DNA of 64,000 nt from Fistulifera solaris (taxonomy: Eukaryota > Bacillariophyta > Bacillariophyceae > Naviculales > Stauroneidaceae), in contig AP026124.1 of assembly GCA_030295235.1 (NCBI GenBank), forward strand, positions 1,054,001 to 1,118,000. The letters run 5' to 3'. Both the position numbers and the translations under genes were made by a program. Position 1 is the first letter of the stretch. Each line of letters begins with the position of its first letter. The notes beneath the pieces were generated by a model, which saw only the letters and a list, made by a program, of their open reading frames with translations, did not search any database and was not told the DNA's origin. Shown here one piece after another: positions 1 to 64,000 of this stretch.

Positions 1-290
1 GCGCTATTCGAATGTCTGTGGTCTGTGTTCTGTTTAAAAGTGACAAACAAAATTGCTTAAGGTTGGGGCTTTATCAATCCATTATGTACAATCTATGGGC
101 ATAGTGCGCAAGGTCTTGGAGCGAAACTTCATGCGTTTTCGGTTTCGCGTTCTCCAGAACAAAGTACTCGCGGGAAGCGATTTAACTTTACAGTCCTTTG
201 TATAGACAATGGAATGAAACCATGTTATGAAGTCGTTACGTTGCTCACAATTTGAAACTACGTATCACCATCGGTTTGTTCAAAATAACC
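1..290. other. Left-edge non-coding stretch
   Basis: No reading frame, RNA gene or repeat could be supported here. It is probably the upstream region of the DUF6824 gene that starts at 291, or the tail of a gene outside the window. Confidence 0.4.
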
Positions 291-785
291 ATGAATTTAT
301 TCCTTGAGATGAGTAATAAGCGTCCCAGTTTCCTTCGAAGATATCAAGTTCAATTGCCTGCCGCAATTGCAGCACTTTCAGAGCCAGCTACGCTGCTTGA
401 TAGCTTCCAACCAACGGAGTTAGATGTCATTTGTGGACGAGGGAAAGGATGCTATGATCAAGCTGGAAACATACGCATGAGAGACATCTGTAAAGCCAAC
501 ATCTACAAGTATTTAGCTGCAAAAACTAAGCTCGACAAGAGCCTGGTTATCAGCGATATAGTAGAACAAGTGCAGAACAACGGCACTGCTCGATTTGTAA
601 AGCATGGCAAAGACTTAGGATGGGTTGTTATCAGCGATGAGAAGGCCAGAGAAAAGGTGGGACACGCTCTTCGCGAAGCGCTGACTGCCGAATGTGGACG
701 TAGACAACCGAAAACTAAGTCTGGCACCGAACATCGCGAAGCACGACGTTGCCCCACGCCCGATGATTTTTCACTCAGTTTTTAA
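291..785 (+). CDS. DUF6824 domain protein (diatom-expanded family)
   Basis: The protein has 164 residues and no intron. The conserved block starts at LDVICGRGKGCYDQAGN (about residue 43) and continues through YLAAKTKLDKSLVISDIVEQV and a final KVGHALREAL. This is the DUF6824 pattern (DVLCGRGxGxxxHxGNxxFR...), a small domain of unknown function that is much expanded in diatoms. I chose the ATG at 291 because it has an ACC before it and the frame further upstream only offers a TTG. The C-terminal 30 residues are Arg/Lys/Thr-rich and look disordered. It is convergent with the PP2A gene (ends 785 and 1024). The domain call is from memory of the motif; the molecular role is unknown. Confidence 0.8.
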   Translation: MNLFLEMSNKRPSFLRRYQVQLPAAIAALSEPATLLDSFQPTELDVICGRGKGCYDQAGNIRMRDICKANIYKYLAAKTKLDKSLVISDIVEQVQNNGTARFVKHGKDLGWVVISDEKAREKVGHALREALTAECGRRQPKTKSGTEHREARRCPTPDDFSLSF

Positions 786-1023
786 ATTTAGGCAATAACA
801 ATAGATCTTCTCATTTTTGTAAGAAAACAACACAAACAGTGCGTTGACTTCAGTACTTATCTCACTTAGCCGAGAAGCTTAAGCGGCCTCATGAACAAGA
901 AAAAGCTTTTGATTTGAAGAACCGTAAGGCAAAAATGGATCCATTTTATTAACTCTTTAAAGGCTTCAAGGTCCACGAGCCAAAGATAAAAGACGATTTG
1001 CCAGGCCGTAAATAGTCCTCCAT

Positions 1024-2330
1024 TTACAAGAAATAATCCGGTGTGCGCGGGCTCTTGTGCCAAGATTCATCTCGTGGTGCAGGATCAAACTGAGAACTAT
1101 GGTGCATCAACAATATATCCATGAGACTCAAAAAAGAAAAAAAAAGCCAAAATGATGGAACAACAACACTTACAATCGACAGTGGTCGTGAATGCTTTCT
1201 TTTGTCGTTTGATCCACAGAATCGTCTACTTCCATTATGGCTGCCTGATTACCACACCTGTAGCAATAATTGGGGGCCGAGAACACTGTTACGACACTTC
1301 TGTTGTGCTGCCACTGGTAGCCCTCCATAACCAACTGGTGGGCACGCGCAATGAAATGTAAGCCGTTTATGTGCGTGAATTGCTCAGTGATGTCCTGGCC
1401 AAACGTATACCCTGCTCCACGAGGCGAAATACCCCAACCACATCTAAATCGATGATCAAATTAGAAATTCACGTATTCAAAAGACCAGAATATCTCAACA
1501 AACTTACCGGTCATCAGGATCCGACCACACCAAATCACACATAGGCCCTTCATGCGGCACTTCTTGCACACGGTCCAGATCACGAGCATGGTCGAGGGTG
1601 TCAATCGACGGTGAAAGTCCACCGTGGAGGCAGAAAATGCGATCCGAGATTACAGCTGTCATCGGAAGGTAATCAAAGGTATCGGTGAAGTGCTTCCAGA
1701 CATTTGCATTTCCATATTTTCGAAGGCATTCGTCGTAAAAGCCATAGACCTGAGTGATTTGGCGACTTTCATGATTACCTCTGAGAATTGTAATCCTGTT
1801 TCTGTATCGAACTTTCAAAGCGACAAGCAAGGTAACAGTCTCTAAAGAATAGTAGCCCCGATCGACATAGTCACCCATGAAAAGGTAATTGGTTTCAGGA
1901 CATTGGCCTCCGATACGGAATAGCTCTGCAAGATCATAAAACTGGCCATGAATGTCACCACAAACGGTAACAGGAGCGCTAACAGCCTGAACATTCGACT
2001 CTTCGCGAAGAATCTCTTTTGCCTACAAGCGAAATCCCACATAGGCGTGAGAAAGACACTAAAGGGTGCCAGCAAATAAAGCGCAACAAACGACGAACTC
2101 AACCCTTGCACTGCAAAGCAGATGATCGAATAGTCGTGGAGGCGAGTTCCAAAGGAGATCTGTAACGGTGATGCGGTCCTGCTGCATCAATAACATTGCT
2201 TTCTAGCAAGAGAAAAGCGTGCATCTTTACTCACCTGTTCGCAAAGCGCCCTGACTTCATTTTCCTTCAACGTAGAGCCGTTGCGTAGGTTTTGAATATG
2301 TTCTTCAAGTTTTGCGTTATCAAGTGACAT
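1024..2330 (-). CDS. PP2AC: Serine/threonine protein phosphatase PP2A, catalytic subunit
   Basis: There are four exons on the minus strand: 2330-2235, 2022-1508, 1443-1174 and 1096-1024, all with GT-AG borders and matching phases, giving 317 residues (usual about 309). All PPP-family metal and phosphate motifs are present: GDIHGQ, GDYVDRG, RGNHESR, HGGLSPS and [11 protein letters not shown]. The C-terminus is TPDYFL, whose last Leu is carboxymethylated in PP2A. This tail and the YFL context separate it from PP4 and PP6. Just before the conserved QFDPAP the sequence is unusual: about ten extra residues ([16 protein letters not shown]) stand where animals and plants have TLKYSFL. Either this is a real diatom insertion or the third intron uses an earlier donor. 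It should dephosphorylate many Ser/Thr targets with A and B subunits in cytosol and nucleus. Confidence 0.93.
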
Positions 2331-3013
2331 GTTAAGTTGCTTTTTTACAAATTTTTAGCAAGCAATCCCCCGCTATACCTGGTAGCGATGCAGCGGAAAG
2401 ATGCTGTCGATTTACAGGTTGCAGCGGTGCAGCGTGCAGCCGCAGTGCCTGCGTCTGCCTTTTCATCGCACCACTTCTTCGCGTTTGGCAAAACGTCCAG
2501 GCGGTGGATGTAAACTGTAAAAGGGTATCACCATTATTATTTTTGAAGCACTACTACTTATTGCCCTGGAGACTGTGACGTAACGGTACCGGTGGTTCTC
2601 TGTGCAGGACTTAGAGCTGGTTTGCTAGATATTGTACATCTGTCCGTTGGGGAACCAGAATTGCACCTGCAACAGCAGTACTCCTTATGAGGGGGATTGT
2701 ACAGTGAAATGTAGACAGCAACATTTGCCTCACAACCAGCATTTTACATTATTTTATTTTGTGCAAATCATGACGACGAGGGCATCGTCCTGAATAATAA
2801 CATCTTTGCTATTGCCATAAAATCATTGCTGTTGTGATATCTTTGGACATTGATAATGACGTACCGGTCAAGAGGCAGATCACTAATAGAGGTCATATTG
2901 GTAAGCTTTAAAAGAAAGTGGTGTACCTCTCGTCGTTTTTTTTGATTTTTTACTTATCAGATTATGTCCCCAATTCCTTCGTAAGGCCATTGCTTTCGTT
3001 ACTTTTCTTGTAG
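2331..3013. other. Upstream region of PP2A and unresolved 5' exons of a small membrane protein
   Basis: A TACCTGGTA palindrome lies at 2376-2384, 46 bases before the PP2A start. On the plus strand an ATG near 2400 opens a basic, mitochondrial-presequence-like peptide (MLSIYRLQRCSVQPQCLRL) that ends at about 2520. A later open stretch at about 2636-2790 reads CPLGNQNCTCNSSTPYEGDC. These may be exons of the gene ending at 3201, but I could not join them consistently. Confidence 0.35.
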
Positions 3014-3201
3014 GATTTATTACCGTTCTATGCATTGGAAATTACTTCAGAGCCAAGAGGGCCCAGGAGAGGCAGCGGCAACGGCGACTCGCAAAATTAG
3101 CAGCAAACCAGAACAATGCGAATACTATGTATGGCGGAGACCCACAAGGGAGCTACGAGGCCCCCACACATATCCCTGCCAATACTGGAGTTCCTGCATG
3201 A
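3014..3201 (+). CDS. Last exon of a small single-pass membrane protein (partial model)
   Basis: A clear polypyrimidine/acceptor (CTTTTCTTGTAG) ends at 3013. The following exon reads GFITVLCIGNYFRAKRAQER, then QRQRRLAKLA and a polar tail ending HIPANTGVPA with a stop at 3199-3201. So there is a short hydrophobic segment, a strongly basic juxtamembrane stretch and a roughly 35-residue cytoplasmic-type tail. A likely preceding exon ends at the donor ATTG|GTAAGC near 2900 and encodes VKRQITNRGHI. The layout resembles the small TM protein at 52307-52585, which also has a TM followed by an RRQQR-type basic run. An ATG-initiated ORF in another frame over this exon (from 3030) is a shadow. Function is unknown, and the upstream structure is not resolved. 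Confidence 0.45.
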
Positions 3202-3816
3202 TTTGTTTGATAAGTCAAGTCTTGATTCTCTGACGAGGGAAGATCAAGAAGTGATTCTCGTAAGGTGATGCCCGCAATATCTTCAGCTACCGGTATTTGT
3301 ACCAGGGTAGCGTGTAATACAGGACGAAGTAATATTCCTTTTTTGTAATTTAAGTTCTTTACATAAAATGTCGTTGGGTTCGATATTCAATCTGACCCGG
3401 AGTTCAAACTTGTCACCCGACCCGTACTTTACAGAGACAAGCCTCTACCTTCATAATTTACGGCGGATACAAAAGCTTTTTCGACGAGTGTGTAAGCAGA
3501 GACATTGCTAGAATCTAATTCAGTGGATTGAATTGATGAGAAGTTTCGATCGTTAATCTGTTCTAGCCTAGTCTACCTGGTAGTTAGCTTTGTGTAGTTT
3601 CATTGCCTCGTCAACCCGGACTGCAGGCTAACTCGAACTCTACCTGGTAACCAAAAATGAACAACTCCGCAAATACGTCATCCGTTCATCGCATTATTTT
3701 ACTCCGTACCTGGTATTGTTGATCAACTCAGCGACTCTTTCCTTGTTACTCAAAAAAAAAAACTTGAGATTATCCAATTGAATTAGACGCTGGCCTCGTT
3801 CGCGTAGAACTGAATC
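3202..3816. other. Intergenic region with three TACCTGGTA palindromes
   Basis: No gene is visible. The palindrome TACCTGGTA occurs at 3574-3582, 3641-3649 and 3707-3715, all within 250 bases upstream of the DUF1824 gene. The first lies inside the longer motif TAGCCTAGTCTACCTGGTAG (3564-3583), which recurs in inverted form at about 8201-8223. Confidence 0.5.
3564..3583 (+). repeat. Short dispersed motif TAGCCTAGTCTACCTGGTAG
   Basis: This 20-base motif contains the palindrome TACCTGGTA. Related sequence is seen inverted at 8201-8223 (TACCAGGTAGACTAGCTAGG) and in diverged form at about 10661-10685. It could be a regulatory site or the remnant of a repeat; its role is not known. Confidence 0.4.
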
Positions 3817-4509
3817 ATGTTGGCTCGTATCCGGTGGTTCGTCGTTTCCCTTCTCTTTCTTCTGTGCAAGTTGCGTTCGACGTGCTCTTTTGTCAATCAA
3901 AATGTAAACGTAAATCAATGGAGAAGGCAAGCTACAGCGACTCCAAATAACCATGCTAGTACTATGTCGATAGATGAAGCGACGTATATTCTCTCCGAGT
4001 GGGATCGCAACTACAGCGCGGATCGTTCACTCGCGACTTGGACAAGTGACATTAGTTTGGACAATGCCAAGCTAAAGCTACCAGAAGCGGTGATCTGTTT
4101 AAATAATAAAGCAGCAGAAGAGCGAAGCTTGGACAGCATAAACGGAAGAGTGATGCTAGGAATATGTGCTTCAACAGCAGAAGAGGGCTTAGCCACTCTC
4201 AAATCTTGGGTACCGACTCTGGGATTGCCTCGTGGTCTTCTTCATGGTATGGACGAAGATGGTGTTCCTTTGCAACTTGATGGGGCGGTATACATCAAAT
4301 ATAACTCCGGGGGTGTTTTCACATTCTCTGATATTCGAAAATCAGGCATCGGATTCGATGCGATATGGAAGCCCGGTGACGCTCTTCTTGAACTATATGA
4401 TGGAAAATATCGAGGCGTTTACTTTCAAGTGGAGTTAACTGACGGAGTCTTTCGACAGTTTCTCGTGCCTCTCGATATCTTTAACAATGGTAAACAAATA
4501 CGATATTGA
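3817..4509 (+). CDS. Plastid-targeted DUF1824 protein
   Basis: The protein has 230 residues and no intron. The N-terminus is a signal peptide (WFVVSLLFLLCKL) followed by STCSFVNQ, which fits the diatom ASAF-type cleavage site with Phe at +1, so import into the plastid is likely. The body shows the signature of cyanobacterial DUF1824 proteins: VMLGICASTAEEGLATLKSW, then LDGAVYIKYNS, then YDGKYRGVYFQVEL and VPLDIF near the end. DUF1824 proteins are small, widespread in cyanobacteria and plastids, and of unknown function. It is convergent with the Nup88 gene, with stops only about 30 bases apart. The family assignment is from motif memory. Confidence 0.72.
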   Translation: MLARIRWFVVSLLFLLCKLRSTCSFVNQNVNVNQWRRQATATPNNHASTMSIDEATYILSEWDRNYSADRSLATWTSDISLDNAKLKLPEAVICLNNKAAEERSLDSINGRVMLGICASTAEEGLATLKSWVPTLGLPRGLLHGMDEDGVPLQLDGAVYIKYNSGGVFTFSDIRKSGIGFDAIWKPGDALLELYDGKYRGVYFQVELTDGVFRQFLVPLDIFNNGKQIRY

Positions 4510-4537
4510 TAGCGCTAGTATTTATGTCGAAATTACA

Positions 4538-6847
4538 TCATAAACGAAAGTGTTCTTGTGCTTTCATGAAATCCAGCATGGCTTCGGATCGAGCAAGGGA
4601 CTCCTTTACATCCTGAAGTATTCGATCGCTGTCTCGTAGAAGAACGTTTGCCTGTCTAACTTTCTCCGGCTCTAATTGGATGTCCAAAGAACGTTCTAGC
4701 GAAGCCAGCGTTTGACACTGTGTTGACATTTTTTCCTTTGTGAGTATAAAGTCTTCCGCCATGCTATCACATTTAACTTTCAAGCGCTTGATGTCATTGA
4801 AGAACTGCAGTTCGGCGTCGCTCATAGTAGGAGTAAGGTCTTTGCACATTTCAAGACTACGCGTCGCTCGTTCCAGCAACGTGGCTGCGTTGGCCTCCAC
4901 AGCATCGATTTTAGCGGCCAGCTGACTATTAATCAGGACTTGTGAGTTACTTGATGATTTCAAAACTTCCATTTGTTTTTGCTGGCCCTCAACCGTCTTA
5001 CGCAGTATTTCTTTATGCGAACTCACGATTCTTCTCAGCTCAATAAGGGGCACAATAAGGTCTTTGTCACATCGCTCTCGAACTTGCTGAACGACAGCCA
5101 AATAATCCGCTTGAATGTCTTGATAATTTGTCTCCGGACCCACGTACTTGCCCATAGCAGCGAGGCCACTTATGATTTTGTCAATTAATGGCCGGGTCAC
5201 TTCGTACAGCGGACGGGTGCTCTCAACCGAAGAACTGTTTCCCTCAGTGCCGGCAGTAATTGCTAGTGCGTCACTTTGAGACCCTGCCACAAAGGCCTGC
5301 TGCACTTCATGAGCTAGTTGCAGCTCCGTAATACTCATATCGGAGCGATTGCCGTTCTGTTCGACGGTAACAAGATTGTGGCCCTCGAGTGATTCTGCAG
5401 AAACCGCGATACCTTGGAGCTTGGTAGCATCTGATTTTGTTTGAAAGCTTACCCAAGCGGAAGTCGAAGATTCAGGTGGCGCAAATTTTGTCGGCTTTCG
5501 TGCGGCCCTTTGAATGGCACTAGTTGACAATGTTACGACGAAACTCGGGGTGGCGACATGGAGTAGGGAATCGACAAGTGGATCATTCAGTAAAGCAACG
5601 GACTTTTCAAGAGCTAGACTGTGGTCTTCTGTCACATCGACGCGCTCCAGCCAGGCCCCTAATTTCCAAACATCGTCGTCAAGTGCAAAGGTGTCGCTTC
5701 TCGGCTCGTACGTAAATCGAGGGATGAGCGCAGTGGGCGAAATTGCGGCAAAGTCAACTTCATAGCCACCAGCCCGAGCGATCGCTAGCCCAACAAGATT
5801 TTCGTCGCCCCCAAAGCATTCCAATGTCACAGCTGGAGTAGTGGACTCAAGAGAACCAGCAAGTAAGATTGGTCCTTGGCACTTCACTGGGAAGGCGACG
5901 GTGCTTGCTTCTCTGCTTGACATCGAAGTGATGCTTGCCGTGGCAAACTGATTGTTAGACAGGCTCTGATCACCATAGTCACCAAAGGCCTCGAGTAGAT
6001 ATCGATCGGCTACCGTGTATTGTCGCCATTTGGGTTGCGAAGAATCGAGGCTGGCTGTCGTTGCCTCGACAAAGTCTATCGCTTCTTTCAAAGTAGAAAT
6101 AGGAACCACACATCCGTCAAATACAATGGGACTAGCCGAATAAAGATCACCGGATCCCTTCAAGAAAATGACAGACATCGAAGAAAGCAGCGACAACCCG
6201 CTCGACCGAGCAAACGTGAAATCAACAATCGATTCCATAGTTCTATCATCCAGTTCCTCCATGCTGAAGACTAGCGGACGAGTAATCCCTCCATTAGCAT
6301 GTCGAAGCAAAAGCGAGTACTCCTGTACGTCTGTGTTCTCGATCAAAGCGCACATAGAACACCCTGGGCACATGACAGCAAATCCGCTCGACTTCTGAGG
6401 CGCCGGACGCACACGAATAATTTTGTGCGACAGGGAAACCGCCAAGTACTTCTCAAAGGGCTGAGTAACCGACGTCATGGTTCCTCGCACAGGCTGCTCA
6501 GACGGCTGTGGCTCGTAATGCATTTCCAGCAAAAAAATATCAAGGCTTGTGTAAAGGCAAAGCCGCGGAAGAGATCGACGGCCGTCCCTTTGATCGGTTC
6601 GCGATGATCCTTCACCTTCAACACATAAAAGCTCAAGCGGTGGATCTATCCGTAAGGTGTTCTTAATAGTATCGGTTAATTCCACCAATATACTTGCAGG
6701 TGACTTTGATGCGCTTGAGTCTGTACGATCCTCGACTTTATCTAACACAAGCGGAAGTGCCTCAATAAATGATCCTTCGCGGAGGGAGAAAAGAAACTTT
6801 TGATCGTTACTACGACAAACAAGTCGAACAGAAGCTGATTGCACCAT
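4538..6847 (-). CDS. NUP88: Nup88/Nup82-like nucleoporin
   Basis: The protein has 769 residues in one exon. The first 500 residues have short beta-rich blocks (SVRLVCRSNDQKFLFSLREG, RLCLYTSLDIFLLEMHY, SGLSLLSSMSVIFLKGSGDL) in the order of the Nup88 beta-propeller. The last 210 residues are a long coiled coil with TPTMSDAELQFFNDIKRLK and a final ILQDVKESLARSEAMLDFMK. This corresponds to the Nup88 C-terminal region (PVLSDSERDMKKEL ... REMVKQINDIRNHV). Nup88 sits on the cytoplasmic face of the nuclear pore with Nup214 and Nup62. The ATG at 6847 has A at -3 and an in-frame stop just upstream. A second frame (6990-6742, MGWKHFQAMPRFAADLDDED) overlaps the start and could be a 5' exon, but no acceptable splice joins it. 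Homology is weak, so the name is tentative. Confidence 0.6.
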   Translation of the reverse strand: MVQSASVRLVCRSNDQKFLFSLREGSFIEALPLVLDKVEDRTDSSASKSPASILVELTDTIKNTLRIDPPLELLCVEGEGSSRTDQRDGRRSLPRLCLYTSLDIFLLEMHYEPQPSEQPVRGTMTSVTQPFEKYLAVSLSHKIIRVRPAPQKSSGFAVMCPGCSMCALIENTDVQEYSLLLRHANGGITRPLVFSMEELDDRTMESIVDFTFARSSGLSLLSSMSVIFLKGSGDLYSASPIVFDGCVVPISTLKEAIDFVEATTASLDSSQPKWRQYTVADRYLLEAFGDYGDQSLSNNQFATASITSMSSREASTVAFPVKCQGPILLAGSLESTTPAVTLECFGGDENLVGLAIARAGGYEVDFAAISPTALIPRFTYEPRSDTFALDDDVWKLGAWLERVDVTEDHSLALEKSVALLNDPLVDSLLHVATPSFVVTLSTSAIQRAARKPTKFAPPESSTSAWVSFQTKSDATKLQGIAVSAESLEGHNLVTVEQNGNRSDMSITELQLAHEVQQAFVAGSQSDALAITAGTEGNSSSVESTRPLYEVTRPLIDKIISGLAAMGKYVGPETNYQDIQADYLAVVQQVRERCDKDLIVPLIELRRIVSSHKEILRKTVEGQQKQMEVLKSSSNSQVLINSQLAAKIDAVEANAATLLERATRSLEMCKDLTPTMSDAELQFFNDIKRLKVKCDSMAEDFILTKEKMSTQCQTLASLERSLDIQLEPEKVRQANVLLRDSDRILQDVKESLARSEAMLDFMKAQEHFRL

Positions 6848-7348
6848 TTTTTCAGGTCATACCGAGGAGTTCGATAATCATTCGCAGGGCTGGAGTTGTA
6901 GAACAAAGGCTCGGGGGAATAGTTGTATTCATCTTCGTCATCGAGATCTGCGGCAAAACGCGGCATTGCTTGAAAGTGTTTCCAACCCACTGATTGCAGT
7001 AAAGTCTTCTCCTTTGGTCGTTAATCACGAGCCTTGTACGATAGTTGAATTAAGAAAAACAATAACCGAGCCTGAAACGTTGAAAGTGAATGACCATTCA
7101 AGGAAGCATCTCTAAAAATAAACCGGCAATCATGGTCGCAAAAAGCCGCCGCGATGCCGCAGACCGCATAGCAATCAGAACACAAGTAGATGTCGTAGTG
7201 GCTTCTATGTCAACCAAGGAAAAACAAACTCATAACTGACGATGTTGAAAGCAGCTATCCAACAAACCAACCAGATACTGCTTTACAAGAATTTAGTTGC
7301 AACAAAAGATTGCTAACAGGGACTAACTCGAAAGCTTCCGTTGCAAAA
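6848..7348. other. Divergent intergenic region
   Basis: This lies between the divergent Nup88-like gene and the deaminase gene. No conserved motif or RNA gene was found. Reading frames here are short and unsupported. Confidence 0.4.
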
Positions 7349-7957
7349 ATGAATGATAAATCTACGACACAAGACGCCAAACAACACGGTATTTTGGCCC
7401 AATTTGAGACCTATGGATGGAAGCCAGATCCTTCTCTGCCCGACGATGAAAACATAATGGATCTGGTATTTATAATAACGCGAGCTGCCAAGCTAAAACA
7501 AGGAAGCATGGCATGCATCATACTCCGTCCACCGGCTCCTTCGACCGAAGAAAGTCAAAGCAACTCTCTATTGAGCAGGATCATTAGCATTTCAAATAAC
7601 CAAGCACTTTACAAAGCAGGTAACAGTGACGTCCACGCAGAGATCGTTGCCATCGGAAATGCAGCTCAAAGAGGAATACCAACAAACCAAGGAACAGCAT
7701 ATATAACCATGCCGCCGTGTAAAAATTGTTTTGGGGCTCTCGTTTCAGCTGGGATCAAACGCATTGTGTCCGTTTACCCACCTCGTGAACACTTTACTGC
7801 CATTTTGGGAAGGTTGGGGATCGAAATGGTTTCAATCAAGAACCTTGCTGAGGTCCGATCCCGAGTGGACAAGCTCATTTCTGCTTATAACGGCTTGCCC
7901 GCGAGTAAACGTCAAAGAGCGACGATAGCTCCATTTCCGAACAACTTTGATGTGTAA
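7349..7957 (+). CDS. Cytidine/deoxycytidylate deaminase-fold protein
   Basis: The protein has 202 residues from the ATG at 7349 (AAAAATG context; the only earlier in-frame start is a TTG). The zinc-dependent deaminase motifs are intact: HAEIVAIG, with the His ligand and catalytic Glu at about residues 98-100, and MPPCKNCFGALVSAGIKRIV, with the two Cys ligands. The family includes cytidine, dCMP, guanine and tRNA-adenosine deaminases. The wide spacing before HAE and the absence of a tRNA-binding tail do not settle the substrate. The N-terminal 60 residues (QFETYGWKPDP) are lineage-specific. There is no targeting signal, so it is probably cytosolic. A nucleotide-salvage role is an inference only. 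Confidence 0.8.
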   Translation: MNDKSTTQDAKQHGILAQFETYGWKPDPSLPDDENIMDLVFIITRAAKLKQGSMACIILRPPAPSTEESQSNSLLSRIISISNNQALYKAGNSDVHAEIVAIGNAAQRGIPTNQGTAYITMPPCKNCFGALVSAGIKRIVSVYPPREHFTAILGRLGIEMVSIKNLAEVRSRVDKLISAYNGLPASKRQRATIAPFPNNFDV

Positions 7958-8502
7958 CTGTTCTCACGCCCTGGGAGCTATTGTTTTATTAGCGCTACGG
8001 ATTATGCTGGTTAACCTTCCTGCTTCTGTTACTGACTTAGAATTCATTAACTGATAACTAGAACTCGCAAGTTTCGAAAGTGTTTAACTATATATATATT
8101 ATCTAGAGATTATTTTGGGTGATAGAAAGATAAGGAGCTGACTATTCTGTCATTTCTGATTGTCGACTGTTAGGTCTTTGGTGCGTACAAACTACTAACA
8201 TACCAGGTAGACTAGCTAGGCTAAGCGCAGCTTTCCTCCTTCGTCGGCTTAGGGATAAGGGTCAAGGGAGCAATGCGGTACTCCGCACTATAGAGAGAAT
8301 AAGTTTCTCGACTTTTGTCGTTCTATCGCTTAGTTGTACTTATTGGTGTCGCAACGTACATTCCGACGAGTTCAATACCGCATACCTCTTACCCGCATTA
8401 CTAAAATTCTTTTCGGTCGCTCCTCGTTTTTTCAATCTTCCTCGTTGTGCGCATCGTTGCGGTCGATCAAACTCTGCTCCAAACAAACACATTCAAATAA
8501 CA
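7958..8502. other. Intergenic region upstream of RPL13a
   Basis: It holds an inverted copy of the TACCTGGTA-containing motif at 8201-8223 and a pyrimidine-rich tract (about 8425-8450) just upstream of the ribosomal protein gene. No gene was seen. Confidence 0.4.
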
Positions 8503-9186
8503 ATGGTAGCTTCTGACACCAAAATCATCGATGGTCGCGATCATCTCTACGGTCGCTTGTGTAGTATAGTGGCCAAGGAATTGCTCGCCGGACAAAAATT
8601 GTCATCGTGCGATGCGACGAAATGTGCATCTCCGGTTCACGTGAGTCTCTTCTATCGTTCTTTAATAATTACTTTTCCATGTGCCTTTACTAACCACTCT
8701 AATTTTGATTTATATACAGTGACACGAAACAAGGTCAAATACGCCCAGTTCCGTAACAAACGCATGAACACCAACCCCGGCCGAGGACCGTTCCACTTCA
8801 AAAGCCCCGCCATGATGGTTTGGCGAACTATTCGAGGCATGGTAAACCAGAAAACGGTCCGAGGACAAGAAGCTCTACAGCGCTTGTCCACATTCGAGGG
8901 TGTTCCGGCCCCTTACGACAAACAGAAGCGCGTCGTCGTTCCAGCCGCCCTTCGGGTTATGCGATTGAAGCCGGGCCGCGATTACACCATCATCGGTGAC
9001 CTCGCACACGCTGTCGGATGGAAGCACCGGGAACTTTTGCAACGCTTGGAATCGAAGCGTAAAGCTGATGCGCAGGAGTTCTTTGAGAAAAAGAAGGCCA
9101 AGATTGCTCTTAGCAGAAAGGCTGAAGAAGCTGCCTCGTCGGAACTTGCTAAGGTTAACGAGGTTCTTGCTTCTGCAGGTTTCTAA
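8503..9186 (+). CDS. RPL13A: 60S ribosomal protein L13a (uL13)
   Basis: Two exons, 8503-8640 and 8720-9186, flank a 79-base intron (GTGAGT...TATATACAG). Conserved blocks are IDGRDHLYGRLCSIVAKELL, then IVIVRCDEMCISGS, RNKVKYAQFRNKRMNTNPG, MMVWRTIRGM, YDKQKRVVVPAALRVMRLKP and LAHAVGWKH. The frame in the window is broken inside exon 1. After AGQK the conserved IVIVRCDE is read one base out, at the run A5 at 8594-8598. One more A would give GGA CAA AAA ATT GTC, restore the family sequence and put the intron in phase. A read-through of the intron in the wrong frame is open by chance and should not be taken as protein. As an essential ribosomal protein it is unlikely to be a pseudogene, so a consensus error is the simplest reading. 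Confidence 0.93.
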   Translation: MVASDTKIIDGRDHLYGRLCSIVAKELLAGQKLSSCDATKCASPVHVSLFYRSLIITFPCAFTNHSNFDLYTVTRNKVKYAQFRNKRMNTNPGRGPFHFKSPAMMVWRTIRGMVNQKTVRGQEALQRLSTFEGVPAPYDKQKRVVVPAALRVMRLKPGRDYTIIGDLAHAVGWKHRELLQRLESKRKADAQEFFEKKKAKIALSRKAEEAASSELAKVNEVLASAGF

Positions 9187-9477
9187 CTTTATAGGATGAA
9201 AAACTGCTGACTTTACATCATAACTGTAGCACGATATGCCTTATCTGTTTTAGCCTCATAGACTTATCGTAGTGGGATCTCGACCTTTTTCCTTCTCGTC
9301 TTGGCGGAGAGCAGACAGGCTGTGGGTAGATAGTAGGACCGTGCTTATTGCACGTAAACGAATTATTTCGGAGCTACTTACACCTCGTCGCCAGACGTCT
9401 TTATAATCCAAGTGCGCCAACAGATTTTTAATAGGAAGGCATAACAATCTGGACTCTAAGTAGTATTTATCGAAAGC

Positions 9478-10468
9478 ATGACAGCAAAAGTGCAAAGCGT
9501 GGGCTTTATTGGGGCGGGGATGATGGCATCGGCTGTGATGGTAAGGCTGTTCTGCAAAAACGACTTGGAAAATTTTTCTTGTTTGTCTGAATGCAATTTC
9601 ATTTCATGAATAGGAAGGACTCGTATCAAAAAATGTTGTGGATTCTTCTGGCTCCATTATCTGCTCCGATCTGTTCAAAGAAGCTCTAGAAAAGGCAGCC
9701 GAGAGAGGATTCAAAACAACTGAAGTAAACCGAGACGTTTGCGAGTTTGCTGTTGACGCTATTATTGTTGCCGTTAAGCCAAATGCAGTTCAGACAGTCT
9801 GTCGCGATATTCTGGCGGTTGAAAACAAAACTGCTGTCATTATCAGTATTGCAGCTGGCGTTACTTTGGAGGAGCTAGAGCGTGGCCTTCCAGGGAGACG
9901 TGTCGTACGTATTATGCCCAACACCCCTTGTCAAGTGGGCGAAGGCGCATCCTGCTACAGTCTTGGAACACTAGCAAACGCGCAAGATCGCGAGATAGTC
10001 GAAGTCCTTTTCGGTGCAGTTGGTTTGATCCGCGAAGTTCCGGAACATTTGATCAACGCAGTGACAGGTCTTTCTGGCAGTGGCCCAGCTTACGTGTTCA
10101 TGTTTATTGAAGCATTGGCTGATGGTGGCGTTCGAGCAGGTCTCACCCGAGCCGATGCTCTGAAGCTCGCGGCCCAGACCGTCAAAGGAGCTGCTGAAAT
10201 GGTTCTTAAAACGGAATCTCATCCCGGTGTACTGAAGGATCAAGTTTGCTCGCCTGGAGGAACGACTATTGCAGGATGCGATGAACTCGAGAAAGGGTAA
10301 GTCTAGGTTTTCTTGTCTCGAAATGTGTTGCTCATGCTATCTGACTTTTTATTGTTTCAAAGAGGCTTTCGTTCGGCAACCATCCAGGCAGTTAAAGCCG
10401 CGACGAAAAGGAGCATGCAACTTGGACACGTTGCCGAAATAGACATAACCAACAAATATAACTTGTAA
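9478..10468 (+). CDS. P5CR: Pyrroline-5-carboxylate reductase
   Basis: Three exons (9478-9540, 9614-10296, 10363-10468) with consistent phases encode 283 residues. The enzyme performs the last step of proline synthesis, reducing pyrroline-5-carboxylate with NAD(P)H. The Rossmann motif SVGFIGAGMMASAVM is split by intron 1. Downstream are AVKPNAVQTV, RIMPNTPCQVGEG, LSGSGPAYVFMFIEALADGG and CSPGGTTIAGCDELEKGGFR, all typical of ProC. Length matches the family (about 270-290). No transit peptide is seen, so it is probably cytosolic. A reverse-strand ORF in the same region is a shadow. Confidence 0.95.
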
Positions 10469-10880
10469 AAAATAAATAATAACGACTTAATCGAGAAATT
10501 CAACTAAAGCAAGTTTGGATCGCAAAAAAAAACGGAGTAGTTCAGTAAACTACAGCCCCACGGCACTACATTAAAGCGATGATTGTGATCAGATCGCAAG
10601 TAGAATGCTTCCATCAGCGTTATTACTGCTCATGATATTGCTAGAATGAATTACGGACTAGACTAGGCTAGACCTACGAGGTATTCATTAAAATACGTGA
10701 CTGACGTTTCTTCATGAATCGTGACTTCTACTATGACTCATACTGTGGTGTTGCGTAGTAACAACAAACAACACCAAAATGCGCAAAATTCCAACCACTC
10801 GTTTATATGCCTTCATTGACGGTCGCCTCGACTCGAGCAGCAAGGACGAATCTTACTTTCAAACATACCACTACTCTATC
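10469..10880. other. Intergenic region upstream of HisG
   Basis: It contains a diverged copy of the TAGCCTAGTCTACC-type motif (about 10661-10685) and CGTGACTGACG near 10697, which resembles half of the hairpin repeat. An ATG at 10779 is in frame with the HisG start and would add 34 residues (MRKIPTTRLYAFIDGRL), which is a possible longer N-terminus. Confidence 0.4.
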
Positions 10881-11847
10881 ATGGATCGAAAAATGCTAGT
10901 CCTCCGGGAAACTGTCGCTTTGCGGTGCCAAAGAAAGGACGATTAAATGAAAAGGTCATGGAAATGCTCAGTGGAGCGGGCATCGAGTTTCATCGTGAAC
11001 CTCGTTTAGATGTTGCTCTTTGCAAAAATCTGCCGATAACTATAGTATTTCTACCCGCATCGGATATTGCCAAGTACGTAGGCGAGGGTAACATCGACTT
11101 GGGAATCACAGGGTACGATGTTGTTGAGGAAAGTATGGTGGAAGTCAACAAAATTATGGACTTGGGATTCGGCAAGTGCAAACTTTGTGTGCAAGCCCCT
11201 GTCGTAGACGAAATCAAGAATGTAGAGGATTTGGCTGGTAAAAGAATTGTGACGAGCTTCCCTGCACTTACCAAAAAGTTTTTTGGGCCATTAGATGCCA
11301 AGAAGGGTGTCGAGACGAAGATTAATTTTGTGTCGGGCTCAGTAGAAGCGGCATGTGGCTTGGGTTTGGCGGATGCTGTCGTAGATCTCGTGGAGACTGG
11401 AACCACGATGAAGGTGCGATGATGTTTGTCAAATGGCAGTGTTCTTGTTCTTACTCGTCGTGTGTTACTTACGTTGCTTTCCTTTCCGAACAGGCGGCTG
11501 GATTGGAAGTTGTGAGTGACATCCTGTCAACGCAAGCGATCTTGATCGCCAACCCAAAAGCCCAACACCAGGACATTGTTGATCTCATACAGCGACGATT
11601 GGAGGGCTTCATAACGGCGAGAAATTCTGTGTTCGTTGTCTACAATATTTCTAATCATTTGCTGGCAAAGGCCACCGCAATCACACCGGGAAAGCGATCG
11701 CCCACCATTACCGCATTGGATGATGGCGAGTCGAAGTCGGTTTCTGCTCTTGTTCCCAAAGCTAATGTGAACGATATCATGGATCAGTTGCACGATGTTG
11801 GAGCAACAGACATCCTAGTCATGAATTTGTCGAACTCTCGAATGTAG
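10881..11847 (+). CDS. HISG: ATP phosphoribosyltransferase, long form (HisG)
   Basis: Exons are 10881-11413 and 11494-11847 (GTGCGA donor, CCGAACAG acceptor). It catalyses the first step of histidine synthesis, joining ATP and PRPP. Visible motifs are FAVPKKGRLNEKVMEML, EGNIDLGITGYDVVEES, KRIVTSFPALTKKFFG, SGSVEAACGLGLADAVVDLV and, in exon 2, the ACT-like regulatory domain (SPTITALDDGE, KANVNDIMDQLHDVGATDI). That domain marks the long, histidine-inhibited form. The first codons (ATG GAT CGA AAA) are one base out of frame with RFAVPKKG. An extra A in the A5 run at 10889-10893 would join them and makes exon 1 a whole number of codons. No clear plastid leader is seen. Confidence 0.92.
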
Positions 11848-11908
11848 GATTGTTAGTCAAAGAATGGATTGCACATGCTTTTCGATTTTATTGTCGAATT
11901 ATTCAGCT

Positions 11909-12835
11909 TTAGTCGTCATTCGAGCCGCCACGGTTTTTTCCGTGGACTACACCGAGAATAAAATCATCCCCTCGTTTCAAAACGCGGTCACTTAAGCGGA
12001 CATTGTCGGGTAGAATCACTCGGTCGACGCGAATAACCTCCTTGAACTGCAAATTTGTACATTCCAGCTCGAGGCGTTCCGGGATGGGGGTGCCCTCTCC
12101 CACGAAGCACTCAACATAACGCTGAATGGGAATAATAAAACCGTCGCGTTTCAGAGCAGGACTTTCTTCCTCGTTCACGTAGACGAGAGGAAGACGAATC
12201 GGTCTTCCAGCATGGTACCGACAGAAATTGGCACAATAAATTGTCTCCTTTACGGGATGTCTTTGGACGTTTTGCGGGATAACTCGATGAACAGTTCCAC
12301 TAGTACAATCGTCTGGGTCCTCTAGTACGGTCAAATTATACACCCTCGACTCAAAGCTTCGATGATACCGATCTAACTCGGCCTGTAGCAACCGCCACGG
12401 AGTCTTGATGAGCATTTTGCTCTCGAGCTGATCCGATCGGATTCCTAAGGAAGGATCACCTCCGTACAAAATTCCCGGAATCATCTTTTTCTTCACGTAG
12501 CCATTCGCTGTTACGCGATCCTGTCTCCTTTCCGAGTCTCGTAAATAACAAGTCAAAGGTCGAATATTGAGTTCGTAGCTGACATCCGAAACAGTCTTCG
12601 ATTCGACATCATTCGACTTGATAATTGGGACTGACGCCGGCTGTTCTGCTTTCTCTTGAAATGCGACAGGATAGTTTGCTCGCAAGTAAGCGAGAGTTAC
12701 ATCATCCGTCTCGGCTTTTGCCTTAGTCAGGCCTTGGACAAAAATGGACGGGTCTTGCCGAAGTGAGCTCAGCCCTTTCGCCTGAACTCTACTGCGTAGC
12801 GGCAATCTAATTGATAATCTCGAAATAATCATCAT
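11909..12835 (-). CDS. Mitochondrial ribosomal protein bL25
   Basis: One exon, 308 residues, starts at the first of two adjacent ATGs. The N-terminus (MMIISRLSIRLPLRSRVQAK) is basic and free of acidic residues, typical of a mitochondrial presequence. The core has the bL25/CTC pattern: KMIPGILYGGDPSLGIRSDQ, then VHRVIPQNVQRHPVKETIYC, LPLVYVNEEESPALKRDGFI and LECTNLQFKEVIRVDRVILP. bL25 binds 5S rRNA in bacteria; mitochondrial versions often carry long extensions like this one. It is convergent with HisG, with stops about 60 bases apart. Confidence 0.85.
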   Translation of the reverse strand: MMIISRLSIRLPLRSRVQAKGLSSLRQDPSIFVQGLTKAKAETDDVTLAYLRANYPVAFQEKAEQPASVPIIKSNDVESKTVSDVSYELNIRPLTCYLRDSERRQDRVTANGYVKKKMIPGILYGGDPSLGIRSDQLESKMLIKTPWRLLQAELDRYHRSFESRVYNLTVLEDPDDCTSGTVHRVIPQNVQRHPVKETIYCANFCRYHAGRPIRLPLVYVNEEESPALKRDGFIIPIQRYVECFVGEGTPIPERLELECTNLQFKEVIRVDRVILPDNVRLSDRVLKRGDDFILGVVHGKNRGGSNDD

Positions 12836-12992
12836 TGTTGAATGTATATGAAAAATAATACTAGGTAAGACGATAAATAAAGCTTTCGTTGCTATTTGCT
12901 GTTCTATTGTGCGGCAGATAGAGACGATGTATTTTTTATTTTTTGGAAGATTTGTAAGTTGTGCGAACGACGCGGACGGCGGACCGTCCCTT

Positions 12993-13012
12993 CATGACTG
13001 ACATCAGTTGTG
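12993..13012. repeat. Solo hairpin motif of the 220-bp repeat family
   Basis: The sequence CATGACTG-ACAT-CAGTTGTG can fold as an 8-bp RNA stem if two G-U pairs are allowed. On the reverse strand it is flanked by ACTAAACTATAATTG, which resembles the interior of the longer repeat copies, so it may be a truncated element. Confidence 0.6.
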
Positions 13013-13335
13013 ATAAATTTCCGGCAATTATAGTTTAGTTGCAATGAACTTGCAAGACAACGATCTGCGTAGAAATTCAACATTGAAATCGAGTTGCTCA
13101 TTTCAAATACAGCCGAAGGTTTTATCGTTATAACAACAAATGTAGCACATCCTGTTAGCGAAATGAATATTGATAAATGACGTTCTGACTCGCAAGTAAA
13201 ATTATGATCCCTCACAGAACACAATTTTTTTTTGTTCAGGAATTGTTACTGTACTTGGGTACGTGCTACCAGATAACATTGTTTCAAAATCTATCTTAGC
13301 AGAAGAAGTTTGCCGAATGTATGGAATATTGTGAT

Positions 13336-13580
13336 TCAAGACAAAAATGCAGTCACAACGAAAGGTCGCCTACACGTTAGCCTACAGTAATGTTGCAGAA
13401 GAACGATCCGCAAACATTTTCCGACATCGAAAATCGAAGCGGGTGTTGCAAATGATGGTGATGGTAATTTCATCATATTCAAATCAATTATGACATGGAA
13501 ATCTTGCAGAACGAACTTAGTAAAAAGCAACAAGTTGTCTGGTTCAAAACGTTTTGGTTCGTGACTGAAACGCAGTCGTG
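13336..13580 (-). repeat. 220-bp repeat element, near full-length copy
   Basis: Read on the minus strand, the element starts with the motif CACGACTG-CGTTT-CAGTCACG (13580-13560). It continues with GAACCAAAACGTTTTGAACC, and later CATTTGCAACACCCGC and TTTGCGGATCGTTCTTC, and ends in a degenerate second motif (about 13356-13336). The same order of blocks is found in the copies at 21397-21822, which shows common descent. Confidence 0.7.
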
Positions 13581-13945
13581 GTTTCTGTGAGAACCAATAT
13601 TTGTGAGGTATCGTCGGATCCGTTGTTTTGTTTCGACCTTTTTTACCACGAGAGGGACGATGGGGACTTCATTCCATTGCAATAAGTAACGCTGATACCA
13701 AACTAATAGAGTTACAAATTTTCGTTATTTTGGGTACATCCATGCTGGTTTACATGGAGTTTAGGTCATCTGAGAAGTAAGAGATGCAATAGAGTTTTCT
13801 GCGCCTAGCAAATTAGGAGACAAGCCGCGGCTCGTTACGAAGGCGCCTCCGATAACTCCTCCCAGTGGCAATCGTTGCTTATCCCTCATGCGACTTACCA
13901 ATCGATAGAAATTTACGTGGCCGTCGAACACGTAGAGGAAGAATT

Positions 13946-14909
13946 ATGAATGTGTCTGAATCTGTCAACAAGGATGCAGCCCACGATGAATTTTGGGATA
14001 TTGCTTTGGAAGCGCACGGAACAACTTCTTTGCCTACAGATGCTGACGATGCTAGTAATTCTTCTTCCGAGGATCACTCGTTCATCACGATGAAACGTAT
14101 TACCTATCGGTTTAACTGTCCGTCGCGACCACCGTTTCGGGTGTCTTTAAGTCCTCTCGCACCGAAATCGGGAATATGGAGTCCTTTGGGATCAGATATC
14201 TGGTATGGATCCGCGCTTCTGACTGCTTTTTTTGTTTACGGAGGAAGACCACCCAGCAGCTGAACTTTTGCACCGTTTTCTCAGAACGAACCTTGCCTCC
14301 AAACTAATGAGTGAATTCAGAGTCTTGGAACTAGGGAGTGGTGCAGTGGGACTAACGGGTCTTGCTGCTGGTTGGATGCTACGTTACTACCCTGCTACTA
14401 CATCATCAAAGGACCGATTAACGCCACCCATTCGTGTAATATTGACCGACAACGAAGAAGATGTTCTTCAACAATTGAGACAGAATATCGAACATAACGT
14501 CGACTCTGTACAGCACGCTCCTTCGATGAGACGCGAGAATATTAATTACAGTGTGGAGTATTTGGATTGGCATGAGCCATCGCCTTTACTTTCGCTCGTG
14601 CAGCTTGTAGTTGGGTCCGAGCTTGTTTATAACAACGAAACGGCGAAAGCCTGCTTTGAGGTTGTGTGTTCTTTAATTGATCAAAATCCACATGTACTGA
14701 TTCTCATCATTCAAGTTTCAGATAGAGATGGATGGAGAGCTTTATTCATCCCTGAACTTCAAAAGCGAGACAATCTAGTTGTCGTGGAAAGTGTCTTATC
14801 TGACCCTTTACTTCACGAGAGAGCAGGCAGCTTGGTTCGCTTTGGCGGGACGCTCAATCGAGAGGATTACTCGCTATGCTACATATACAGTCACCATCTG
14901 TCCTTCTAA
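13946..14909 (+). CDS. Lysine methyltransferase-like protein (METTL21/EEF2KMT, Methyltransf_16)
   Basis: This is a class I SAM-dependent methyltransferase. The SAM-binding motif is FRVLELGSGAVGLTGLAAGW. It is followed by RVILTDNEEDVLQQLRQNIE (acidic loop), LDWHEP and VVGSELVYNNETA. This order is that of Methyltransf_16, which modifies lysines in elongation factors and chaperones. The N-terminal part (GIWSPLGSDIWYGSALLTAF) supplies the W-xx-G segment before motif I. The frame changes by one base at the T7 run 14227-14233. Removing one T gives ALLTAFLFTEEDHPAAELL and an exact codon count of 321. I start at the ATG 13946 because the earlier in-frame start is only a GTG. The protein substrate cannot be told from sequence. 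Confidence 0.8.
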
Positions 14910-14990
14910 ATGGAATTTTATGCTATCTTGTTACTTTTATCTTTACGTTAATTTTTCTACTACTGCAATTTCTGCCGGCGCTCTTTGAAA

Positions 14991-16416
14991 CTACATGAGC
15001 AAGCAATCCGTGTCTGGTGAAGTGGGTGTTGAAATTTTTCGAAGGACTGCAAGCAACGGCATCCATTCTTCGTCATTGTTAATTTTCGGAAGCACCATGG
15101 AATAAAAACCGTAATCACCCCTCTCCTTCGGCCAGGTTTTCAAAACAAACTCTTTGAGTTGATCGTCCGACATGCGGGGAGTGCGCATCAAAGCTTCGCG
15201 AGTCGCAAATAGAGCCATGCATTCCAAGTACTCTACATAGTGAAAAGAAACAGTTTCTTTGGAGCAGCAATCCTCTCCCTGAAGCAGCTCACCGTACGAT
15301 TTGTCAAAACCACTAAACGCCTCCATACCTTCATGCTTGTTGTGATACCAGCCATCAACTTTCCCTGCCACGACACGCGTTAGCGGGAACGCATGGAATC
15401 GATGCCACTTGTTGTGTTCTCTCGTATCAATAGCATGAATACCGATCGATTCCAGGCATTGTGCGGTCACAAGACCTGGATTTCCTTGCAACCATGCAGA
15501 TGCATCCGGTCCTACCCAACATTTGTCCGCGTGTTCGTCCCATTTTTGCATCAATTTCTTCATAGTTCCCCGCGAAAGTAAATAACCGGCCGCTCCTGAA
15601 TTAAACACATCTTCTTTTCCGTTCCGTAAAGCGTGTCCGGCGTATAAATCGTCTTCGGCATTCAGTCCATCCAGATAGGTACACAAATGCTCCGGTATCA
15701 CAAAAGTATGATCATTGACAAAGAAACAAAAATCAGGATCCACCCTTTCATGAATGGCACGAATCGTATAAAACAGTCGAGGCAGACCGTCGTCTACACC
15801 AATCATATCCGGCAAAAGAAGCGTTTGAGGATAGCTAAATGTGTCGCTGGGTTCTTTCTCCTCCGAAAACGTCAGATGGCTTCCCTGGGGAAACTCGGTC
15901 TGGTTGTGTAGAACGAAAATAGCTCTCGCGTATGGTCCCCATGTTTTGTGAATCGAGTCTAGCCGGAGACCACGACCTTTGGAATTCACCACCGATGGCA
16001 CTGTCGAGACGAAAGAAGAAAATGAAAGATGAGGAGACTAGGCGCAAATAACGAACTCTCGGGGCATCCGCTTAAGTACTTACTAACAACAGTCACAAAG
16101 CGTGGCGGCCCTGAATAGAAATGATGATGAAAACCCTGTCGTCTTCGTCGAAAAACAGCCGTACCGTGTGCCCACGGATTTCTCATGACATGTAAAATGA
16201 CCTTTCGATGCTGGTGATGCAACAGAACGTATCCCAAAAAGAAACCCAGTATTAAAAGATTGCTACTGCCAAGGCAGCACATCGATCTTCACCTTTCCGA
16301 CGCCGTTGTCGTTTGACGGATTTCGGATTGTCACTTATACTACTTGGACTTGGATATTCGGAAGGCGCGTCGTCTTCGATGAGGTGCTTCTTCCGAGCGT
16401 GTAAATGAGACGCCAT
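14991..16416 (-). CDS. GT31 glycosyltransferase, C1GALT1-like, type II membrane protein
   Basis: Exon 1 runs 16416-16084 and exon 2 16000-14991. The intron splits an ATG codon (VTVV-MPSVV). Exon 1 has a basic cytoplasmic tail and one TM (NLLILGFFLGYVLL), as in Golgi transferases. The lumenal domain resembles core-1 beta-1,3-galactosyltransferase: KTWGPYARAIFVLHN, PDFCFFVNDHTFVIPEHL, FNSGAAGYLLSRGTMKKL, CWVGPDASAWLQGNPGLVTA, WHRFHAFPLTRVVAG and ETVSFHYVEYLECM. The usual DDD metal site is N-D-H here. From the ATG at 16416 (MASHLHARKKHLIEDD) the frame needs one more base before the TM; the count then fits the splice phase exactly. A start at 16282 (MCCLGSS) is the alternative. Donor and acceptor sugars are not known. 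Confidence 0.8.
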
Positions 16417-16893
16417 TCTCTTTAAATGTGTATTATGTTAATTAGTCAAACCAATAACAATGAAGGGCTTTACTTGCAAAGAATCACTGTTTGTTTCATA
16501 ATGTATGGTGCCTATGATAGCCAATAATAATGTTGCTGGTTAATGCAAAGACAATTATTTGATCGGAGTGTATCTTTGCGTGATTTGTCGTGCAACGCTA
16601 AAAGTCTTTTTTATTGTGCGACATGTGTGCGACGGCGAAGAAAATGGATCCTAATTCATGACTGAAATCCAGTCGTGGCCAAAAACAGACAACACTTAGA
16701 ACTACAGTAAAATTTGAAGCTCTTTTTTATGATACAACTAACCGTATACGGTACTCAAACTCATTTTTCTTATAAAAAAATACAATACTGGAAATAATAA
16801 AACCTCGTCCCCCCTGCTCACCCCACCTTTTGCAAAACCAATGCGGCCGTTTAGTTTCATCGATGATTACCAGGTATAGTCAAAGTCTGCAGC
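16417..16893. other. Divergent intergenic region
   Basis: It holds a hairpin motif (16657-16677) and the palindrome TACCAGGTA (16868-16876), 18 bases before the Mcm10 start. No gene was seen. Confidence 0.5.
16657..16677 (-). repeat. Solo hairpin motif of the 220-bp repeat family
   Basis: The sequence is CATGACTG-AAATC-CAGTCGTG. Its reverse-strand upstream flank, AAGTGTTGTCTGTTTTTGG, matches the flank of the motif at 21582 (AAGTGTTTTCTGTTTTTTG), so more than the palindrome is shared. Confidence 0.65.
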
Positions 16894-18802
16894 ATGGACG
16901 ACTTATTTGCCCTCGTCGAAGAAGACGATAATCAACAGGCTCTAGGAGGAGATGATGTGTCGCAGACCTCTGAGCCTCGTCGAGGAGACTCGTCTTCTCC
17001 TGCCCCTCCGAAAAATATTCACGAAAGACTGTCATCGTCGATCGATGCACAAATTGGTTTACGAATTATCAATCGCAAGATATCGGGAGCCGAAATGATG
17101 GATATGATCGCGGCGTCAGTCTATCGATCGCCGGCTATACTCAGTGCCATGAGTCTTGAGGATCTCAACAACCATATTCTCGCTGAGCCCACATTGGTGG
17201 TCAATGCTGCTACCGTTTGTGGCCGCACCAATTTTTGCACTGCAGGGATGGTCTTCTCCAATTCCGGAACACGAATTTCTTCGACAGGAAATGCCTTTTG
17301 CGCTCTGACATTGGGTAATTTTGCCAGTGGCCCCGCCATTAGTGTTTTACTCTTTGGGACTGCTTACAGCAAGTACGTCCGAGCTCTGACACCGGGAAAA
17401 GTCGTCTTTTGGAAAATCCTCGTCTCGCACCTAGTAAAAGCAATAGCTCCGACCGCAAAGATACTTCCATTTCGTTTTCGGCTAGCAATGAGAGGGAAAT
17501 TCAACTCGTGGGAGATGCACAGGACTTTGGAATTTGCAAAGCGATGGTTCGCGGCAAGAATGAAAATGGACAGTGGACGGACAACGCGAAGCGCTGTAAA
17601 ACGTACGTGGATACTCGCGAGTGCTTGTACTGCAAAGTTCACCGTCAGCAAAACAACGTCGTGGATAAATCGTCGGGGAATAAACTGGACAAACTCCGAC
17701 AAGAAGTAAGAGAGAATCTGTCTCAATCCAAATTACTGGGTCATCGACCGGGAGATCATTTGCAAAGACCGACCAATCCAGCACAATCCATGCTCCGTTC
17801 GGCGGCTCAGCCATCAGTGGGATCAAGTGTCCGCGCTTATCAACCATATGAAACTAGGCAACAATCGACTAATCCACTTCTGAATGATTGCGTTGCTAAA
17901 CCAGCAGTACGACACGGCGCTGGGCCTGCCGCTATTTCAAGAAACCTACATCAAAGTTCGACCAAAGTGACCCCTACAACAAGTCAATTACCTTGTCGGG
18001 GTATCGTGAGCAAGAAACGACCCTCTGTTCCGACCACGTCCAAACCAAATTTTCTTAGTCAGATTTCCGGAGGTCGATCGAATGGGAACAAGAGGAAACT
18101 TGGATCGGTCAACACGGACACAGATCATTTCGATGGCCAAGTTGCAGTGCCCAAATCCAAACAATTTGTTCCTATCGACCGAGAAAGGGCCTCTGCGTAC
18201 CAGGCCAAGCATCAACGACCCGTTCTAGAAGTTGGGTCAAAGTCGGAAACGGACATTCGTATGCGCCAAAGACAACTAGCAGAACAGCGTAAGGGCGACA
18301 TCAAAAATCTTCCTTTGAGGCCCACGCCGCAAAATCGGCTTCTCTCTCAGAAGAATGGCCCCGAGGCGATTCAAAAGGCCAAAGGAAGCGACATTTTTGG
18401 GTCCGTGAGCAAAGATGAAATGGCGCGTGTTATGGCCGCCAAGAGTCGCTTCGCCGATGAAGCTGACGCGGAAGAATATGCTCGAGCAAGACAAGCGGTA
18501 TCGGAGCTCGAAAAGAAGAACTCAAAGCTTTACGAAAAGACAAGAACAAGCAGAACAAAACAAATCAACGACAGTCGTCTATCAAGACGGAATACTTTTG
18601 CGTACAATGCAAGCGAAATTATGTGAAAGTTCCACGGTCGTGTCACCTCATGGAGCACAAGATACGTATCGATCGAAAAATTCTAGGTACTCAAACCACG
18701 GCGGAGAAGCGCATGATGCTTTCGACGAAAAGTGTGGAAGATGGCGGTATGGTTTTGGCTCAAGGTATCGATTGGGACAGTCGATTTAGCTATAGATCCT
18801 AA
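16894..18802 (+). CDS. MCM10: DNA replication factor Mcm10
   Basis: This protein of about 636 residues loads and activates the replicative helicase. Recognised parts are an N-terminal acidic stretch, the OB-fold with SGPAISVLLFGTAYSKYVRA and LTPGKVVF, the Mcm10 zinc finger DFGICKAMVRGKNENG ... RCKTYVDTRECLYCKVH, and a C-terminal zinc ribbon EYFCVQCKRNYVKVPRSCH. Two one-base frame changes occur: at the T4 run 17407-17410 (after PGKVVF) and the A4 run 18535-18538 (after KLYEK). One extra T and one extra A give a single frame of exactly 637 codons through to the TAA at 18800. Both domains and the C-terminal ribbon are conserved on either side, so the gene looks functional. Confidence 0.88.
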
Positions 18803-18851
18803 AACGATACGTGATTTCTTGAGCACTGCTACTATAGAACGAATGTAAAAT

Positions 18852-19400
18852 TTAATGAGCTTCTTCTTCGCAGTGGGTCTTGTATGCGTCAGCGTTCATC
18901 AATGACTTCAATTCCGCTTCGTCTTTCATTTCGATCTTGACAAACCAAGCTTTGCCTTCGGCCTCCGAGTTGACCATCCCGGGCTCATCCGAAAGAATTT
19001 CATTGACCTCAACTACAGTGCCGCTGACAGGCGCATATACATCCGATGCGGCCTTGACAGATTCGACACTTCCGAAGGATTCGCCCTTGGCGAATTCGTC
19101 TCCTACTTCTGGAAGATCGACGAAAACAATGTCACCCAATGCAGCCTGAGCGAAATCGGTAATTCCGCAAGTACCGATTTTTCCATCTACTTTGACGTAT
19201 TCGTGGGCTAGAAGAAGCAACGTTAGATACTGAAGTGTAAGGAGAAGCTTTCGATTTCTAATGTTTCAGTAAAAGCCTTACCAGGAGTAAAATAGGACGA
19301 AAAGCGGGCACCTCCGAGGTGTGTGACGCGGCTCATACGAGCGACGCTGTCGAACGATCGACGAGCTACTGTGCGGGTCAAAAAAGCTAACGGAGGCCAT
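18852..19400 (-). CDS. GCSH: Glycine cleavage system H protein, mitochondrial
   Basis: Exons are 19400-19282 and 19207-18852. The H protein carries the lipoyl arm between the P, T and L proteins in glycine decarboxylation and photorespiration. Conserved parts are HEYVKVDGKIGTCGITDFAQ, LGDIVFVDLPEVGDEF, the lipoyl site SVESVKAASDVYAPVSGTVV (Lys in ESVKA) and the C-terminal WFVKIEM. The ATG at 19400 opens MASVSF and is one base out from LTRTVARRSFDSVARMSRV, a good mitochondrial presequence. Dropping one T from the T6 run (minus strand, 19385-19380) joins them and fits the intron phase. An internal ATG at about residue 20 is a possible shorter start. Confidence 0.92.
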
Positions 19401-20059
19401 GTTGTATGCCTTAGTAAGGAAACGGGAAGATTTTTATTAGCTTTTGACGCTAACACGATTCTTTTCAATGCTATGAAACTCGTCTTGTCATTCTCCTCGC
19501 TTTTTCATTGCGATCAGTGCGGCGTTGCCGTTGCGTCACTGCAGCAGTATCTTCAGAAAGTTGCAAACGTCACACCTTCATTCTTGATGCTCCTGATGAC
19601 GTAAACACACATTTCCAACAGAAAATCTGGGGCAGTGGTGTTTTCACATATCCAGAAACTCTGGGGGTGTGACATTAAAAAATAATGTTCAGGAAATCTG
19701 GGGGTGTGGTATTGACACTGGTCCAGAAAATCTGGACCTGTTGTATTTTCACGTTCCCAGGAAATCTGGGGGTGTGGTATTGACACTGGTCCAGAAAATC
19801 TGGACCTGTTGTATTTTCACGTTCCCAGGAAATCTGGGGGTGTGGTATTGACACTGGTCCAGAAAATCTGGACCTGTTGTATTTTCACGTTCCCAGAAAA
19901 TCTGGGTGTGTGGTGTTTTCAAGTAACTTTATTAGTGTACTTCTCAGATGATAATCTGGTGGTGTTGTGTGTTGTCGTGCCGCAATCAAGCGAGTGGAGA
20001 ACATCATCCTCTTGCTATCCACCAAGTCCTTTTTATCTAGCAAGATCAACTATTACATA
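19401..20059. other. Divergent intergenic region with a minisatellite
   Basis: Apart from the tandem array at 19619-19927, I see no gene. Overlapping ORFs of 60-80 residues on both strands here are repeat translations without support. Confidence 0.6.
19619..19927. repeat. Minisatellite, nine units of about 34 bp
   Basis: Units start at 19619, 19653, 19690, 19724, 19758, 19792, 19826, 19860 and 19894. Each begins CAGAAAATCTGG or CAGGAAATCTGG. Two unit types alternate, one with GGGTGTGGTATTGACACTGG and one with ACCTGTTGTATTTTCACG, giving a higher-order period of 68 bp with three near-identical copies (19690-19893). The core CCAGAAAATCTGG is itself palindromic. Unit 2 is 37 bp and diverged. About 1.7 related units lie alone at 60251-60309. 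Confidence 0.92.
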
Positions 20060-21052
20060 ATGAAACCAAGAAGAACGATCTTACTTTACTATACAGTCGC
20101 AGCGTACAGCGTCGAAAGCTTTTCAATCGCCATATTTCAGCAGAAACGTCAATATCGAGAAAGTGGTGTTTGTTTTTTGAACCGATTTCTTCTCAGCGCG
20201 GAAGAAGTCAGTCGAGACAAGGATGCTACATTACCTTATGCTATTCTTGGGAAGGATGACTATCGGACGATTCACGCGGCAAAAATCTTGAATCTTAGAA
20301 ATGGAGACTCCGTGCGCGCTGGTTTGGTCAGTTCTAACGATAACAATGGCTTTCTCACCGACCATGCCACTGTTCAATGGTTACCTGAAGGAAAGATAAA
20401 AAAGGCAGAAGTTTTAAACAATGGCGAGCCACCCGGATCGCTCCATATCACACTGCAATCACTCGAGTCGTCAACTCAGCGCTTTTCCCACTCCGTCAGT
20501 CTCATCTTGGCTTTGCCACGACCGTTACAACTAGGAAGGATGTTGCCCATGATATCCCAAATGGGAGTTGATCATCTGGTTCTTACAGAAGCACGAAAAG
20601 TGCCAAAAGACTATTTCGGATCTCATCTATTTCGAAAGCCAGAATTGTTGACAGAACGATTGATCGAGGGTCTCTGTCAATCGGGTGATACGAAGCTGCC
20701 CAAAGTTACAATTGTCAAAAGCCTTTCGCAGTTCTTGGACGGTAAAGTGGACGAACTGTTTCCTCTGCACAGTTATGCACGAGTAATTGCGCACCCACAG
20801 CGAGTCGTTGAAGATAGAGTGATCGAGTCTGTTCGAATGCGCTCGGTTTCCTTTCCCACGGATTCACCGAGGAAAATTGTCATTGCAGTAGGACCCGAAG
20901 GAGGCTGGGAAGAGCCCAATGAAATTGATAGATTTGTCAATGAACATGACTTTCATCAAATTACAATGGGTACACGAGTGCTTCGAAGTGATTGTGCGGT
21001 TGTGAGTCTTTTGGGTTTGGCGCACGACATTTGCGATGACTACTCTGAATGA
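20060..21052 (+). CDS. RSME: RsmE-type 16S rRNA (m3U1498) methyltransferase, probably plastid
   Basis: The protein has 330 residues from the ATG at 20060. It is a SPOUT-class methyltransferase with a PUA-like N-terminal domain (DDYRTIHAAKILNLRNGD). The methylase knot is LALPRPLQLGRMLPMISQMG, VLTEARKVPKDYFGSH, IVIAVGPEGGWEEPNEID and ITMGTRVLRSDCAVVSLLGL, which are the RsmE signatures. The N-terminus is hydrophobic (RTILLYYTVAAYSVESFSIA) and includes S-F in a bipartite plastid-leader-like setting, so plastid rRNA is the likely substrate; mitochondria are not excluded. It lies just downstream of the minisatellite. Confidence 0.88.
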   Translation: MKPRRTILLYYTVAAYSVESFSIAIFQQKRQYRESGVCFLNRFLLSAEEVSRDKDATLPYAILGKDDYRTIHAAKILNLRNGDSVRAGLVSSNDNNGFLTDHATVQWLPEGKIKKAEVLNNGEPPGSLHITLQSLESSTQRFSHSVSLILALPRPLQLGRMLPMISQMGVDHLVLTEARKVPKDYFGSHLFRKPELLTERLIEGLCQSGDTKLPKVTIVKSLSQFLDGKVDELFPLHSYARVIAHPQRVVEDRVIESVRMRSVSFPTDSPRKIVIAVGPEGGWEEPNEIDRFVNEHDFHQITMGTRVLRSDCAVVSLLGLAHDICDDYSE

Positions 21053-22141
21053 GCGTCTGTCGACAAAGTGATAAAGCTTCTAATGGTCGTGTTGGGACTG
21101 TTGTAAGATGAGACGTTTTACTAAGCCTAGTGCCGATGTCGCGAAGTTGTTTCAGAATCACCGTACGTCGAATTTTTAACGTTCTTGACTTGGTGCGGAA
21201 GGAAAACAACGATCGTAACGCCATAGTCGGCGCACATCATAAATTACAGATAGAGCATGCAATAATATGACATAAGGAGTATAGTTCTAAGACTTTAATG
21301 CGTATACGTTTCCTACTTGAACGACACGGCTTCGTGCTGTAGAGATCTCGAGCTAAAATCCAGCAGCGGGTGGTCTACACAATAACAAAAAAACTTGTCA
21401 GCCAAACGCTACCGACACTCCGTTCAATAACCTCAAGCAAACTAAACTACAATTGTCAGTTGCACTACAAAAAAAACCTTTCGAAGCATTATTAGTTCAC
21501 GCGAGGATGCTAGACGTCGAAAACCGGTCGATGTCTGTATTTACTACCTGGTATAGGCCCAAAGTGTTTTCTGTTTTTTGCCACGACTGCAATTCAGTCA
21601 CGAAGCAAAAATTTTTGAGCCAAACTGCCACCGAACCTTCGTTTCGAACTCCATCAAACGAAACTACAAATGTTAATTGCACTATGACTACCCTTCCGAA
21701 GCATTTGCAGTCCACGCCACGGTGCTAGTAGACGTCGAAAAACTTTGCGGATCGTTCTCTTCACTATTTACGATCGATCCGAAGTGTACTCTCAACTTTA
21801 CCACGACTGCATTTCAGTCATGAATATTTATTGCGGAGTTAGGTGCTCGCTATCGCTCCGATATGGCTGATTCATACTCCGTAATACCTAAATCAATAGA
21901 AGGACCTGACATCGTTTATGATACAGATTGCGCTTCTGCGGATCGTTCTCAAAGTGCATATTTATTCTTTTCCTATGATCTATCGTACGACGGCTGGGCG
22001 AAAGACTTTTATGCCTCTGCCTATTCTTATCCGCGATCGCGCAACAAGCAAAAAAAAATCTGCCCCAAAAACCCGCGCAACAAAGCGGAGCGGGAATAGC
22101 ACACAACTATTATTCGTTTGCTTAGTATAACCCAATATAAT
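21053..22141. other. 1.1-kb intergenic region with tandem repeat elements
   Basis: Repeat copies occupy 21397-21822. A 78-codon ATG frame at 21863-22099 has no recognisable content. No RNA gene was seen. Confidence 0.55.
21397..21822 (+). repeat. Head-to-tail pair of 220-bp repeat elements
   Basis: Copy A is about 21397-21602 and copy B about 21603-21822. Both contain, in order, GCCAAAC, ACCGA, AAACTACAA, TTGCACTA, TTCGAAGCATT (or TTCCGAAGCATT), TGCTAG, GACGTCGAAAA and CACGACTG-CAATT/CATTT-CAGTCA. The hairpin motifs at 21582-21602 and 21802-21822 are exactly 220 bases apart. Identity is roughly two thirds by eye, so the duplication is not recent. Confidence 0.8.
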
Positions 22142-23604
22142 ATGTCGATGATCCTTTATCCCAAAAATAGCACAGCTTCATTCTTAGAGTTGATTCCTCG
22201 CTCGCAACTTGAGCCGCATCAGATTGCAACGATATCGGGAGGCGAAGAACTGGCGACGTACAAATTGTTGAAAGCACCAAAGACGCTCGAAGAGTTGAAG
22301 CCGTACAAAAACAGCGCCATTTGGATGGACAATGCGACATTGGTTGAAATTTTTGAGCCTGATGAAGCAAACTCCACCGTAACCAAGTATCAAAAGTGGT
22401 TTCAACTTCAATCTAACATCACCCTCTATATTTGGGGCGATTCGGACGATGCGATTGTGGACACGGCTATATTTTTTGGTAGTTTACGCACTCCCGAGGA
22501 AGACGGAGTCATGAGGCTTGAAATTGAGTATAGCGACGAAATAAACTTTGACGCCGACCGCTCCGAGCGGCTTGCTGCCTTGTTTGGACCGGCACCGGCA
22601 AACGAGTTGGTTTTTCATTCAATAGCGAACAAATTTCTTTCAGCTGTTCTAGCAACACGACCGTTTCCAATCAATTTAAGGTTGGAGCACTGGATTGATG
22701 ACGAAACATTCGTAGAGCAACTGGTGACCAGTACAACCTGCTTTGGATCTCTCTTCTTCTCGCTATTTTTTCTTTGAGATGGATCATGGGCGCCTGACAA
22801 GGACCTCGAGATATATGGATTACCACATGATCTTCTTTTCAACTTCCTGTCTGCACCAGTGCAATACATTCATTGTGAACTTATGGAACATGCTGGACGT
22901 ATTTTTTGTCGAATGATTGTCCAGACATCGCCTCCAGAACCATGGACATCTACTCAAATTGTTATTTTTATCCAGAACCTTTCATGCTGCAAGCTTTTGA
23001 TTTAGTGGCTCAGTCAGATCAGGTGGAGAAACTGACGCTGTCAATGGTTGTTTACGGCCTGGAGGTTTCCGCTCGCGGCGAAGAGGCGTTGATTCACGCA
23101 GTCCGTGAGATGAACAATCTGAAATACTTGGAATTCTTGGCTCATGAGAAACAATGGGGCAGTCGCTTACAAGAACTTCTTCAAACTTTGGAAAGCCACA
23201 AGGGACTCAAAGAGTTCGCGATTCGAGAATACCCCAAAAGATTCGACCCCGAGTTCAAGTGGCTTAAACAGTTGATAACACGAAACCGATACTTAAGTGT
23301 CACCATTGAGTCAGGCTGGCGGGACAGCGAAACCAAGAAAATCAACGATACCTGTAGGATGAATCGCTTTTTCCGTGGATCAAAGAGTCTCCAAAACGTG
23401 GCGGCAGCTGATCGAGCACCTCTCGTGTTTGCCGCTTTGACTCGAGACGTTTGCGATTTTCAGCGCACCGTGCTGTTGCTGTCGGATCATGTTGATTTGT
23501 TCTGCCAAATCCTGCACGAGAACTTACCCTCCTTTACATGGAGGATGCGGTTGCAGCGCCTGCGAAAATTGAGCTGCCAGACTTGCATGCTAGAGAAAGA
23601 CTGA
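22142..23604 (+). pseudogene. Broken gene of unknown function (possibly F-box/LRR-like)
   Basis: Two long frames, 22142-22777 (MSMILYPKNSTASFLELIPR) and about 22906-23604 (YSNCYFYPEPFMLQAFDLVA ... LVFAALTRDVCDFQRTVLLL), appear to belong together. Between them the first frame meets a TGA at 22775 and stays open afterwards (DKDLEIYGLPHDLLFNFLSA). The frame then slips by one base at the T6 run 22892-22897. The middle part has a regular hydrophobic pattern (VEKLTLSMVVYG, LKYLEFLAHEK, LKEFAIREYPKRF) that could be degenerate leucine-rich repeats. I do not recognise the family. The in-frame stop makes a decayed copy more likely here than in the other frame-shifted genes, but an intron spanning the stop is not excluded. 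Confidence 0.45.
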
Positions 23605-23854
23605 CTGATGTGTGATGTGCAACGCATTCCGTGGTCATTTTGGGAAGTCCTATAGTGTTCGACCTATGAATTAATCTATTCCCCATCAAGATAATTTTCC
23701 ATAACTTCTGTGTGTGTTGTACGTACATGCAGCTACCAACTTTCATGTGCCGGGTTAAAATGCTCTGAACGAACTCTGGATCGTAGTCCGCAATAATTCC
23801 GATCCTAAATCCAGCAGGATAAAGATCCCTTATTGCTTGACGTCTATTTGTTAT

Positions 23855-24580
23855 TTATATTTCCTCCAACAACTCTTCAATAGCGGATTCAAGACTTAAC
23901 GGGTTTTGTTGTTTAGGATACAAGTCAATCGCCATTCCTTCACGATCCACCAGGTATTTGAAGAAGTTATGCTCAATTTGATCTTCTGGCAACTGCTTTT
24001 GTAAAGCTTTGAAAACAGGATTCAGTTTCAAAGACGAAGAGGCAAATACAGGAAAATTGATATCAGGAAACGTCGTTTTCAAGAAATGGTCAATTTCATC
24101 GTTCGTTTCGAGTTCCTGATGATAGTCATTGCTGGGAAACGCCAAAACAGAAAACCCCGATTTGCCGTACTTCGCTTGCAAAACAATTAATTGTTCAAAT
24201 GTGACTGTTGTTTTGCCGCATTTGCAAGCCGTATTCACCACCAACGTGATGTTTCCGGCATACTGGCGCAAGGAAACCAAGTGACCTTGATTGTCTTCAA
24301 CCTCTAAGTTATAAATCGAATCAGGTGGCAGCGAGTCTGCTTGAACTCGTCTAGCTTCTAGGCCAGGCTCGTGAAACCCAGCACCTTGACGGTAGCGCAG
24401 CCTGGGGAAGGTATCGACGGAAGATACGGAAGCAGCCGTTAGAGTGACAGCAATGGCTCCTATACTGAGCAAGAACGTTAGAATCAGCCTCTTGTTTCTC
24501 GTTGCCCTTTCTCTTAGCAATTTCTCTCCTTTCTCGCCGTCGTTTGCGCTTGACGAAATGGTGGGGAACCACATCAGCAT
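23855..24580 (-). CDS. Membrane-anchored glutathione peroxidase-like protein
   Basis: The protein has 241 residues from the ATG at 24580. A TM segment (LILTFLLSIGAIAVTLTAAS, about residues 32-51) precedes a thioredoxin-fold GPX domain. The peroxidatic site is VVNTACKCGKT, with Cys in place of Sec. The other usual sites are changed: the FPCNQFG block is FPSNDYHQE (resolving Cys to Ser, catalytic Gln to Asp) and WNFTKFL is HNFFKYLVDREG (catalytic Trp to His). The fold is clear, but peroxidase activity may be weak or altered. The N-terminal anchor suggests an ER or other membrane location. It is flanked by intergenic DNA of 250 and 680 bases. Confidence 0.82.
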   Translation of the reverse strand: MLMWFPTISSSANDGEKGEKLLRERATRNKRLILTFLLSIGAIAVTLTAASVSSVDTFPRLRYRQGAGFHEPGLEARRVQADSLPPDSIYNLEVEDNQGHLVSLRQYAGNITLVVNTACKCGKTTVTFEQLIVLQAKYGKSGFSVLAFPSNDYHQELETNDEIDHFLKTTFPDINFPVFASSSLKLNPVFKALQKQLPEDQIEHNFFKYLVDREGMAIDLYPKQQNPLSLESAIEELLEEI

Positions 24581-25260
24581 GATATCAAAATGATTGCCGC
24601 ACAAGAAATTCTGCAGGTTACCGAATAAAGTCGAAGCTTTGTCCTCTCCTCTTCATCGGATTTTCTGCTCTTTGTCACTGTATACGCTGATAAGCCGCAC
24701 GGACAAGCAATGAAACAAAAGTACGAGAGCGTATCAAAATCAGTCTATCGTTGCACCAGTTACTAAAGAAATAATTGCTGTTTTTCATCGTCAAACTGAA
24801 GCGAAATAAAACGCTCGCAGTAAGCTTTAAGGCACGGAAAGCACGTGAGTCCCGAACACCGATAAAGGTGCTTGTGCCTATTAAGTCACGAATAAGTCAT
24901 TACCGCTCCGATGATACCGGTTTAATGTGAGGGAGCACTACCAGGTATTCATTCTTTCCTAACGAATCTAAGGACGTCTAAAAATGTAACACGAACCATC
25001 TCTACTAGTTGACGATTTCAAGCGCAAGAAGGGCAACGAAGGGTGCGATGGACGTACTAGTGACAATCGAAATTGCGTGAAAGATCGCCTCTAAATAATT
25101 GCTGTTCAAAGATGGCAAGGTTAAATGTTTGTTTCAAAGAAAGCTTGTCAATTGATTTTAAATAAGAGCATTTGGCAGACAAATGTAATCCACTGAGAGA
25201 AGTGCATGAACTAGATCAGGCGCAAACCGAGCTCCGACCTACAGCCAAAGCTTCGGACCA
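24581..25260. other. Intergenic region
   Basis: It contains the palindrome TACCAGGTA at 24939-24947 and TACCGG half sites. A short open stretch at about 25170-25255 (EHLADKCNPLREVHELDQAQ) may belong to the next gene in another frame. No other feature was seen. Confidence 0.4.
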
Positions 25261-26632
25261 ATGAATAACATTGTGATCAAAGGAAAAGCTAGCATTAGTG
25301 GCGAAGATAAGGCAGCGTTCGAAAGTCTTGCTGTCGTAGATATCGCCCTGGCAAGAGCGTATGCATTACTCGGGGACTTTGATAGTACGTGGACCGCATG
25401 TCAACGGGTGTTTAGCGCTTGTAAGCTTTCACGTTCCTTGCTCGAGGATAAATGAATGATACTGAATCAGAATCTCCTGTTTCCAAAAGACAGTTGAAGA
25501 AGCAGCAAGCTGTCGGAGGTAAGCGTGCTTGGAGAAAGGTATCGGACAAAGGCGCTTCTCAACGAAAATCGTCCAACAATACGTATCGCAATCATAGACT
25601 TACTGAGGATGGAGAACGAGGCCAAAAGAGTTGGTTAGACTTCGAAAACAGAAAGACAAGGGTGATCTATTGGAGCAAGTTCGTTGTGGACTCTTGAAGA
25701 GACTGTTTTACTTTGGTGGAGGAACGACAGATTTGCTTAAAGCTTCCCAAGCTTCCGGTGCAAGTGTTGCATATGACTTTTTGTCTCCAATCTGGTATTC
25801 TTTTGGATCGGCGGAAGTGATGCAATCAACTCCTCAGACTAAATATTCATCGGACACCAAGCCTATCGGTTCTGGCAGTGGCGAAAATATGGCTAGTGCT
25901 GTCGGTTCTCCAGGCACGATGGTTCTGAATCAAGTCATTGACAACCCGACGTCGAGATAGGGGCTAGATTTGGTGATTGGATTGTAAGGCAGACCAGCGC
26001 GCATCAAGATCGGAATCATATTGCCGTTGAATTGCGAGCTAATCGTGTTGCTCAAATTTTTGCGAAGGGGATGCTGGGTTTGAATATGTCTTCCAGTAAG
26101 AGACTTTGCGTTGTAGGATCAGATGCTGGAAGTTTTCTAGACTTTCGTCTTCCTCAAGGAAGATCAATCTCCACATTTTTCGCCAATCATCCCTTACCAC
26201 CGACTCAAATGTTTGGTGAGAACCAGAGCGAACTTGGCGCTATAGTAGATGGTGGATCTGAATCAGCTCACATGTTGAACTCCGCTACCATGATATCGAT
26301 GGCAAAATGTCTCAAGGCCAATGGAAGAATTGTTATCGTGACCGATAATCGTTGGTACGCACGGTTGCTATCGATGACAGCACTACGGGCACTATTAGTG
26401 CTAGGAAAAGGAAGGCGTGCGCCACAAGTCAGAATCTAGCAAGGGCACCTCTGTCTTGGGTCGTAACCCCAGCGCATCATTTAGCGAGCTACAAATATTG
26501 CAACAGCCAGAAGAGTCGAAGATACAACGTCGTATAGAATTTGTGCTAACTGTCGCTCCGCTTTGTCATTGTCGCACATTGTCGTTGTTCATCACCATCG
26601 TTTCCACATCCAAATCCGTTTCATTTTCATGA
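25261..26632 (+). CDS. TrmB-like tRNA (guanine-N7) methyltransferase with TPR-like N-terminus (frame disrupted)
   Basis: The pieces read in order as one protein. They are: a TPR-like helix pair (IALARAYALLGDFDSTWTAC); a basic linker (SKRQLKKQQAVGGKRAW); DLLEQVRCGLLKRLFYFGGG; the SAM site VEIGARFGDWIVRQ; AVELRANRVAQIFAKGML; FFANHPLPP (compare FPDPWPK of TrmB); and GRIVIVTDNRWYARLL. The frame changes after LLEDK (A3 at 25450), somewhere at 25535-25640, at CCC 25945 and near 26410. Single-base changes fix most of these. At 25517 a good GTAAGC donor suggests that part of the linker may instead be an intron. The true C-terminus is uncertain beyond 26440. TrmB makes m7G46 in tRNA; the N-terminal extension is not part of the usual family. 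Confidence 0.55.
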
Positions 26633-26701
26633 ATAAAACCAGACTACACTTTGAAATTATAGTAAATTTTACTATTGACCTAAGTGAAGACGACCTTTCT
26701 T

Positions 26702-26722
26702 CACGACTGGATTTGAGTCATG
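26702..26722 (+). repeat. Hairpin motif of the 220-bp repeat family
   Basis: The sequence is CACGACTG-GATTT-GAGTCATG, preceded by GACGACCTTTCTT (compare GGCGACGTTTCTT before the copy at 35075) and followed by CCAATGCCGCTACCTT (compare CCAAACTGCCACCGAACCTT in the copy at 21603). It lies between two convergent genes. Confidence 0.6.
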
Positions 26723-26956
26723 AACCGTCGTTGTGCTCCAATGCCGCTACCTTAGAAAGAATTGTGGATTGTGAAGCAAAGAGCCAAGGGAATTCTGGAC
26801 AACTAACAAGATGAAAAGCAAATGCTTGCACCAACGGCATTTCATCACGCTTTTTCATCGAGGAAGACGAGGACCCCTCAACTAAGGTGTCATGATGTGT
26901 TCACGCGTCCAATACTCACCGTCCCTTATTCGGTAGATGTGTCATACTCGGTTACA

Positions 26957-29900
26957 TTAATTGGGTGGCCAATTCCAAACACTCTTATTGGTTCTTGTAT
27001 CGAAAAAGTACCACCGTTTCTGGCTCTTCGACCACGAACACATCCACCCAGCCGGTAAGTCAACATCAGGTTTTTTGTCTGGGTTCAAAAGATTCAATGC
27101 AATAGATGGTGGTACGGGTGGTTTGTTTGCCATTTGCAGCTGCTGTCCTTGCGAAGAGACCGATGCATCTGACTCCGTGCGTTTCATCTTAGTTGATTGT
27201 AAAGATAAGTTTTGCATAGTAGATCCTATCAAAGAGTTGGACTCTTCGCGTTCAATGAGTTTCCTTTCTATCGGCACCTTGGCATGCCCTGGCCCGCTAC
27301 ACTCTGCTTGTTGGGTTACTCTAACTTGAGTACCTTCTTTCTGAACAGTACATTTCTCATTTCGAATAGTGTTAGCTTGAAGTTGTGTTGGAGGCCCTGG
27401 TGGCGGAGGTGCTTTGAACGAAGTCCGTTTTGGTGCAACTCCGGGCGGTTTTGGCGGCGGTGGACGTGGAGGAGGCTGCGGGGCTTTCTTTGTACTCATG
27501 CCACTGTGAACTGGCGGATGTCTAGGAAGCGGGGAACTTGGACTCGCAGGAAGTTTCGGGTTGCCGCTGACAGTAATGGTAGGCGCAATAGGTGGGGGGA
27601 TTGAGGGAGCTTTCGTTTGTGGCGATGGTGATGTCTCGAGCGGTATTACGGCGAGCGTATTGCTTTCTACTCTTCTATATTGTGTCTCCAATCGAGCAAC
27701 TTTCACGCTAGGCGACGGATCTGGATCGTCGGGTTCATCACGTTTGGGAGAGCGTGACGGTGACTTGCGAACAAAAACCGCCTCACCTTCCTCGACCGAA
27801 TCGAATGAATCACGAGGAGGCGACCCACAAGACGAGCGAGAGCTCCCAACTAGTGATCCGATCCCTCCTTGCTGCATGGATGGAGCCTGCGCGAAAAACT
27901 TCTCAGGGACCAACGAATCCGCACGTTTCTCTTTGTATGGATTTCCAAAGTTGACCATAAGCTTTGATCTAATTCGTGCCTGCACGGAATCCGCAAACTC
28001 TCCCGTCTTTGTATCGAAGAACGCGACAGGCAGAGCATCGTCATCCACGGACCATACTGGAGACCCATCGACGGCTGTCGTAGCTGCAACACCCGCTGCA
28101 TCGTTGGATCCATATCCTACGACGGGAGACCGGGAAAAGACCAGACGTTCTCTGTAGTCTCCCATTTTTGTGGTACTTGTCCTGTTCAGGGTGGAGGCGC
28201 CAACCTTTCCTATAGTAAGAACACATTCTTGGGTTTCACCAACCGAACTTCCGTAGCGCTGACAATTACTCCCTCCGTTGCTCACGCCTTCTACGTGTAA
28301 GCCTTGCGTCAAAAGATTAGGACCCCCGAACAGCCACCGCCTTCGTGATTCATAGTATGCCAACAAACATGATTGTGGAAGGTCGCCCAGAATTTCAACA
28401 ACGGATTTTGGAGATCTTGATTCGTCTTCCCCAATTGCTGACGTGGCATCAAGCTTTGTCTCTTGACCTTTTCCTTCGTCTAGCTGACGACAAGTCCCAA
28501 CCTGCCACGGTGGAGGCATAGTTCTTAGCGCTGCTAGATAGCTATCCACGCTACCTCTGGCATCGAATTGACCATAACGTGGGTTACTGAATCTAACTGA
28601 ATTTTGCTCCATAGCGACGTTCCTTTGCCTTAATGAGGCCTCTTGTCTTTCTTGTCTCTCGATCATATCCCTCGATCCTTGCTCTCCATTTCGAATTTTC
28701 TGCATGCAAGATTTTGAAAAACACTGCATAGCCACAGTCTCCATAGTGTCGGCTGGTAAGAGTGAATGAGCTACGGATGGTAAAACATGTCGCAAGCTTC
28801 TCTTTAAAGAATAAGAATAATAGGGAGGAAGCCGAAATTGATAAGCACGGAACTCGTTTTTCCATTGTTCATCCAGCACTACAAGAGCTTTCGCTGCTAT
28901 TTGCTTGTGTATCAAGCTTTGCTCTATGTCTCCTCTTTTCAGGAGCGCCACTTCTGCTTTCTTCAAAGCTTTGTGCTCGTTCTCGGCTGCACGTAGCAGC
29001 AAAGGTAACAACACGTGCGGTTCCGGTGGAAGAAGAGTCAAAGTCGCCAATCTTCCAGGTCCTGCCTGCGAAGCAACGGTAGAGCTCTGCAATGGGATAT
29101 ATAGAATGCCGATATTCAGAGCTGAATCCGCATCGTCAGATAAGGAAGGTCTACCTGCACCGCGACAGAAGACGGGAAAATACTCTAATTTACCGCTCAC
29201 TGAAACTTGTACGGGCGTACCTCCCTCTTGACCCAACCATTCGCATACGTAGACATCTCTGTGAAGAAAACGAGCTGGCTGGCCGACTAATTTGCGACTA
29301 CTTGCGGTGAGTTGATCGAGGCGATGTAACATCTTGATAATAGTGGCTGGTTCAAACGACTTTGATCCAAGGTTCGAAGGGACTTTACTGAAATATAACA
29401 ATGGCTGGGCCATCCTCGGAGGTAAAGTATCATATTTCTTATTAGGAAAGAAAGCTTCCGGGATATACCAAAGCGGAGGTCCAATGCATTGCGAAGAGTC
29501 AGCTGTGTTGATCTGCACTGGCTGCATCGTCGCGTGTGATCCTATATAGAGCATCATCGCTCTTAGCTTTAGTGCCGCACCAGATCCTTCTTCTACTTCA
29601 AAAGACTGGAATGTACATACAGGGCCTCCGTTGACAAAGCAGGAGCCAGACGCCGTCTGAATTGTATTCGAAGCCTGGATATTCGGCTGTTGGATTCGCA
29701 GAAACAGTGGATCAGGAATCGGAAGTTCTCGCGGAAGGGCGGGACGTATGCATCTCACCAGAGCCTCCGTGATGCCTTGCAAATTTGCAGAGCTTCGCAC
29801 CGTCCAGTGTGATCCTCCGGTAACTTCACAAAGCGCTCTTAGTTGTGGGTGCAAGTACTGACTGCTCGTCACACCTTCGCGACCTCCAACACCAAGGCAA

Positions 29901-30678
29901 AATATCCGCTGGTCCCATCGGAACGGTTCTGTGTAAAACTCCCGAAGAGGCTGAGATCCGAATTGTAGCTGAAGTGTTCCACCGCCTAACTTCTGCGGCT
30001 GACGCAAACAGGCTCCGTCAGTCACTAGTATCAAGCACGCTGGCTGCAAAGCCGCCGCCGCGGGTGCTCCGTTCGCCGTGGATATCGCAACATTTGGTAA
30101 TCTTCCCATTCCAAAATTCTCTGTCAATCTATTGTGAAGGCGATAGCGAGACAAAAGCTGTAATCCTGATGATAGCGCGGCGTTCAACCCGACTGCCCCA
30201 CCGCCATCCTCAGGGAAAGGAGAGTTACCATCCCAATCCGCAGCCACCAAACGCTTCAGCTCCCTTTGAAAGCTTTCCATGAGCTCGTGGCTTTGTATAC
30301 CCGATCCGTCTATAGTAGAATTCTGTTCAGTCTGACTTGTATTTGTGCTATCAGCTAGATATCGTGGTCCAAATCCCACAAGTAGGCGTCCGGCAGCCCC
30401 ACAGGTACTCGTGTCGGGATACTGCTGACTGGTCGTCAGAAGGAGGAAGGCATCGCCACCATTTAAATTACCTTTTGCCCTAAGTTAACAATCGACTTTT
30501 GCAAAGCAGGGTTGGCATCTTGCATTAAGAGACGTGTATGTTCGCTGTGGCGCTTTCGAAGTTGACGACTCAGATCTTCGACGACCATTTTCGCGACATC
30601 TAAACGAGACATTCCCGAATCACCCACCGCGGGCCGCGCCATTGTAGGAGAAGTATCAATAACAAAGACGAATATCAT
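26957..30678 (-). CDS. INTS6: Integrator complex subunit 6 (INTS6) with C-terminal WW domain
   Basis: About 1,240 residues form a single exon. The N-terminal vWA domain begins MIFVFVIDTSPTMARP (MIDAS D-T-S-x-T). INTS6 landmarks follow: EPFRWDQRIFCLGVGG, ALCEVTGGSHWTVRS, LWYIPEAFFPNKKYDTLPPR, LPPYYSYSLKRSLRHVLP, FDTKTGEFADSVQARIRSKL and FGNPYKEKRAD. A long Pro/Ser-rich linker leads to a C-terminal WW domain (LPAGWMCSWSKSQKRWYFF ... SVWNWPPN). Integrator cleaves snRNA 3' ends and attenuates transcription. The frame slips at the A4 run (minus strand, 30476-30473) after NLGQK. One added A gives GNLNGGDAFLLLTTSQQYP and 1,241 exact codons. A WW domain is not part of the animal protein, so the C-terminus is unusual. 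Confidence 0.85.
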
Positions 30679-31062
30679 GTTATCATGTTTGCATTTCTAC
30701 AAGCAAGTCAAGTCAATGCTTTTTTCCCATTCATCCGCATCGCTTCTTTCGCAACAGCGATGATTTCGTAGCAGCTCAAGGAATCACGAATCATCATCAT
30801 CACGACCGCCTACGGTACCGGTACCGGTACCAGTACACTCTACTAAGCAGTAAAAAAGGGGGTCTGCCTTTCATCCGTCAAGTCTCCATCGCTCCGCTCG
30901 TCGAAAATAAATTTCCCCCGTTCATTTTCGATTTTCTTTTCTGCCTTGTATCTTCTCAAAAAGTTATTTTCTATAAATCCTTTTACTTATTGAAATAACC
31001 AGCAATACACCAGCTAATCAGATAGTAACACAAAGAGATAATCCCCTAGGGCCCAAGGGATC
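30679..31062. other. Divergent promoter region INTS6/TRM61
   Basis: A run of overlapping GGTACC units (about 30811-30833, ACGGTACCGGTACCGGTACC) stands out as a short tandem palindrome. No gene was seen. Confidence 0.45.
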
Positions 31063-32330
31063 ATGGACTTCGCTAGACCGCACGTTATCAAACAATCGAT
31101 AGTGTCGACATCCAACATTCGGGTCGTCAATACCGAAGAACCCCATGCGTCGGAAGATCACCAGAAGGCGGTGACTTCTCGGGAAGAATTAGATCAAATG
31201 GTTGTAAGGGCGTCGAATCAAGCAACGAGAGATCTTATACTCGCGTCGTATCCTGTTGAATTGCGTGACGATCGATTTGCGGATGCCTCACTCTACACGG
31301 AGCGATCGATCCCTCGCAAAGAAACAATTCAAGTAGGAGATCTTGTTGTTATTATGGAGTCCTTTGACCGACTGACTTTTGCATACATTGAAGAAAAAGG
31401 GATGTACTCAAACAGACACGGACATTTCAGCCATAAAGACTTTATCGGCAAACCCTTCGGTAGCAAAGTGCGATCCAGAAACAACCAAGGCTACGGATTT
31501 TGTTTCCTGCTAAAACCGACACCTGAGCTCTGGGCTAGAAGTTTGACACACCGAACACAAATTGTACATGAGCTTGATCAGTCCCAGATAATATTTCAAT
31601 TGTATTTGCGGCCGAACATGACTGTTGTCGAGAGTGGAACTGGAAGTGGTGCCATGAGTCATGCGATTCTTCGAACCATTGCACCTCACGGCAAGCTACA
31701 TACGTATGAATTCAACAAGATGAGAGCAGATACTGCCAGAAATGAATTTGAAAAGAATGGAGTCAGTCATCTGGTCACTGTGCATCACCGCGATGTTTGT
31801 GCGAAGATCGAAGCCGAAGCCGGCTTTGATTTACCGCCATGTTCCGTCGATGCCGTGTTCTTGGACTTGCCGGAACCCTGGCATGCTGTTCCTCATGCAG
31901 CTAAGGTTCTAAAACCAAATGCACGCATAGCATCGTACAGCCCTTGTGTGGAACAAACACAGAGAACAGTGGAGGCAATGAAAAGGCCGGCTTCCATTCC
32001 ATGAAGACCATGGAATATCGCCTTCAAGAGCACTACGTTGACGAAATCGAATACAAGAGTCCTCCAAAAGCAAAGCGACCAAAATTTGAAGCGCACGACA
32101 ATGAGGCAAGAATCATGTCGGCCAGTGCAGCAGGATCAGCAAGCGGCAATGGCGAACAAAGTGACGATCTAAGTGACGAGGTTGAGACAGGAGACGATGG
32201 TGAACTCGCTGGAGACGAAATGGGAGAAGGTAATGAGATCAAAGCGAAAATGGTTGTCGCTCGACCGTTTGCAAGTATGCGGGGACACTCCGCATTTCTC
32301 ACGTTTGCAACAGCCGGACTTCACGCCTAA
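31063..32330 (+). CDS. TRM61: tRNA (adenine58-N1) methyltransferase catalytic subunit
   Basis: About 422 residues with one frame change. TRM61 works with TRM6 to make m1A58 in tRNA. Motifs are GDLVVIMESFDRLTFAYIEE, the GKPFGSKV and ELWARSLTHRTQIVHELDQS blocks, SAM motif I TVVESGTGSGAMSHAILR (about residue 187), the acidic VDAVFLDLPEPWHAVPHAAK and the C-terminal RPFASMRGHSAFLTFATAG. At the A4 run 31981-31984 one missing A turns AMKKAGFHSMKTMEYRLQEH into AMKRPASIP-stop. Adding it gives 423 codons. A long acidic insertion (SDDLSDEVETGDDGELAGDE) before the last strand is lineage-specific. No organelle signal is seen. Confidence 0.9.
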
Positions 32331-32500
32331 CCATAATGCACTCATCGTTAACAATACTAGTTTCGCTAGGATAAGCTGAACTTTCATGTCACGTGGGTAC
32401 TTTTTGCCCGCAGAAAGCCCGAATAAGTATTTGAGCTGGGTGCGAAGCCGTCAGAGCAAGGTTGCGATTCGTGAATATCTGTGTATAATTGCGTCTATTA

Positions 32501-34944
32501 TTAATCTTCTTTTAATAATTGGTCGGCTAGCATTCTTAGACCAAACACACCTCTGGGTTCTGTATCCATGTATTCACATTTGGTGACTCTGGGTGGGTTG
32601 CCCATTGAGGACAAGAATGATTCCAGATTGTCAATCGAAACCTTTTGCCCGTGACTAACATGCGATACAAAGTTTTTCAGGTCCTTGTCATTTTCCTCCA
32701 ACACCTGGTTCACGACCACGTTCCGAACCTTGATCGGCATATCAGGGGCTTCGAACGTCAAGTCATTAAGTAAACGAATACTCTCACGCGCGGCAAGCTC
32801 GCTCGCAATTGTAACGATAAGAAATTCAGTCTGTTCAGCATCGGCAAACAAATCTTCTAGGTCGTACATCTGAAACTGAAACGACAGCAAAGCCGACTTT
32901 GCTGTAGCAGCAGCATTCGCAATCTGTTCTGACCTGGACGAACCACCGATGAACATTTTCACCAAGCTGTTTGAATTGACTTTTTCCGCGATGGCCAAAA
33001 GACGCTCAATCAACTCTGCAATAAATCCAGGAGTGCTGAGCATACGGAGCGTGTGCCCTGTGGGGGCTGTGTCAAGCACGATTCTGTCATAATCACCGTT
33101 CTTTACCAGCTTAATGATTTTTGCCAAAGCGACAACCTCATCAGTACCAGCTGGAAGTGTATTGAATACTTCTTGGATTTCTCGTAGAGTGTTGCGAAAG
33201 CCGGCATCAGCTTCGGAAGCATCATCCACCCCCACGAGTTGATCGACCAGACCTTTAAATTCACTGAGAGACGCGGCAGGATCTATCTCTAAAACAGAAA
33301 GACTTCCATCACCAGGAGGAACCCCTATCAAAGGGCAATCCACGAGGCGGCCTCCTGCCAAATTCATGTCAATTGCATCACCCAGACTGTGGGCAGGATC
33401 CGTGCTGATCAAAGCCACACGGTGCCCCTTCGCGGCCATAGTTACTGCCAACGAAGAAGACGTTGTTGTCTTACCGACACCTCCCTTTCCGCCACAAATG
33501 ACCACCTTTGGCGAGTTGCGCTCATTATGAGCTTCCATGAGATGAGCGAAGCCAGGATTCTCAGCGTAGCACTGATTCCCGAGATATGCCAGAGCTGGGA
33601 CACCAACAAGTTCGACATCGAAAAATGGTACCTTTGTCAGACAAATAGGATTTGGACTTCCATTCGCTCTGTACGCGTTGCTCTCACTAACTTCCTTTAT
33701 TGTTTCACTCAGCTTGTTCATCCATCTCTCCTGACCAGCACGTCTCCTTTCATAGTATTTCTCAAGAGGGGTTGTATCTTCTGTTTCCTGACCGCCAATG
33801 CACTGGTTGACCACAATATCGGTGACACTAACCTGCTGCGAGCCAAGCTCCGACACAAGACGTTTTGACTCTTGCACACCAAGCTTTGATGGGATTGTAA
33901 CTACGATAAAGTTTGTTTTCGACCTATCTTGTAGTTTTTCTCGCAGAATACCCATTTTGGTCCTAAATTTTTCCAAGCGGTTAACTGCATCGTCAATTGT
34001 TTTTGCCCTTTGCTCAGCTTGGGAATTTCCCAAAAACGCTTGCAGGGTTGAAGTAAGACCAGCCAGTTTCATCCTAAGGTTGATAAGCTTCCCTAGTAAT
34101 CCATCCAAGAACTTCGGTAAAGCCAATAGACGGAGGGTGTGACCTGTCGGAGCAGTGTCTACCACAATCACGTCAAAGTCACCCGCCATAGAGTCAGTAT
34201 CCAATACGTTCGAGAGAGCCACCAATTCATCGAGACCAGGGGGGAGGATTGTTGAGCAAACCACTGAACTCTCGAAGTCCAAGGCTCTCGAGAATGTCTG
34301 GCGAAATGTTCAATGCGTCCGCCAGCTGATCAATATCAAATGCAGCTAGATTTTCCCGGAACTCATCCAGAGCAGCTGCAGCATCTACCTCACAAGCAAA
34401 CAACCGTCCACCTGTCAACGGATCTGTCATTTGTAAAGGTTTGCCATGGCTCTTTCGCAAATCTTCATCCAAAGCATCGCCTAAAGAATGTGCAGGATCG
34501 GTGGAAACAATGAGGACCTTAAGATCCTTCTGTATATCGGATGCCAAGCTCACCGCAAGCGCAGAAGAAACGGAAGTTTTTCCTACTCCGCCTTTTCCGA
34601 ATAAGGGTGAGTATAACGTGGTGAATGGCGACGCATCGCTCTACAGAAATGTGCGCTGCTGTATCCATCGTACCTTTACCACCCACAAAAATAGTTCTTG
34701 TACCGCTCATAGACGAATCACTTAGGTCGTCCATGAGCGTTTTCAGCGAGTAAAGAGAGGATTGCGTTTGCCACGAAAAACATTCCGAACGTCGACGAGC
34801 TGATGGGGCAATTGTCGGATGCTCGACTCGTCGAATTCCACTTTGTGGATAAACTTGAAAAGCCCGCAGCGGCTGAAACGCATCGTTGATTCCGAGAATC
34901 AAGCATGCAGATAACACGATCACCAGAGCTTTTTCTGACCGCAT
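32501..34944 (-). CDS. GET3: Plastid GET3/ArsA-type ATPase with two tandem domains
   Basis: Exons are 34944-34674 and 34591-32501, about 786 residues. A signal peptide ([20 protein letters not shown]) with A-F marks plastid import. Two complete GET3-like ATPase halves follow. The first has [19 protein letters not shown] (its P-loop is split by the intron), [16 protein letters not shown] and [20 protein letters not shown]. The second has [36 protein letters not shown] and [23 protein letters not shown]3 inserts tail-anchored proteins and ArsA drives arsenite export; plastid forms are thought to handle thylakoid or chaperone tasks. One extra C in the C6 run (minus strand, 34244-34239) breaks the frame in [14 protein letters not shown]. 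Without it the codon count is exact. No CxxC zinc dimer motif was noticed. Confidence 0.88.
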
Positions 34945-35351
34945 GATGAACGTATTACATGAAAGCAAAAGAATAGAATACGTTTCAACAAAACTGCATC
35001 GCATGCGCCAACCGCAAAAAAAGTGACCGTTTCCCGATACGACACGTGGAACAGGGCTGTAGGCGACGTTTCTTCACGACCGGACGTCAGTCATGAACAT
35101 GAAAGGTTTAGAGCCAACTGCATTTGACAATCGTTCAATCTGCTACGTGGATAAATACATTTGCTGTTATCGCGATAGAAAAACCTTCCGCGGCATTCGC
35201 AAATCGATTTGATGTCCGTACTTTTGCGGATCTTGTCCTCCTACAGCACAAGTACCAGGTTGCTTATGGCTGGCTAAGGGTTCTTTGACTTCGATGATGT
35301 TTCGTTTCCTAGGCAGACAGCTTTCCTTACTTGGCTTAGATTTCTAAACAT
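34945..35351. other. Intergenic region with a repeat element
   Basis: It is mostly occupied by one repeat copy (35075-about 35260). No gene was seen. Confidence 0.5.
35075..35260 (+). repeat. 220-bp repeat element, partial copy
   Basis: It starts with the motif CACGACCG-GACGT-CAGTCATG. It then has GAGCCAACTGC, CTTCCGCGGCATTCGCAA, TTTTGCGGATCTTG and CTCC in the same order as the copies at 21397-21822. No second hairpin motif is evident at its right end. Confidence 0.65.
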
Positions 35352-38063
35352 TTACTTGACACGCTTAATAAATCGTCCCTGGTTTCGATCCATCAAATCC
35401 CCTCGACTTGTCATAACGGACATAGCTCGAGTTACTAACACAGCATTGTATCCCTGGCCAGCTGCCTCTTCCACCAGTCTTTGCTTATTGACTGTACTTC
35501 CGATAGTTAGTCGACTTCTCAAAAAAGATTCAGTTCGCTCCATCTCAGCTCTATTCGGGGCCGCTACAGACGCAAATGAAACATCGGATCGTTGTTGATC
35601 AGCCTGATTGGCTGCCATGGTGCTGACCTTGAAGATACGCAATGCTTCGTTGACATCTTCTGGTTGAACATCAAAATCCAGCCGCATCTTGGCCAAACTT
35701 TCGGACAGGCGCACCAAGGCCTCCAGCTGTCGGACGGTAATGGGAATGGTTGCTTGACTAGCCTCACCAGCAACCCCACTGAGCTGAATCGATTGCTTTC
35801 TTACATCATCGCGAATTTTCACGTAGGAACTGGATAGGACCTCTCCCGCTTCTTCCGATAGACGTGGAGAGCATTTTGACTTGCAATACTGCACGTATTT
35901 TTTCATTGCCGCGATGGAAAGTTCGCCTTCCCCCGTAGTCGCCACTCTCGTTACATTTTCAGTGATCGCCTCAGGTGATTCGGCATTGTCGCTGAGAACA
36001 AGACAAGAAAGATAAACTGAGACAGCCACAAACAATGACTTCAAACATATTTGGAGTTCTTACCCGTCGTCGCGAACGCGGTCACTGCTGATGTCACCCA
36101 CAGCCGCTGCAGTGTAGGAGAATCCAGAATCAATGCTATCTGCCCCGGCACGGAAACGGGCTTCAACGTTAGCCGAACCAGAGGAGTTAATATGGACACC
36201 CATGACATGCTGACAAATCATACGATCACGTTCTTCTTCGCGGACATCACGAACCAAAAAGATGACATCAAATCGGCTCAAAATGGTTGTCATCAAATCA
36301 ATATTCTCTGACGCGCTCTTAAAATCATCATAGCGCCCAAATACTGGATTTGCTGCTGCAAGGACCGACGATCGTGAATTGAGAACAGTTGTGATGCCCG
36401 CTTTTGCCACACTGATTGTTTGTTGTTCCATGGCTTCGTGAATAGCCACTCTATCAGCGGGTCTCATCTTGTCAAACTCATCAATACATACAATACCTCC
36501 GTCGGCTAAAACCATAGCACCGCCTTCAAGATAGAATTCACCTTTTGCGTTCCGAACAACTGATGCAGTGAGACCTGCTGCAGAGGAACCTTTCCCTGAT
36601 GTATAGATGCCAATGGGAGCAACTTTCGAAATGAATTTTAGAAATTGGGACTTAGCCATGGAGGGATCACCAAGTAGCAACACATTGATATCACCTCTGA
36701 GACGGACGCCATCCGGTAAACGCTTTTGGCTCCCAGAGAAAAGCTGGCAAGTGAGGGCTTTCTTGATGTCAACCGTGTAACTTCCAGAGATAGTCGGTGC
36801 AATTGACCGAGACAAAATATCGTAGACATCCGTTCGGCGCGCCAGCATTCGAAAAGCTTCTTCCTCCGAGGGCGTGAACGTTACTGCTTGACCGTGCGCA
36901 TCATTATCTCGAGTCATACCGACGACTCGCAGGTATACGGACTTTGTGACCAAGCCACTCCTGTGACTTGCCGCCGATGTAAACATGGTGGGAATACAAA
37001 AGACAGAAACTCGAGTGCCAGGAGGTGCAACATCTACGAGCGATCGTTCTACAACCATAAGAACGGAACGCGGCATCTCACCGGTGGGAACTCGTTCGGG
37101 AGCTTCCTGAAGCTTGAGTGTTTGTTGATCTACAAAATGCGAGTCATCGGGGACGACAGCGTAAGGGAAACGCGGGCATTCTCGTTCTTGAGTACTTCCC
37201 GGGCATTTGGGAGGCAAAATAACACTGCCAAAGGGTCCATCGGTCGCGAAGACAGTACGTTCCTGGTCGCAAGAAGAGCATCGCAACTTCAATCGCACCG
37301 CACGGTTTTTAACTGGGGACGTACTGATGACGATACCTGGGCATTTAATCAACATATTCATGTGCTCACTGTTAATAGAACGGAGATTGGTGCTTTTCAA
37401 ATTGCCTTTCAGCAAAATTTGAATTGAAATACCTGCTAGAGACTCCTCCGCTATATTCGACGGTAGAAGGTTGTCAATGTTCTCAGGATTGGCAGTGTCT
37501 TGTACCACTTCCATATTTTGTGTAGCGTTCTCCGCAGTAGCTTGACGAACATCATAAAGAATAGTTTTGAGTGCATCCGCAGCGCCCACCTCCAAAGCGG
37601 GAAGCAATAATGCCGGTTGGCTGATGAGAAACCCTAGGAGAGATGCGTCGTACTCGCCAACGTGAGAAATATCTATCTCAAGCTTTGCTTTGTTCGCGTT
37701 TTGAGCAGCAGTTGCTACGCTTCTGGCATTCATAACCTCTTCATCGTTGCCGGTACTGTCGTTCACCATCGTACAACGCCGATGCATTCTCATGAGCTTT
37801 TCTCGATAGAGAAAACGGTTGCCAAGGCGGTAATTACCTATTGAATAGATATGGTGAGAATAATTGGCTAGAGATAAAGTGCTAAGATGTAGAATTACAA
37901 ATTACTTACGAAGAAACTCGCGAAAGTGACGGCGAACGGCCCTGATATCGACATCACTCTCGTCGTTACTAACATTCCGTGCCTGCTCGCCTTGACCGAC
38001 ATCTTCCGTCCGCGTCTGAAGCTGCTGATGAGAGAAATACAAACGACTCTCGTCAAAATCCAT
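35352..38063 (-). CDS. MCM5: MCM5, replicative helicase subunit
   Basis: Exons are 38063-37910, 37837-36064 and 35991-35352, with consistent phases, 855 residues and no frame break. Features in order are an N-terminal FREFLRNYRLGNRFLYREKL, the ISHVGEYDASLLGFL strand, a zinc finger (LRCSSCDQE ... CPGSTQERECPRF), the MPRSVLMVVERSLVDVAPPG block, Walker A LLGDPSMAKSQFLKF (about residue 440), GKGSSAAGLTASV, Walker B GGIVCIDEFDKM and the Arg finger ILSRFDVIFLV. The C-terminus has ITVRQLEALVRLSESLAKM. The order and the ISHV, MPR and YTSGKGSSAAGLTASV blocks fit MCM5 best. It forms the MCM2-7 ring with CDC45 and GINS. It is about 100 residues longer than animal MCM5. Confidence 0.93.
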
Positions 38064-38506
38064 CTGTCAATTTTAAGAACGAAACTTTTTTAATGCTTCG
38101 AATAATGAATCATACAAATACTTGAAATGGCTTTGGTGTGGGGACTTTTCGTCTGATTGCGATTGAGCATTGGAAAAAGGCGTTTGTCTGCGGCTATTGG
38201 CGGGAGGTACATGTGCAGAACGTCCTATCTTATCCGTTCAAATAGTTGTTAAATACAAAATGAGATTTAAAAACGTTGACTTAGCATTTTCTCCCCCCAG
38301 GCTACACTTGTTGTCATAGTCCCGACGCTGGTGAAAGTCAAACTTTTATGGGGACGAAATCGAATACGTATATCCATTGAAATCTATTGCTACTTCATCC
38401 ATATCACAACATATTGAACAGTTGATATGAATACGTTTCGAAGCCCCCTCGAGTTATAAAGGCACAGCGGCTCAGTTCATTCAACCTTGTAAAAAAATTC
38501 AATCCA
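38064..38506. other. Intergenic region
   Basis: It lies upstream of MCM5 and downstream of the TrmH-like gene, both on the minus strand. I see no repeat, RNA gene or conserved frame. Confidence 0.4.
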
Positions 38507-39795
38507 TTACTGTTCACTCCCACGAACGGCAGCTGCCAACCTGTCTCTAAAAAAGGAAGCGGTAGACATCTCCTTCGTTATGGTATGCGTGACAGCGGCC
38601 AAGTTCTTCCAGTGATCGCGATAAGTTCTTTTCATAGCTTTGCCAACAAATGTGACGCGGTGTGCGTCGGCCCGTCGAAGATCGCCAAGAGGTTCCGGTG
38701 GCGAATAGATGAGATCCTGGATCGACTGATCGACCACAGCTGCACTATAGTTGGCTCCGTCTTCGAGTGCGCGCAACTCTGCTTCGTATTCACTTCGTTT
38801 TCGGATCTTTTGCAACTGCTCCGCGTGAAGTGTCTCACCCGCCAACACTCTTTTCTGGAGCTCATCACAACTGTGAATACGAGCCAACAGTTTTTTACGC
38901 AACTTTTTCCAGAACAAGTCAAGATACGTTGCCGCGCTAGTTTTGGGAACCAGATTTTACGAAGACCGACGCGATCTTCTTCCGACATCTTGCCAATAAC
39001 GGATGGATCCAGTATGAAGAGTTGATGGATGACAAGTGCCGTTGCCACAGAAAGATTGAGCGAGTCAGCATATCCCCTCAAAGGCAAGTAGACACGAAGA
39101 TCAGCATTATCCAGCATTTCTTGCGACACTCCAACACTCTCCGTGCCCATCACAATGGCTATTTTTGAAGGGAAAGGCCAATTACCGGAATCATCCAGAC
39201 CTTGCTTCGTCAATGGCACTGCTTTTTGACTAAGGTCGGTGACCCAAACCTGATGACCGGTTTCTCTGCAATGCGCCAGACACTCGGCTGTTGTTTTGAA
39301 GTCTTTAATCGTTAACCATTCGGTAGCATTTTGAGCAAACAGACGGTGCTGTTTTCGCTGCTCAATTTCTTCCGCAGATAGCTTTACGGTGATCTGTCTT
39401 GGCTGTCCGTTTTTGTTGCAGTCTTCCAACACGCCAGCTCCATCCGTCATAGCAGGAGGATCTATCAACCATACATTTTGTATACCGAGAGCTTCCGCAG
39501 TTCGTAGGATTGCTGAGTAATTGTGATCGTTCGTACATCGTTCGACCACCACTGTGATACAACTCGTTCGAAGTCGAATGACAGCTTCTGCTTTTCGAAT
39601 GAGGCGAAGATCTAAATCAGGAGTGTCCATAATGACATCTTCTTTCGGAGAAAAGGTCCTCGAGCGCTCCAATCTCCTTAGGATACTTCTTCCTTTCACC
39701 CATCGGATCAGAGCTGGGGCCAGCACGGTAACGGAAAGACCGGCTCCAATTCCGAACCAAAAGCTTTTCATATGTGTTGTTTTATCGGTCGTCAT
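38507..39795 (-). CDS. SpoU/TrmH-family RNA 2'-O-methyltransferase with N-terminal membrane segment
   Basis: About 429 residues. The SPOUT motifs are VVVERCTNDHNYSAILRTAE (motif 1), KIAIVMGTESVGVSQEML (motif 2) and YLPLRGYADSLNLSVATALV (motif 3), close to bacterial TrmH, which makes Gm18 in tRNA. A hydrophobic N-terminus (FWFGIGAGLSVTVLAPALI) suggests a membrane anchor or organelle leader. The C-terminal half is alpha-helical and charged (LRKIWFPKLARQRILT, then FWKKLRKKLLARIHSCDELQ). The frame slips by one base between these, at about 38915-38922. One added base makes exactly 430 codons. The start is the ATG at 39795; a GTG lies just before. Confidence 0.85.
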
Positions 39796-40267
39796 GCGTG
39801 TCACTGTTTCTACTCTTGATATGATTATATATTACTCCGTTTCAAATAGAAATGAATCATCGACGAGAAAATTCCCGACCCGAAATCGGATTGTGTTTTT
39901 CGTGGTGTAGCGCACACTTCGATATCTGTCCCGCGTCGAACAGTCACGAGCTAACATACGTAAAACATGATGAAATCCTAAAAGGTCCACTCCGCCAACT
40001 TTGTTCATACTAATAATATATTTCCAATCATGATGAAACGTGTGATTTGGACATGCATCATGCATCGGTTAAACAGAGTAGAGCACAGGAGTCCATATTT
40101 CATGCTTTGCGGTACAAGGTGACAGAATAAAATTCCCATGCAAGACATAGAGAGGTGCCTTAAAAACGTTTCGATTTGCAAGCTTAGTGAATATACCCGA
40201 TGATCGAAGATGATTATCTAGTTTTTTAACGGAAAGAAAAGAACAAGGTGCCAGCGAACTCATGACG
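39796..40267. other. Intergenic region
   Basis: It lies between two minus-strand genes. There are only short unsupported frames, and no repeat was noticed. Confidence 0.4.
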
Positions 40268-41446
40268 CTACACCACATCAGGCCATTCGATCGGAAGCTC
40301 ACTTGGATCGTCAAAGCAACTTCCGAGTTCATGGTCTTTTTCACCCCACATGACACGCTTGGCCAGTACTTGCACCCCCGCTTGTTCGGCCTGGCGCAAA
40401 TATTTAGCAAACGAGGGGCAGGAATGGGCATTGGGACGAAAGACTTCCGCATCTCCACGCACGACCACAAAGAGAACGGTAGCCTTGTACTGGCGCTCTT
40501 CGACCAGCCGCGTCAATTCGCGAACATGATTAATAGCTCGAGCTGACACAACAGCTTCTCCATCCGGTCCTTTCTGTTTCGAATTGCCCCAGGGGAATAT
40601 TGCTGTGCGGCGGTAAGGGACACGGGATGAAAGGAAACGGCATTTCATAGTGTCCGGAGGCGGCGCCTCCACGTAGTAGTCTGTGTCAACTACTTGTTTT
40701 ACCTCAACCAACCGTTTGCTACCATCTTTGTGCGTAATCTCAAAATCACTCCGCATGTTTCCGATGGTAACTTGTCGCTTTACCGATTCGACAGGGCCCA
40801 AAACATTATTTCGAATCCAACACTCAGCAATTCTTTCTCCTAAATTCGGGTGTGCTCCGACCCATGTTGGCGGATACAACTTGGGGTGCAAATTGGATTC
40901 GTCGACCAGGAGAAGTTGAGTATGGAACTCGCACTTGGGAGTGCCATATTTTGGGCTGACAGCATCCGCACCAATCTTGTTCCCTTTCTTATCAGTAGCC
41001 GCTTTGACGAGTAAAATAGATCCAGAAATACATTTTCCACCCATGTCTAAATTTGGAACATGCGCGATTGCTTCTCGGCCAGAGTCGATTAGTGCGATGT
41101 CAGCCACATACGGACTGCGATTCCGTTTTGAAGGTCTCGCAACCATTTTCGCTAGAACCAGTTCATCGTCTTCATTGTACAGCGAAAATAGCTCTTTTCT
41201 TTCCGTATCAGGGTTTTCTCCGGCGAATAGTTTCTTGGCGGCCAGCGGTCGACCGGCAGCCGATGTCAAGGATCGTCTTTTCCGTGGAGGGAGGCTACGG
41301 AGATCAGCGCTCGAAGTTCGGTGTGAACGACGAGTAGCAACCATTGCAATACAAAATGAAGATGACCTGGCGCTGGAGTAAAGCATGCAACAAGTGGAGA
41401 GAATGTTCACACCCCACTGAATGATAAATCTTCCACGCCGAACCAT
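40268..41446 (-). CDS. SfsA family protein, probably organelle-targeted
   Basis: 392 residues from the ATG at 41446. SfsA has an OB-like N-terminal domain and a nuclease-like (PD-D/ExK) core. Here are FIADIALID-type residues (SPYVADIALIDSGREAIAHV), GSILLVKAA, MRSDFEITHKDGSKRLVEVK (the D...ExK core) and FVVVRGDAEVFRPNAHSCP, with a final AGVQVLAKRV. The N-terminus (RFIIQWGVNILSTCCMLYSS, then ARSSSF) is hydrophobic and may be a bipartite plastid leader. An internal ATG at 41344 (MVATRRSHRTSS) would give a cytosolic form. The function of SfsA is not well established beyond DNA binding in bacteria. Confidence 0.85.
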   Translation of the reverse strand: MVRRGRFIIQWGVNILSTCCMLYSSARSSSFCIAMVATRRSHRTSSADLRSLPPRKRRSLTSAAGRPLAAKKLFAGENPDTERKELFSLYNEDDELVLAKMVARPSKRNRSPYVADIALIDSGREAIAHVPNLDMGGKCISGSILLVKAATDKKGNKIGADAVSPKYGTPKCEFHTQLLLVDESNLHPKLYPPTWVGAHPNLGERIAECWIRNNVLGPVESVKRQVTIGNMRSDFEITHKDGSKRLVEVKQVVDTDYYVEAPPPDTMKCRFLSSRVPYRRTAIFPWGNSKQKGPDGEAVVSARAINHVRELTRLVEERQYKATVLFVVVRGDAEVFRPNAHSCPSFAKYLRQAEQAGVQVLAKRVMWGEKDHELGSCFDDPSELPIEWPDVV

Positions 41447-41997
41447 GTCAGAAAAATGAGGTGGATTGCCAAAGGAGAAATTACCATTATTTGCAGACAG
41501 AAACACTCGTGGGCTCGTGGGTGTGGTTGTGGTGAGTATTCAATCGCGGTAAATGAACAGTCACGAATTGTCATAAAACTAAACATTACGTCACCGTTTC
41601 CTTTTTAGGGCTCATTTCTTACGTTTTGACCCAAAGTACACTAGAAGCGACAGTACTTCAAGTTCCGGAAGACATTCGTTGACGTGTCTTTGACAAAGTT
41701 GCGAGAAGTGTCTGTGGTCCATTATGTACAACCAGTGAACTATTTATTCCAGGTTGCTTTTTCATCACTATCTCCATTATGTACGAATTGAATACCGGAA
41801 ATGACCGTTTAATACTCGGCACGATGGTGCTTCCGATGTGTTCTGGGAAGTTTGCAAATTTCTTCCCAACCTGCGGCGTTCGAATTCCACTCGCTGTGCA
41901 CTTCTGCGTCTCCCCAAGAGGTCTCCCTTTCTTGACCAAAGCAGCAATAAAACGTATCTTATCCTCCCATTGTTGTTGCAAAATTGGGTTCATTTGT
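41447..41997. other. Divergent intergenic region
   Basis: ORFs on both strands overlap here (minus 41993-41658, starting MNPILQQQWEDKIRFIAALV; plus 41779 onward in frame with the next gene). Neither has recognisable content, and they are complementary to each other, so at most one is real. Confidence 0.35.
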
Positions 41998-42812
41998 ATG
42001 AAAATGACCGTTGCTACTACTGAAGAAGCAAGGGGAGGTCTTGATATCGTGAAAACCTCCCTTTATTCGTCTCAATCATTGCAGCTGACCTTTAAAAAGC
42101 TCGAACCCATCGACTCCGAGTTGATGAGGGCCCATAGCGATGCGAACATCACGCTAGCCACGGCGGCTACCGAGGATGAAATATCTGAATCTTCCGTCGA
42201 TTTGAAATGTAAACTCATAACCGACGAACAAGGACAAAGTGAACGGGCTCTCGACGTCGGCGGAGACGAGTCGTTGGACGATGAAGGAAGCAATGGAGAA
42301 GACTTGCAAGTGCTCGTTCAATCTACAATGGCTCTATCTTTGTGCTCAAAACAAAAAAGGCCATCTATCAAAGAATACGACGCCGCATCCATTCCGATCA
42401 AAGACAAGCCCAATGCGTGGAGACAATTACCAAAACCCGACCTTGGCTTTATCCGTACCATGTCAGCGCCAGAATCAACATTGGATAGGCCCTCACGGGA
42501 CAATCTAAAACTCCCTCGAAAAGTTCGGTTTCACGAGATTCAATTTCGTGAATACGAGCAGACAATAGGCGATAATCCTTGTGTTTCGTACGGGCCCCCA
42601 TCTCGCTTGACTGGAACTATGAAGAATGCGGAAGTATTGACGTTGAGGAGTACGAAGCAAACAGAGGAAGGAGACGGGGTATGCGAGAAATGATCATGAA
42701 CTATTATGTCCGAACCAATTTGTTGACATTCAAGTACGGAGCGACCGAGAAGGAGCTGAAAGCAGCCTCGAAGGCTGCCAATAGAGAGAAAAAGGTCGAG
42801 AGCCATTACTAA
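41998..42812 (+). CDS. Stramenopile protein with VRFHEI...GDNPxVSxGPPISL motif
   Basis: About 271 residues. The first two thirds are polar and probably disordered (RAHSDANITLATAATEDEIS, RQLPKPDLGFIRTMSAPEST). The conserved C-terminal core reads KVRFHEIQFREYEQTIGDNP, then CVSYGPPISLDWNYEE, RRRGMREMIMNYYVRTNLL and FKYGATEKELKAASKAANRE. This core recurs in many diatom proteins, but no function is known to me. The frame breaks at the C5 run 42595-42599, inside YGPPIS. One added C gives exactly 272 codons and the conserved motif. The ATG at 41998 is followed by a second at 42004; the in-frame ATG at 41779 seems too far upstream of conserved sequence. Confidence 0.65.
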
Positions 42813-43059
42813 AGCACTGCTTCCATATCAGCTGGTAGAAGATCTTGCGCAGTCAGCAGTAAGAAAGACGAAACGACTAGCAGGTGGCAAGCGACAGTGC
42901 TAAACAGTGATTTTGTTCGCATCATGAATGCGTTTTTCATTCTATCAATTTTCAATAAAATTTTATATCAGCTGATTTTTAAATATTTGTTATAGAACCC
43001 AAGGGTATGAACTTCAATAAAACCACATCTCGAACCAAAAGTATGCGCTTCGCTTTTGC

Positions 43060-44493
43060 TTAGACAACCTCATTGAAGTAGTGGACGGGGTGAATGTCGT
43101 CGTCAATCAAAAAATCGCCGATACCTTCATCGTCTGCATTGTAACTCGACTGCAAAGGAAAAGGAAGTTCGGTATTAGTTATCGTCTGACCCCAGCCATC
43201 AAGTATCTGTAGTAGTTCATCTTGATCATCAATTGAGGCGACAACGATACTTTCGAGAAGCGCTTGCTTGAGTCGCTGGAGCCTATTTGAAAAATCGCTT
43301 TTCAGCGATTCAATGTCGGTTTGATCCATTCCGTCGCCACTGGCCGAAGAGTCCTTGCTAGAATGATTGACAATATCCATCAGTGGATCTTCCCAGCTGC
43401 AATCAAGATCTTGCCACGAAGCGCTTAGATCCAATGAGAGGTTATCCGAAAAAGAATCACAGATGGCCGTATTGCTGTTGCTTCCCTTCGACTGGCAACG
43501 GCCTACTTGAGTGTGAGTGAAGCTTAACAACTCAATGGGACGCTTGTTGTGAATCGGTTCCGACTTGATCCAACAATCCTCAACATGTCGCTGTGGTGTA
43601 TGCTTCATAGCAGCGCTTCCGTTCGGAGTGACATAGTTCGTTCCAGGGAACGGGTGCATCTGAGAAGGAGGCGCATTACGTTCAAAACTTAGCACGGAAT
43701 AGAAAGCAGATGAAGCCACGGCTCGTGGAGATGTATCAAAGAAAGCAGGAGCAACAGGATGCACATAGTGGTGTCGAGTATCATGTTCCTTAGTGCGCGA
43801 AGAGGCTGATGACGGAAGACGGAGCACTTTCTGGCGTTTTGAAGCTTGAATTTCCACGGGTGCGTTGCTAGACTTGGCAGGTCCGCCATCCGAAGCGGAG
43901 ATTTTGTTAGTAGCTCGTTTTGCTGAGTAATAAACATGAAGAAGACGATACTCGACGTCTTCTTTACCGTCAGCTGCGTACATTGTCCACAAGGCTCCTC
44001 CCTTTTGTTTACTGTAATCGGCACGGCCTTTGGGATAACAGTATCGTTGCTGAATAGCGGTAGGTTGCGGAAACTGAGGCCCAGAAAGGGACCAAGGGCA
44101 AACTTCTGGAAGATCATCTTCCATCACCAAGTGACGAAGATGGCGTGGGACTTTAGGTTGATCATCAGCCCCCTGCTTTCTTTTCTTTGCAGGTCGAAGC
44201 AAAACGTAAAGGCCATCTGTCAGGAGGAAAACACAAGTGATTTGTGAGATGCATGTTTAAGTTTAAATTGAAAGTACGATCGTTGCCTAACCTTCAAACT
44301 CAAATGCAGGAGGCGACAGCTTCAAGCCCGTAGGTCCGACGGGCACAATCTGGAATCGCAGGTGATTCGGAGGAGCTGTACCATGATGAAGTGATACAAA
44401 AATAGATCTCACATCAGCGTCCGACAAGCGACGCATGGGAACTGAGTTTTGGTTCATCAAGGAATCGGTTGTACGATCATCATTATGGCTCAT
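43060..44493 (-). CDS. Protein of unknown function, possible transcriptional regulator
   Basis: Exons are 44493-44292 and 44216-43060, 452 residues. The N-terminal 150 residues look folded: VRSIFVSLHHGTAPPNHLRF, QIVPVGPTGLKLSPPAFEFE, then GLYVLLRPAKKRKQG, GGALWTMYAADGKEDVEYRL and LHVYYSAKR. The rest is rich in Ser, Asn and Asp, with a short acidic C-terminus (DDEGIGDFLIDDDIHPVHYF) that resembles an activation domain, and helices at LKSDFSNRLQRLKQALLES. A basic KKRKQ cluster may be a nuclear signal. I do not recognise the domain; the regulatory role is an inference from composition only. Confidence 0.6.
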
Positions 44494-45150
44494 CGGAGAT
44501 ATCAAGAAAAATGAACGTTAGCTGGTTCGTCTCAGCGATTTATGAGAGAACTTCATCAGATCTGGAGTCTAGGACTCCCGTATGGTCCTTGACTAGTCTT
44601 TGATGGCAATGAACCTGATCTTGCCTGCTATTAGCTATCAACGTCGAAATCTATCACAAAAAGTGCGTTTGGTTGGAAAGTCGAAACCCATCAAACAAAA
44701 AATGAATAGAGACAAACGTTAAATCCTTAAATCAGTGCACTTCACATTCTATAGTCCAAACTGCATCTACAGCTAGATGTCTGTTGAGATAACGTTGAAA
44801 GTCGTAACGAGTTTAAAGTTTTAATCATTTTTTCCTGGTGGTATTCAGGCTTAGTCATGCCGACTACATTATATCGTATATCTGCGGCTGGTGGGAATTG
44901 TCGTTGGAGATTTGAAAACTGCCATCGACAAAAAACACCCGAGGAAGGAGCACACATGACAAAAACCGCAAGTTGCTAAGTCAAGCTATCAATACGAAAC
45001 ATATCGATAAACAAAAGTTACTTGAAACTTACCGATACTTTAAACGTTTCTTGAAGTGCTGCATGATTACTGTCTGAAAAAACGAAGCAGAATGGCGTCA
45101 CGAGCGGCGAATTTAGGAGTGGTGCGCCTCCCCGAAAACCTCCGCAAAAG
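44494..45150. other. Divergent intergenic region
   Basis: No repeat or RNA gene was seen. A 71-codon minus frame (44957-44742) has no support. Confidence 0.4.
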
Positions 45151-47531
45151 ATGAATTCTCCCGATCCGCTCTTCTCTCCTAGCGTGACGAGAGGGGCAAA
45201 TGATTTGCACTGCATGTTCTCACCCGAAGACGTTCCCTCTGACGAAAGAAACGAACTGCAGTCGATTAACGAGAAATACGTATTTAATACCGACACTATA
45301 CTTTCTCCGGAAAAGCCTGCGAAACATACACGAGTTGACAGTCGTTTGCCCACCAGCAACAATATCAGCTCGCCTGAAGATCATATCAAGAGGGCTCAGA
45401 TGAAAAGTCCGGATTCCATCGTCTCCCAGAGTACGATCGAGTCCTTCAAAACGGCGGCCAGCATCGACATGCTCAGTTTACCCTTCATTGAACGTTGCAC
45501 CTCGGAAGAGAAGTTGGAGCAGATAGTGCGTCATTTGAAAGAAGACAGTAATTATCCGTCACTATTGTGTAGTGCTGAGCAGCGGCTGGCAATTATCCGC
45601 GGAAAGTCGAATCAACCGGATCAATTCCGTTCGTCGTCAGATTGGCGCGGGCATGTCGAAAAATTCATGATGAAGGAGAAATCGGGCGCCGATCAGGAAA
45701 TCTCATTACAAATGTCATTGTCGACAGATTATGATGAGGACTCAATGTCTCCGATCAATCAAATTTTTGTGTCGAAGCCTCTAGTTTCAGCTAACATGTT
45801 GGAATATAAAGCCAAAGACGAAGTGCAACACCTAGAGGAGATGATTAAGAAGCTTGAAATTCGGTACGCCCGAGAATGCAAGCTCAATGAGTCAACGATT
45901 CTGACGTTGAATAACGCTATCCAAGCGACTGAGCAGAAATCGCAGCGCTTACAGAACGAAGTAAACGCCATCAAGAATGAGAACGTGGAGCTCTGTAGGC
46001 TGATTAAAGAGAAGTCAGAGGAGGTTAACAAAGTCCAAACGATTCTTTCTGGATCGGAAAGTGTGAAACACGAACTTCTGTCACAAATCAATCAGCTGAA
46101 AACACAGCTTGCCGAAGCGGAAAAAAAGGCGCTCGACCGCACTTATCCCAGAAAGATTCACTCTCTCGAAAAACTTTTGCAATCCGCTCAAGAAAGCATT
46201 AAAGAAGTTCAACTTGAACGAGATTCGATGCTCAAGGGCATCTTTGAGATGCAGGGTAAAGATATCCCCTCGAAGGTAAGCCGTATCACATTTCCTTGCT
46301 CTCTTTGCAGCGTCGCTGACTCACTTCGGTGGTAGTTATCAAAGAATGATAGACAGCAAATCATATCTGGTTTTCGCGCGGAATCGAATTTTTTTAAGGT
46401 AGCACTTGAGAAGACAATGGTATCCTTAGCTCATGCGGAACAGAATGCGAGCAGTGAGAGACATAGGGCTAAAATGGTAAGCTTCACTTTGGCAGGCAGC
46501 GAGCAGATTGAGTATTGTTACTTACATATCCTGTGTCTTCTGAAAAGATCAAACAAAAGTACGAGCGACAGCTGAAAGAAGCGTCCGCCAAAATATCAGA
46601 GTTGGAAGAAGAGGTCGCCGCATTTGTTCTAAAAATGGAGAAACTGGAAATGAGTTTAAAGGATAGCCAACAACGGAGGTTGAAGGAAAAGAGCGAATGG
46701 GAGGCACGTGAAAATCGCTACAAAGAAAAGGTTCGTGAACTCAATCAACAACCGAATGGCGTTCCCATGAGTCTTTTTAAGATTATCAAGGACGAGTCAG
46801 AAGCCCGTAAGCTAGAAATTCAAAGACTCAGAAAGAAATCAACAGAGTTGGAAAGCACCCTCTTGCAATGGGACATTCAAGCAAAGGCCAGTATGGCGCA
46901 AGTACGATCTCAGATGAATCCACTGCCGGTATCTCAAGGCAAGATGAGTATGCTTCAATCTAATCCTCAACAAAAGACAAATGCGAACGACAACATGCTT
47001 GAAAGTTCCAATCAGCCTAGCGTTCCAGCTACCGCTTTCACGAAAAATTTGGCGATCCAAACGCATTCTCCGCGACAGGTGAGGCATCCACAACCCATGA
47101 AGGATGCGGTGGCAACAAAAGTTTCTAAAAGACCTGACAGTGGACGTGTTAATGTTGTATTTTCTGGCACTCAACTTACGCCACATGGCAGCAAAAAGAT
47201 TCACGTTGCAACGATCCCAGTTCGAGGAGAACCAGTGTCCGAAGGTGAAGGAAAAGCACCACAAGATCGTCCGGTCTCCATGGGTAGCCAGGCAGCATTG
47301 AAGGTGGATACAACCAATCGCCTTAGTTCTGTTCGCTCGGACAAAGAGAACCAAGGGAACAAAGTGAGCTTCTCGTTTCCTACTCCTTGCGAGAAAGGGC
47401 AGACAGGACACCAAATACGTCTGAAGATGGTTAGGGAAGCAGGTGGTCGAAAGGGTCTTCTAGAGAAGCTAGAGAAGATGCGATCTCCGCGATCTTCGAT
47501 GTTTTCAATGGATGAGAAAGCGACACAATAA
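45151..47531 (+). CDS. Large coiled-coil protein with N-terminal Ser-Pro motifs
   Basis: Exons are 45151-46275, 46399-46476 and 46548-47531, all phase 0, 728 residues. The N-terminal 100 residues carry repeated S-P dipeptides (FSPSV, FSPED, LSPEK, SSPED, KSPDS), typical of CDK or MAPK substrates. Residues about 230-360 and 390-500 are long coiled coils (EVQHLEEMIKKLEIRYAREC, IKQKYERQLKEASAKISELE). The C-terminus is basic and ends GGRKGLLEKLEKMRSPRSSM. This architecture is common in centrosomal, spindle and cytoskeletal proteins, but no family signature is visible. Exon 2 is only 78 bases and is supported by both splice sites and by the continuing heptad pattern. Confidence 0.65.
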
Positions 47532-47912
47532 GATGCTTATGGGACAACGTATCAGTAGCGTGGAGCGATTCCCTTATTCGTAATGAATGCAATGTCGTAC
47601 AAGGTAAATAAATAATAAGATTGATGAACCTCTCGAGTTATGGCTAGCTACGACGGCGTGACGTCACGAACTACGCGTTCATAGCAAATAACTGTTTATC
47701 CTCGTACCGGTACAATCCTACTTGAAGTTTATACTCTGGCGTCCGCCCGTTTTTGCTGGCAAACAAACTGACACATGTCGATTTTCTGCAAAGATTTTCT
47801 TTTGTTCTTTTTCGTGGTTGTTACGGAATAAGCGGGTTCGGAAAAGCAGGTCTTTTGCATTACATTCGAACAGTGATCGAAGGTAAACCTGTAGTCATTC
47901 CTTTACTTCATC
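47532..47912. other. Intergenic region
   Basis: A TACCGGTA palindrome lies at about 47705. No gene was seen. Confidence 0.4.
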
Positions 47913-49516
47913 ATGCGAAACTCTGAATCTTTTGAGACGATTGAGTCTCAGATTCTGGACTCCGCCACGCTGGTATCGCGCAATGATGAAGGGGACGATG
48001 GCGACGAGTCTCTGGAAAGAGATGTAGTCGATATAGATTTTGAGGACGACGGCATTCTTATTATGCCACCTGACTTTGAAGAGAAAAGTGATCACGACAG
48101 CAGTCTTTCGCTTCCAGAATCTGTACCCAGCACCGTTGGTAGTGTTACTGAGGCGAACAACAGAGAAGCGCAAGGCGATAACAAAGGACGAGGACAAGGA
48201 ATAGAGCACGAAGATGAAACAGAAGATACTAGAATCGAAAACGAGTTATCCGAAGAAAATCGCCATCGCCTTAGCAGCAGCGAACTTGTCTACGCGCGGT
48301 CTGGTATAACTTGGATAGGATACATGTGCTTCGTTGCTATGCTTTTTATCCATTTCTTGACATTCTACACGAAAGGTGCCGACATAACCCAATCCGCTAA
48401 CAGTTGCTCGCAGATTAGTTACAATGAAGCCCTTTCTAAAGTCGGTGTTTTGGAGAATCAGGTGCGCGATCTAGAAGCTGTACAGAAGGAAAACGAAGAG
48501 CTTCGAAAAAGGAACGCCCACTTGGACGATGTTATCCAGTCGATGGAGGAGATACAACGATCTATAACCGATAAAGCCCTTGCTAAAATCGACGTTTGGG
48601 AGAAAAAGAGGCGCGATCTAGAAGGTGTACAGAAGGAAAACGAAGAGCTTCGAAAAAGGAACGCCCACTTGGACGATGTCATCCAGTCGATGCAAAAGGT
48701 ACAACGATCAAACGACAGTCTTCGAACCAAAAACAAGATTCTAAAAGAACAACTAGAGTCGGAGGATTACTTTCGTTGTGAGAAGGAGAAGAATTTTACA
48801 GAAGTGATGAAGGAAGTGACCCGCCTAATGGACGGCGTGAACAAGAAAGTTCGTGACGCTCAAGTGACGAGGGAGGAAAAGTGTATGCAATCACTGGCAT
48901 CGCTCTCCGAAGAACGCGATCGTCTCTTAAGAAAAACCAGGCGTTTACAGGGACAGGTCAAGAAAATGAGAAAGAAGCTTGACCGCGAAGATGAGAACAC
49001 GAAGGAAGCGAAACGAAATGCAAAGGAATCGTTTCGTTGGGAGAATACTGACGAAACCAAGGGACCAATTATCGAGAACTGCTGGTTACAAGTAGGTCTT
49101 GGTGAGTGCTCAAAGGGCGCCAAAATCTCATTACACGAAGGCACTCAGAAAGTGACCGAGTCTCTGTGGAATGCCAAGAACACATTTTCTACCACATTGC
49201 GTGAGCTCAAAGAGGGACTCAAGGATAGTGCTTCGTCTTTGCTTTCTCGTAAACATGATAACGGGACAAATCATGATAAGGCATCCAGGAAGCATTACGA
49301 AAAGGTCGACGAGGAGTATGGCGACTATTATGACAAGTTCCAGGATGATATAATGGAGTTTGTCTCAAATAGCGTAGAATCGTTGAAAAGAACGAGCGCA
49401 TAGTAAGTATCGGAAACACGGCCAAGTCGGTCTTGACTGGGGTCGTATTTGCGGCAGCGGCTTCCTTGATTGTTTCTAGTACTTTTGTCGGCGGGATTTT
49501 TTGGCGAAGATGGTGA
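47913..49516 (+). CDS. Coiled-coil membrane protein with an internal duplication
   Basis: About 534 residues. An acidic N-terminus is followed by one TM (WIGYMCFVAMLFIHFLTFYT, about residues 138-157), a long charged coiled coil, and a second hydrophobic segment at the end (LTGVVFAAAASLIVSSTFVG, then GIFWRRW). That last part lies in another frame: one added A in the A4 run 49386-49389 joins SLKKNERIVSIGNTAKSVL and gives exactly 535 codons. Without it the protein stops at 49403. The coiled coil contains a near-identical duplication of 27 residues (RDLEAVQKENEELRKRNAHL and RDLEGVQKENEELRKRNAHL, starting at about 48468 and 48615). Function is unknown. Confidence 0.65.
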
Positions 49517-49881
49517 AGAGAGCAATACTTGAATACCTAAAGTAAGCTGGATGTCTATATGATCGATCTCTATCATCTCGTACATCATAAAACTACGAGA
49601 TACCAGCGATCTGTCTATACTCCATTGTAAATCGCATGGTTATCCTTAGCTGAAGGGTCAACGGACAGCAGTACACTTTTACGCATCGTACCGGCACTAC
49701 CTTTTTACTGTTTTGTCGTGATCGGCAGTTGGATGCGTGTTGGATTTTTAACTTGCTGTTTGTTCGAGCATTGCACGTCTTTCTTTTACCAAGTTTGCTA
49801 GTCAGTGGTCAGTGCTAAGCGATCAAAATTTGTTTCATTGCAACATACTTTGCTGAACTGTCACTTTAAATCAAAGAGAGA
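49517..49881. other. Intergenic region
   Basis: It is a short spacer upstream of Exo84. No feature beyond a CGTACCGGCAC half palindrome at about 49688 was seen. Confidence 0.4.
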
Positions 49882-52230
49882 ATGAGTGGGGCTACACTCG
49901 ACAGAACCGAGCAAATTTCGTTCCGCATGGACGAGGAGGAACTGGGTAGGTATCTGCCAGTGGTGAAAAAGGGTGAAATACAGCGCGAGTTTGAACCCGA
50001 AGATATGCCCCGTGTCCTGGATTTTGATGGTGCTGTGGAAGCTCCGATTGATGGTACACTCATGTTTTGCGTAGAGGCTGGACAAGAAGAGACGAAGTTT
50101 TACACCTATCACTTTTGTTTGCGTGGTGGATTTCTGTTTTACTTTGATATCGAAGATGTTGACGACAATGCCGGCCCATACGTAACCTACCACGGTCCTC
50201 CGAAGGGCGTCGTCCCATTGGATAACGTGGAAGTAGATTACCCACCCGGAGGACGCCGATTGTTTCGGGAGCATGCTCAGTCCGAAGCGAGCCGCGGTTA
50301 CGAAATTGTAATGCGGCACGAACCAGCGGAAGAGGGAGAAGAATTTAGAGCGCCTTCGTTCCTTGTCGCGGATAGTCTTACTAGAAGAGAGAAATGGGCT
50401 GACGCGATTCGGTCACGGAGCGAAATGAGATTACCGACTTTGCTACGAGCAGGATACAGCAGCGCGAGGACGGCAGCCACCGCTGTGGGTGCCAGCGACA
50501 CACCTGCTCCTTCCGCAACACAAAGCACCAAAGCTAGCGTCCGCAACGAAGAAAACATTGAGTTAAATAAACTGAGCTCGTCGAAAGGAGCTGCAGGAAA
50601 AGTATCGAATGTGCATCAGCAAGTACTTAGAGCGTCAGACGATACCAATTTAGCTGGTGCGGTGATTGAGTTCGGAACTGCCGATTTTGATGAGACCGCA
50701 TGGTTGAATCATTTCTTTCAGTCGCACAATGATGCCGATGCTGTTGCAAAATGTGAAGCAATGGAAAAGTGGCAAATGGATATGAAACGGGACTTGAAAG
50801 GTGCAGTGCTCGAACAATACGAATACTTCGTTCAGGCGTCAGGAGAAATGACAACTATGGGCCAAGAGGTTACAGCATTAAGAGACCAGATTGAAAAGCA
50901 GAAACTTATATTGAATGAAATGAAAACCATAGATTTTACCGGTTCTGCGAATGACGATGAAAGGGACGAAATAATGGGCAGAGAACAAGACGACGACGAC
51001 GAATTGCCAGAGGATGATCTTGATGCTGGAAGGTTCGGACGGAAGGGAGTAGATGAAAAAACGTTCTTTAGTGAATTATCGTCGCTTGATGAGGGCCTTG
51101 CGAGTGGACAACGACGTTCAAGAGATACAGAGGAAGAAGAGGATGTAGAGGACGCACCCCCTATAGACGTCCCTGATTGGCTCGACGACACGGTCGAAGA
51201 TATTGAATCGTTTGTCCGTGAATGTCGCTATTCTGACGCAATTGAGCTTTACTTGAAAGCGAAAAGCGAGATAGCCGATTTGATGGACAAGCACGAGAGA
51301 CCAACTGCTTATCGTCTTACCTTGAAGCAGAGAGATACACTTCGATCGATCAAGAAACAACTTGAGGCACTTGGTCAAAAAATTAGTGATCGGCTGGAAG
51401 ATTCGCTTAGACGTCGTAATGAAGCGATCCGGCAGGTTTCTAAGCGTGAAAGAGGCGACATGGCCGCGTTGTTGATGCCTACCATTTCACCCTGCGCAAT
51501 CAACGACGACGCTCTGTATCTCCAGATGCTTGTGAAGATGGGCAGAAATAAAGAAGCAGCTGACGCTTTTATCGCGCGACGTTCTCTTGTCCTTCTCGAT
51601 ACTCTCAATGAAAGTCCAATATCTGGAGCTGGGTCTGTTGATTTGGTTATTTACGCCGCCCAGCTTAGTCAATCTTTCTTTTCATCACTTGCCAGTTCGG
51701 TTGAAAGCTTTCTCGATCTTTTTCTCAGCTCGCACTCCAATATGAACGGAGAAGCGAACGAGGATCTCAGTATGGACGCCTCATCTCTACAATCATTGTC
51801 ATCCAAGAACCTTCCGGCGGGGGCCACGGCATCAGTTGTTCTTTGGTGCGATGCCGAACTCACAAAATTTGCTAATGCTTTTGGAGGAGCGCGGATTCTC
51901 TCAAATTTAGCTTTAAGTCCGCCACCCCGGGATGAGCCAAAGAAACCAAGGGTTGTTGGCGGAGGACCAGCTGAAGACGGGATGAAAGACAGAAAGTCTG
52001 CGCTCGATGTTGCCGCTCAATGTATCGACCAAGCATTTAGTTATGCAGCAGCCAATTTAGATGGAGTTGGACTTCCGTTGACCCCAAGATTAGCGGAGTG
52101 TATTCGGGCTAGATTGAAAGGGTGCGAAGCTGAGATTTCCCTGTTGCTGGATGACAAGTGGGACCATCTGACAAAGACCTGGCGAAGCGGTGGCGAGGAG
52201 TTGAACGGTAGTGATCACATGGGTTTATAA
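49882..52230 (+). CDS. EXO84: Exocyst complex subunit Exo84 (EXOC8)
   Basis: 782 residues in one exon. A PH domain occupies about residues 50-185 (FCVEAGQEETKFYTYHFCLR, RGYEIVMRHEP, SFLVADSLTRREKWADAIRS). A Vps51/Exo84-type helical segment follows (WLNHFFQSHNDADAVAKCEA, TTMGQEVTALRDQIEKQKLI). Then comes the C-terminal cullin-repeat domain, starting WLDDTVEDIESFVRECRYSD and AIELYLKAKSEI, with LYLQMLVKMGRNKEAADAFI and LVIYAAQLSQSFFSSLASSV. The exocyst tethers secretory vesicles to the plasma membrane. An acidic linker (EQDDDDELPEDDLDAG) separates the halves. The start ATG has good context (AGAATGAG), and the frame is intact throughout. Confidence 0.87.
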   Translation: MSGATLDRTEQISFRMDEEELGRYLPVVKKGEIQREFEPEDMPRVLDFDGAVEAPIDGTLMFCVEAGQEETKFYTYHFCLRGGFLFYFDIEDVDDNAGPYVTYHGPPKGVVPLDNVEVDYPPGGRRLFREHAQSEASRGYEIVMRHEPAEEGEEFRAPSFLVADSLTRREKWADAIRSRSEMRLPTLLRAGYSSARTAATAVGASDTPAPSATQSTKASVRNEENIELNKLSSSKGAAGKVSNVHQQVLRASDDTNLAGAVIEFGTADFDETAWLNHFFQSHNDADAVAKCEAMEKWQMDMKRDLKGAVLEQYEYFVQASGEMTTMGQEVTALRDQIEKQKLILNEMKTIDFTGSANDDERDEIMGREQDDDDELPEDDLDAGRFGRKGVDEKTFFSELSSLDEGLASGQRRSRDTEEEEDVEDAPPIDVPDWLDDTVEDIESFVRECRYSDAIELYLKAKSEIADLMDKHERPTAYRLTLKQRDTLRSIKKQLEALGQKISDRLEDSLRRRNEAIRQVSKRERGDMAALLMPTISPCAINDDALYLQMLVKMGRNKEAADAFIARRSLVLLDTLNESPISGAGSVDLVIYAAQLSQSFFSSLASSVESFLDLFLSSHSNMNGEANEDLSMDASSLQSLSSKNLPAGATASVVLWCDAELTKFANAFGGARILSNLALSPPPRDEPKKPRVVGGGPAEDGMKDRKSALDVAAQCIDQAFSYAAANLDGVGLPLTPRLAECIRARLKGCEAEISLLLDDKWDHLTKTWRSGGEELNGSDHMGL

Positions 52231-52306
52231 TAGCAAAGAGACTGCATTGCATGCGATCGTAGTAGAATTAAATCAACGTTTAAACTAGTTTACGTACGTC
52301 GTCACA

Positions 52307-52585
52307 TCAAATCAGTCCATCATCAATGTCTTCATTGGGAACAAGTTGCATATCACCAAGAACTTGACTCGCTTGCTGATACCTGATATCTAGAAGTCTT
52401 TGTTGACGACGTAGACGCCATCTTGCGTAAAGACGCCATAAGACAAAAACACCGACAATGCAAAATAAGAACAACAACCCAAAATATCTTTGTGCGTCGT
52501 CGTCTAAAGGCTTATTGGGTGCGGATGTTGGAGCAATGGTTGGTGGAAATGTTTCTTCATCTCCTTCCAGCTTTCTTGGAATCAT
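52307..52585 (-). CDS. Small single-pass membrane protein with PTxAPT motif
   Basis: 92 residues from the ATG at 52585. A PPTIAPTSAPNKP stretch, of the Pro-Thr-rich type common in diatom surface proteins, precedes a TM (YFGLLFLFCIVGVFVLWRLY). After this comes a basic run (ARWRLRRQQRLLDIRYQQ) and an acidic end (NEDIDDGLI). There is no signal peptide, and an acceptor-like CGACATAG lies just before the ATG, so this may be only the last exon of a larger protein. It is similar in plan to the exon at 3014-3201. Function is unknown. Confidence 0.5.
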   Translation of the reverse strand: MIPRKLEGDEETFPPTIAPTSAPNKPLDDDAQRYFGLLFLFCIVGVFVLWRLYARWRLRRQQRLLDIRYQQASQVLGDMQLVPNEDIDDGLI

Positions 52586-53496
52586 ACTATGTCGACGACA
52601 AAGTTAAGGCGCTGCTCTATCCTATTAAAATATGTCGTTTCCTTTCGATGATTCATTCGACTCTTGTGCAATGCGCGACAACAACTTCATCAAGAAGTCT
52701 CCGGGTACCCTTTGTCCATCAATATTCCCCTACGAGAGCTACGTGCAATCTACGTCGACATTAGAAGCGATACATCTTTCATCATTCCCTTTTCATTTTG
52801 ATTGCAAATTGATGTCGATTAGTGATTATTGGAAAGAATGTCCAAGTCGGAGAAAGCGAGGATGGCGTTGGTGCAAACAGACCCACAATTTGATGAGGTC
52901 GAAGTTACCCAATTTCGGGTACGGAGTTTCCAGTTGATAGCTCTTATGTCGGTATATTCCTATGTGTGCTACGTGAAACCTTAGTTATTACGATCTCTAA
53001 TGCTATGCAAAAACAAACGAAGGAGTTTTCAGCATTTTAAGGACCAGGTACAAGTAAAGGGCTCGGTCACTATACATCGACATCATTATTTCTGTCCTTT
53101 TGAATATTGCACAATTATTTGAAATGGCTGTTGCAATAGTACTATTTTGGAAATGACCTTTATAATTTCAGTATTTTATCTCTTTGCGAGAAAACGACAC
53201 AAGAAAAACGTTTTTATTTGTATAATTGGCAGCTTGGCTTTGACTGGCACCCGTACGACACTGCTACTATAACTGTAAAATCTAGAGAAAGGACATTATG
53301 CGGTCAACAAATTTTCAGGGCAAGATTGCAAAAAGCGATACGATCGATGAAGCGAAACGGTTTACGAACACTAAACTATTTATTCCTATTTTCATTATTC
53401 TCCACAAGTAAGGGGCGTCAACGCTTTCTTCATCGCTTTTAACTCACAATTTCCTTTCTTTGACTATCATCATTTTTACAAGAAAAAGCAGTAAAA
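52586..53496. other. 0.9-kb intergenic region
   Basis: A 101-codon plus frame at 52632-52937 (MSFPFDDSFDSCAMRDNNFI) and a 74-codon frame at 53218-53442 are present without recognisable content. Upstream exons of the membrane protein at 52307-52585 could also lie here. No repeat was seen. Confidence 0.35.
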
Positions 53497-54098
53497 ATGG
53501 ACGACTTTGATATGGGATTACTCGATGACACGGAGTACATGAAGACCGTGTTGCGCCAGAAGATGCTTGGTATAGCACCTGTCTTCCTTTATCGCGTGCC
53601 GAAGGAAAAAGCCCCTGGGGTTGAATATTTGTGAGTCTGAAAGTTGTATGCTTTTATTTTTGTCATAAATTTGCTCACATCGTTCAACTGCCCTATTATA
53701 TTTCGCTCGAAAGAGCCGACGAGTGGAATCTAAAAAAGCCATTGCAACAATGTTCGTTACGCATCGAGCGTCGCGGAGATGTTCTCTTGATCGTATTTAC
53801 ATTCAGAAAAGAAGATATGAAGGGAAGTGCTCTGTTTGCTTTGTGTAAGATTGACTTGGTTAATACGACTTTGCCCATCGTCCATTGGGTTCAACCCGTT
53901 GGTGATTCTTCGAGGTATTTTGCCGTTCGAGTAGAAGACGAGAAAGGAGGTCGAGAAGCTGTCATCGGTTTAGGATTCCGGGAGCGAGAGGAAGCGGAAG
54001 ACTTTTGTCAATGTTTGGCGAACTACTCAAATGCTATTGCGCGTGAGCGCTTGGAGCATGCAATGGAGATGGTCGAAGACGTCGACGAAGATGTCTAA
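53497..54098 (+). CDS. NECAP: NECAP-like adaptin-ear-binding endocytic protein
   Basis: Exons are 53497-53630 and 53714-54098, 172 residues. The NECAP PHear domain is clear: TVLRQKMLGIAPVFLYRVP, ADEWNLKKPLQQCSLRIERR, GDVLLIVFTF, SSRYFAVRVEDEKGGREAVI and GLGFREREEAEDFCQCLANY. NECAP proteins bind AP-1/AP-2 ear domains and clathrin-coated vesicles through WxxF-type peptides. The usual C-terminal WxxF tail is absent; the protein ends in an acidic helix (EMVEDVDEDV). The intron has GTGAGT and CGAAAG borders and restores the A-D-E-W motif, typical of the family. Confidence 0.9.
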
Positions 54099-54627
54099 AG
54101 CTTTTTGTCTTTTCATTTCCATGTTTTCGATCTCTTGATACTTGAAGTAACCTTATAAATATCATAAACTCCTTACGTTGTCTCGCATTTATGACTAGGT
54201 GTGCTTTCTACGATTGAGCCTGTTACGGTGCAACCTCTGTGTTTACTCATGGCTTATCAACGTCTCTACCTAAATCTGAGAGATGGGCTACGAAAGGATC
54301 AAAGGTCCCCCCTTAGCAGGATTTGAGGATTAGCCTTTCTATGGCTTCGGTCACGTTTAGGGTCATTCACATTCTATTATTTCTTTGACATTCGAAGTTC
54401 TAAGGCTAATATTTTTTAACTGTCAAGCGTATAGTGACAGGTCATAGTCACTGTCATCCGACGACGACAAGCGGGAAATTTTTTCCACCTCGATAAACTG
54501 ATGGCAGGGATGTTTTGAACAACAACATACTTTTGGTTGTGGTGATTTGTCTGCTGATCTTATTATCGTCATCTTTGCTGTGGTGTGATTGAATTCGTCT
54601 GTGGAAAAACTCGAGATCCGTCCAAGA
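54099..54627. other. Intergenic region
   Basis: No conserved frame, repeat or RNA gene was seen. Confidence 0.4.
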
Positions 54628-55561
54628 ATGTCGGATAGCGATGACTCCTCCGACTCCTCTTCGGATTCCGATGGACCCTCGGCGCTCTCCGCGTTCATGA
54701 GTCGCCAGACGAAAAAGCGTGGAGACATAACAGCGTATAAAGGCTTTGAGGAAGACGATGACGGCTCTATCGCTCAGAAAATGAGAGCAGTTCTCGCTTT
54801 AAGAGAGTCCTTGGGCATTGATAACGACATTACCTTTTTGAAAGAGCAGGAAGAAAGGGAAAAGGAGAAAAAACGACTAGAAAGCATGACATTAGAAGAA
54901 CGAATGAAAATGGAAGAAGAGCAGGCTGGTGATATCATGGCAAAAATTCGCGCGCGTCAGGCCGAGAAGCAAAAGGAGCTTGATGCCCAAAAGGCAACAC
55001 AAGCAGAGGCTCGGGCGGCACTTGAAGCACAGTCTTCACCGTCAGCCGAGCCTGAGACGACCACAGATGACGCGGAAGCTGAGGGAGTCAAAAAGAAGAA
55101 AAAAGAAGAAGAAAGCGGATGGAGCTGAAGAGGAAGCGGAGAAAGAACCAGAAGGCAATGGAAACAACAAAACGAAAAAGAAGAAGAAAGACGTCGCTGA
55201 CGATGGATCAGATAATGAAGCCGAGAAGGACGAAAAGAAGAAGAAAAATCAAAACGAAAAAGAAGTCAGAGTCCAATGATGATGAACCAGAGGGTACCGA
55301 AGAGAAGAAAAAGAAGAAGAAAAAAGAAGCCGACGGATAGTACTGATGGTGAACCGACGGAGGAAGAAGAAACAGGCGAGACGAAGAAAAAGAAAAAAAG
55401 TAAAAAAGAAGACTGACGAAGAACCTGGAGAAGGCGACGATGGTGGCGAAAAGAAGAAAAAGAAGAAGAAACCTAAGGATGGTGAGGCTGACGCCGAAGC
55501 TGCTGACGCTGAGGGGGAGAAAAAGAAGAAAAAGAAAAAGAAGAAAGATGAGGAGGAATAA
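54628..55561 (+). CDS. Lys/Glu-rich, low-complexity protein (frame disrupted in the tail)
   Basis: From the ATG at 54628 the protein opens with an acidic Ser/Asp run (SDSDDSSDSSSDSD), then SALSAFMSRQTKKRGDITAY, DGSIAQKMRAVLALRESLGI and a helical KEQEEREKEKKRLESMTLEE region. The last 150 codons are poly-Lys blocks (five to nine K) separated by acidic spacers such as DGEADAEAADAEGE and ADDGSDNEAEKD. In the window these blocks lie in three frames that change at least three times (near 55100, 55245 and 55340-55400) within AAG/AAA runs. The last frame ends KKKDEEE at 55561. A single continuous K/E tail is likely. No family is recognised; such tails often bind nucleic acid or ribosomes. Confidence 0.6.
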
Positions 55562-55936
55562 TCTGTCTACATGCTAATTAGTGCAGCAATTGCTCTATAG
55601 AACTCTACATACTGCTTGTGTTACACCGGGTCTTTCAGTTAGTTGAATTTGGGTATGACATTGTTCTGCGTATTCGACAGGCGACAGGCTTTATTACAGC
55701 TTTTCAATTTCGTGACTAAAATCAATCCAGGACACACCGTTTGTTTATAATGCGAAAACCGCTGCGGCTTTTTTTCAACGGCTCATCCGAAAGCCACGGC
55801 CTTTTTTCTGGCGTGCTCACTTTTTCGTAAAATAATGGTTAAATCGCTCAACGGCAGGTGTGCTTTGATCGTAGCTTTATCATATTGATCCCAACAAAAG
55901 CGAAACTGGAAAACAATTTGCTATTATCGACTACAA
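55562..55936. other. Intergenic region
   Basis: A weak, degenerate hairpin-like sequence (CGTGACTAAAATCAATCCAGG) is at about 55711. No gene was seen. Confidence 0.35.
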
Positions 55937-57131
55937 ATGAGAGCGCGACTACGGACGACATTTCTGCTTTTAATGGCCCTTCTTTCTTTCATCTCGCTTT
56001 TACAATTTTTCATTTTGTTGCAACCCTTGAACAATTCCGCCTCGCTAACAACAACAGCAGCAGCGCGGTTACTAGCAGGATTTGTAGAAACGACCTCTGA
56101 CTTTAGCTCTCGACCAAAGGACTCTCTGAAGGTTTCGATGGCAAGCCAGACGCACTCGCACCATTTTTTCCGACACATGATTTGTTTTCCCTACGACAAA
56201 GTCTCAAACAGCTCAGAGAGCAAAGACTTCCTACAAACTCAACTTTTAGCCGACGACCGTTCTTTTCGAGTAAAACTAATCAAAAGAAATTTGGCGTTTC
56301 GGCCAATCAAGGTGACATTGCGACAATAGACCTGGCGCCGTCGAACCAAACAGAGAATCGCATAATATATTTTCTTCATATTCACAAGAGTGCTGGGTCA
56401 ACCATGTGCATTGGAGCACAGACAAATGGCATGAAAACTTCCAACAAGAATTGCAATGTTCAAAGAGATCAACGGTGCTGCGGAGGCGGAGACGACCTTT
56501 CATCACAACAGACTTTTGCCTTGTCGACCACGAAGAATTTCGTGGCAAATGAACAAGACATGTACGACGCGATGGATCTAGAGCACTACCGATATGTTGT
56601 CACTCTACGAAATAGTCGCGATCGGTATCTGTCACATTGGAAGCACGTTGTTCGCGCATTCTATCCAAACTACACGACCGACTTTGTAACTTGGTGGCAA
56701 AATCAACCGGACAACTGGAATTTCCGTAAGATATGCGGTACGAGGTGCATGTCGGTACCAAAGTTCCAGATCACCGAAAGCTTGTTTCAATACACGGTAG
56801 ATAGACTCCAGAATTTTGAAGATATTCTTCTTTTGAGCGTTTCAATGAAACATTTGCGACATTCGCACAGAATGTGGGATGGAACAAAATGCCTCTCACC
56901 AAAGGCGGCAAGAAGAAGAATGTTACTTACCCTGACGCAGGAGGAGAATGGGATCCGCTGATGAGTGCACTCGATGACGCGCTCTATGAAATGGGAGAGG
57001 CACGAGTCCGGGGTGAATCCGGAACACTTTTATCAACAGGAACATTAGAAGCAGTTCATCGTTACTTCGAAACTGGCAAGGACCGCTTCTGCGATTCTCC
57101 CTGTTGCTCGAGTGTCTGTTCTGCTTATTAG
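55937..57131 (+). CDS. Type II membrane sulfotransferase
   Basis: About 398 residues. A TM lies near the N-terminus (FLLLMALLSFISLLQFFILL). The PAPS-binding loop is IIYFLHIHKSAGSTMC (5'-phosphosulfate), and the 3'-phosphate site is YRYVVTLRNSRDRYLSHWKH, as in Golgi carbohydrate sulfotransferases. Later blocks are LQNFEDILLLSVSMKHLRH, FAQNVGWNKMPLTKGGKKKN and a Cys-rich end (FCDSPCCSSVC). Two one-base frame changes occur, at the T3 run 56181-56183 and at TT 56862-56863. Adding one T at each gives exactly 399 codons with the motifs in one frame. It probably sulfates cell-wall or secreted polysaccharide; the acceptor is unknown. Confidence 0.8.
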
Positions 57132-57671
57132 GCTAGAATAGGTTATGAAAAAATAACGATGTAATACGCACGGCACCTTTCGTTTGCAAGGGGCGGAACC
57201 TTTAGCTCGTCAGCCAACAGTAACTCTGGCGACTAATTTGTTACTATGCTATTAGCATATTTTTTTTCAATGTTCTTAACTTGTCAAGTGCCATTTACCC
57301 CTTGCGACGGTGAGGTTCCCTTCAGCAGCATTTACAATACTGAACGCCATTTCGTCTTCTTTTAATGCACTAGCTTGATAATATACGTTTTATTTTTGTC
57401 CTTAGAGCTAGAACGATTTCTTGTTTCTTACAGGCGCCAGCCATGGTTCAATGTTTCGAGCGACTGAAACGTTTCGACCTTGGTTCCCGATTGAACGTGA
57501 CTCCAAAAGTCATTGTAAACGTCAAACTTATTCTGGGCGCGCAACGGTTGTTGCACGAATCATCAGCACTATAATAAAAAACCAACGAAACGGCATTGCG
57601 CATTGTGCATCAACTCTTCTTTCTCAGTAATTCTTCGTCATTACAGCGATATTCGAGTCTCTTCTGTCAAC
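57132..57671. other. Intergenic region
   Basis: No feature is supported; ORFs here are short and unconvincing. Confidence 0.4.
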
Positions 57672-59428
57672 ATGTCGATAAAAGATAGATCGAATATACC
57701 GAGCGTCATCTGCGCTCTGATGGCGAGTCTTACCACCGGTGGAACGACCTATGCATTTGGGTTCTACGGAAATACATTGAAAAAGACATTAGATTTGACA
57801 CAAGGACAGATAGGAGCCATCTCCACATCGTTCTTTTGTGCTGGACTGTTTAGCTGGATACCAGGCCTTTGTGCGGATAAGTTAGGGACGAAGTTCTCCA
57901 TTGCACTGGGGGGGATGTTTGGGGGCGGCCTCGTTACTCGAGTTCTGGGCCGTGTCACGTCAGTTTGTGATCATCGAACGGCAATTACTTGTTCCTCTAC
58001 TCTCTGTTTTAAGTGTCATGATATTCTTGTCCAACGCTATGGTGACAGGTTCTGTTTTTAAAATTATTGCCGCCACATGTGGACACGGTAGCAAAGGCTC
58101 GGTGGTGGGCATTGCGAAAGGATACGTCGGCCTCGGTGCGGCAATGTACGGAGGTCTTTTTGAGTCCCTTCGGCAAAAAAAATCAAAGTGATCTTGATTT
58201 TATACCTATGGCGGCTTTCTTTGCTATCGTTTGTGCGGTAATACCTGCAGTGACTGTCCTGCCAACGAAGCAACAAGTCGACTCAACATCGTTTCAAGAC
58301 AATTTAACTCCGTTGCACTTCCGGATACTGTTTTGCTCGCTGATTACTATGGCGATTCTAGTCGCAGGAAGTAGCTTATTATCATTGTTTCAACAGAATG
58401 TAGACGCTTATGATGGAAACGACGAGTTGGATGATCTAGGACCGAATTACGGAATGTTCTTCGTCTTGGTCACAGTTTGGTTGGCCCCAATAATCGCTCT
58501 CCGCTACATTCCTACTAGCGCTACAAACGAAGGTGTCGAACTGACTATCCTTGATGACATGGACGAAGAAGAACACGACGAAGAAGGCAATTTTCGTGCA
58601 ACAACATCTCTCACAGAGCTTAAGGTGACAAGAGAAATGGACGCAGAGGGCGAGGAACACGATACATTGTTAAGAACAGATGATCAGGTCGACCTGAATG
58701 GAGAGGTTACACGCAAACCACTTTTAGGTGAAGATATGAATCTGTATCAGATGCTGCAGACGCCGACAGCTCTTCTCATGCTGTGGACTACAACCATTCT
58801 TGTGGGCTCAGGAACGGTGGAGACGAACAATATGGGAGAAATGGTTGAAGCGTTGGGCTTGGCCAAATCCGTAGGCCCCGCATCTATGACACTTTTTTCG
58901 GTGGCGCAGTGTGCGTCTCGTGTTCTGACCGGTGTCATTTCGGAATCCGCTCTCCAATGGAATGTGAGAGGTTTCGGCATGGACAAGGGTATTCCGCGTC
59001 CGATGTTTTTGGTATTTGCATCCATACTTGGTTTCACGGCACATTTGACTCTGGGATTCGCAAGAAATAAGTTTTTCTTCGTTTTGGGTGCTGCTCTGTC
59101 CGGTGGCGCGTTCGGAATGGTTTGGCCCATGTTGGTATTAGTAACCGGAGAATTGTTTGGAACCGGCAACGTTGGTGCAAATTATATGTTTTTCGATGGC
59201 TTCACTTCTGCCACTGGTACGCTGCTCTTATCGCAAGTTGTGGCTCAACGCGTATACGAGAAGCACATTGATGCCAAAAGTGAAGACACGACAACTTGCA
59301 TAGGTATGGCTTGTTTCCGTCAAACGCACTTGATCATAGCCGCGCTCATAGTGAGCTGTATGGCGACGAGTCTAGCAACTGTTTACGCTTCTCGACATGT
59401 GTACAATAAGCGACTGCATTCGCCATGA
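57672..59428 (+). CDS. Major facilitator transporter, nodulin-like type
   Basis: About 584 residues with roughly 12 membrane segments. The N-terminal part (SLTTGGTTYAFGFYGNTLKK, QIGAISTSFFCAGLFSWIPG) and the central VTGSVFKIIAATCGHGSKGS and VGIAKGYVGLGAAMYGG are typical of nodulin-like MFS proteins. A long acidic cytosolic loop (about 330-385) and a second half with GSGTVETNNMGEMVEALGLA and ALSGGAFGMVWPMLVLVTGE follow. The frame changes twice: one extra G in G7 at 57908-57914 and one extra A in A8 at 58175-58182. Removing them gives exactly 585 codons. Substrate is unknown; relatives move monocarboxylates, nitrate or metals. Confidence 0.8.
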
Positions 59429-59665
59429 TTTCATGGCAAGAAACTGCCTAGCTGGGTAGCAACTGGCTGCTACATCAAAACCACCTAAAATTCAAAAATG
59501 TGCTTTTGAATAATACTGTTTTAGTCTTCTCGATAATCCCGTGTCGTGGGTCATTTTAGTTTCAGTACGTTCGCAGGTTCATTCATAGAATTGACTTGCG
59601 TTCTCGCTTAAGAAAACAGCCTAAGATCGGTAACAGTTTATAACCTTAGCCCGAAAATGTTGCTT

Positions 59666-60151
59666 CGTGACTGAAATGCTGTCGTGGCGAAAAAAGGACA
59701 GCACTCATTTGGGCCCACAATAAGTACGGAAGACAACAATATTCAAAGTATTTCGACATAAAGCAGCATATCGTACCTGCCAACATCATCGAAACGTAAT
59801 TGTTTAGTAAATCGACAATTGTAGCTTATTTTGCTGGAACAATGAACGAAGGTTCGGTAGCAAGCCGTCTCGAAAAAATATGGACTCATGACTGAAGTGC
59901 AGTCGTGATAAAGTTGATTTTCCGCGATGGATTTTAGCCTCTAGAGTCAACATTACCATTGATAATCCGCCAGAAGGTTCAATAGTCTATTGAGAATCGT
60001 CTCGCGTGCTGTAGTCAAGCTGAAGGTACCATCATTGTTTTTATGCCTAATATAGCTACTGGTAACGAAACTAGCACAACGAATGGTTTTCTTGTGGTTA
60101 GACGGTCAGACGTCTCGCAATTTTTGAATTCATGACTGAACTGCAGTCGTG
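59666..60151 (-). repeat. Head-to-tail pair of 220-bp repeat elements, minus orientation
   Basis: Hairpin motifs stand at 59666-59686 (CGTGACTG-AAATG-CTGTCGTG), 59887-59907 (CATGACTG-AAGTG-CAGTCGTG) and 60131-60151 (CATGACTG-AACTG-CAGTCGTG), so spacings are 221 and 244 bases. On the minus strand the left element reads TGCTACCGAACCTTCGTT, AGCTACAATTGTCG and GGGCCCAAATGAGTG. It can be aligned with the copy at 21603-21822 (CCACCGAACCTTCGTT, AACTACAAATGTT). Confidence 0.8.
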
Positions 60152-60250
60152 GAAAAGATCGTGAACACATAAGCCTATAGTCCATGCTAACGCATCATCA
60201 CTGCGACATTATCCAGCTATACACAAACGTAATGCGTGCGGCCAGAAATT

Positions 60251-60309
60251 TTGAGCGTGTGATATTTTACCTACCCAGAAAATCTGGAGGTACGATTTTC
60301 TGTTATCGC
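60251..60309. repeat. Isolated minisatellite-like units
   Basis: About 1.7 units related to the array at 19619-19927: a TGTGATATTTTACCTACC half followed by CAGAAAATCTGGAGGTACG. It shows that this sequence is dispersed, not only tandem. Confidence 0.6.
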
Positions 60310-60409
60310 AATAAATAAATACACACGGCAAACAACAATGAGCGTTCATGTCATAACTTGTATTGTCATAGATAATACGTAATATTCAAATCTTGTTACA
60401 GGATTATTC

Positions 60410-61778
60410 ATGAAAGACGCCGAACACGAAGGAGATGGTCAACCTTGGGTTTCGGGAGAAGGATATTCGCCTCTCGTCGGGTCGGATTTCAGCATGATGG
60501 CGATTGCGTATGGCGACGATGATTCGAGTGATTGTAGTCAGAACGACGACGAACCGGAAAAGAGGTTTGTCAAAACGAGCGATGACTTAGCGATAGAACA
60601 ATTTAGAGTGGGTGGCAGCAGGGATGATAATGAAATTGTTACAAGGAACTACGAGACACTGGCCGAGCAAGCGCTTGCTGCTCTCGAAGCAGACTATCTT
60701 GCCACCATACGGCTTGAAGGAGGTCTCAGAAACGGTACCGAAAGAGAAACAGACCATAGCTGTGCATATTTCTTTCAGCCTTCCATGACCGGGCACCTTT
60801 TTGAAGGAACGGAATCGCCATCCGATGAGACCTTTCCTCCACTTCGTACTACGCCCGACCTCTTCCCAAAGGAGGCAAAAATACGCGAGACGTCAGTCGA
60901 CCTGGAAAAAAGTCCGAAAAGCTGTCGATTCCATTAAGTTGAAGAATCCATCGCTGAAAGCAAATTTTGAAACATGGGATCTGGATCAAAGAGAAAAGGC
61001 TGCTCGCGAGTCCATTTCTCGAAAATCACATGCTTTAATACCAGATGGGCCACTCCGCGCGTTTCTCAAGGAAACCACCAAAGCCAAACAGATTACGCAT
61101 ACACTAAGCCGTTCCGCTACCATTGCAGAGGCATTGGTGCGCCTGAATGTCATCGGCGCAAAGGTCTTCGAAGACTTATGGTGCCTCAATGTGCACGTCA
61201 TCGGTTGCGATGAAGTCGAATGCAAAACGGACGATCGGATTCGATACTACTTTGAACCTCTCGTGCGGTGGATCGGTGCGCAACACAGAGGACCCACGAG
61301 TATGCACTTGAGTTTCGTGGGACCAGGAATAGTTGGACGTGATGGTTCTGCTGTGGTGAATATTTTATCGGGGTCCAACAGTCACCGCCTCCAAATAGCT
61401 CAAGCCAGTTGTCATAGTGCTTTGTACGAAGACTGGCTACCATCTCAAACGGACAAGCCAGATATCATCATTGCCTTCAATGCAGGAATTTGGGGATATA
61501 GTGATTGGTGTGCTACAATACGGACGATTGCGGAACGGACAGTGCAGGTTCCTTTTGTTGTCACGGCGTATACATTACAAGAAGCAGACGACGATTATGA
61601 TGTTATAGAAGGGGAAATTACCAAAGCACTGGCATGGTCAAAGGAAAAGATTGATCTCTGCTGTATATGGGAACCGGAGATCAACCCGTTCGCGAGCAAA
61701 ATAGACCGGCCAACTCAAAGTGCCCCGGCAGGAAGACGGTATCGAGAAAATCAGGCATGGCAAGCCTGGCGACTGTAG
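60410..61778 (+). CDS. MSS51 C-terminal domain protein
   Basis: About 455 residues. The N-terminus is acidic and polar. From about residue 165 the chain is structured: VRKAVDSIKLKNPSLKANFE, SRSATIAEALVRLNVIGAKV, LNVHVIGCDEVECKTDDRIR, LHLSFVGPGIV-type sequence (SMHLSFVGPGIVGRDGSAVV), DIIIAFNAGIWGYSDWCATI, VPFVVTAYTLQEADDDYDVI and WEPEINPFASK. This order is that of the C-terminal domain found in MYND-finger proteins and yeast Mss51, a COX1 translational activator. No MYND zinc finger is seen. One extra A in the A6 run 60906-60911 breaks the frame after VDLEK. Removing it gives exactly 456 codons. The function in diatoms is unknown. Confidence 0.75.
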
Positions 61779-61874
61779 TTTAGTTTCTTGTGCATCAAAC
61801 AATCAAATTATAGATTATAGCTTCCATCATTCGTACCAACTCTACTACGCGCCAATTACAAAAATGATACCTTT

Positions 61875-62699
61875 CTAAACGACTTCCGTATCCACCATTT
61901 CGGTATTCGCTGACTTTGTAGGAGGACGATCAGCGACTTCCCCGCTAGATCTCCACCACGACAATGAAAAGATGGCATGATGTTCCTGTGATCGTGCGAC
62001 ATGCAATGTGTAAACACCGTAGAAGAATGCCAGTATGCCCGCAATGAATGCAATGAAAGGATCCATCCACCATGCTTCGGGTGAGCTGTCGATGATGAGT
62101 GTATTCAAGAACAAGGCGGCTGCCAAAATTGCACCAATCAACGAGCAGATTGCATCCTTATAAAGGGACTCTGAGTCCAGAGCCTTCGAATATCTGATTT
62201 TGATGAGAGCAATCGCTCCAAAGACAAGGATCGAAAAGAAACTAAGTACGAGGGCAGCTTCTTTTCCGTTTCTTCCTGTCGACCTTGCGCAAAATCATTG
62301 AGCGCGGCGATAATCACCTGAAGTCCTAAAAACACCAAAATGAAACTGATAGCAACGCTGGCACGAACTTCGCGGCCTTCCAATTTGGCTTTCACATCTT
62401 CATCCAGCTGATGCGGGGCAAAAAATCTCCACAAAACGATGGCATCGCTGAGGAAGTCTACGCAATTTTCGAGACCGAATGCTAGAGCTAAAGATAGATC
62501 TTGACGCTAATTTATGTAGAAATATCTGTGAGCAAAAACAAGGAAAAACTTGGAAGCGCTAAGAGCGTCGTCTTTTGACCGAACGTACCATCCAAATCGC
62601 GATTCCACCAAACGCCGTCAAGAAAGTAATCACCAAACAAGCCACCGCTAAGCGGTAAGCATCTTTAATGGTAGGATCGGACCAGCACTTCAATCCCAT
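61875..62699 (-). CDS. TMEM163-like cation-transporter-family membrane protein
   Basis: The exon model is partial. The first exon (62699 down to about 62575) encodes MGLKCWSDPTIKDAYRLAVA and a TM (CLVITFLTAFGGIAIWMV). After an intron, with a CTTTAG acceptor at about 62488, it continues LAFGLENCVDFLSDAIVLWR, ASVAISFILVFLGLQVIIAA, LVLSFFSILVFGAIALIKIR, LDSESLYKDAICSLIGAILA and WWMDPFIAFIAGILAFFYGV. The paired D-x(3)-D-type residues and the A-I-C-S block are those of TMEM163, a zinc-efflux relative of cation diffusion facilitators. A missing A at the A4 run (minus strand, 62265-62262) shifts the frame between EETEK and EAALVLSF. The 5' splice site of intron 1 is not clear. Confidence 0.75.
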
Positions 62700-63275
62700 C
62701 GTGCAAGTTGTTTAATTGAATAATACTCCTACCTTGTTTCTTCAGATTCTTATCCTGTTGCGCGCCTTGCACGATCTCCCCCCTTTTGCGTTTTGCGCCT
62801 TTTTCTCCTTAGTCCCCCTTACTATTAGTACAAACAGTACACTTTACACAATGTAGCATAGTCTTTCGTGACTCAACGGTCATTGTGGTTTTCTTGAATG
62901 ACGTCGGCCGTCGGCCGTGTTGAAAAAGAAACTATTTTGAGCCTTAATCGGGAAATCAGTATTTCGGCTGACTAGCAGACGGAATGATTGAGAGCCGCAA
63001 AGCGCGGGTGGACGAGAGAGAATGCGCCGCAGCCATTTTCTCGACCCCAAGCAAGGCAATACCCAAAAGCGAGACGGTCGTTTTTGGCGCGTTACAAACA
63101 ATAGCAATCGATCTCTTTTGCAACAACAAGAGGGCCTGGTCAGAGCTTTACGAGACGCAAAGCTTGCATTTTCTTTGATTGTTGATCCTGACAAACAGAG
63201 TCATCAAATCAAATAATTTCACGTCGATTGAAAGAGAATTCAAACCAAGACTACACATTTGCAAAACTCGAAAAC
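62700..63275. other. Divergent promoter region TMEM163-like/eIF3m
   Basis: Short overlapping ORFs on both strands have no support. A faint hairpin-like string (CGTGACTCAACGGTCATTGTGG) at about 62867 may be a decayed copy of the repeat motif. Confidence 0.35.
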
Positions 63276-64000
63276 ATGGTTGTTTCTTCTACACTCGTCA
63301 ATGTCACGGAAGATGCCGAAATGCGCATTGTAGGTTTAATGGCGGACGCGGCTCCTTCCAATTTCTTGGGAAACTCGTTTCGCGACACTTGTTCGGCTAG
63401 TATTCACAATGGAGACGCATCGGGACTTTTACAAGCAGTAGTAGGAGATGCTGGAGCTGTGGCTTCCCTCATGATCTTGCAACCTGACGAAGCTACGGCC
63501 GCCATGTCGATTTTAGCGGCACTTTTGAACCGCGTGGCGGAGAAGAATCAGCAGTCGCAGCTCGCAACAGCACTGGCTAGTGCTATTCGTCAGTCGGGAA
63601 CGGAAGCGGATGATGCCACGCTCAAACGAAAGATGTTACTTCTATCGATCCTTTTCAACATGAGAGAAGAACCGGTGGGGAAAGTTGCGCTACTTGACAT
63701 TTTGATGTTATTGGCGGGTAGTAATGCTGCGGAACTCTTGTCACCTGATTCGACGTTGGGGAGCTTGTTGGCGGAACCAACACGCTCGGGCGGAGTACTT
63801 GCCTCGGGAAGCAACGGAACATCTTCCGACCGAAGTAGCGCGGCCACTTTAGTAGCCGTCAATTCTTCTTCACTGCCACGTCTGGCTGTCATGTTAGATG
63901 CGTGGAAAACTCCATTGCCAGCGCGTCAGGGCTTGTATAGAACGGTGGTTTCCGTATTGCCAAGCACGGATGTACGAAAACAACGTTTCCTTCTTCTTTT
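63276..64000 (+). CDS. EIF3M: Translation initiation factor eIF3 subunit M, 5' part (runs off the window)
   Basis: The frame is open from the ATG at 63276 to the window end (241 codons plus two bases), with no stop. The protein is helical and rich in Ala/Leu: SFRDTCSASIHNGDASGLLQ, ATLKRKMLLLSILFNMREEP and LPRLAVMLDAWKTPLPARQG, then LYRTVVSVLPSTDVRKQRFL. These match eIF3m, where RLQLLSNLFHGM and a conserved helix before the PCI domain occur. The PCI domain should follow beyond the edge. eIF3m is part of the octameric PCI/MPN core of eIF3. A minus-strand ORF in this region is a shadow. Confidence 0.8.
   Translation, partial: MVVSSTLVNVTEDAEMRIVGLMADAAPSNFLGNSFRDTCSASIHNGDASGLLQAVVGDAGAVASLMILQPDEATAAMSILAALLNRVAEKNQQSQLATALASAIRQSGTEADDATLKRKMLLLSILFNMREEPVGKVALLDILMLLAGSNAAELLSPDSTLGSLLAEPTRSGGVLASGSNGTSSDRSSAATLVAVNSSSLPRLAVMLDAWKTPLPARQGLYRTVVSVLPSTDVRKQRFLLL

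Follow-up and report, generated by a model that had tools for sequence, protein, structure and literature searches.

The window, the 64,000-nucleotide stretch of DNA analyzed here, is probably algal nuclear sequence; a DUF6824 domain and, in one frame, a plastid-type leader are features that we take to fit a diatom origin. It carries a family of intergenic repeats with a unit of about 220 bp, each made up of a short hairpin and a longer body. The hairpin, with the consensus TTCRTGACTG-N(4-5)-CAGTCGTGR, occurs as ten near-perfect copies in six intergenic loci, at 12993, 13560, 16657, 21582, 21802, 26702, 35075, 59666, 59887, and 60131, of which those at 21582, 21802, 26702, and 35075 are on the minus strand. 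These are the ten intact hairpins of the original prediction, each recovered where it had been placed. The units run head to tail with one hairpin per junction and one or two bodies per array. The parts are given below, with weight-matrix bits and conserved arm positions for hairpins and held-out profile bits (best shuffle in parentheses) for bodies.

12991-13013, plus strand: first-junction hairpin of the 13-kb array, loop of 4 nt; 25.6 bits, 15 of 16 arm positions
13013-13336, plus strand: body, long form, recognizable part about 13054-13196; 36.0 bits (5.7)
13335-13358, plus strand: decayed hairpin junction; 9.4 bits, which is chance level as a motif, 10 of 16; kept for its place between bodies
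13358-13559, plus strand: body of the 13-kb array; 29.4 bits (5.7)
13558-13581, plus strand: last-junction hairpin of the 13-kb array; 38.5 bits, 16 of 16
16655-16718, plus strand: solo hairpin at 16655-16678 followed by about 40 nt of unit sequence; hairpin and downstream part together, outside the training set, give E 6.8e-9
21801-21824, minus strand: first-junction hairpin of the 21-kb array; 41.7 bits, 16 of 16
21603-21801, minus strand: body of the 21-kb array; 49.2 bits (6.0)
21581-21604, minus strand: hairpin, second junction of the 21-kb array; 38.9 bits, 16 of 16
21370-21581, minus strand: body of the 21-kb array, far end without a hairpin; 17.7 bits (6.0)
26667-26726, minus strand: solo hairpin at 26701-26724 followed by about 35-45 nt of unit sequence; hairpin and downstream part together, outside the training set, give E 4.6e-6
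35096-35320, minus strand: body, near end without a hairpin, recognizable part 35097-35237; 31.3 bits (6.4)
35074-35097, minus strand: hairpin of the 35-kb locus; 33.7 bits, 15 of 16
59664-59687, plus strand: first-junction hairpin of the 59-kb array; 38.4 bits, 15 of 16
59687-59886, plus strand: body of the 59-kb array; 42.4 bits (3.5)
59885-59908, plus strand: hairpin, second junction of the 59-kb array; 37.0 bits, 16 of 16
59908-60130, plus strand: body of the 59-kb array; 13.1 bits (3.5)
60129-60166, plus strand: last-junction hairpin of the 59-kb array (60129-60152), followed by a short stub whose end was set by a profile that had this stretch in its training set; 39.8 bits, 16 of 16

Read on their own strand, the arms CRTGACTG and CAGTCGTG are exact over the 16 arm positions in six of the ten intact copies and carry one mismatch in the other four, while five first-order shuffles of the window, searched on both strands with loops of 3 to 7 nt, gave no exact match and a single one-mismatch match. 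The loop is 5 nt long in nine copies and 4 nt in one, a base pair is broken in two (one each in 26702 and 59666), and TT, which is also present inside the arrays, precedes 10 of 11 hairpins (59887 has CT). A 24-nt weight matrix, trained on nine copies whose left-out scores were 27.3 to 40.8 bits, placed the ten intact hairpins at 25.6 to 41.7 bits; the top score in 20 shuffles was 21.9. The next-best sites in the window were two of the known hairpins read backwards (14.1 and 13.4 bits), followed by 55711 (13.0), and no site falls between 14.1 and 25.6 bits. The original prediction had also listed decayed forms near 13336, 55711, and 62867. The latter two (13.0 and 10.7 bits) were dropped because their scores lie in the shuffle range and no body adjoins them; the first is likewise at chance as a motif, but it was kept as a decayed junction because it is located between two bodies in register.

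For the longer unit we used body-only profiles, each trained without the locus under test. These recovered all seven inter-hairpin bodies, in the orientation of the hairpin, at 13.1 to 49.2 bits, above every shuffle (best 3.5 to 6.4), and hence the head-to-tail unit is genuine. The predicted hairpin-bounded element, found as arrays and solo ends and with no visible coding capacity, is supported. Its predicted spacings of 220, 221, about 224, and 244 bp are borne out at 220, 221, 223, and 244 bp, to which a spacing of 344 bp, from 12993 to 13337, can now be added. The ordered blocks said to be shared between hairpins fared unevenly: the profiles uphold a family, but each of the five exact blocks lies at only one to three family places and at one place or none elsewhere in the window. 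Plain pairwise alignment of the bodies is weak, with 8 of 21 body pairs above the 99% shuffle level, as are 2 pairs that include a flank, and the claim of a family therefore rests on the profiles. Identity across the seven bodies runs from 0.375 to 0.687, with no near-identical copies. Two of the three adjacent unit pairs lie inside the range of the 18 different-locus pairs, which points to old arrays; the adjacent pair 21802/21582, at 0.687, has the highest identity of all 21. Each solo copy starts with its hairpin and continues for about 45 nt into the downstream unit; upstream, no similarity reaches the 1% level. Those 45 nt resemble the corresponding stretch of 21582 in the case of solo 16657, and that of 13337 in the case of solo 26702 (0 of 4000 shuffles reach either). 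Since the body profile, run on 12 flanks (the two downstream of the solos among them), found no further body on the unit's strand, the solo stubs rest on pairwise comparison. Body-only scans, with models trained on these very bodies, turned up no clear case of a body lacking a hairpin.

Apart from one base at 12991, the six loci lie outside open frames of at least 150 aa, in agreement with the predicted non-coding placement, and random placement achieved freedom from any overlap with such frames in 2 of 20,000 trials. The strand of the array is that of at least one neighboring frame at five of the six loci. Such agreement is automatic with divergent or convergent neighbors, and thus no placement rule relative to genes is seen at the six loci.

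Hairpin and body differ sharply in conservation, a contrast absent from the original prediction. Of the 16 arm positions, 15 or 16 are kept in 10 of 11 aligned hairpins, whereas 56.9% of 1179 body cells agree with the majority of the other units, the tested unit left out. Such near-constancy of the hairpin beside a strongly drifted body suggests that the hairpin is under constraint. Measured within one alignment, the arms of ten copies have a pairwise identity of 0.90 (0.84 with the decayed copy included) and the loop one of 0.64, against 0.34 in the 10 columns before the hairpin and 0.33 to 0.40 in the 55 columns after it. The eight intact hairpins at body junctions give a similar picture (0.89, versus 0.31 to 0.38 in flanking columns); in the gapped seven-unit alignment the hairpin-holding steps reach only 0.45 to 0.47, a figure lowered by a fragment row and by the decayed copy. 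Among the 11 junctions of the seven bodies the hairpin is intact at 8, decayed at 1, and absent at 2. Treating sites as independent, the probability of so many intact junctions is 1.5e-14 at a per-site match of 0.569 and 2e-4 at 0.75, a calculation on junctions that lessens, and does not remove, the bias of having first laid out the loci and bodies from hairpins.

The hairpin is predicted to fold better on one strand. Its stem contains a constant T.G pair and an A/G change opposite T, both tolerated on one strand only. The mean predicted RNA fold energy is -8.25 kcal/mol for the sense strand and -4.85 kcal/mol for the antisense strand (sense better in 10 of 11), and the DNA means are -3.86 and -2.44 (sense better in 11 of 11); because the T.G asymmetry may come from one founder, this comparison does not amount to ten independent events. 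None of nine stem pairs has changed on both sides, and the covariation score was reached by 498 of 500 shuffles. No consensus base pair emerged in the body on either strand, leaving the hairpin as the sole consensus structure, and the stretch 21562-21830, folded alone, does not favor the sense strand (z -1.81 sense, -2.76 antisense). Rfam gave no match at gathering threshold over the whole window and none up to E 5 in 59500-60300. The structured RNA unit, one of the candidates of the original prediction, finds no support in this, and we rejected it for the unit as a whole, given no Rfam match, no consensus pair in the body, and no compensatory changes. A tRNA-derived repeat was also rejected, a search of the window having found no tRNA.

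Our favored reading, offered tentatively as possible though short of probable, is that of an old repeat whose hairpin has been kept as a strand-specific recognition element. An old intergenic family of the form hairpin-body-hairpin, with one or two bodies head to tail and solos with the roughly 45 nt that follow them, would have seen its bodies decay in place while the hairpin of about 24 nt was retained, presumably by selection acting on it in place. The hairpin strand would become single-stranded, most likely when the gap is transcribed into RNA, and would then fold into a stem of 8 to 9 bp with a loop of 4 to 5 nt that a partner protein may bind or cut. The broader proposal, that a dispersed strand-specific hairpin under selection across many intergenic regions constitutes a new class of cis-acting RNA or single-strand-DNA punctuation element, served by a binding or processing protein of its own, we regard as unlikely.

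The main rival, somewhat unlikely in our judgment, is a non-autonomous rolling-circle mobile element, similar to the HINEs that Helentrons move, in which the palindromic hairpin would be the terminal signal. Such copying yields head-to-tail arrays with one hairpin at each junction and one-ended solos, and both the arrays and the solos described above, which begin at the hairpin, fit it. The likeness to known HINEs (mite, Drosophila DINE-1, and oyster Cg_HINE) extends to short, non-coding, dispersed elements with palindromic motifs near both ends, some of them holding short tandem arrays in fixed orientation (excerpts of PMC4067079 and PMC7492417). The excerpt on mites puts the palindromic subterminal repeats 2 to 4 nt from the 5′ end and 38 to 60 bp from the 3′ end (PMC4067079), a layout similar to ours, and that on oyster reports the tandem arrays of Cg_HINE as short and dispersed (PMC7492417). 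A hairpin stands at both ends in the 13-kb and 59-kb arrays and at one end in the 21-kb and 35-kb loci. HINEs insert in TT, a dinucleotide that here precedes most hairpins but, as noted, also lies inside the arrays. Unlike in HINEs, each junction between units here has its hairpin, and what repeats in tandem is the entire unit. The separate 3′ stem-loop of HINEs, 8 to 35 bp from the 3′ end, also lacks a regular counterpart, with inverted repeats of at least 7 nt in only one (26702, two pairs) of the four end regions scanned, a set that leaves out the 13560 end and the 21-kb end. The canonical Helitron CTRR, about 11 bp after the hairpin, is not seen either: CTRR occurs within 79 nt past the set right edge at four of six loci, but at 27 to 60 nt, and is missing at two. 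Also against mobility by this route are the absence of near-identical copies among the seven bodies and of a Rep or Helitron-type Pfam domain in the 30 of 49 long frames scanned, where the MCM matches are host replication proteins. The longest exact candidate for a target-site duplication is 4 nt at all six loci, with edges uncertain, and random places gave at least 4 nt in 438 of 500 cases. The non-autonomous DNA transposon of the original prediction is possible, but neither a target-site duplication beyond chance nor a Helitron end accompanies it. MITEs are likewise short non-coding repeats bounded by inverted sequence; the present units differ in this same want of a duplication beyond chance and in having one shared palindrome at their ends rather than separate inverted repeats. 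The introner elements of Aureococcus, another stramenopile, are non-coding units of similar size, about 200 bp, but are sited in genes as introns, whereas ours lie between long open frames. In Phaeodactylum tricornutum, 235 MITE copies are tabulated (excerpt of PMC5859163). Cassandra TRIM retroelements form tandem repeat-internal-repeat-internal-repeat arrays that can be likened to our succession of hairpin module, body, and hairpin module (excerpt of PMC7215508), but the module here is about 70 bp, there is no 5S RNA match in Rfam, and the tRNA primer binding site, compared with Cassandra's site alone, shows 4 to 6 mismatches in 12 at the six loci.

There are two further readings. The hairpin could be a double-stranded DNA dyad for a dimeric protein (a transcription factor, insulator, or origin protein), the spacing of about 220 bp being left over from past array duplication. 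Its near-palindromic half-sites CRYGACTG/CAGTCRYG and its intergenic position at all six loci, bar one base, are what such a site would show; yet the right half ends in GTG in all ten good copies, where variation in either half would be allowed by a symmetric site, the spacer is 4 bp rather than 5 bp in one copy, and the changes in 12993 and 35075 hit the GACTG core while retaining a wobble pair, and we consider a dyad improbable. Highly improbable, in our view, is a functionless relic satellite or dead repeat, with hairpin conservation only apparent because the copies were chosen by their hairpin. The loci were indeed discovered via the motif, the hairpin is lost at 3 of 11 junctions, and the weak pairwise alignments leave the bodies close to unrecognizable, but the 8 intact junctions are far beyond expectation at the body's rate of change, and hairpins of intermediate decay are missing from the gap in the weight-matrix scores. 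The satellite hallmark of long arrays of similar monomers is not seen, with at most two bodies per locus at the low identities given above, and Tandem Repeats Finder at default score did not report the arrays; the dispersed satellite of the original prediction is thus a loose fit.

The strict hairpin pattern had no match in viral contigs or in genome contigs, and the relaxed pattern had none in viral contigs and two in genome contigs, both bacterial. We rejected these two as chance, the unit profile reaching at best 3.8 and 3.7 bits over the hairpin plus at most about 10 nt beside it. One body block likewise had no match in viral contigs. These zeros mean little because the collections, by description, hold viral and prokaryote sequence. 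Among the matches listed, literature titles and abstract openings described no such family, which is weak evidence, and the excerpt of a paper on P. tricornutum small RNAs (PMC4247016) names no such repeat. Text matches to sequence strings included, among the matches listed, two P. tricornutum papers, PMC8869413 and PMC10706280, the latter showing, in an excerpt, a single half-motif inside a long sequence.

Standard annotation can miss repeats that are short and strongly diverged, as the arrays passed over by Tandem Repeats Finder illustrate. If selection holds the hairpin at scattered intergenic sites, the family would be a directly testable case of a repeat co-opted as a host signal in a compact genome, and would give a way to find the protein that recognizes it; should the hairpin be the end of a mobile element, the family would be an addition of rolling-circle-like type in which units share a single hairpin. 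One of the body blocks, GAACGATCCGCAAA, occurs 13 times in the window with up to three mismatches, against 8.5 expected (8 of 100 shuffles), which is not clearly above chance; it recurs at 21935-21948 with one mismatch, perhaps as a remnant.

That a family of repeats made up of a hairpin and a body exists in this window is near certain. The hairpin is a near-palindrome of about 24 nt, with 8-nt arms around a 4- to 5-nt loop; the body is the sequence between successive hairpins, and the two together make a unit of about 220 bp. Over 64 kb (45.7% G+C, no unknown bases), ten sites fit the motif proposed in the original prediction, CRTGACTG-N(4-5)-CAGTCGTG, each on its own strand, six without mismatch and four with one, and five shuffled windows gave one such site in total. 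A 24-nt weight matrix scored the ten at 25.6-41.7 bits (27.3-40.8 when left out, for the nine copies used in training), above the maximum of 21.9 bits in 20 shuffled windows. The next-ranked matches were two of the same hairpins in reverse reading (14.1 and 13.4), then 55711 (13.0). Of the three decayed copies that had been proposed, 55711 and 62867 fall away, with scores at chance level and no adjoining body, and 13337 (plus strand), with 10 of 16 arm positions retained, counts as a copy solely by its position between two bodies in register. The arrangement of the loci is as follows.

13-kb locus: hairpin, body, decayed hairpin, body, hairpin; junction spacings 344 and 223 bp
16657: solo hairpin
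21-kb locus, minus strand: hairpin, body, hairpin, body; junction spacing 220 bp
26702, minus strand: solo hairpin
35-kb locus, minus strand: body, hairpin
59-kb locus: hairpin, body, hairpin, body, hairpin; junction spacings 221 and 244 bp

The prediction of a longer repeat unit holds up as well. Profiles built with the hairpin left out, trained on the bodies of other loci and searched against the held-out body, recovered all seven bodies, each on the strand of its hairpin (36.0, 29.4, 49.2, 17.7, 42.4, 13.1, and 31.3 bits), every one higher than the maxima of 3.5-6.4 in ten shuffled windows. Pairwise alignment was much weaker, with 8 of 21 pairs above the 99% level of shuffles, and the exact shared blocks that had been listed each occur at one to three places in the family. 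Elsewhere in the window the four left-out models gave nothing convincing as a body; the strongest extra match, at 9725-9797, reached 8.4 bits in one model (shuffle maximum 6.0) and 0.5-4.2 in the other three. Nor were additional bodies detected on the strand of the unit in 12 flanks of 258-260 bp. With the default score setting, Tandem Repeats Finder did not report arrays at these loci, and standard annotation could therefore miss them.

All six loci lie outside open frames of at least 150 aa, save for one base at 12991, in agreement with the claimed intergenic placement; such frames cover 65% of the window, and random placement avoided all of them in 2 of 20,000 trials. Among 55 pairs compared, the 45 nt downstream of solo hairpin 16657 resemble those downstream of 21582, and the 45 nt downstream of 26702 resemble those downstream of 13337 (0 of 4000 shuffles in each case). 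The body profile did not match either stub taken alone, and neither solo hairpin reached upstream similarity at the 1% level. The recurring module is thus the hairpin together with about 45 nt on its downstream side.

In a single alignment of the 11 hairpins with their flanks, pairwise identity in the arms was 0.90 for ten copies (0.84 with the decayed copy); the loop had 0.64, the ten columns preceding the hairpin 0.34, and the 55 columns that follow it 0.33-0.40. Of the 11 hairpins, 10 match at 15 or 16 of 16 arm positions. Since the loci were found via the hairpin, the next comparison was limited to the 11 junctions of the seven bodies, which reduces the ascertainment bias without removing it, the bodies having first been seen between hairpins. 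Eight junction hairpins are intact, one is decayed, and two are absent, and the intact eight show an identity of 0.89 in the arms versus 0.31-0.38 outside. In the bodies, 56.9% of 1179 cells agree with the majority of other units; at that rate of change the probability of at least eight intact hairpins is about 1.5e-14, rising only to 2e-4 if the match is set at 75%, with site independence an approximation and some columns of the body alignment uncertain. Set beside these figures, a functionless relic seems quite improbable. Adjacent units within arrays are 0.54, 0.69, and 0.43 identical, as against 0.375-0.603 for units of different loci; the 21-kb pair is the most alike of all, and the other two adjacent pairs are unremarkable. 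Thus either most of the arrays are old, or the family had already become highly diverse by the time of its spread. Near-identical bodies, which a recent insertion burst should have left behind, do not occur among the seven. We infer that the hairpins may have been kept in place while the bodies decayed, and we tentatively favor an old repeat in which the hairpin has turned into, or has remained, a strand-specific recognition element.

Two features of the stem, an invariant T.G pair and an A/G variant opposite T, pair well on the sense strand and poorly on the antisense. Predicted stability averages -8.25 kcal/mol for the sense strand versus -4.85 for the antisense as RNA, with the sense strand ahead in 10 of 11 copies, and -3.86 versus -2.44 as DNA, where it is ahead in 11 of 11. 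The predicted difference favors a single-stranded hairpin on the sense strand, although the copies are related and may have inherited the T.G pair. A double-stranded dyad bound by a dimeric protein is unlikely. A reading as RNA is weakened because no stem pair is altered on both sides (the covariation score was reached by 498 of 500 shuffles), the units have no common fold apart from the hairpin, Rfam gave no match, and, for one unit folded alone, the antisense strand stood out more (z -2.76) than the sense strand did (z -1.81).

The main rival to a recognition element, possible but more doubtful, is a rolling-circle-type, non-autonomous mobile element with the hairpin as its terminal signal. 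The ends are palindromic, the arrays run head to tail with a single hairpin at each junction, and some copies are one-ended; excerpts of PMC4067079 and PMC7492417 describe a similar layout for HINEs, the non-autonomous Helentron elements. However, the canonical Helitron 3' end (CTRR) was not found at the expected distance, target-site duplications did not exceed chance, and just one of four end regions has a further inverted repeat. On the minus strand at solo hairpin 26702, a perfect 8-bp inverted repeat (26659-26675) and a 7-bp one (26684-26704) lie just past the hairpin; none was found at the three other ends scanned. The arrays in a portion of PMC7215508 suggested a TRIM, a short retroelement with a tRNA primer site, but the single primer site tested was absent. 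Searches of viral and prokaryote sequence collections with the hairpin and one body block found no relatives, and among the literature matches listed no title or abstract opening describes such a family; for P. tricornutum, a section of PMC5859163 counts 235 MITEs and 873 repeats left unclassified, among which the family might already be listed without a name if the window came from that species.

The window has other features. A 147-bp tandem repeat (48427-48709; 1.9 copies, 88% matches) within a long open frame is perhaps a repeated protein segment. At 34522-34944 (minus strand), a frame begins with a hydrophobic leader that, with the next 10 residues, resembles a diatom plastid-targeting leader. 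A second palindrome, CCAGAAAATCTGG, occurs 11 times versus 1.95 expected. Nine copies, with up to 2 mismatches and a 34-bp spacing (once 37), form an array at 19618-19905 that sits just upstream of an open frame carrying an RNA methyltransferase domain and looks like a candidate set of protein-binding sites. One perfect solo copy lies at 60275-60287, about 120 bp beyond the hairpin that closes the 59-kb array.
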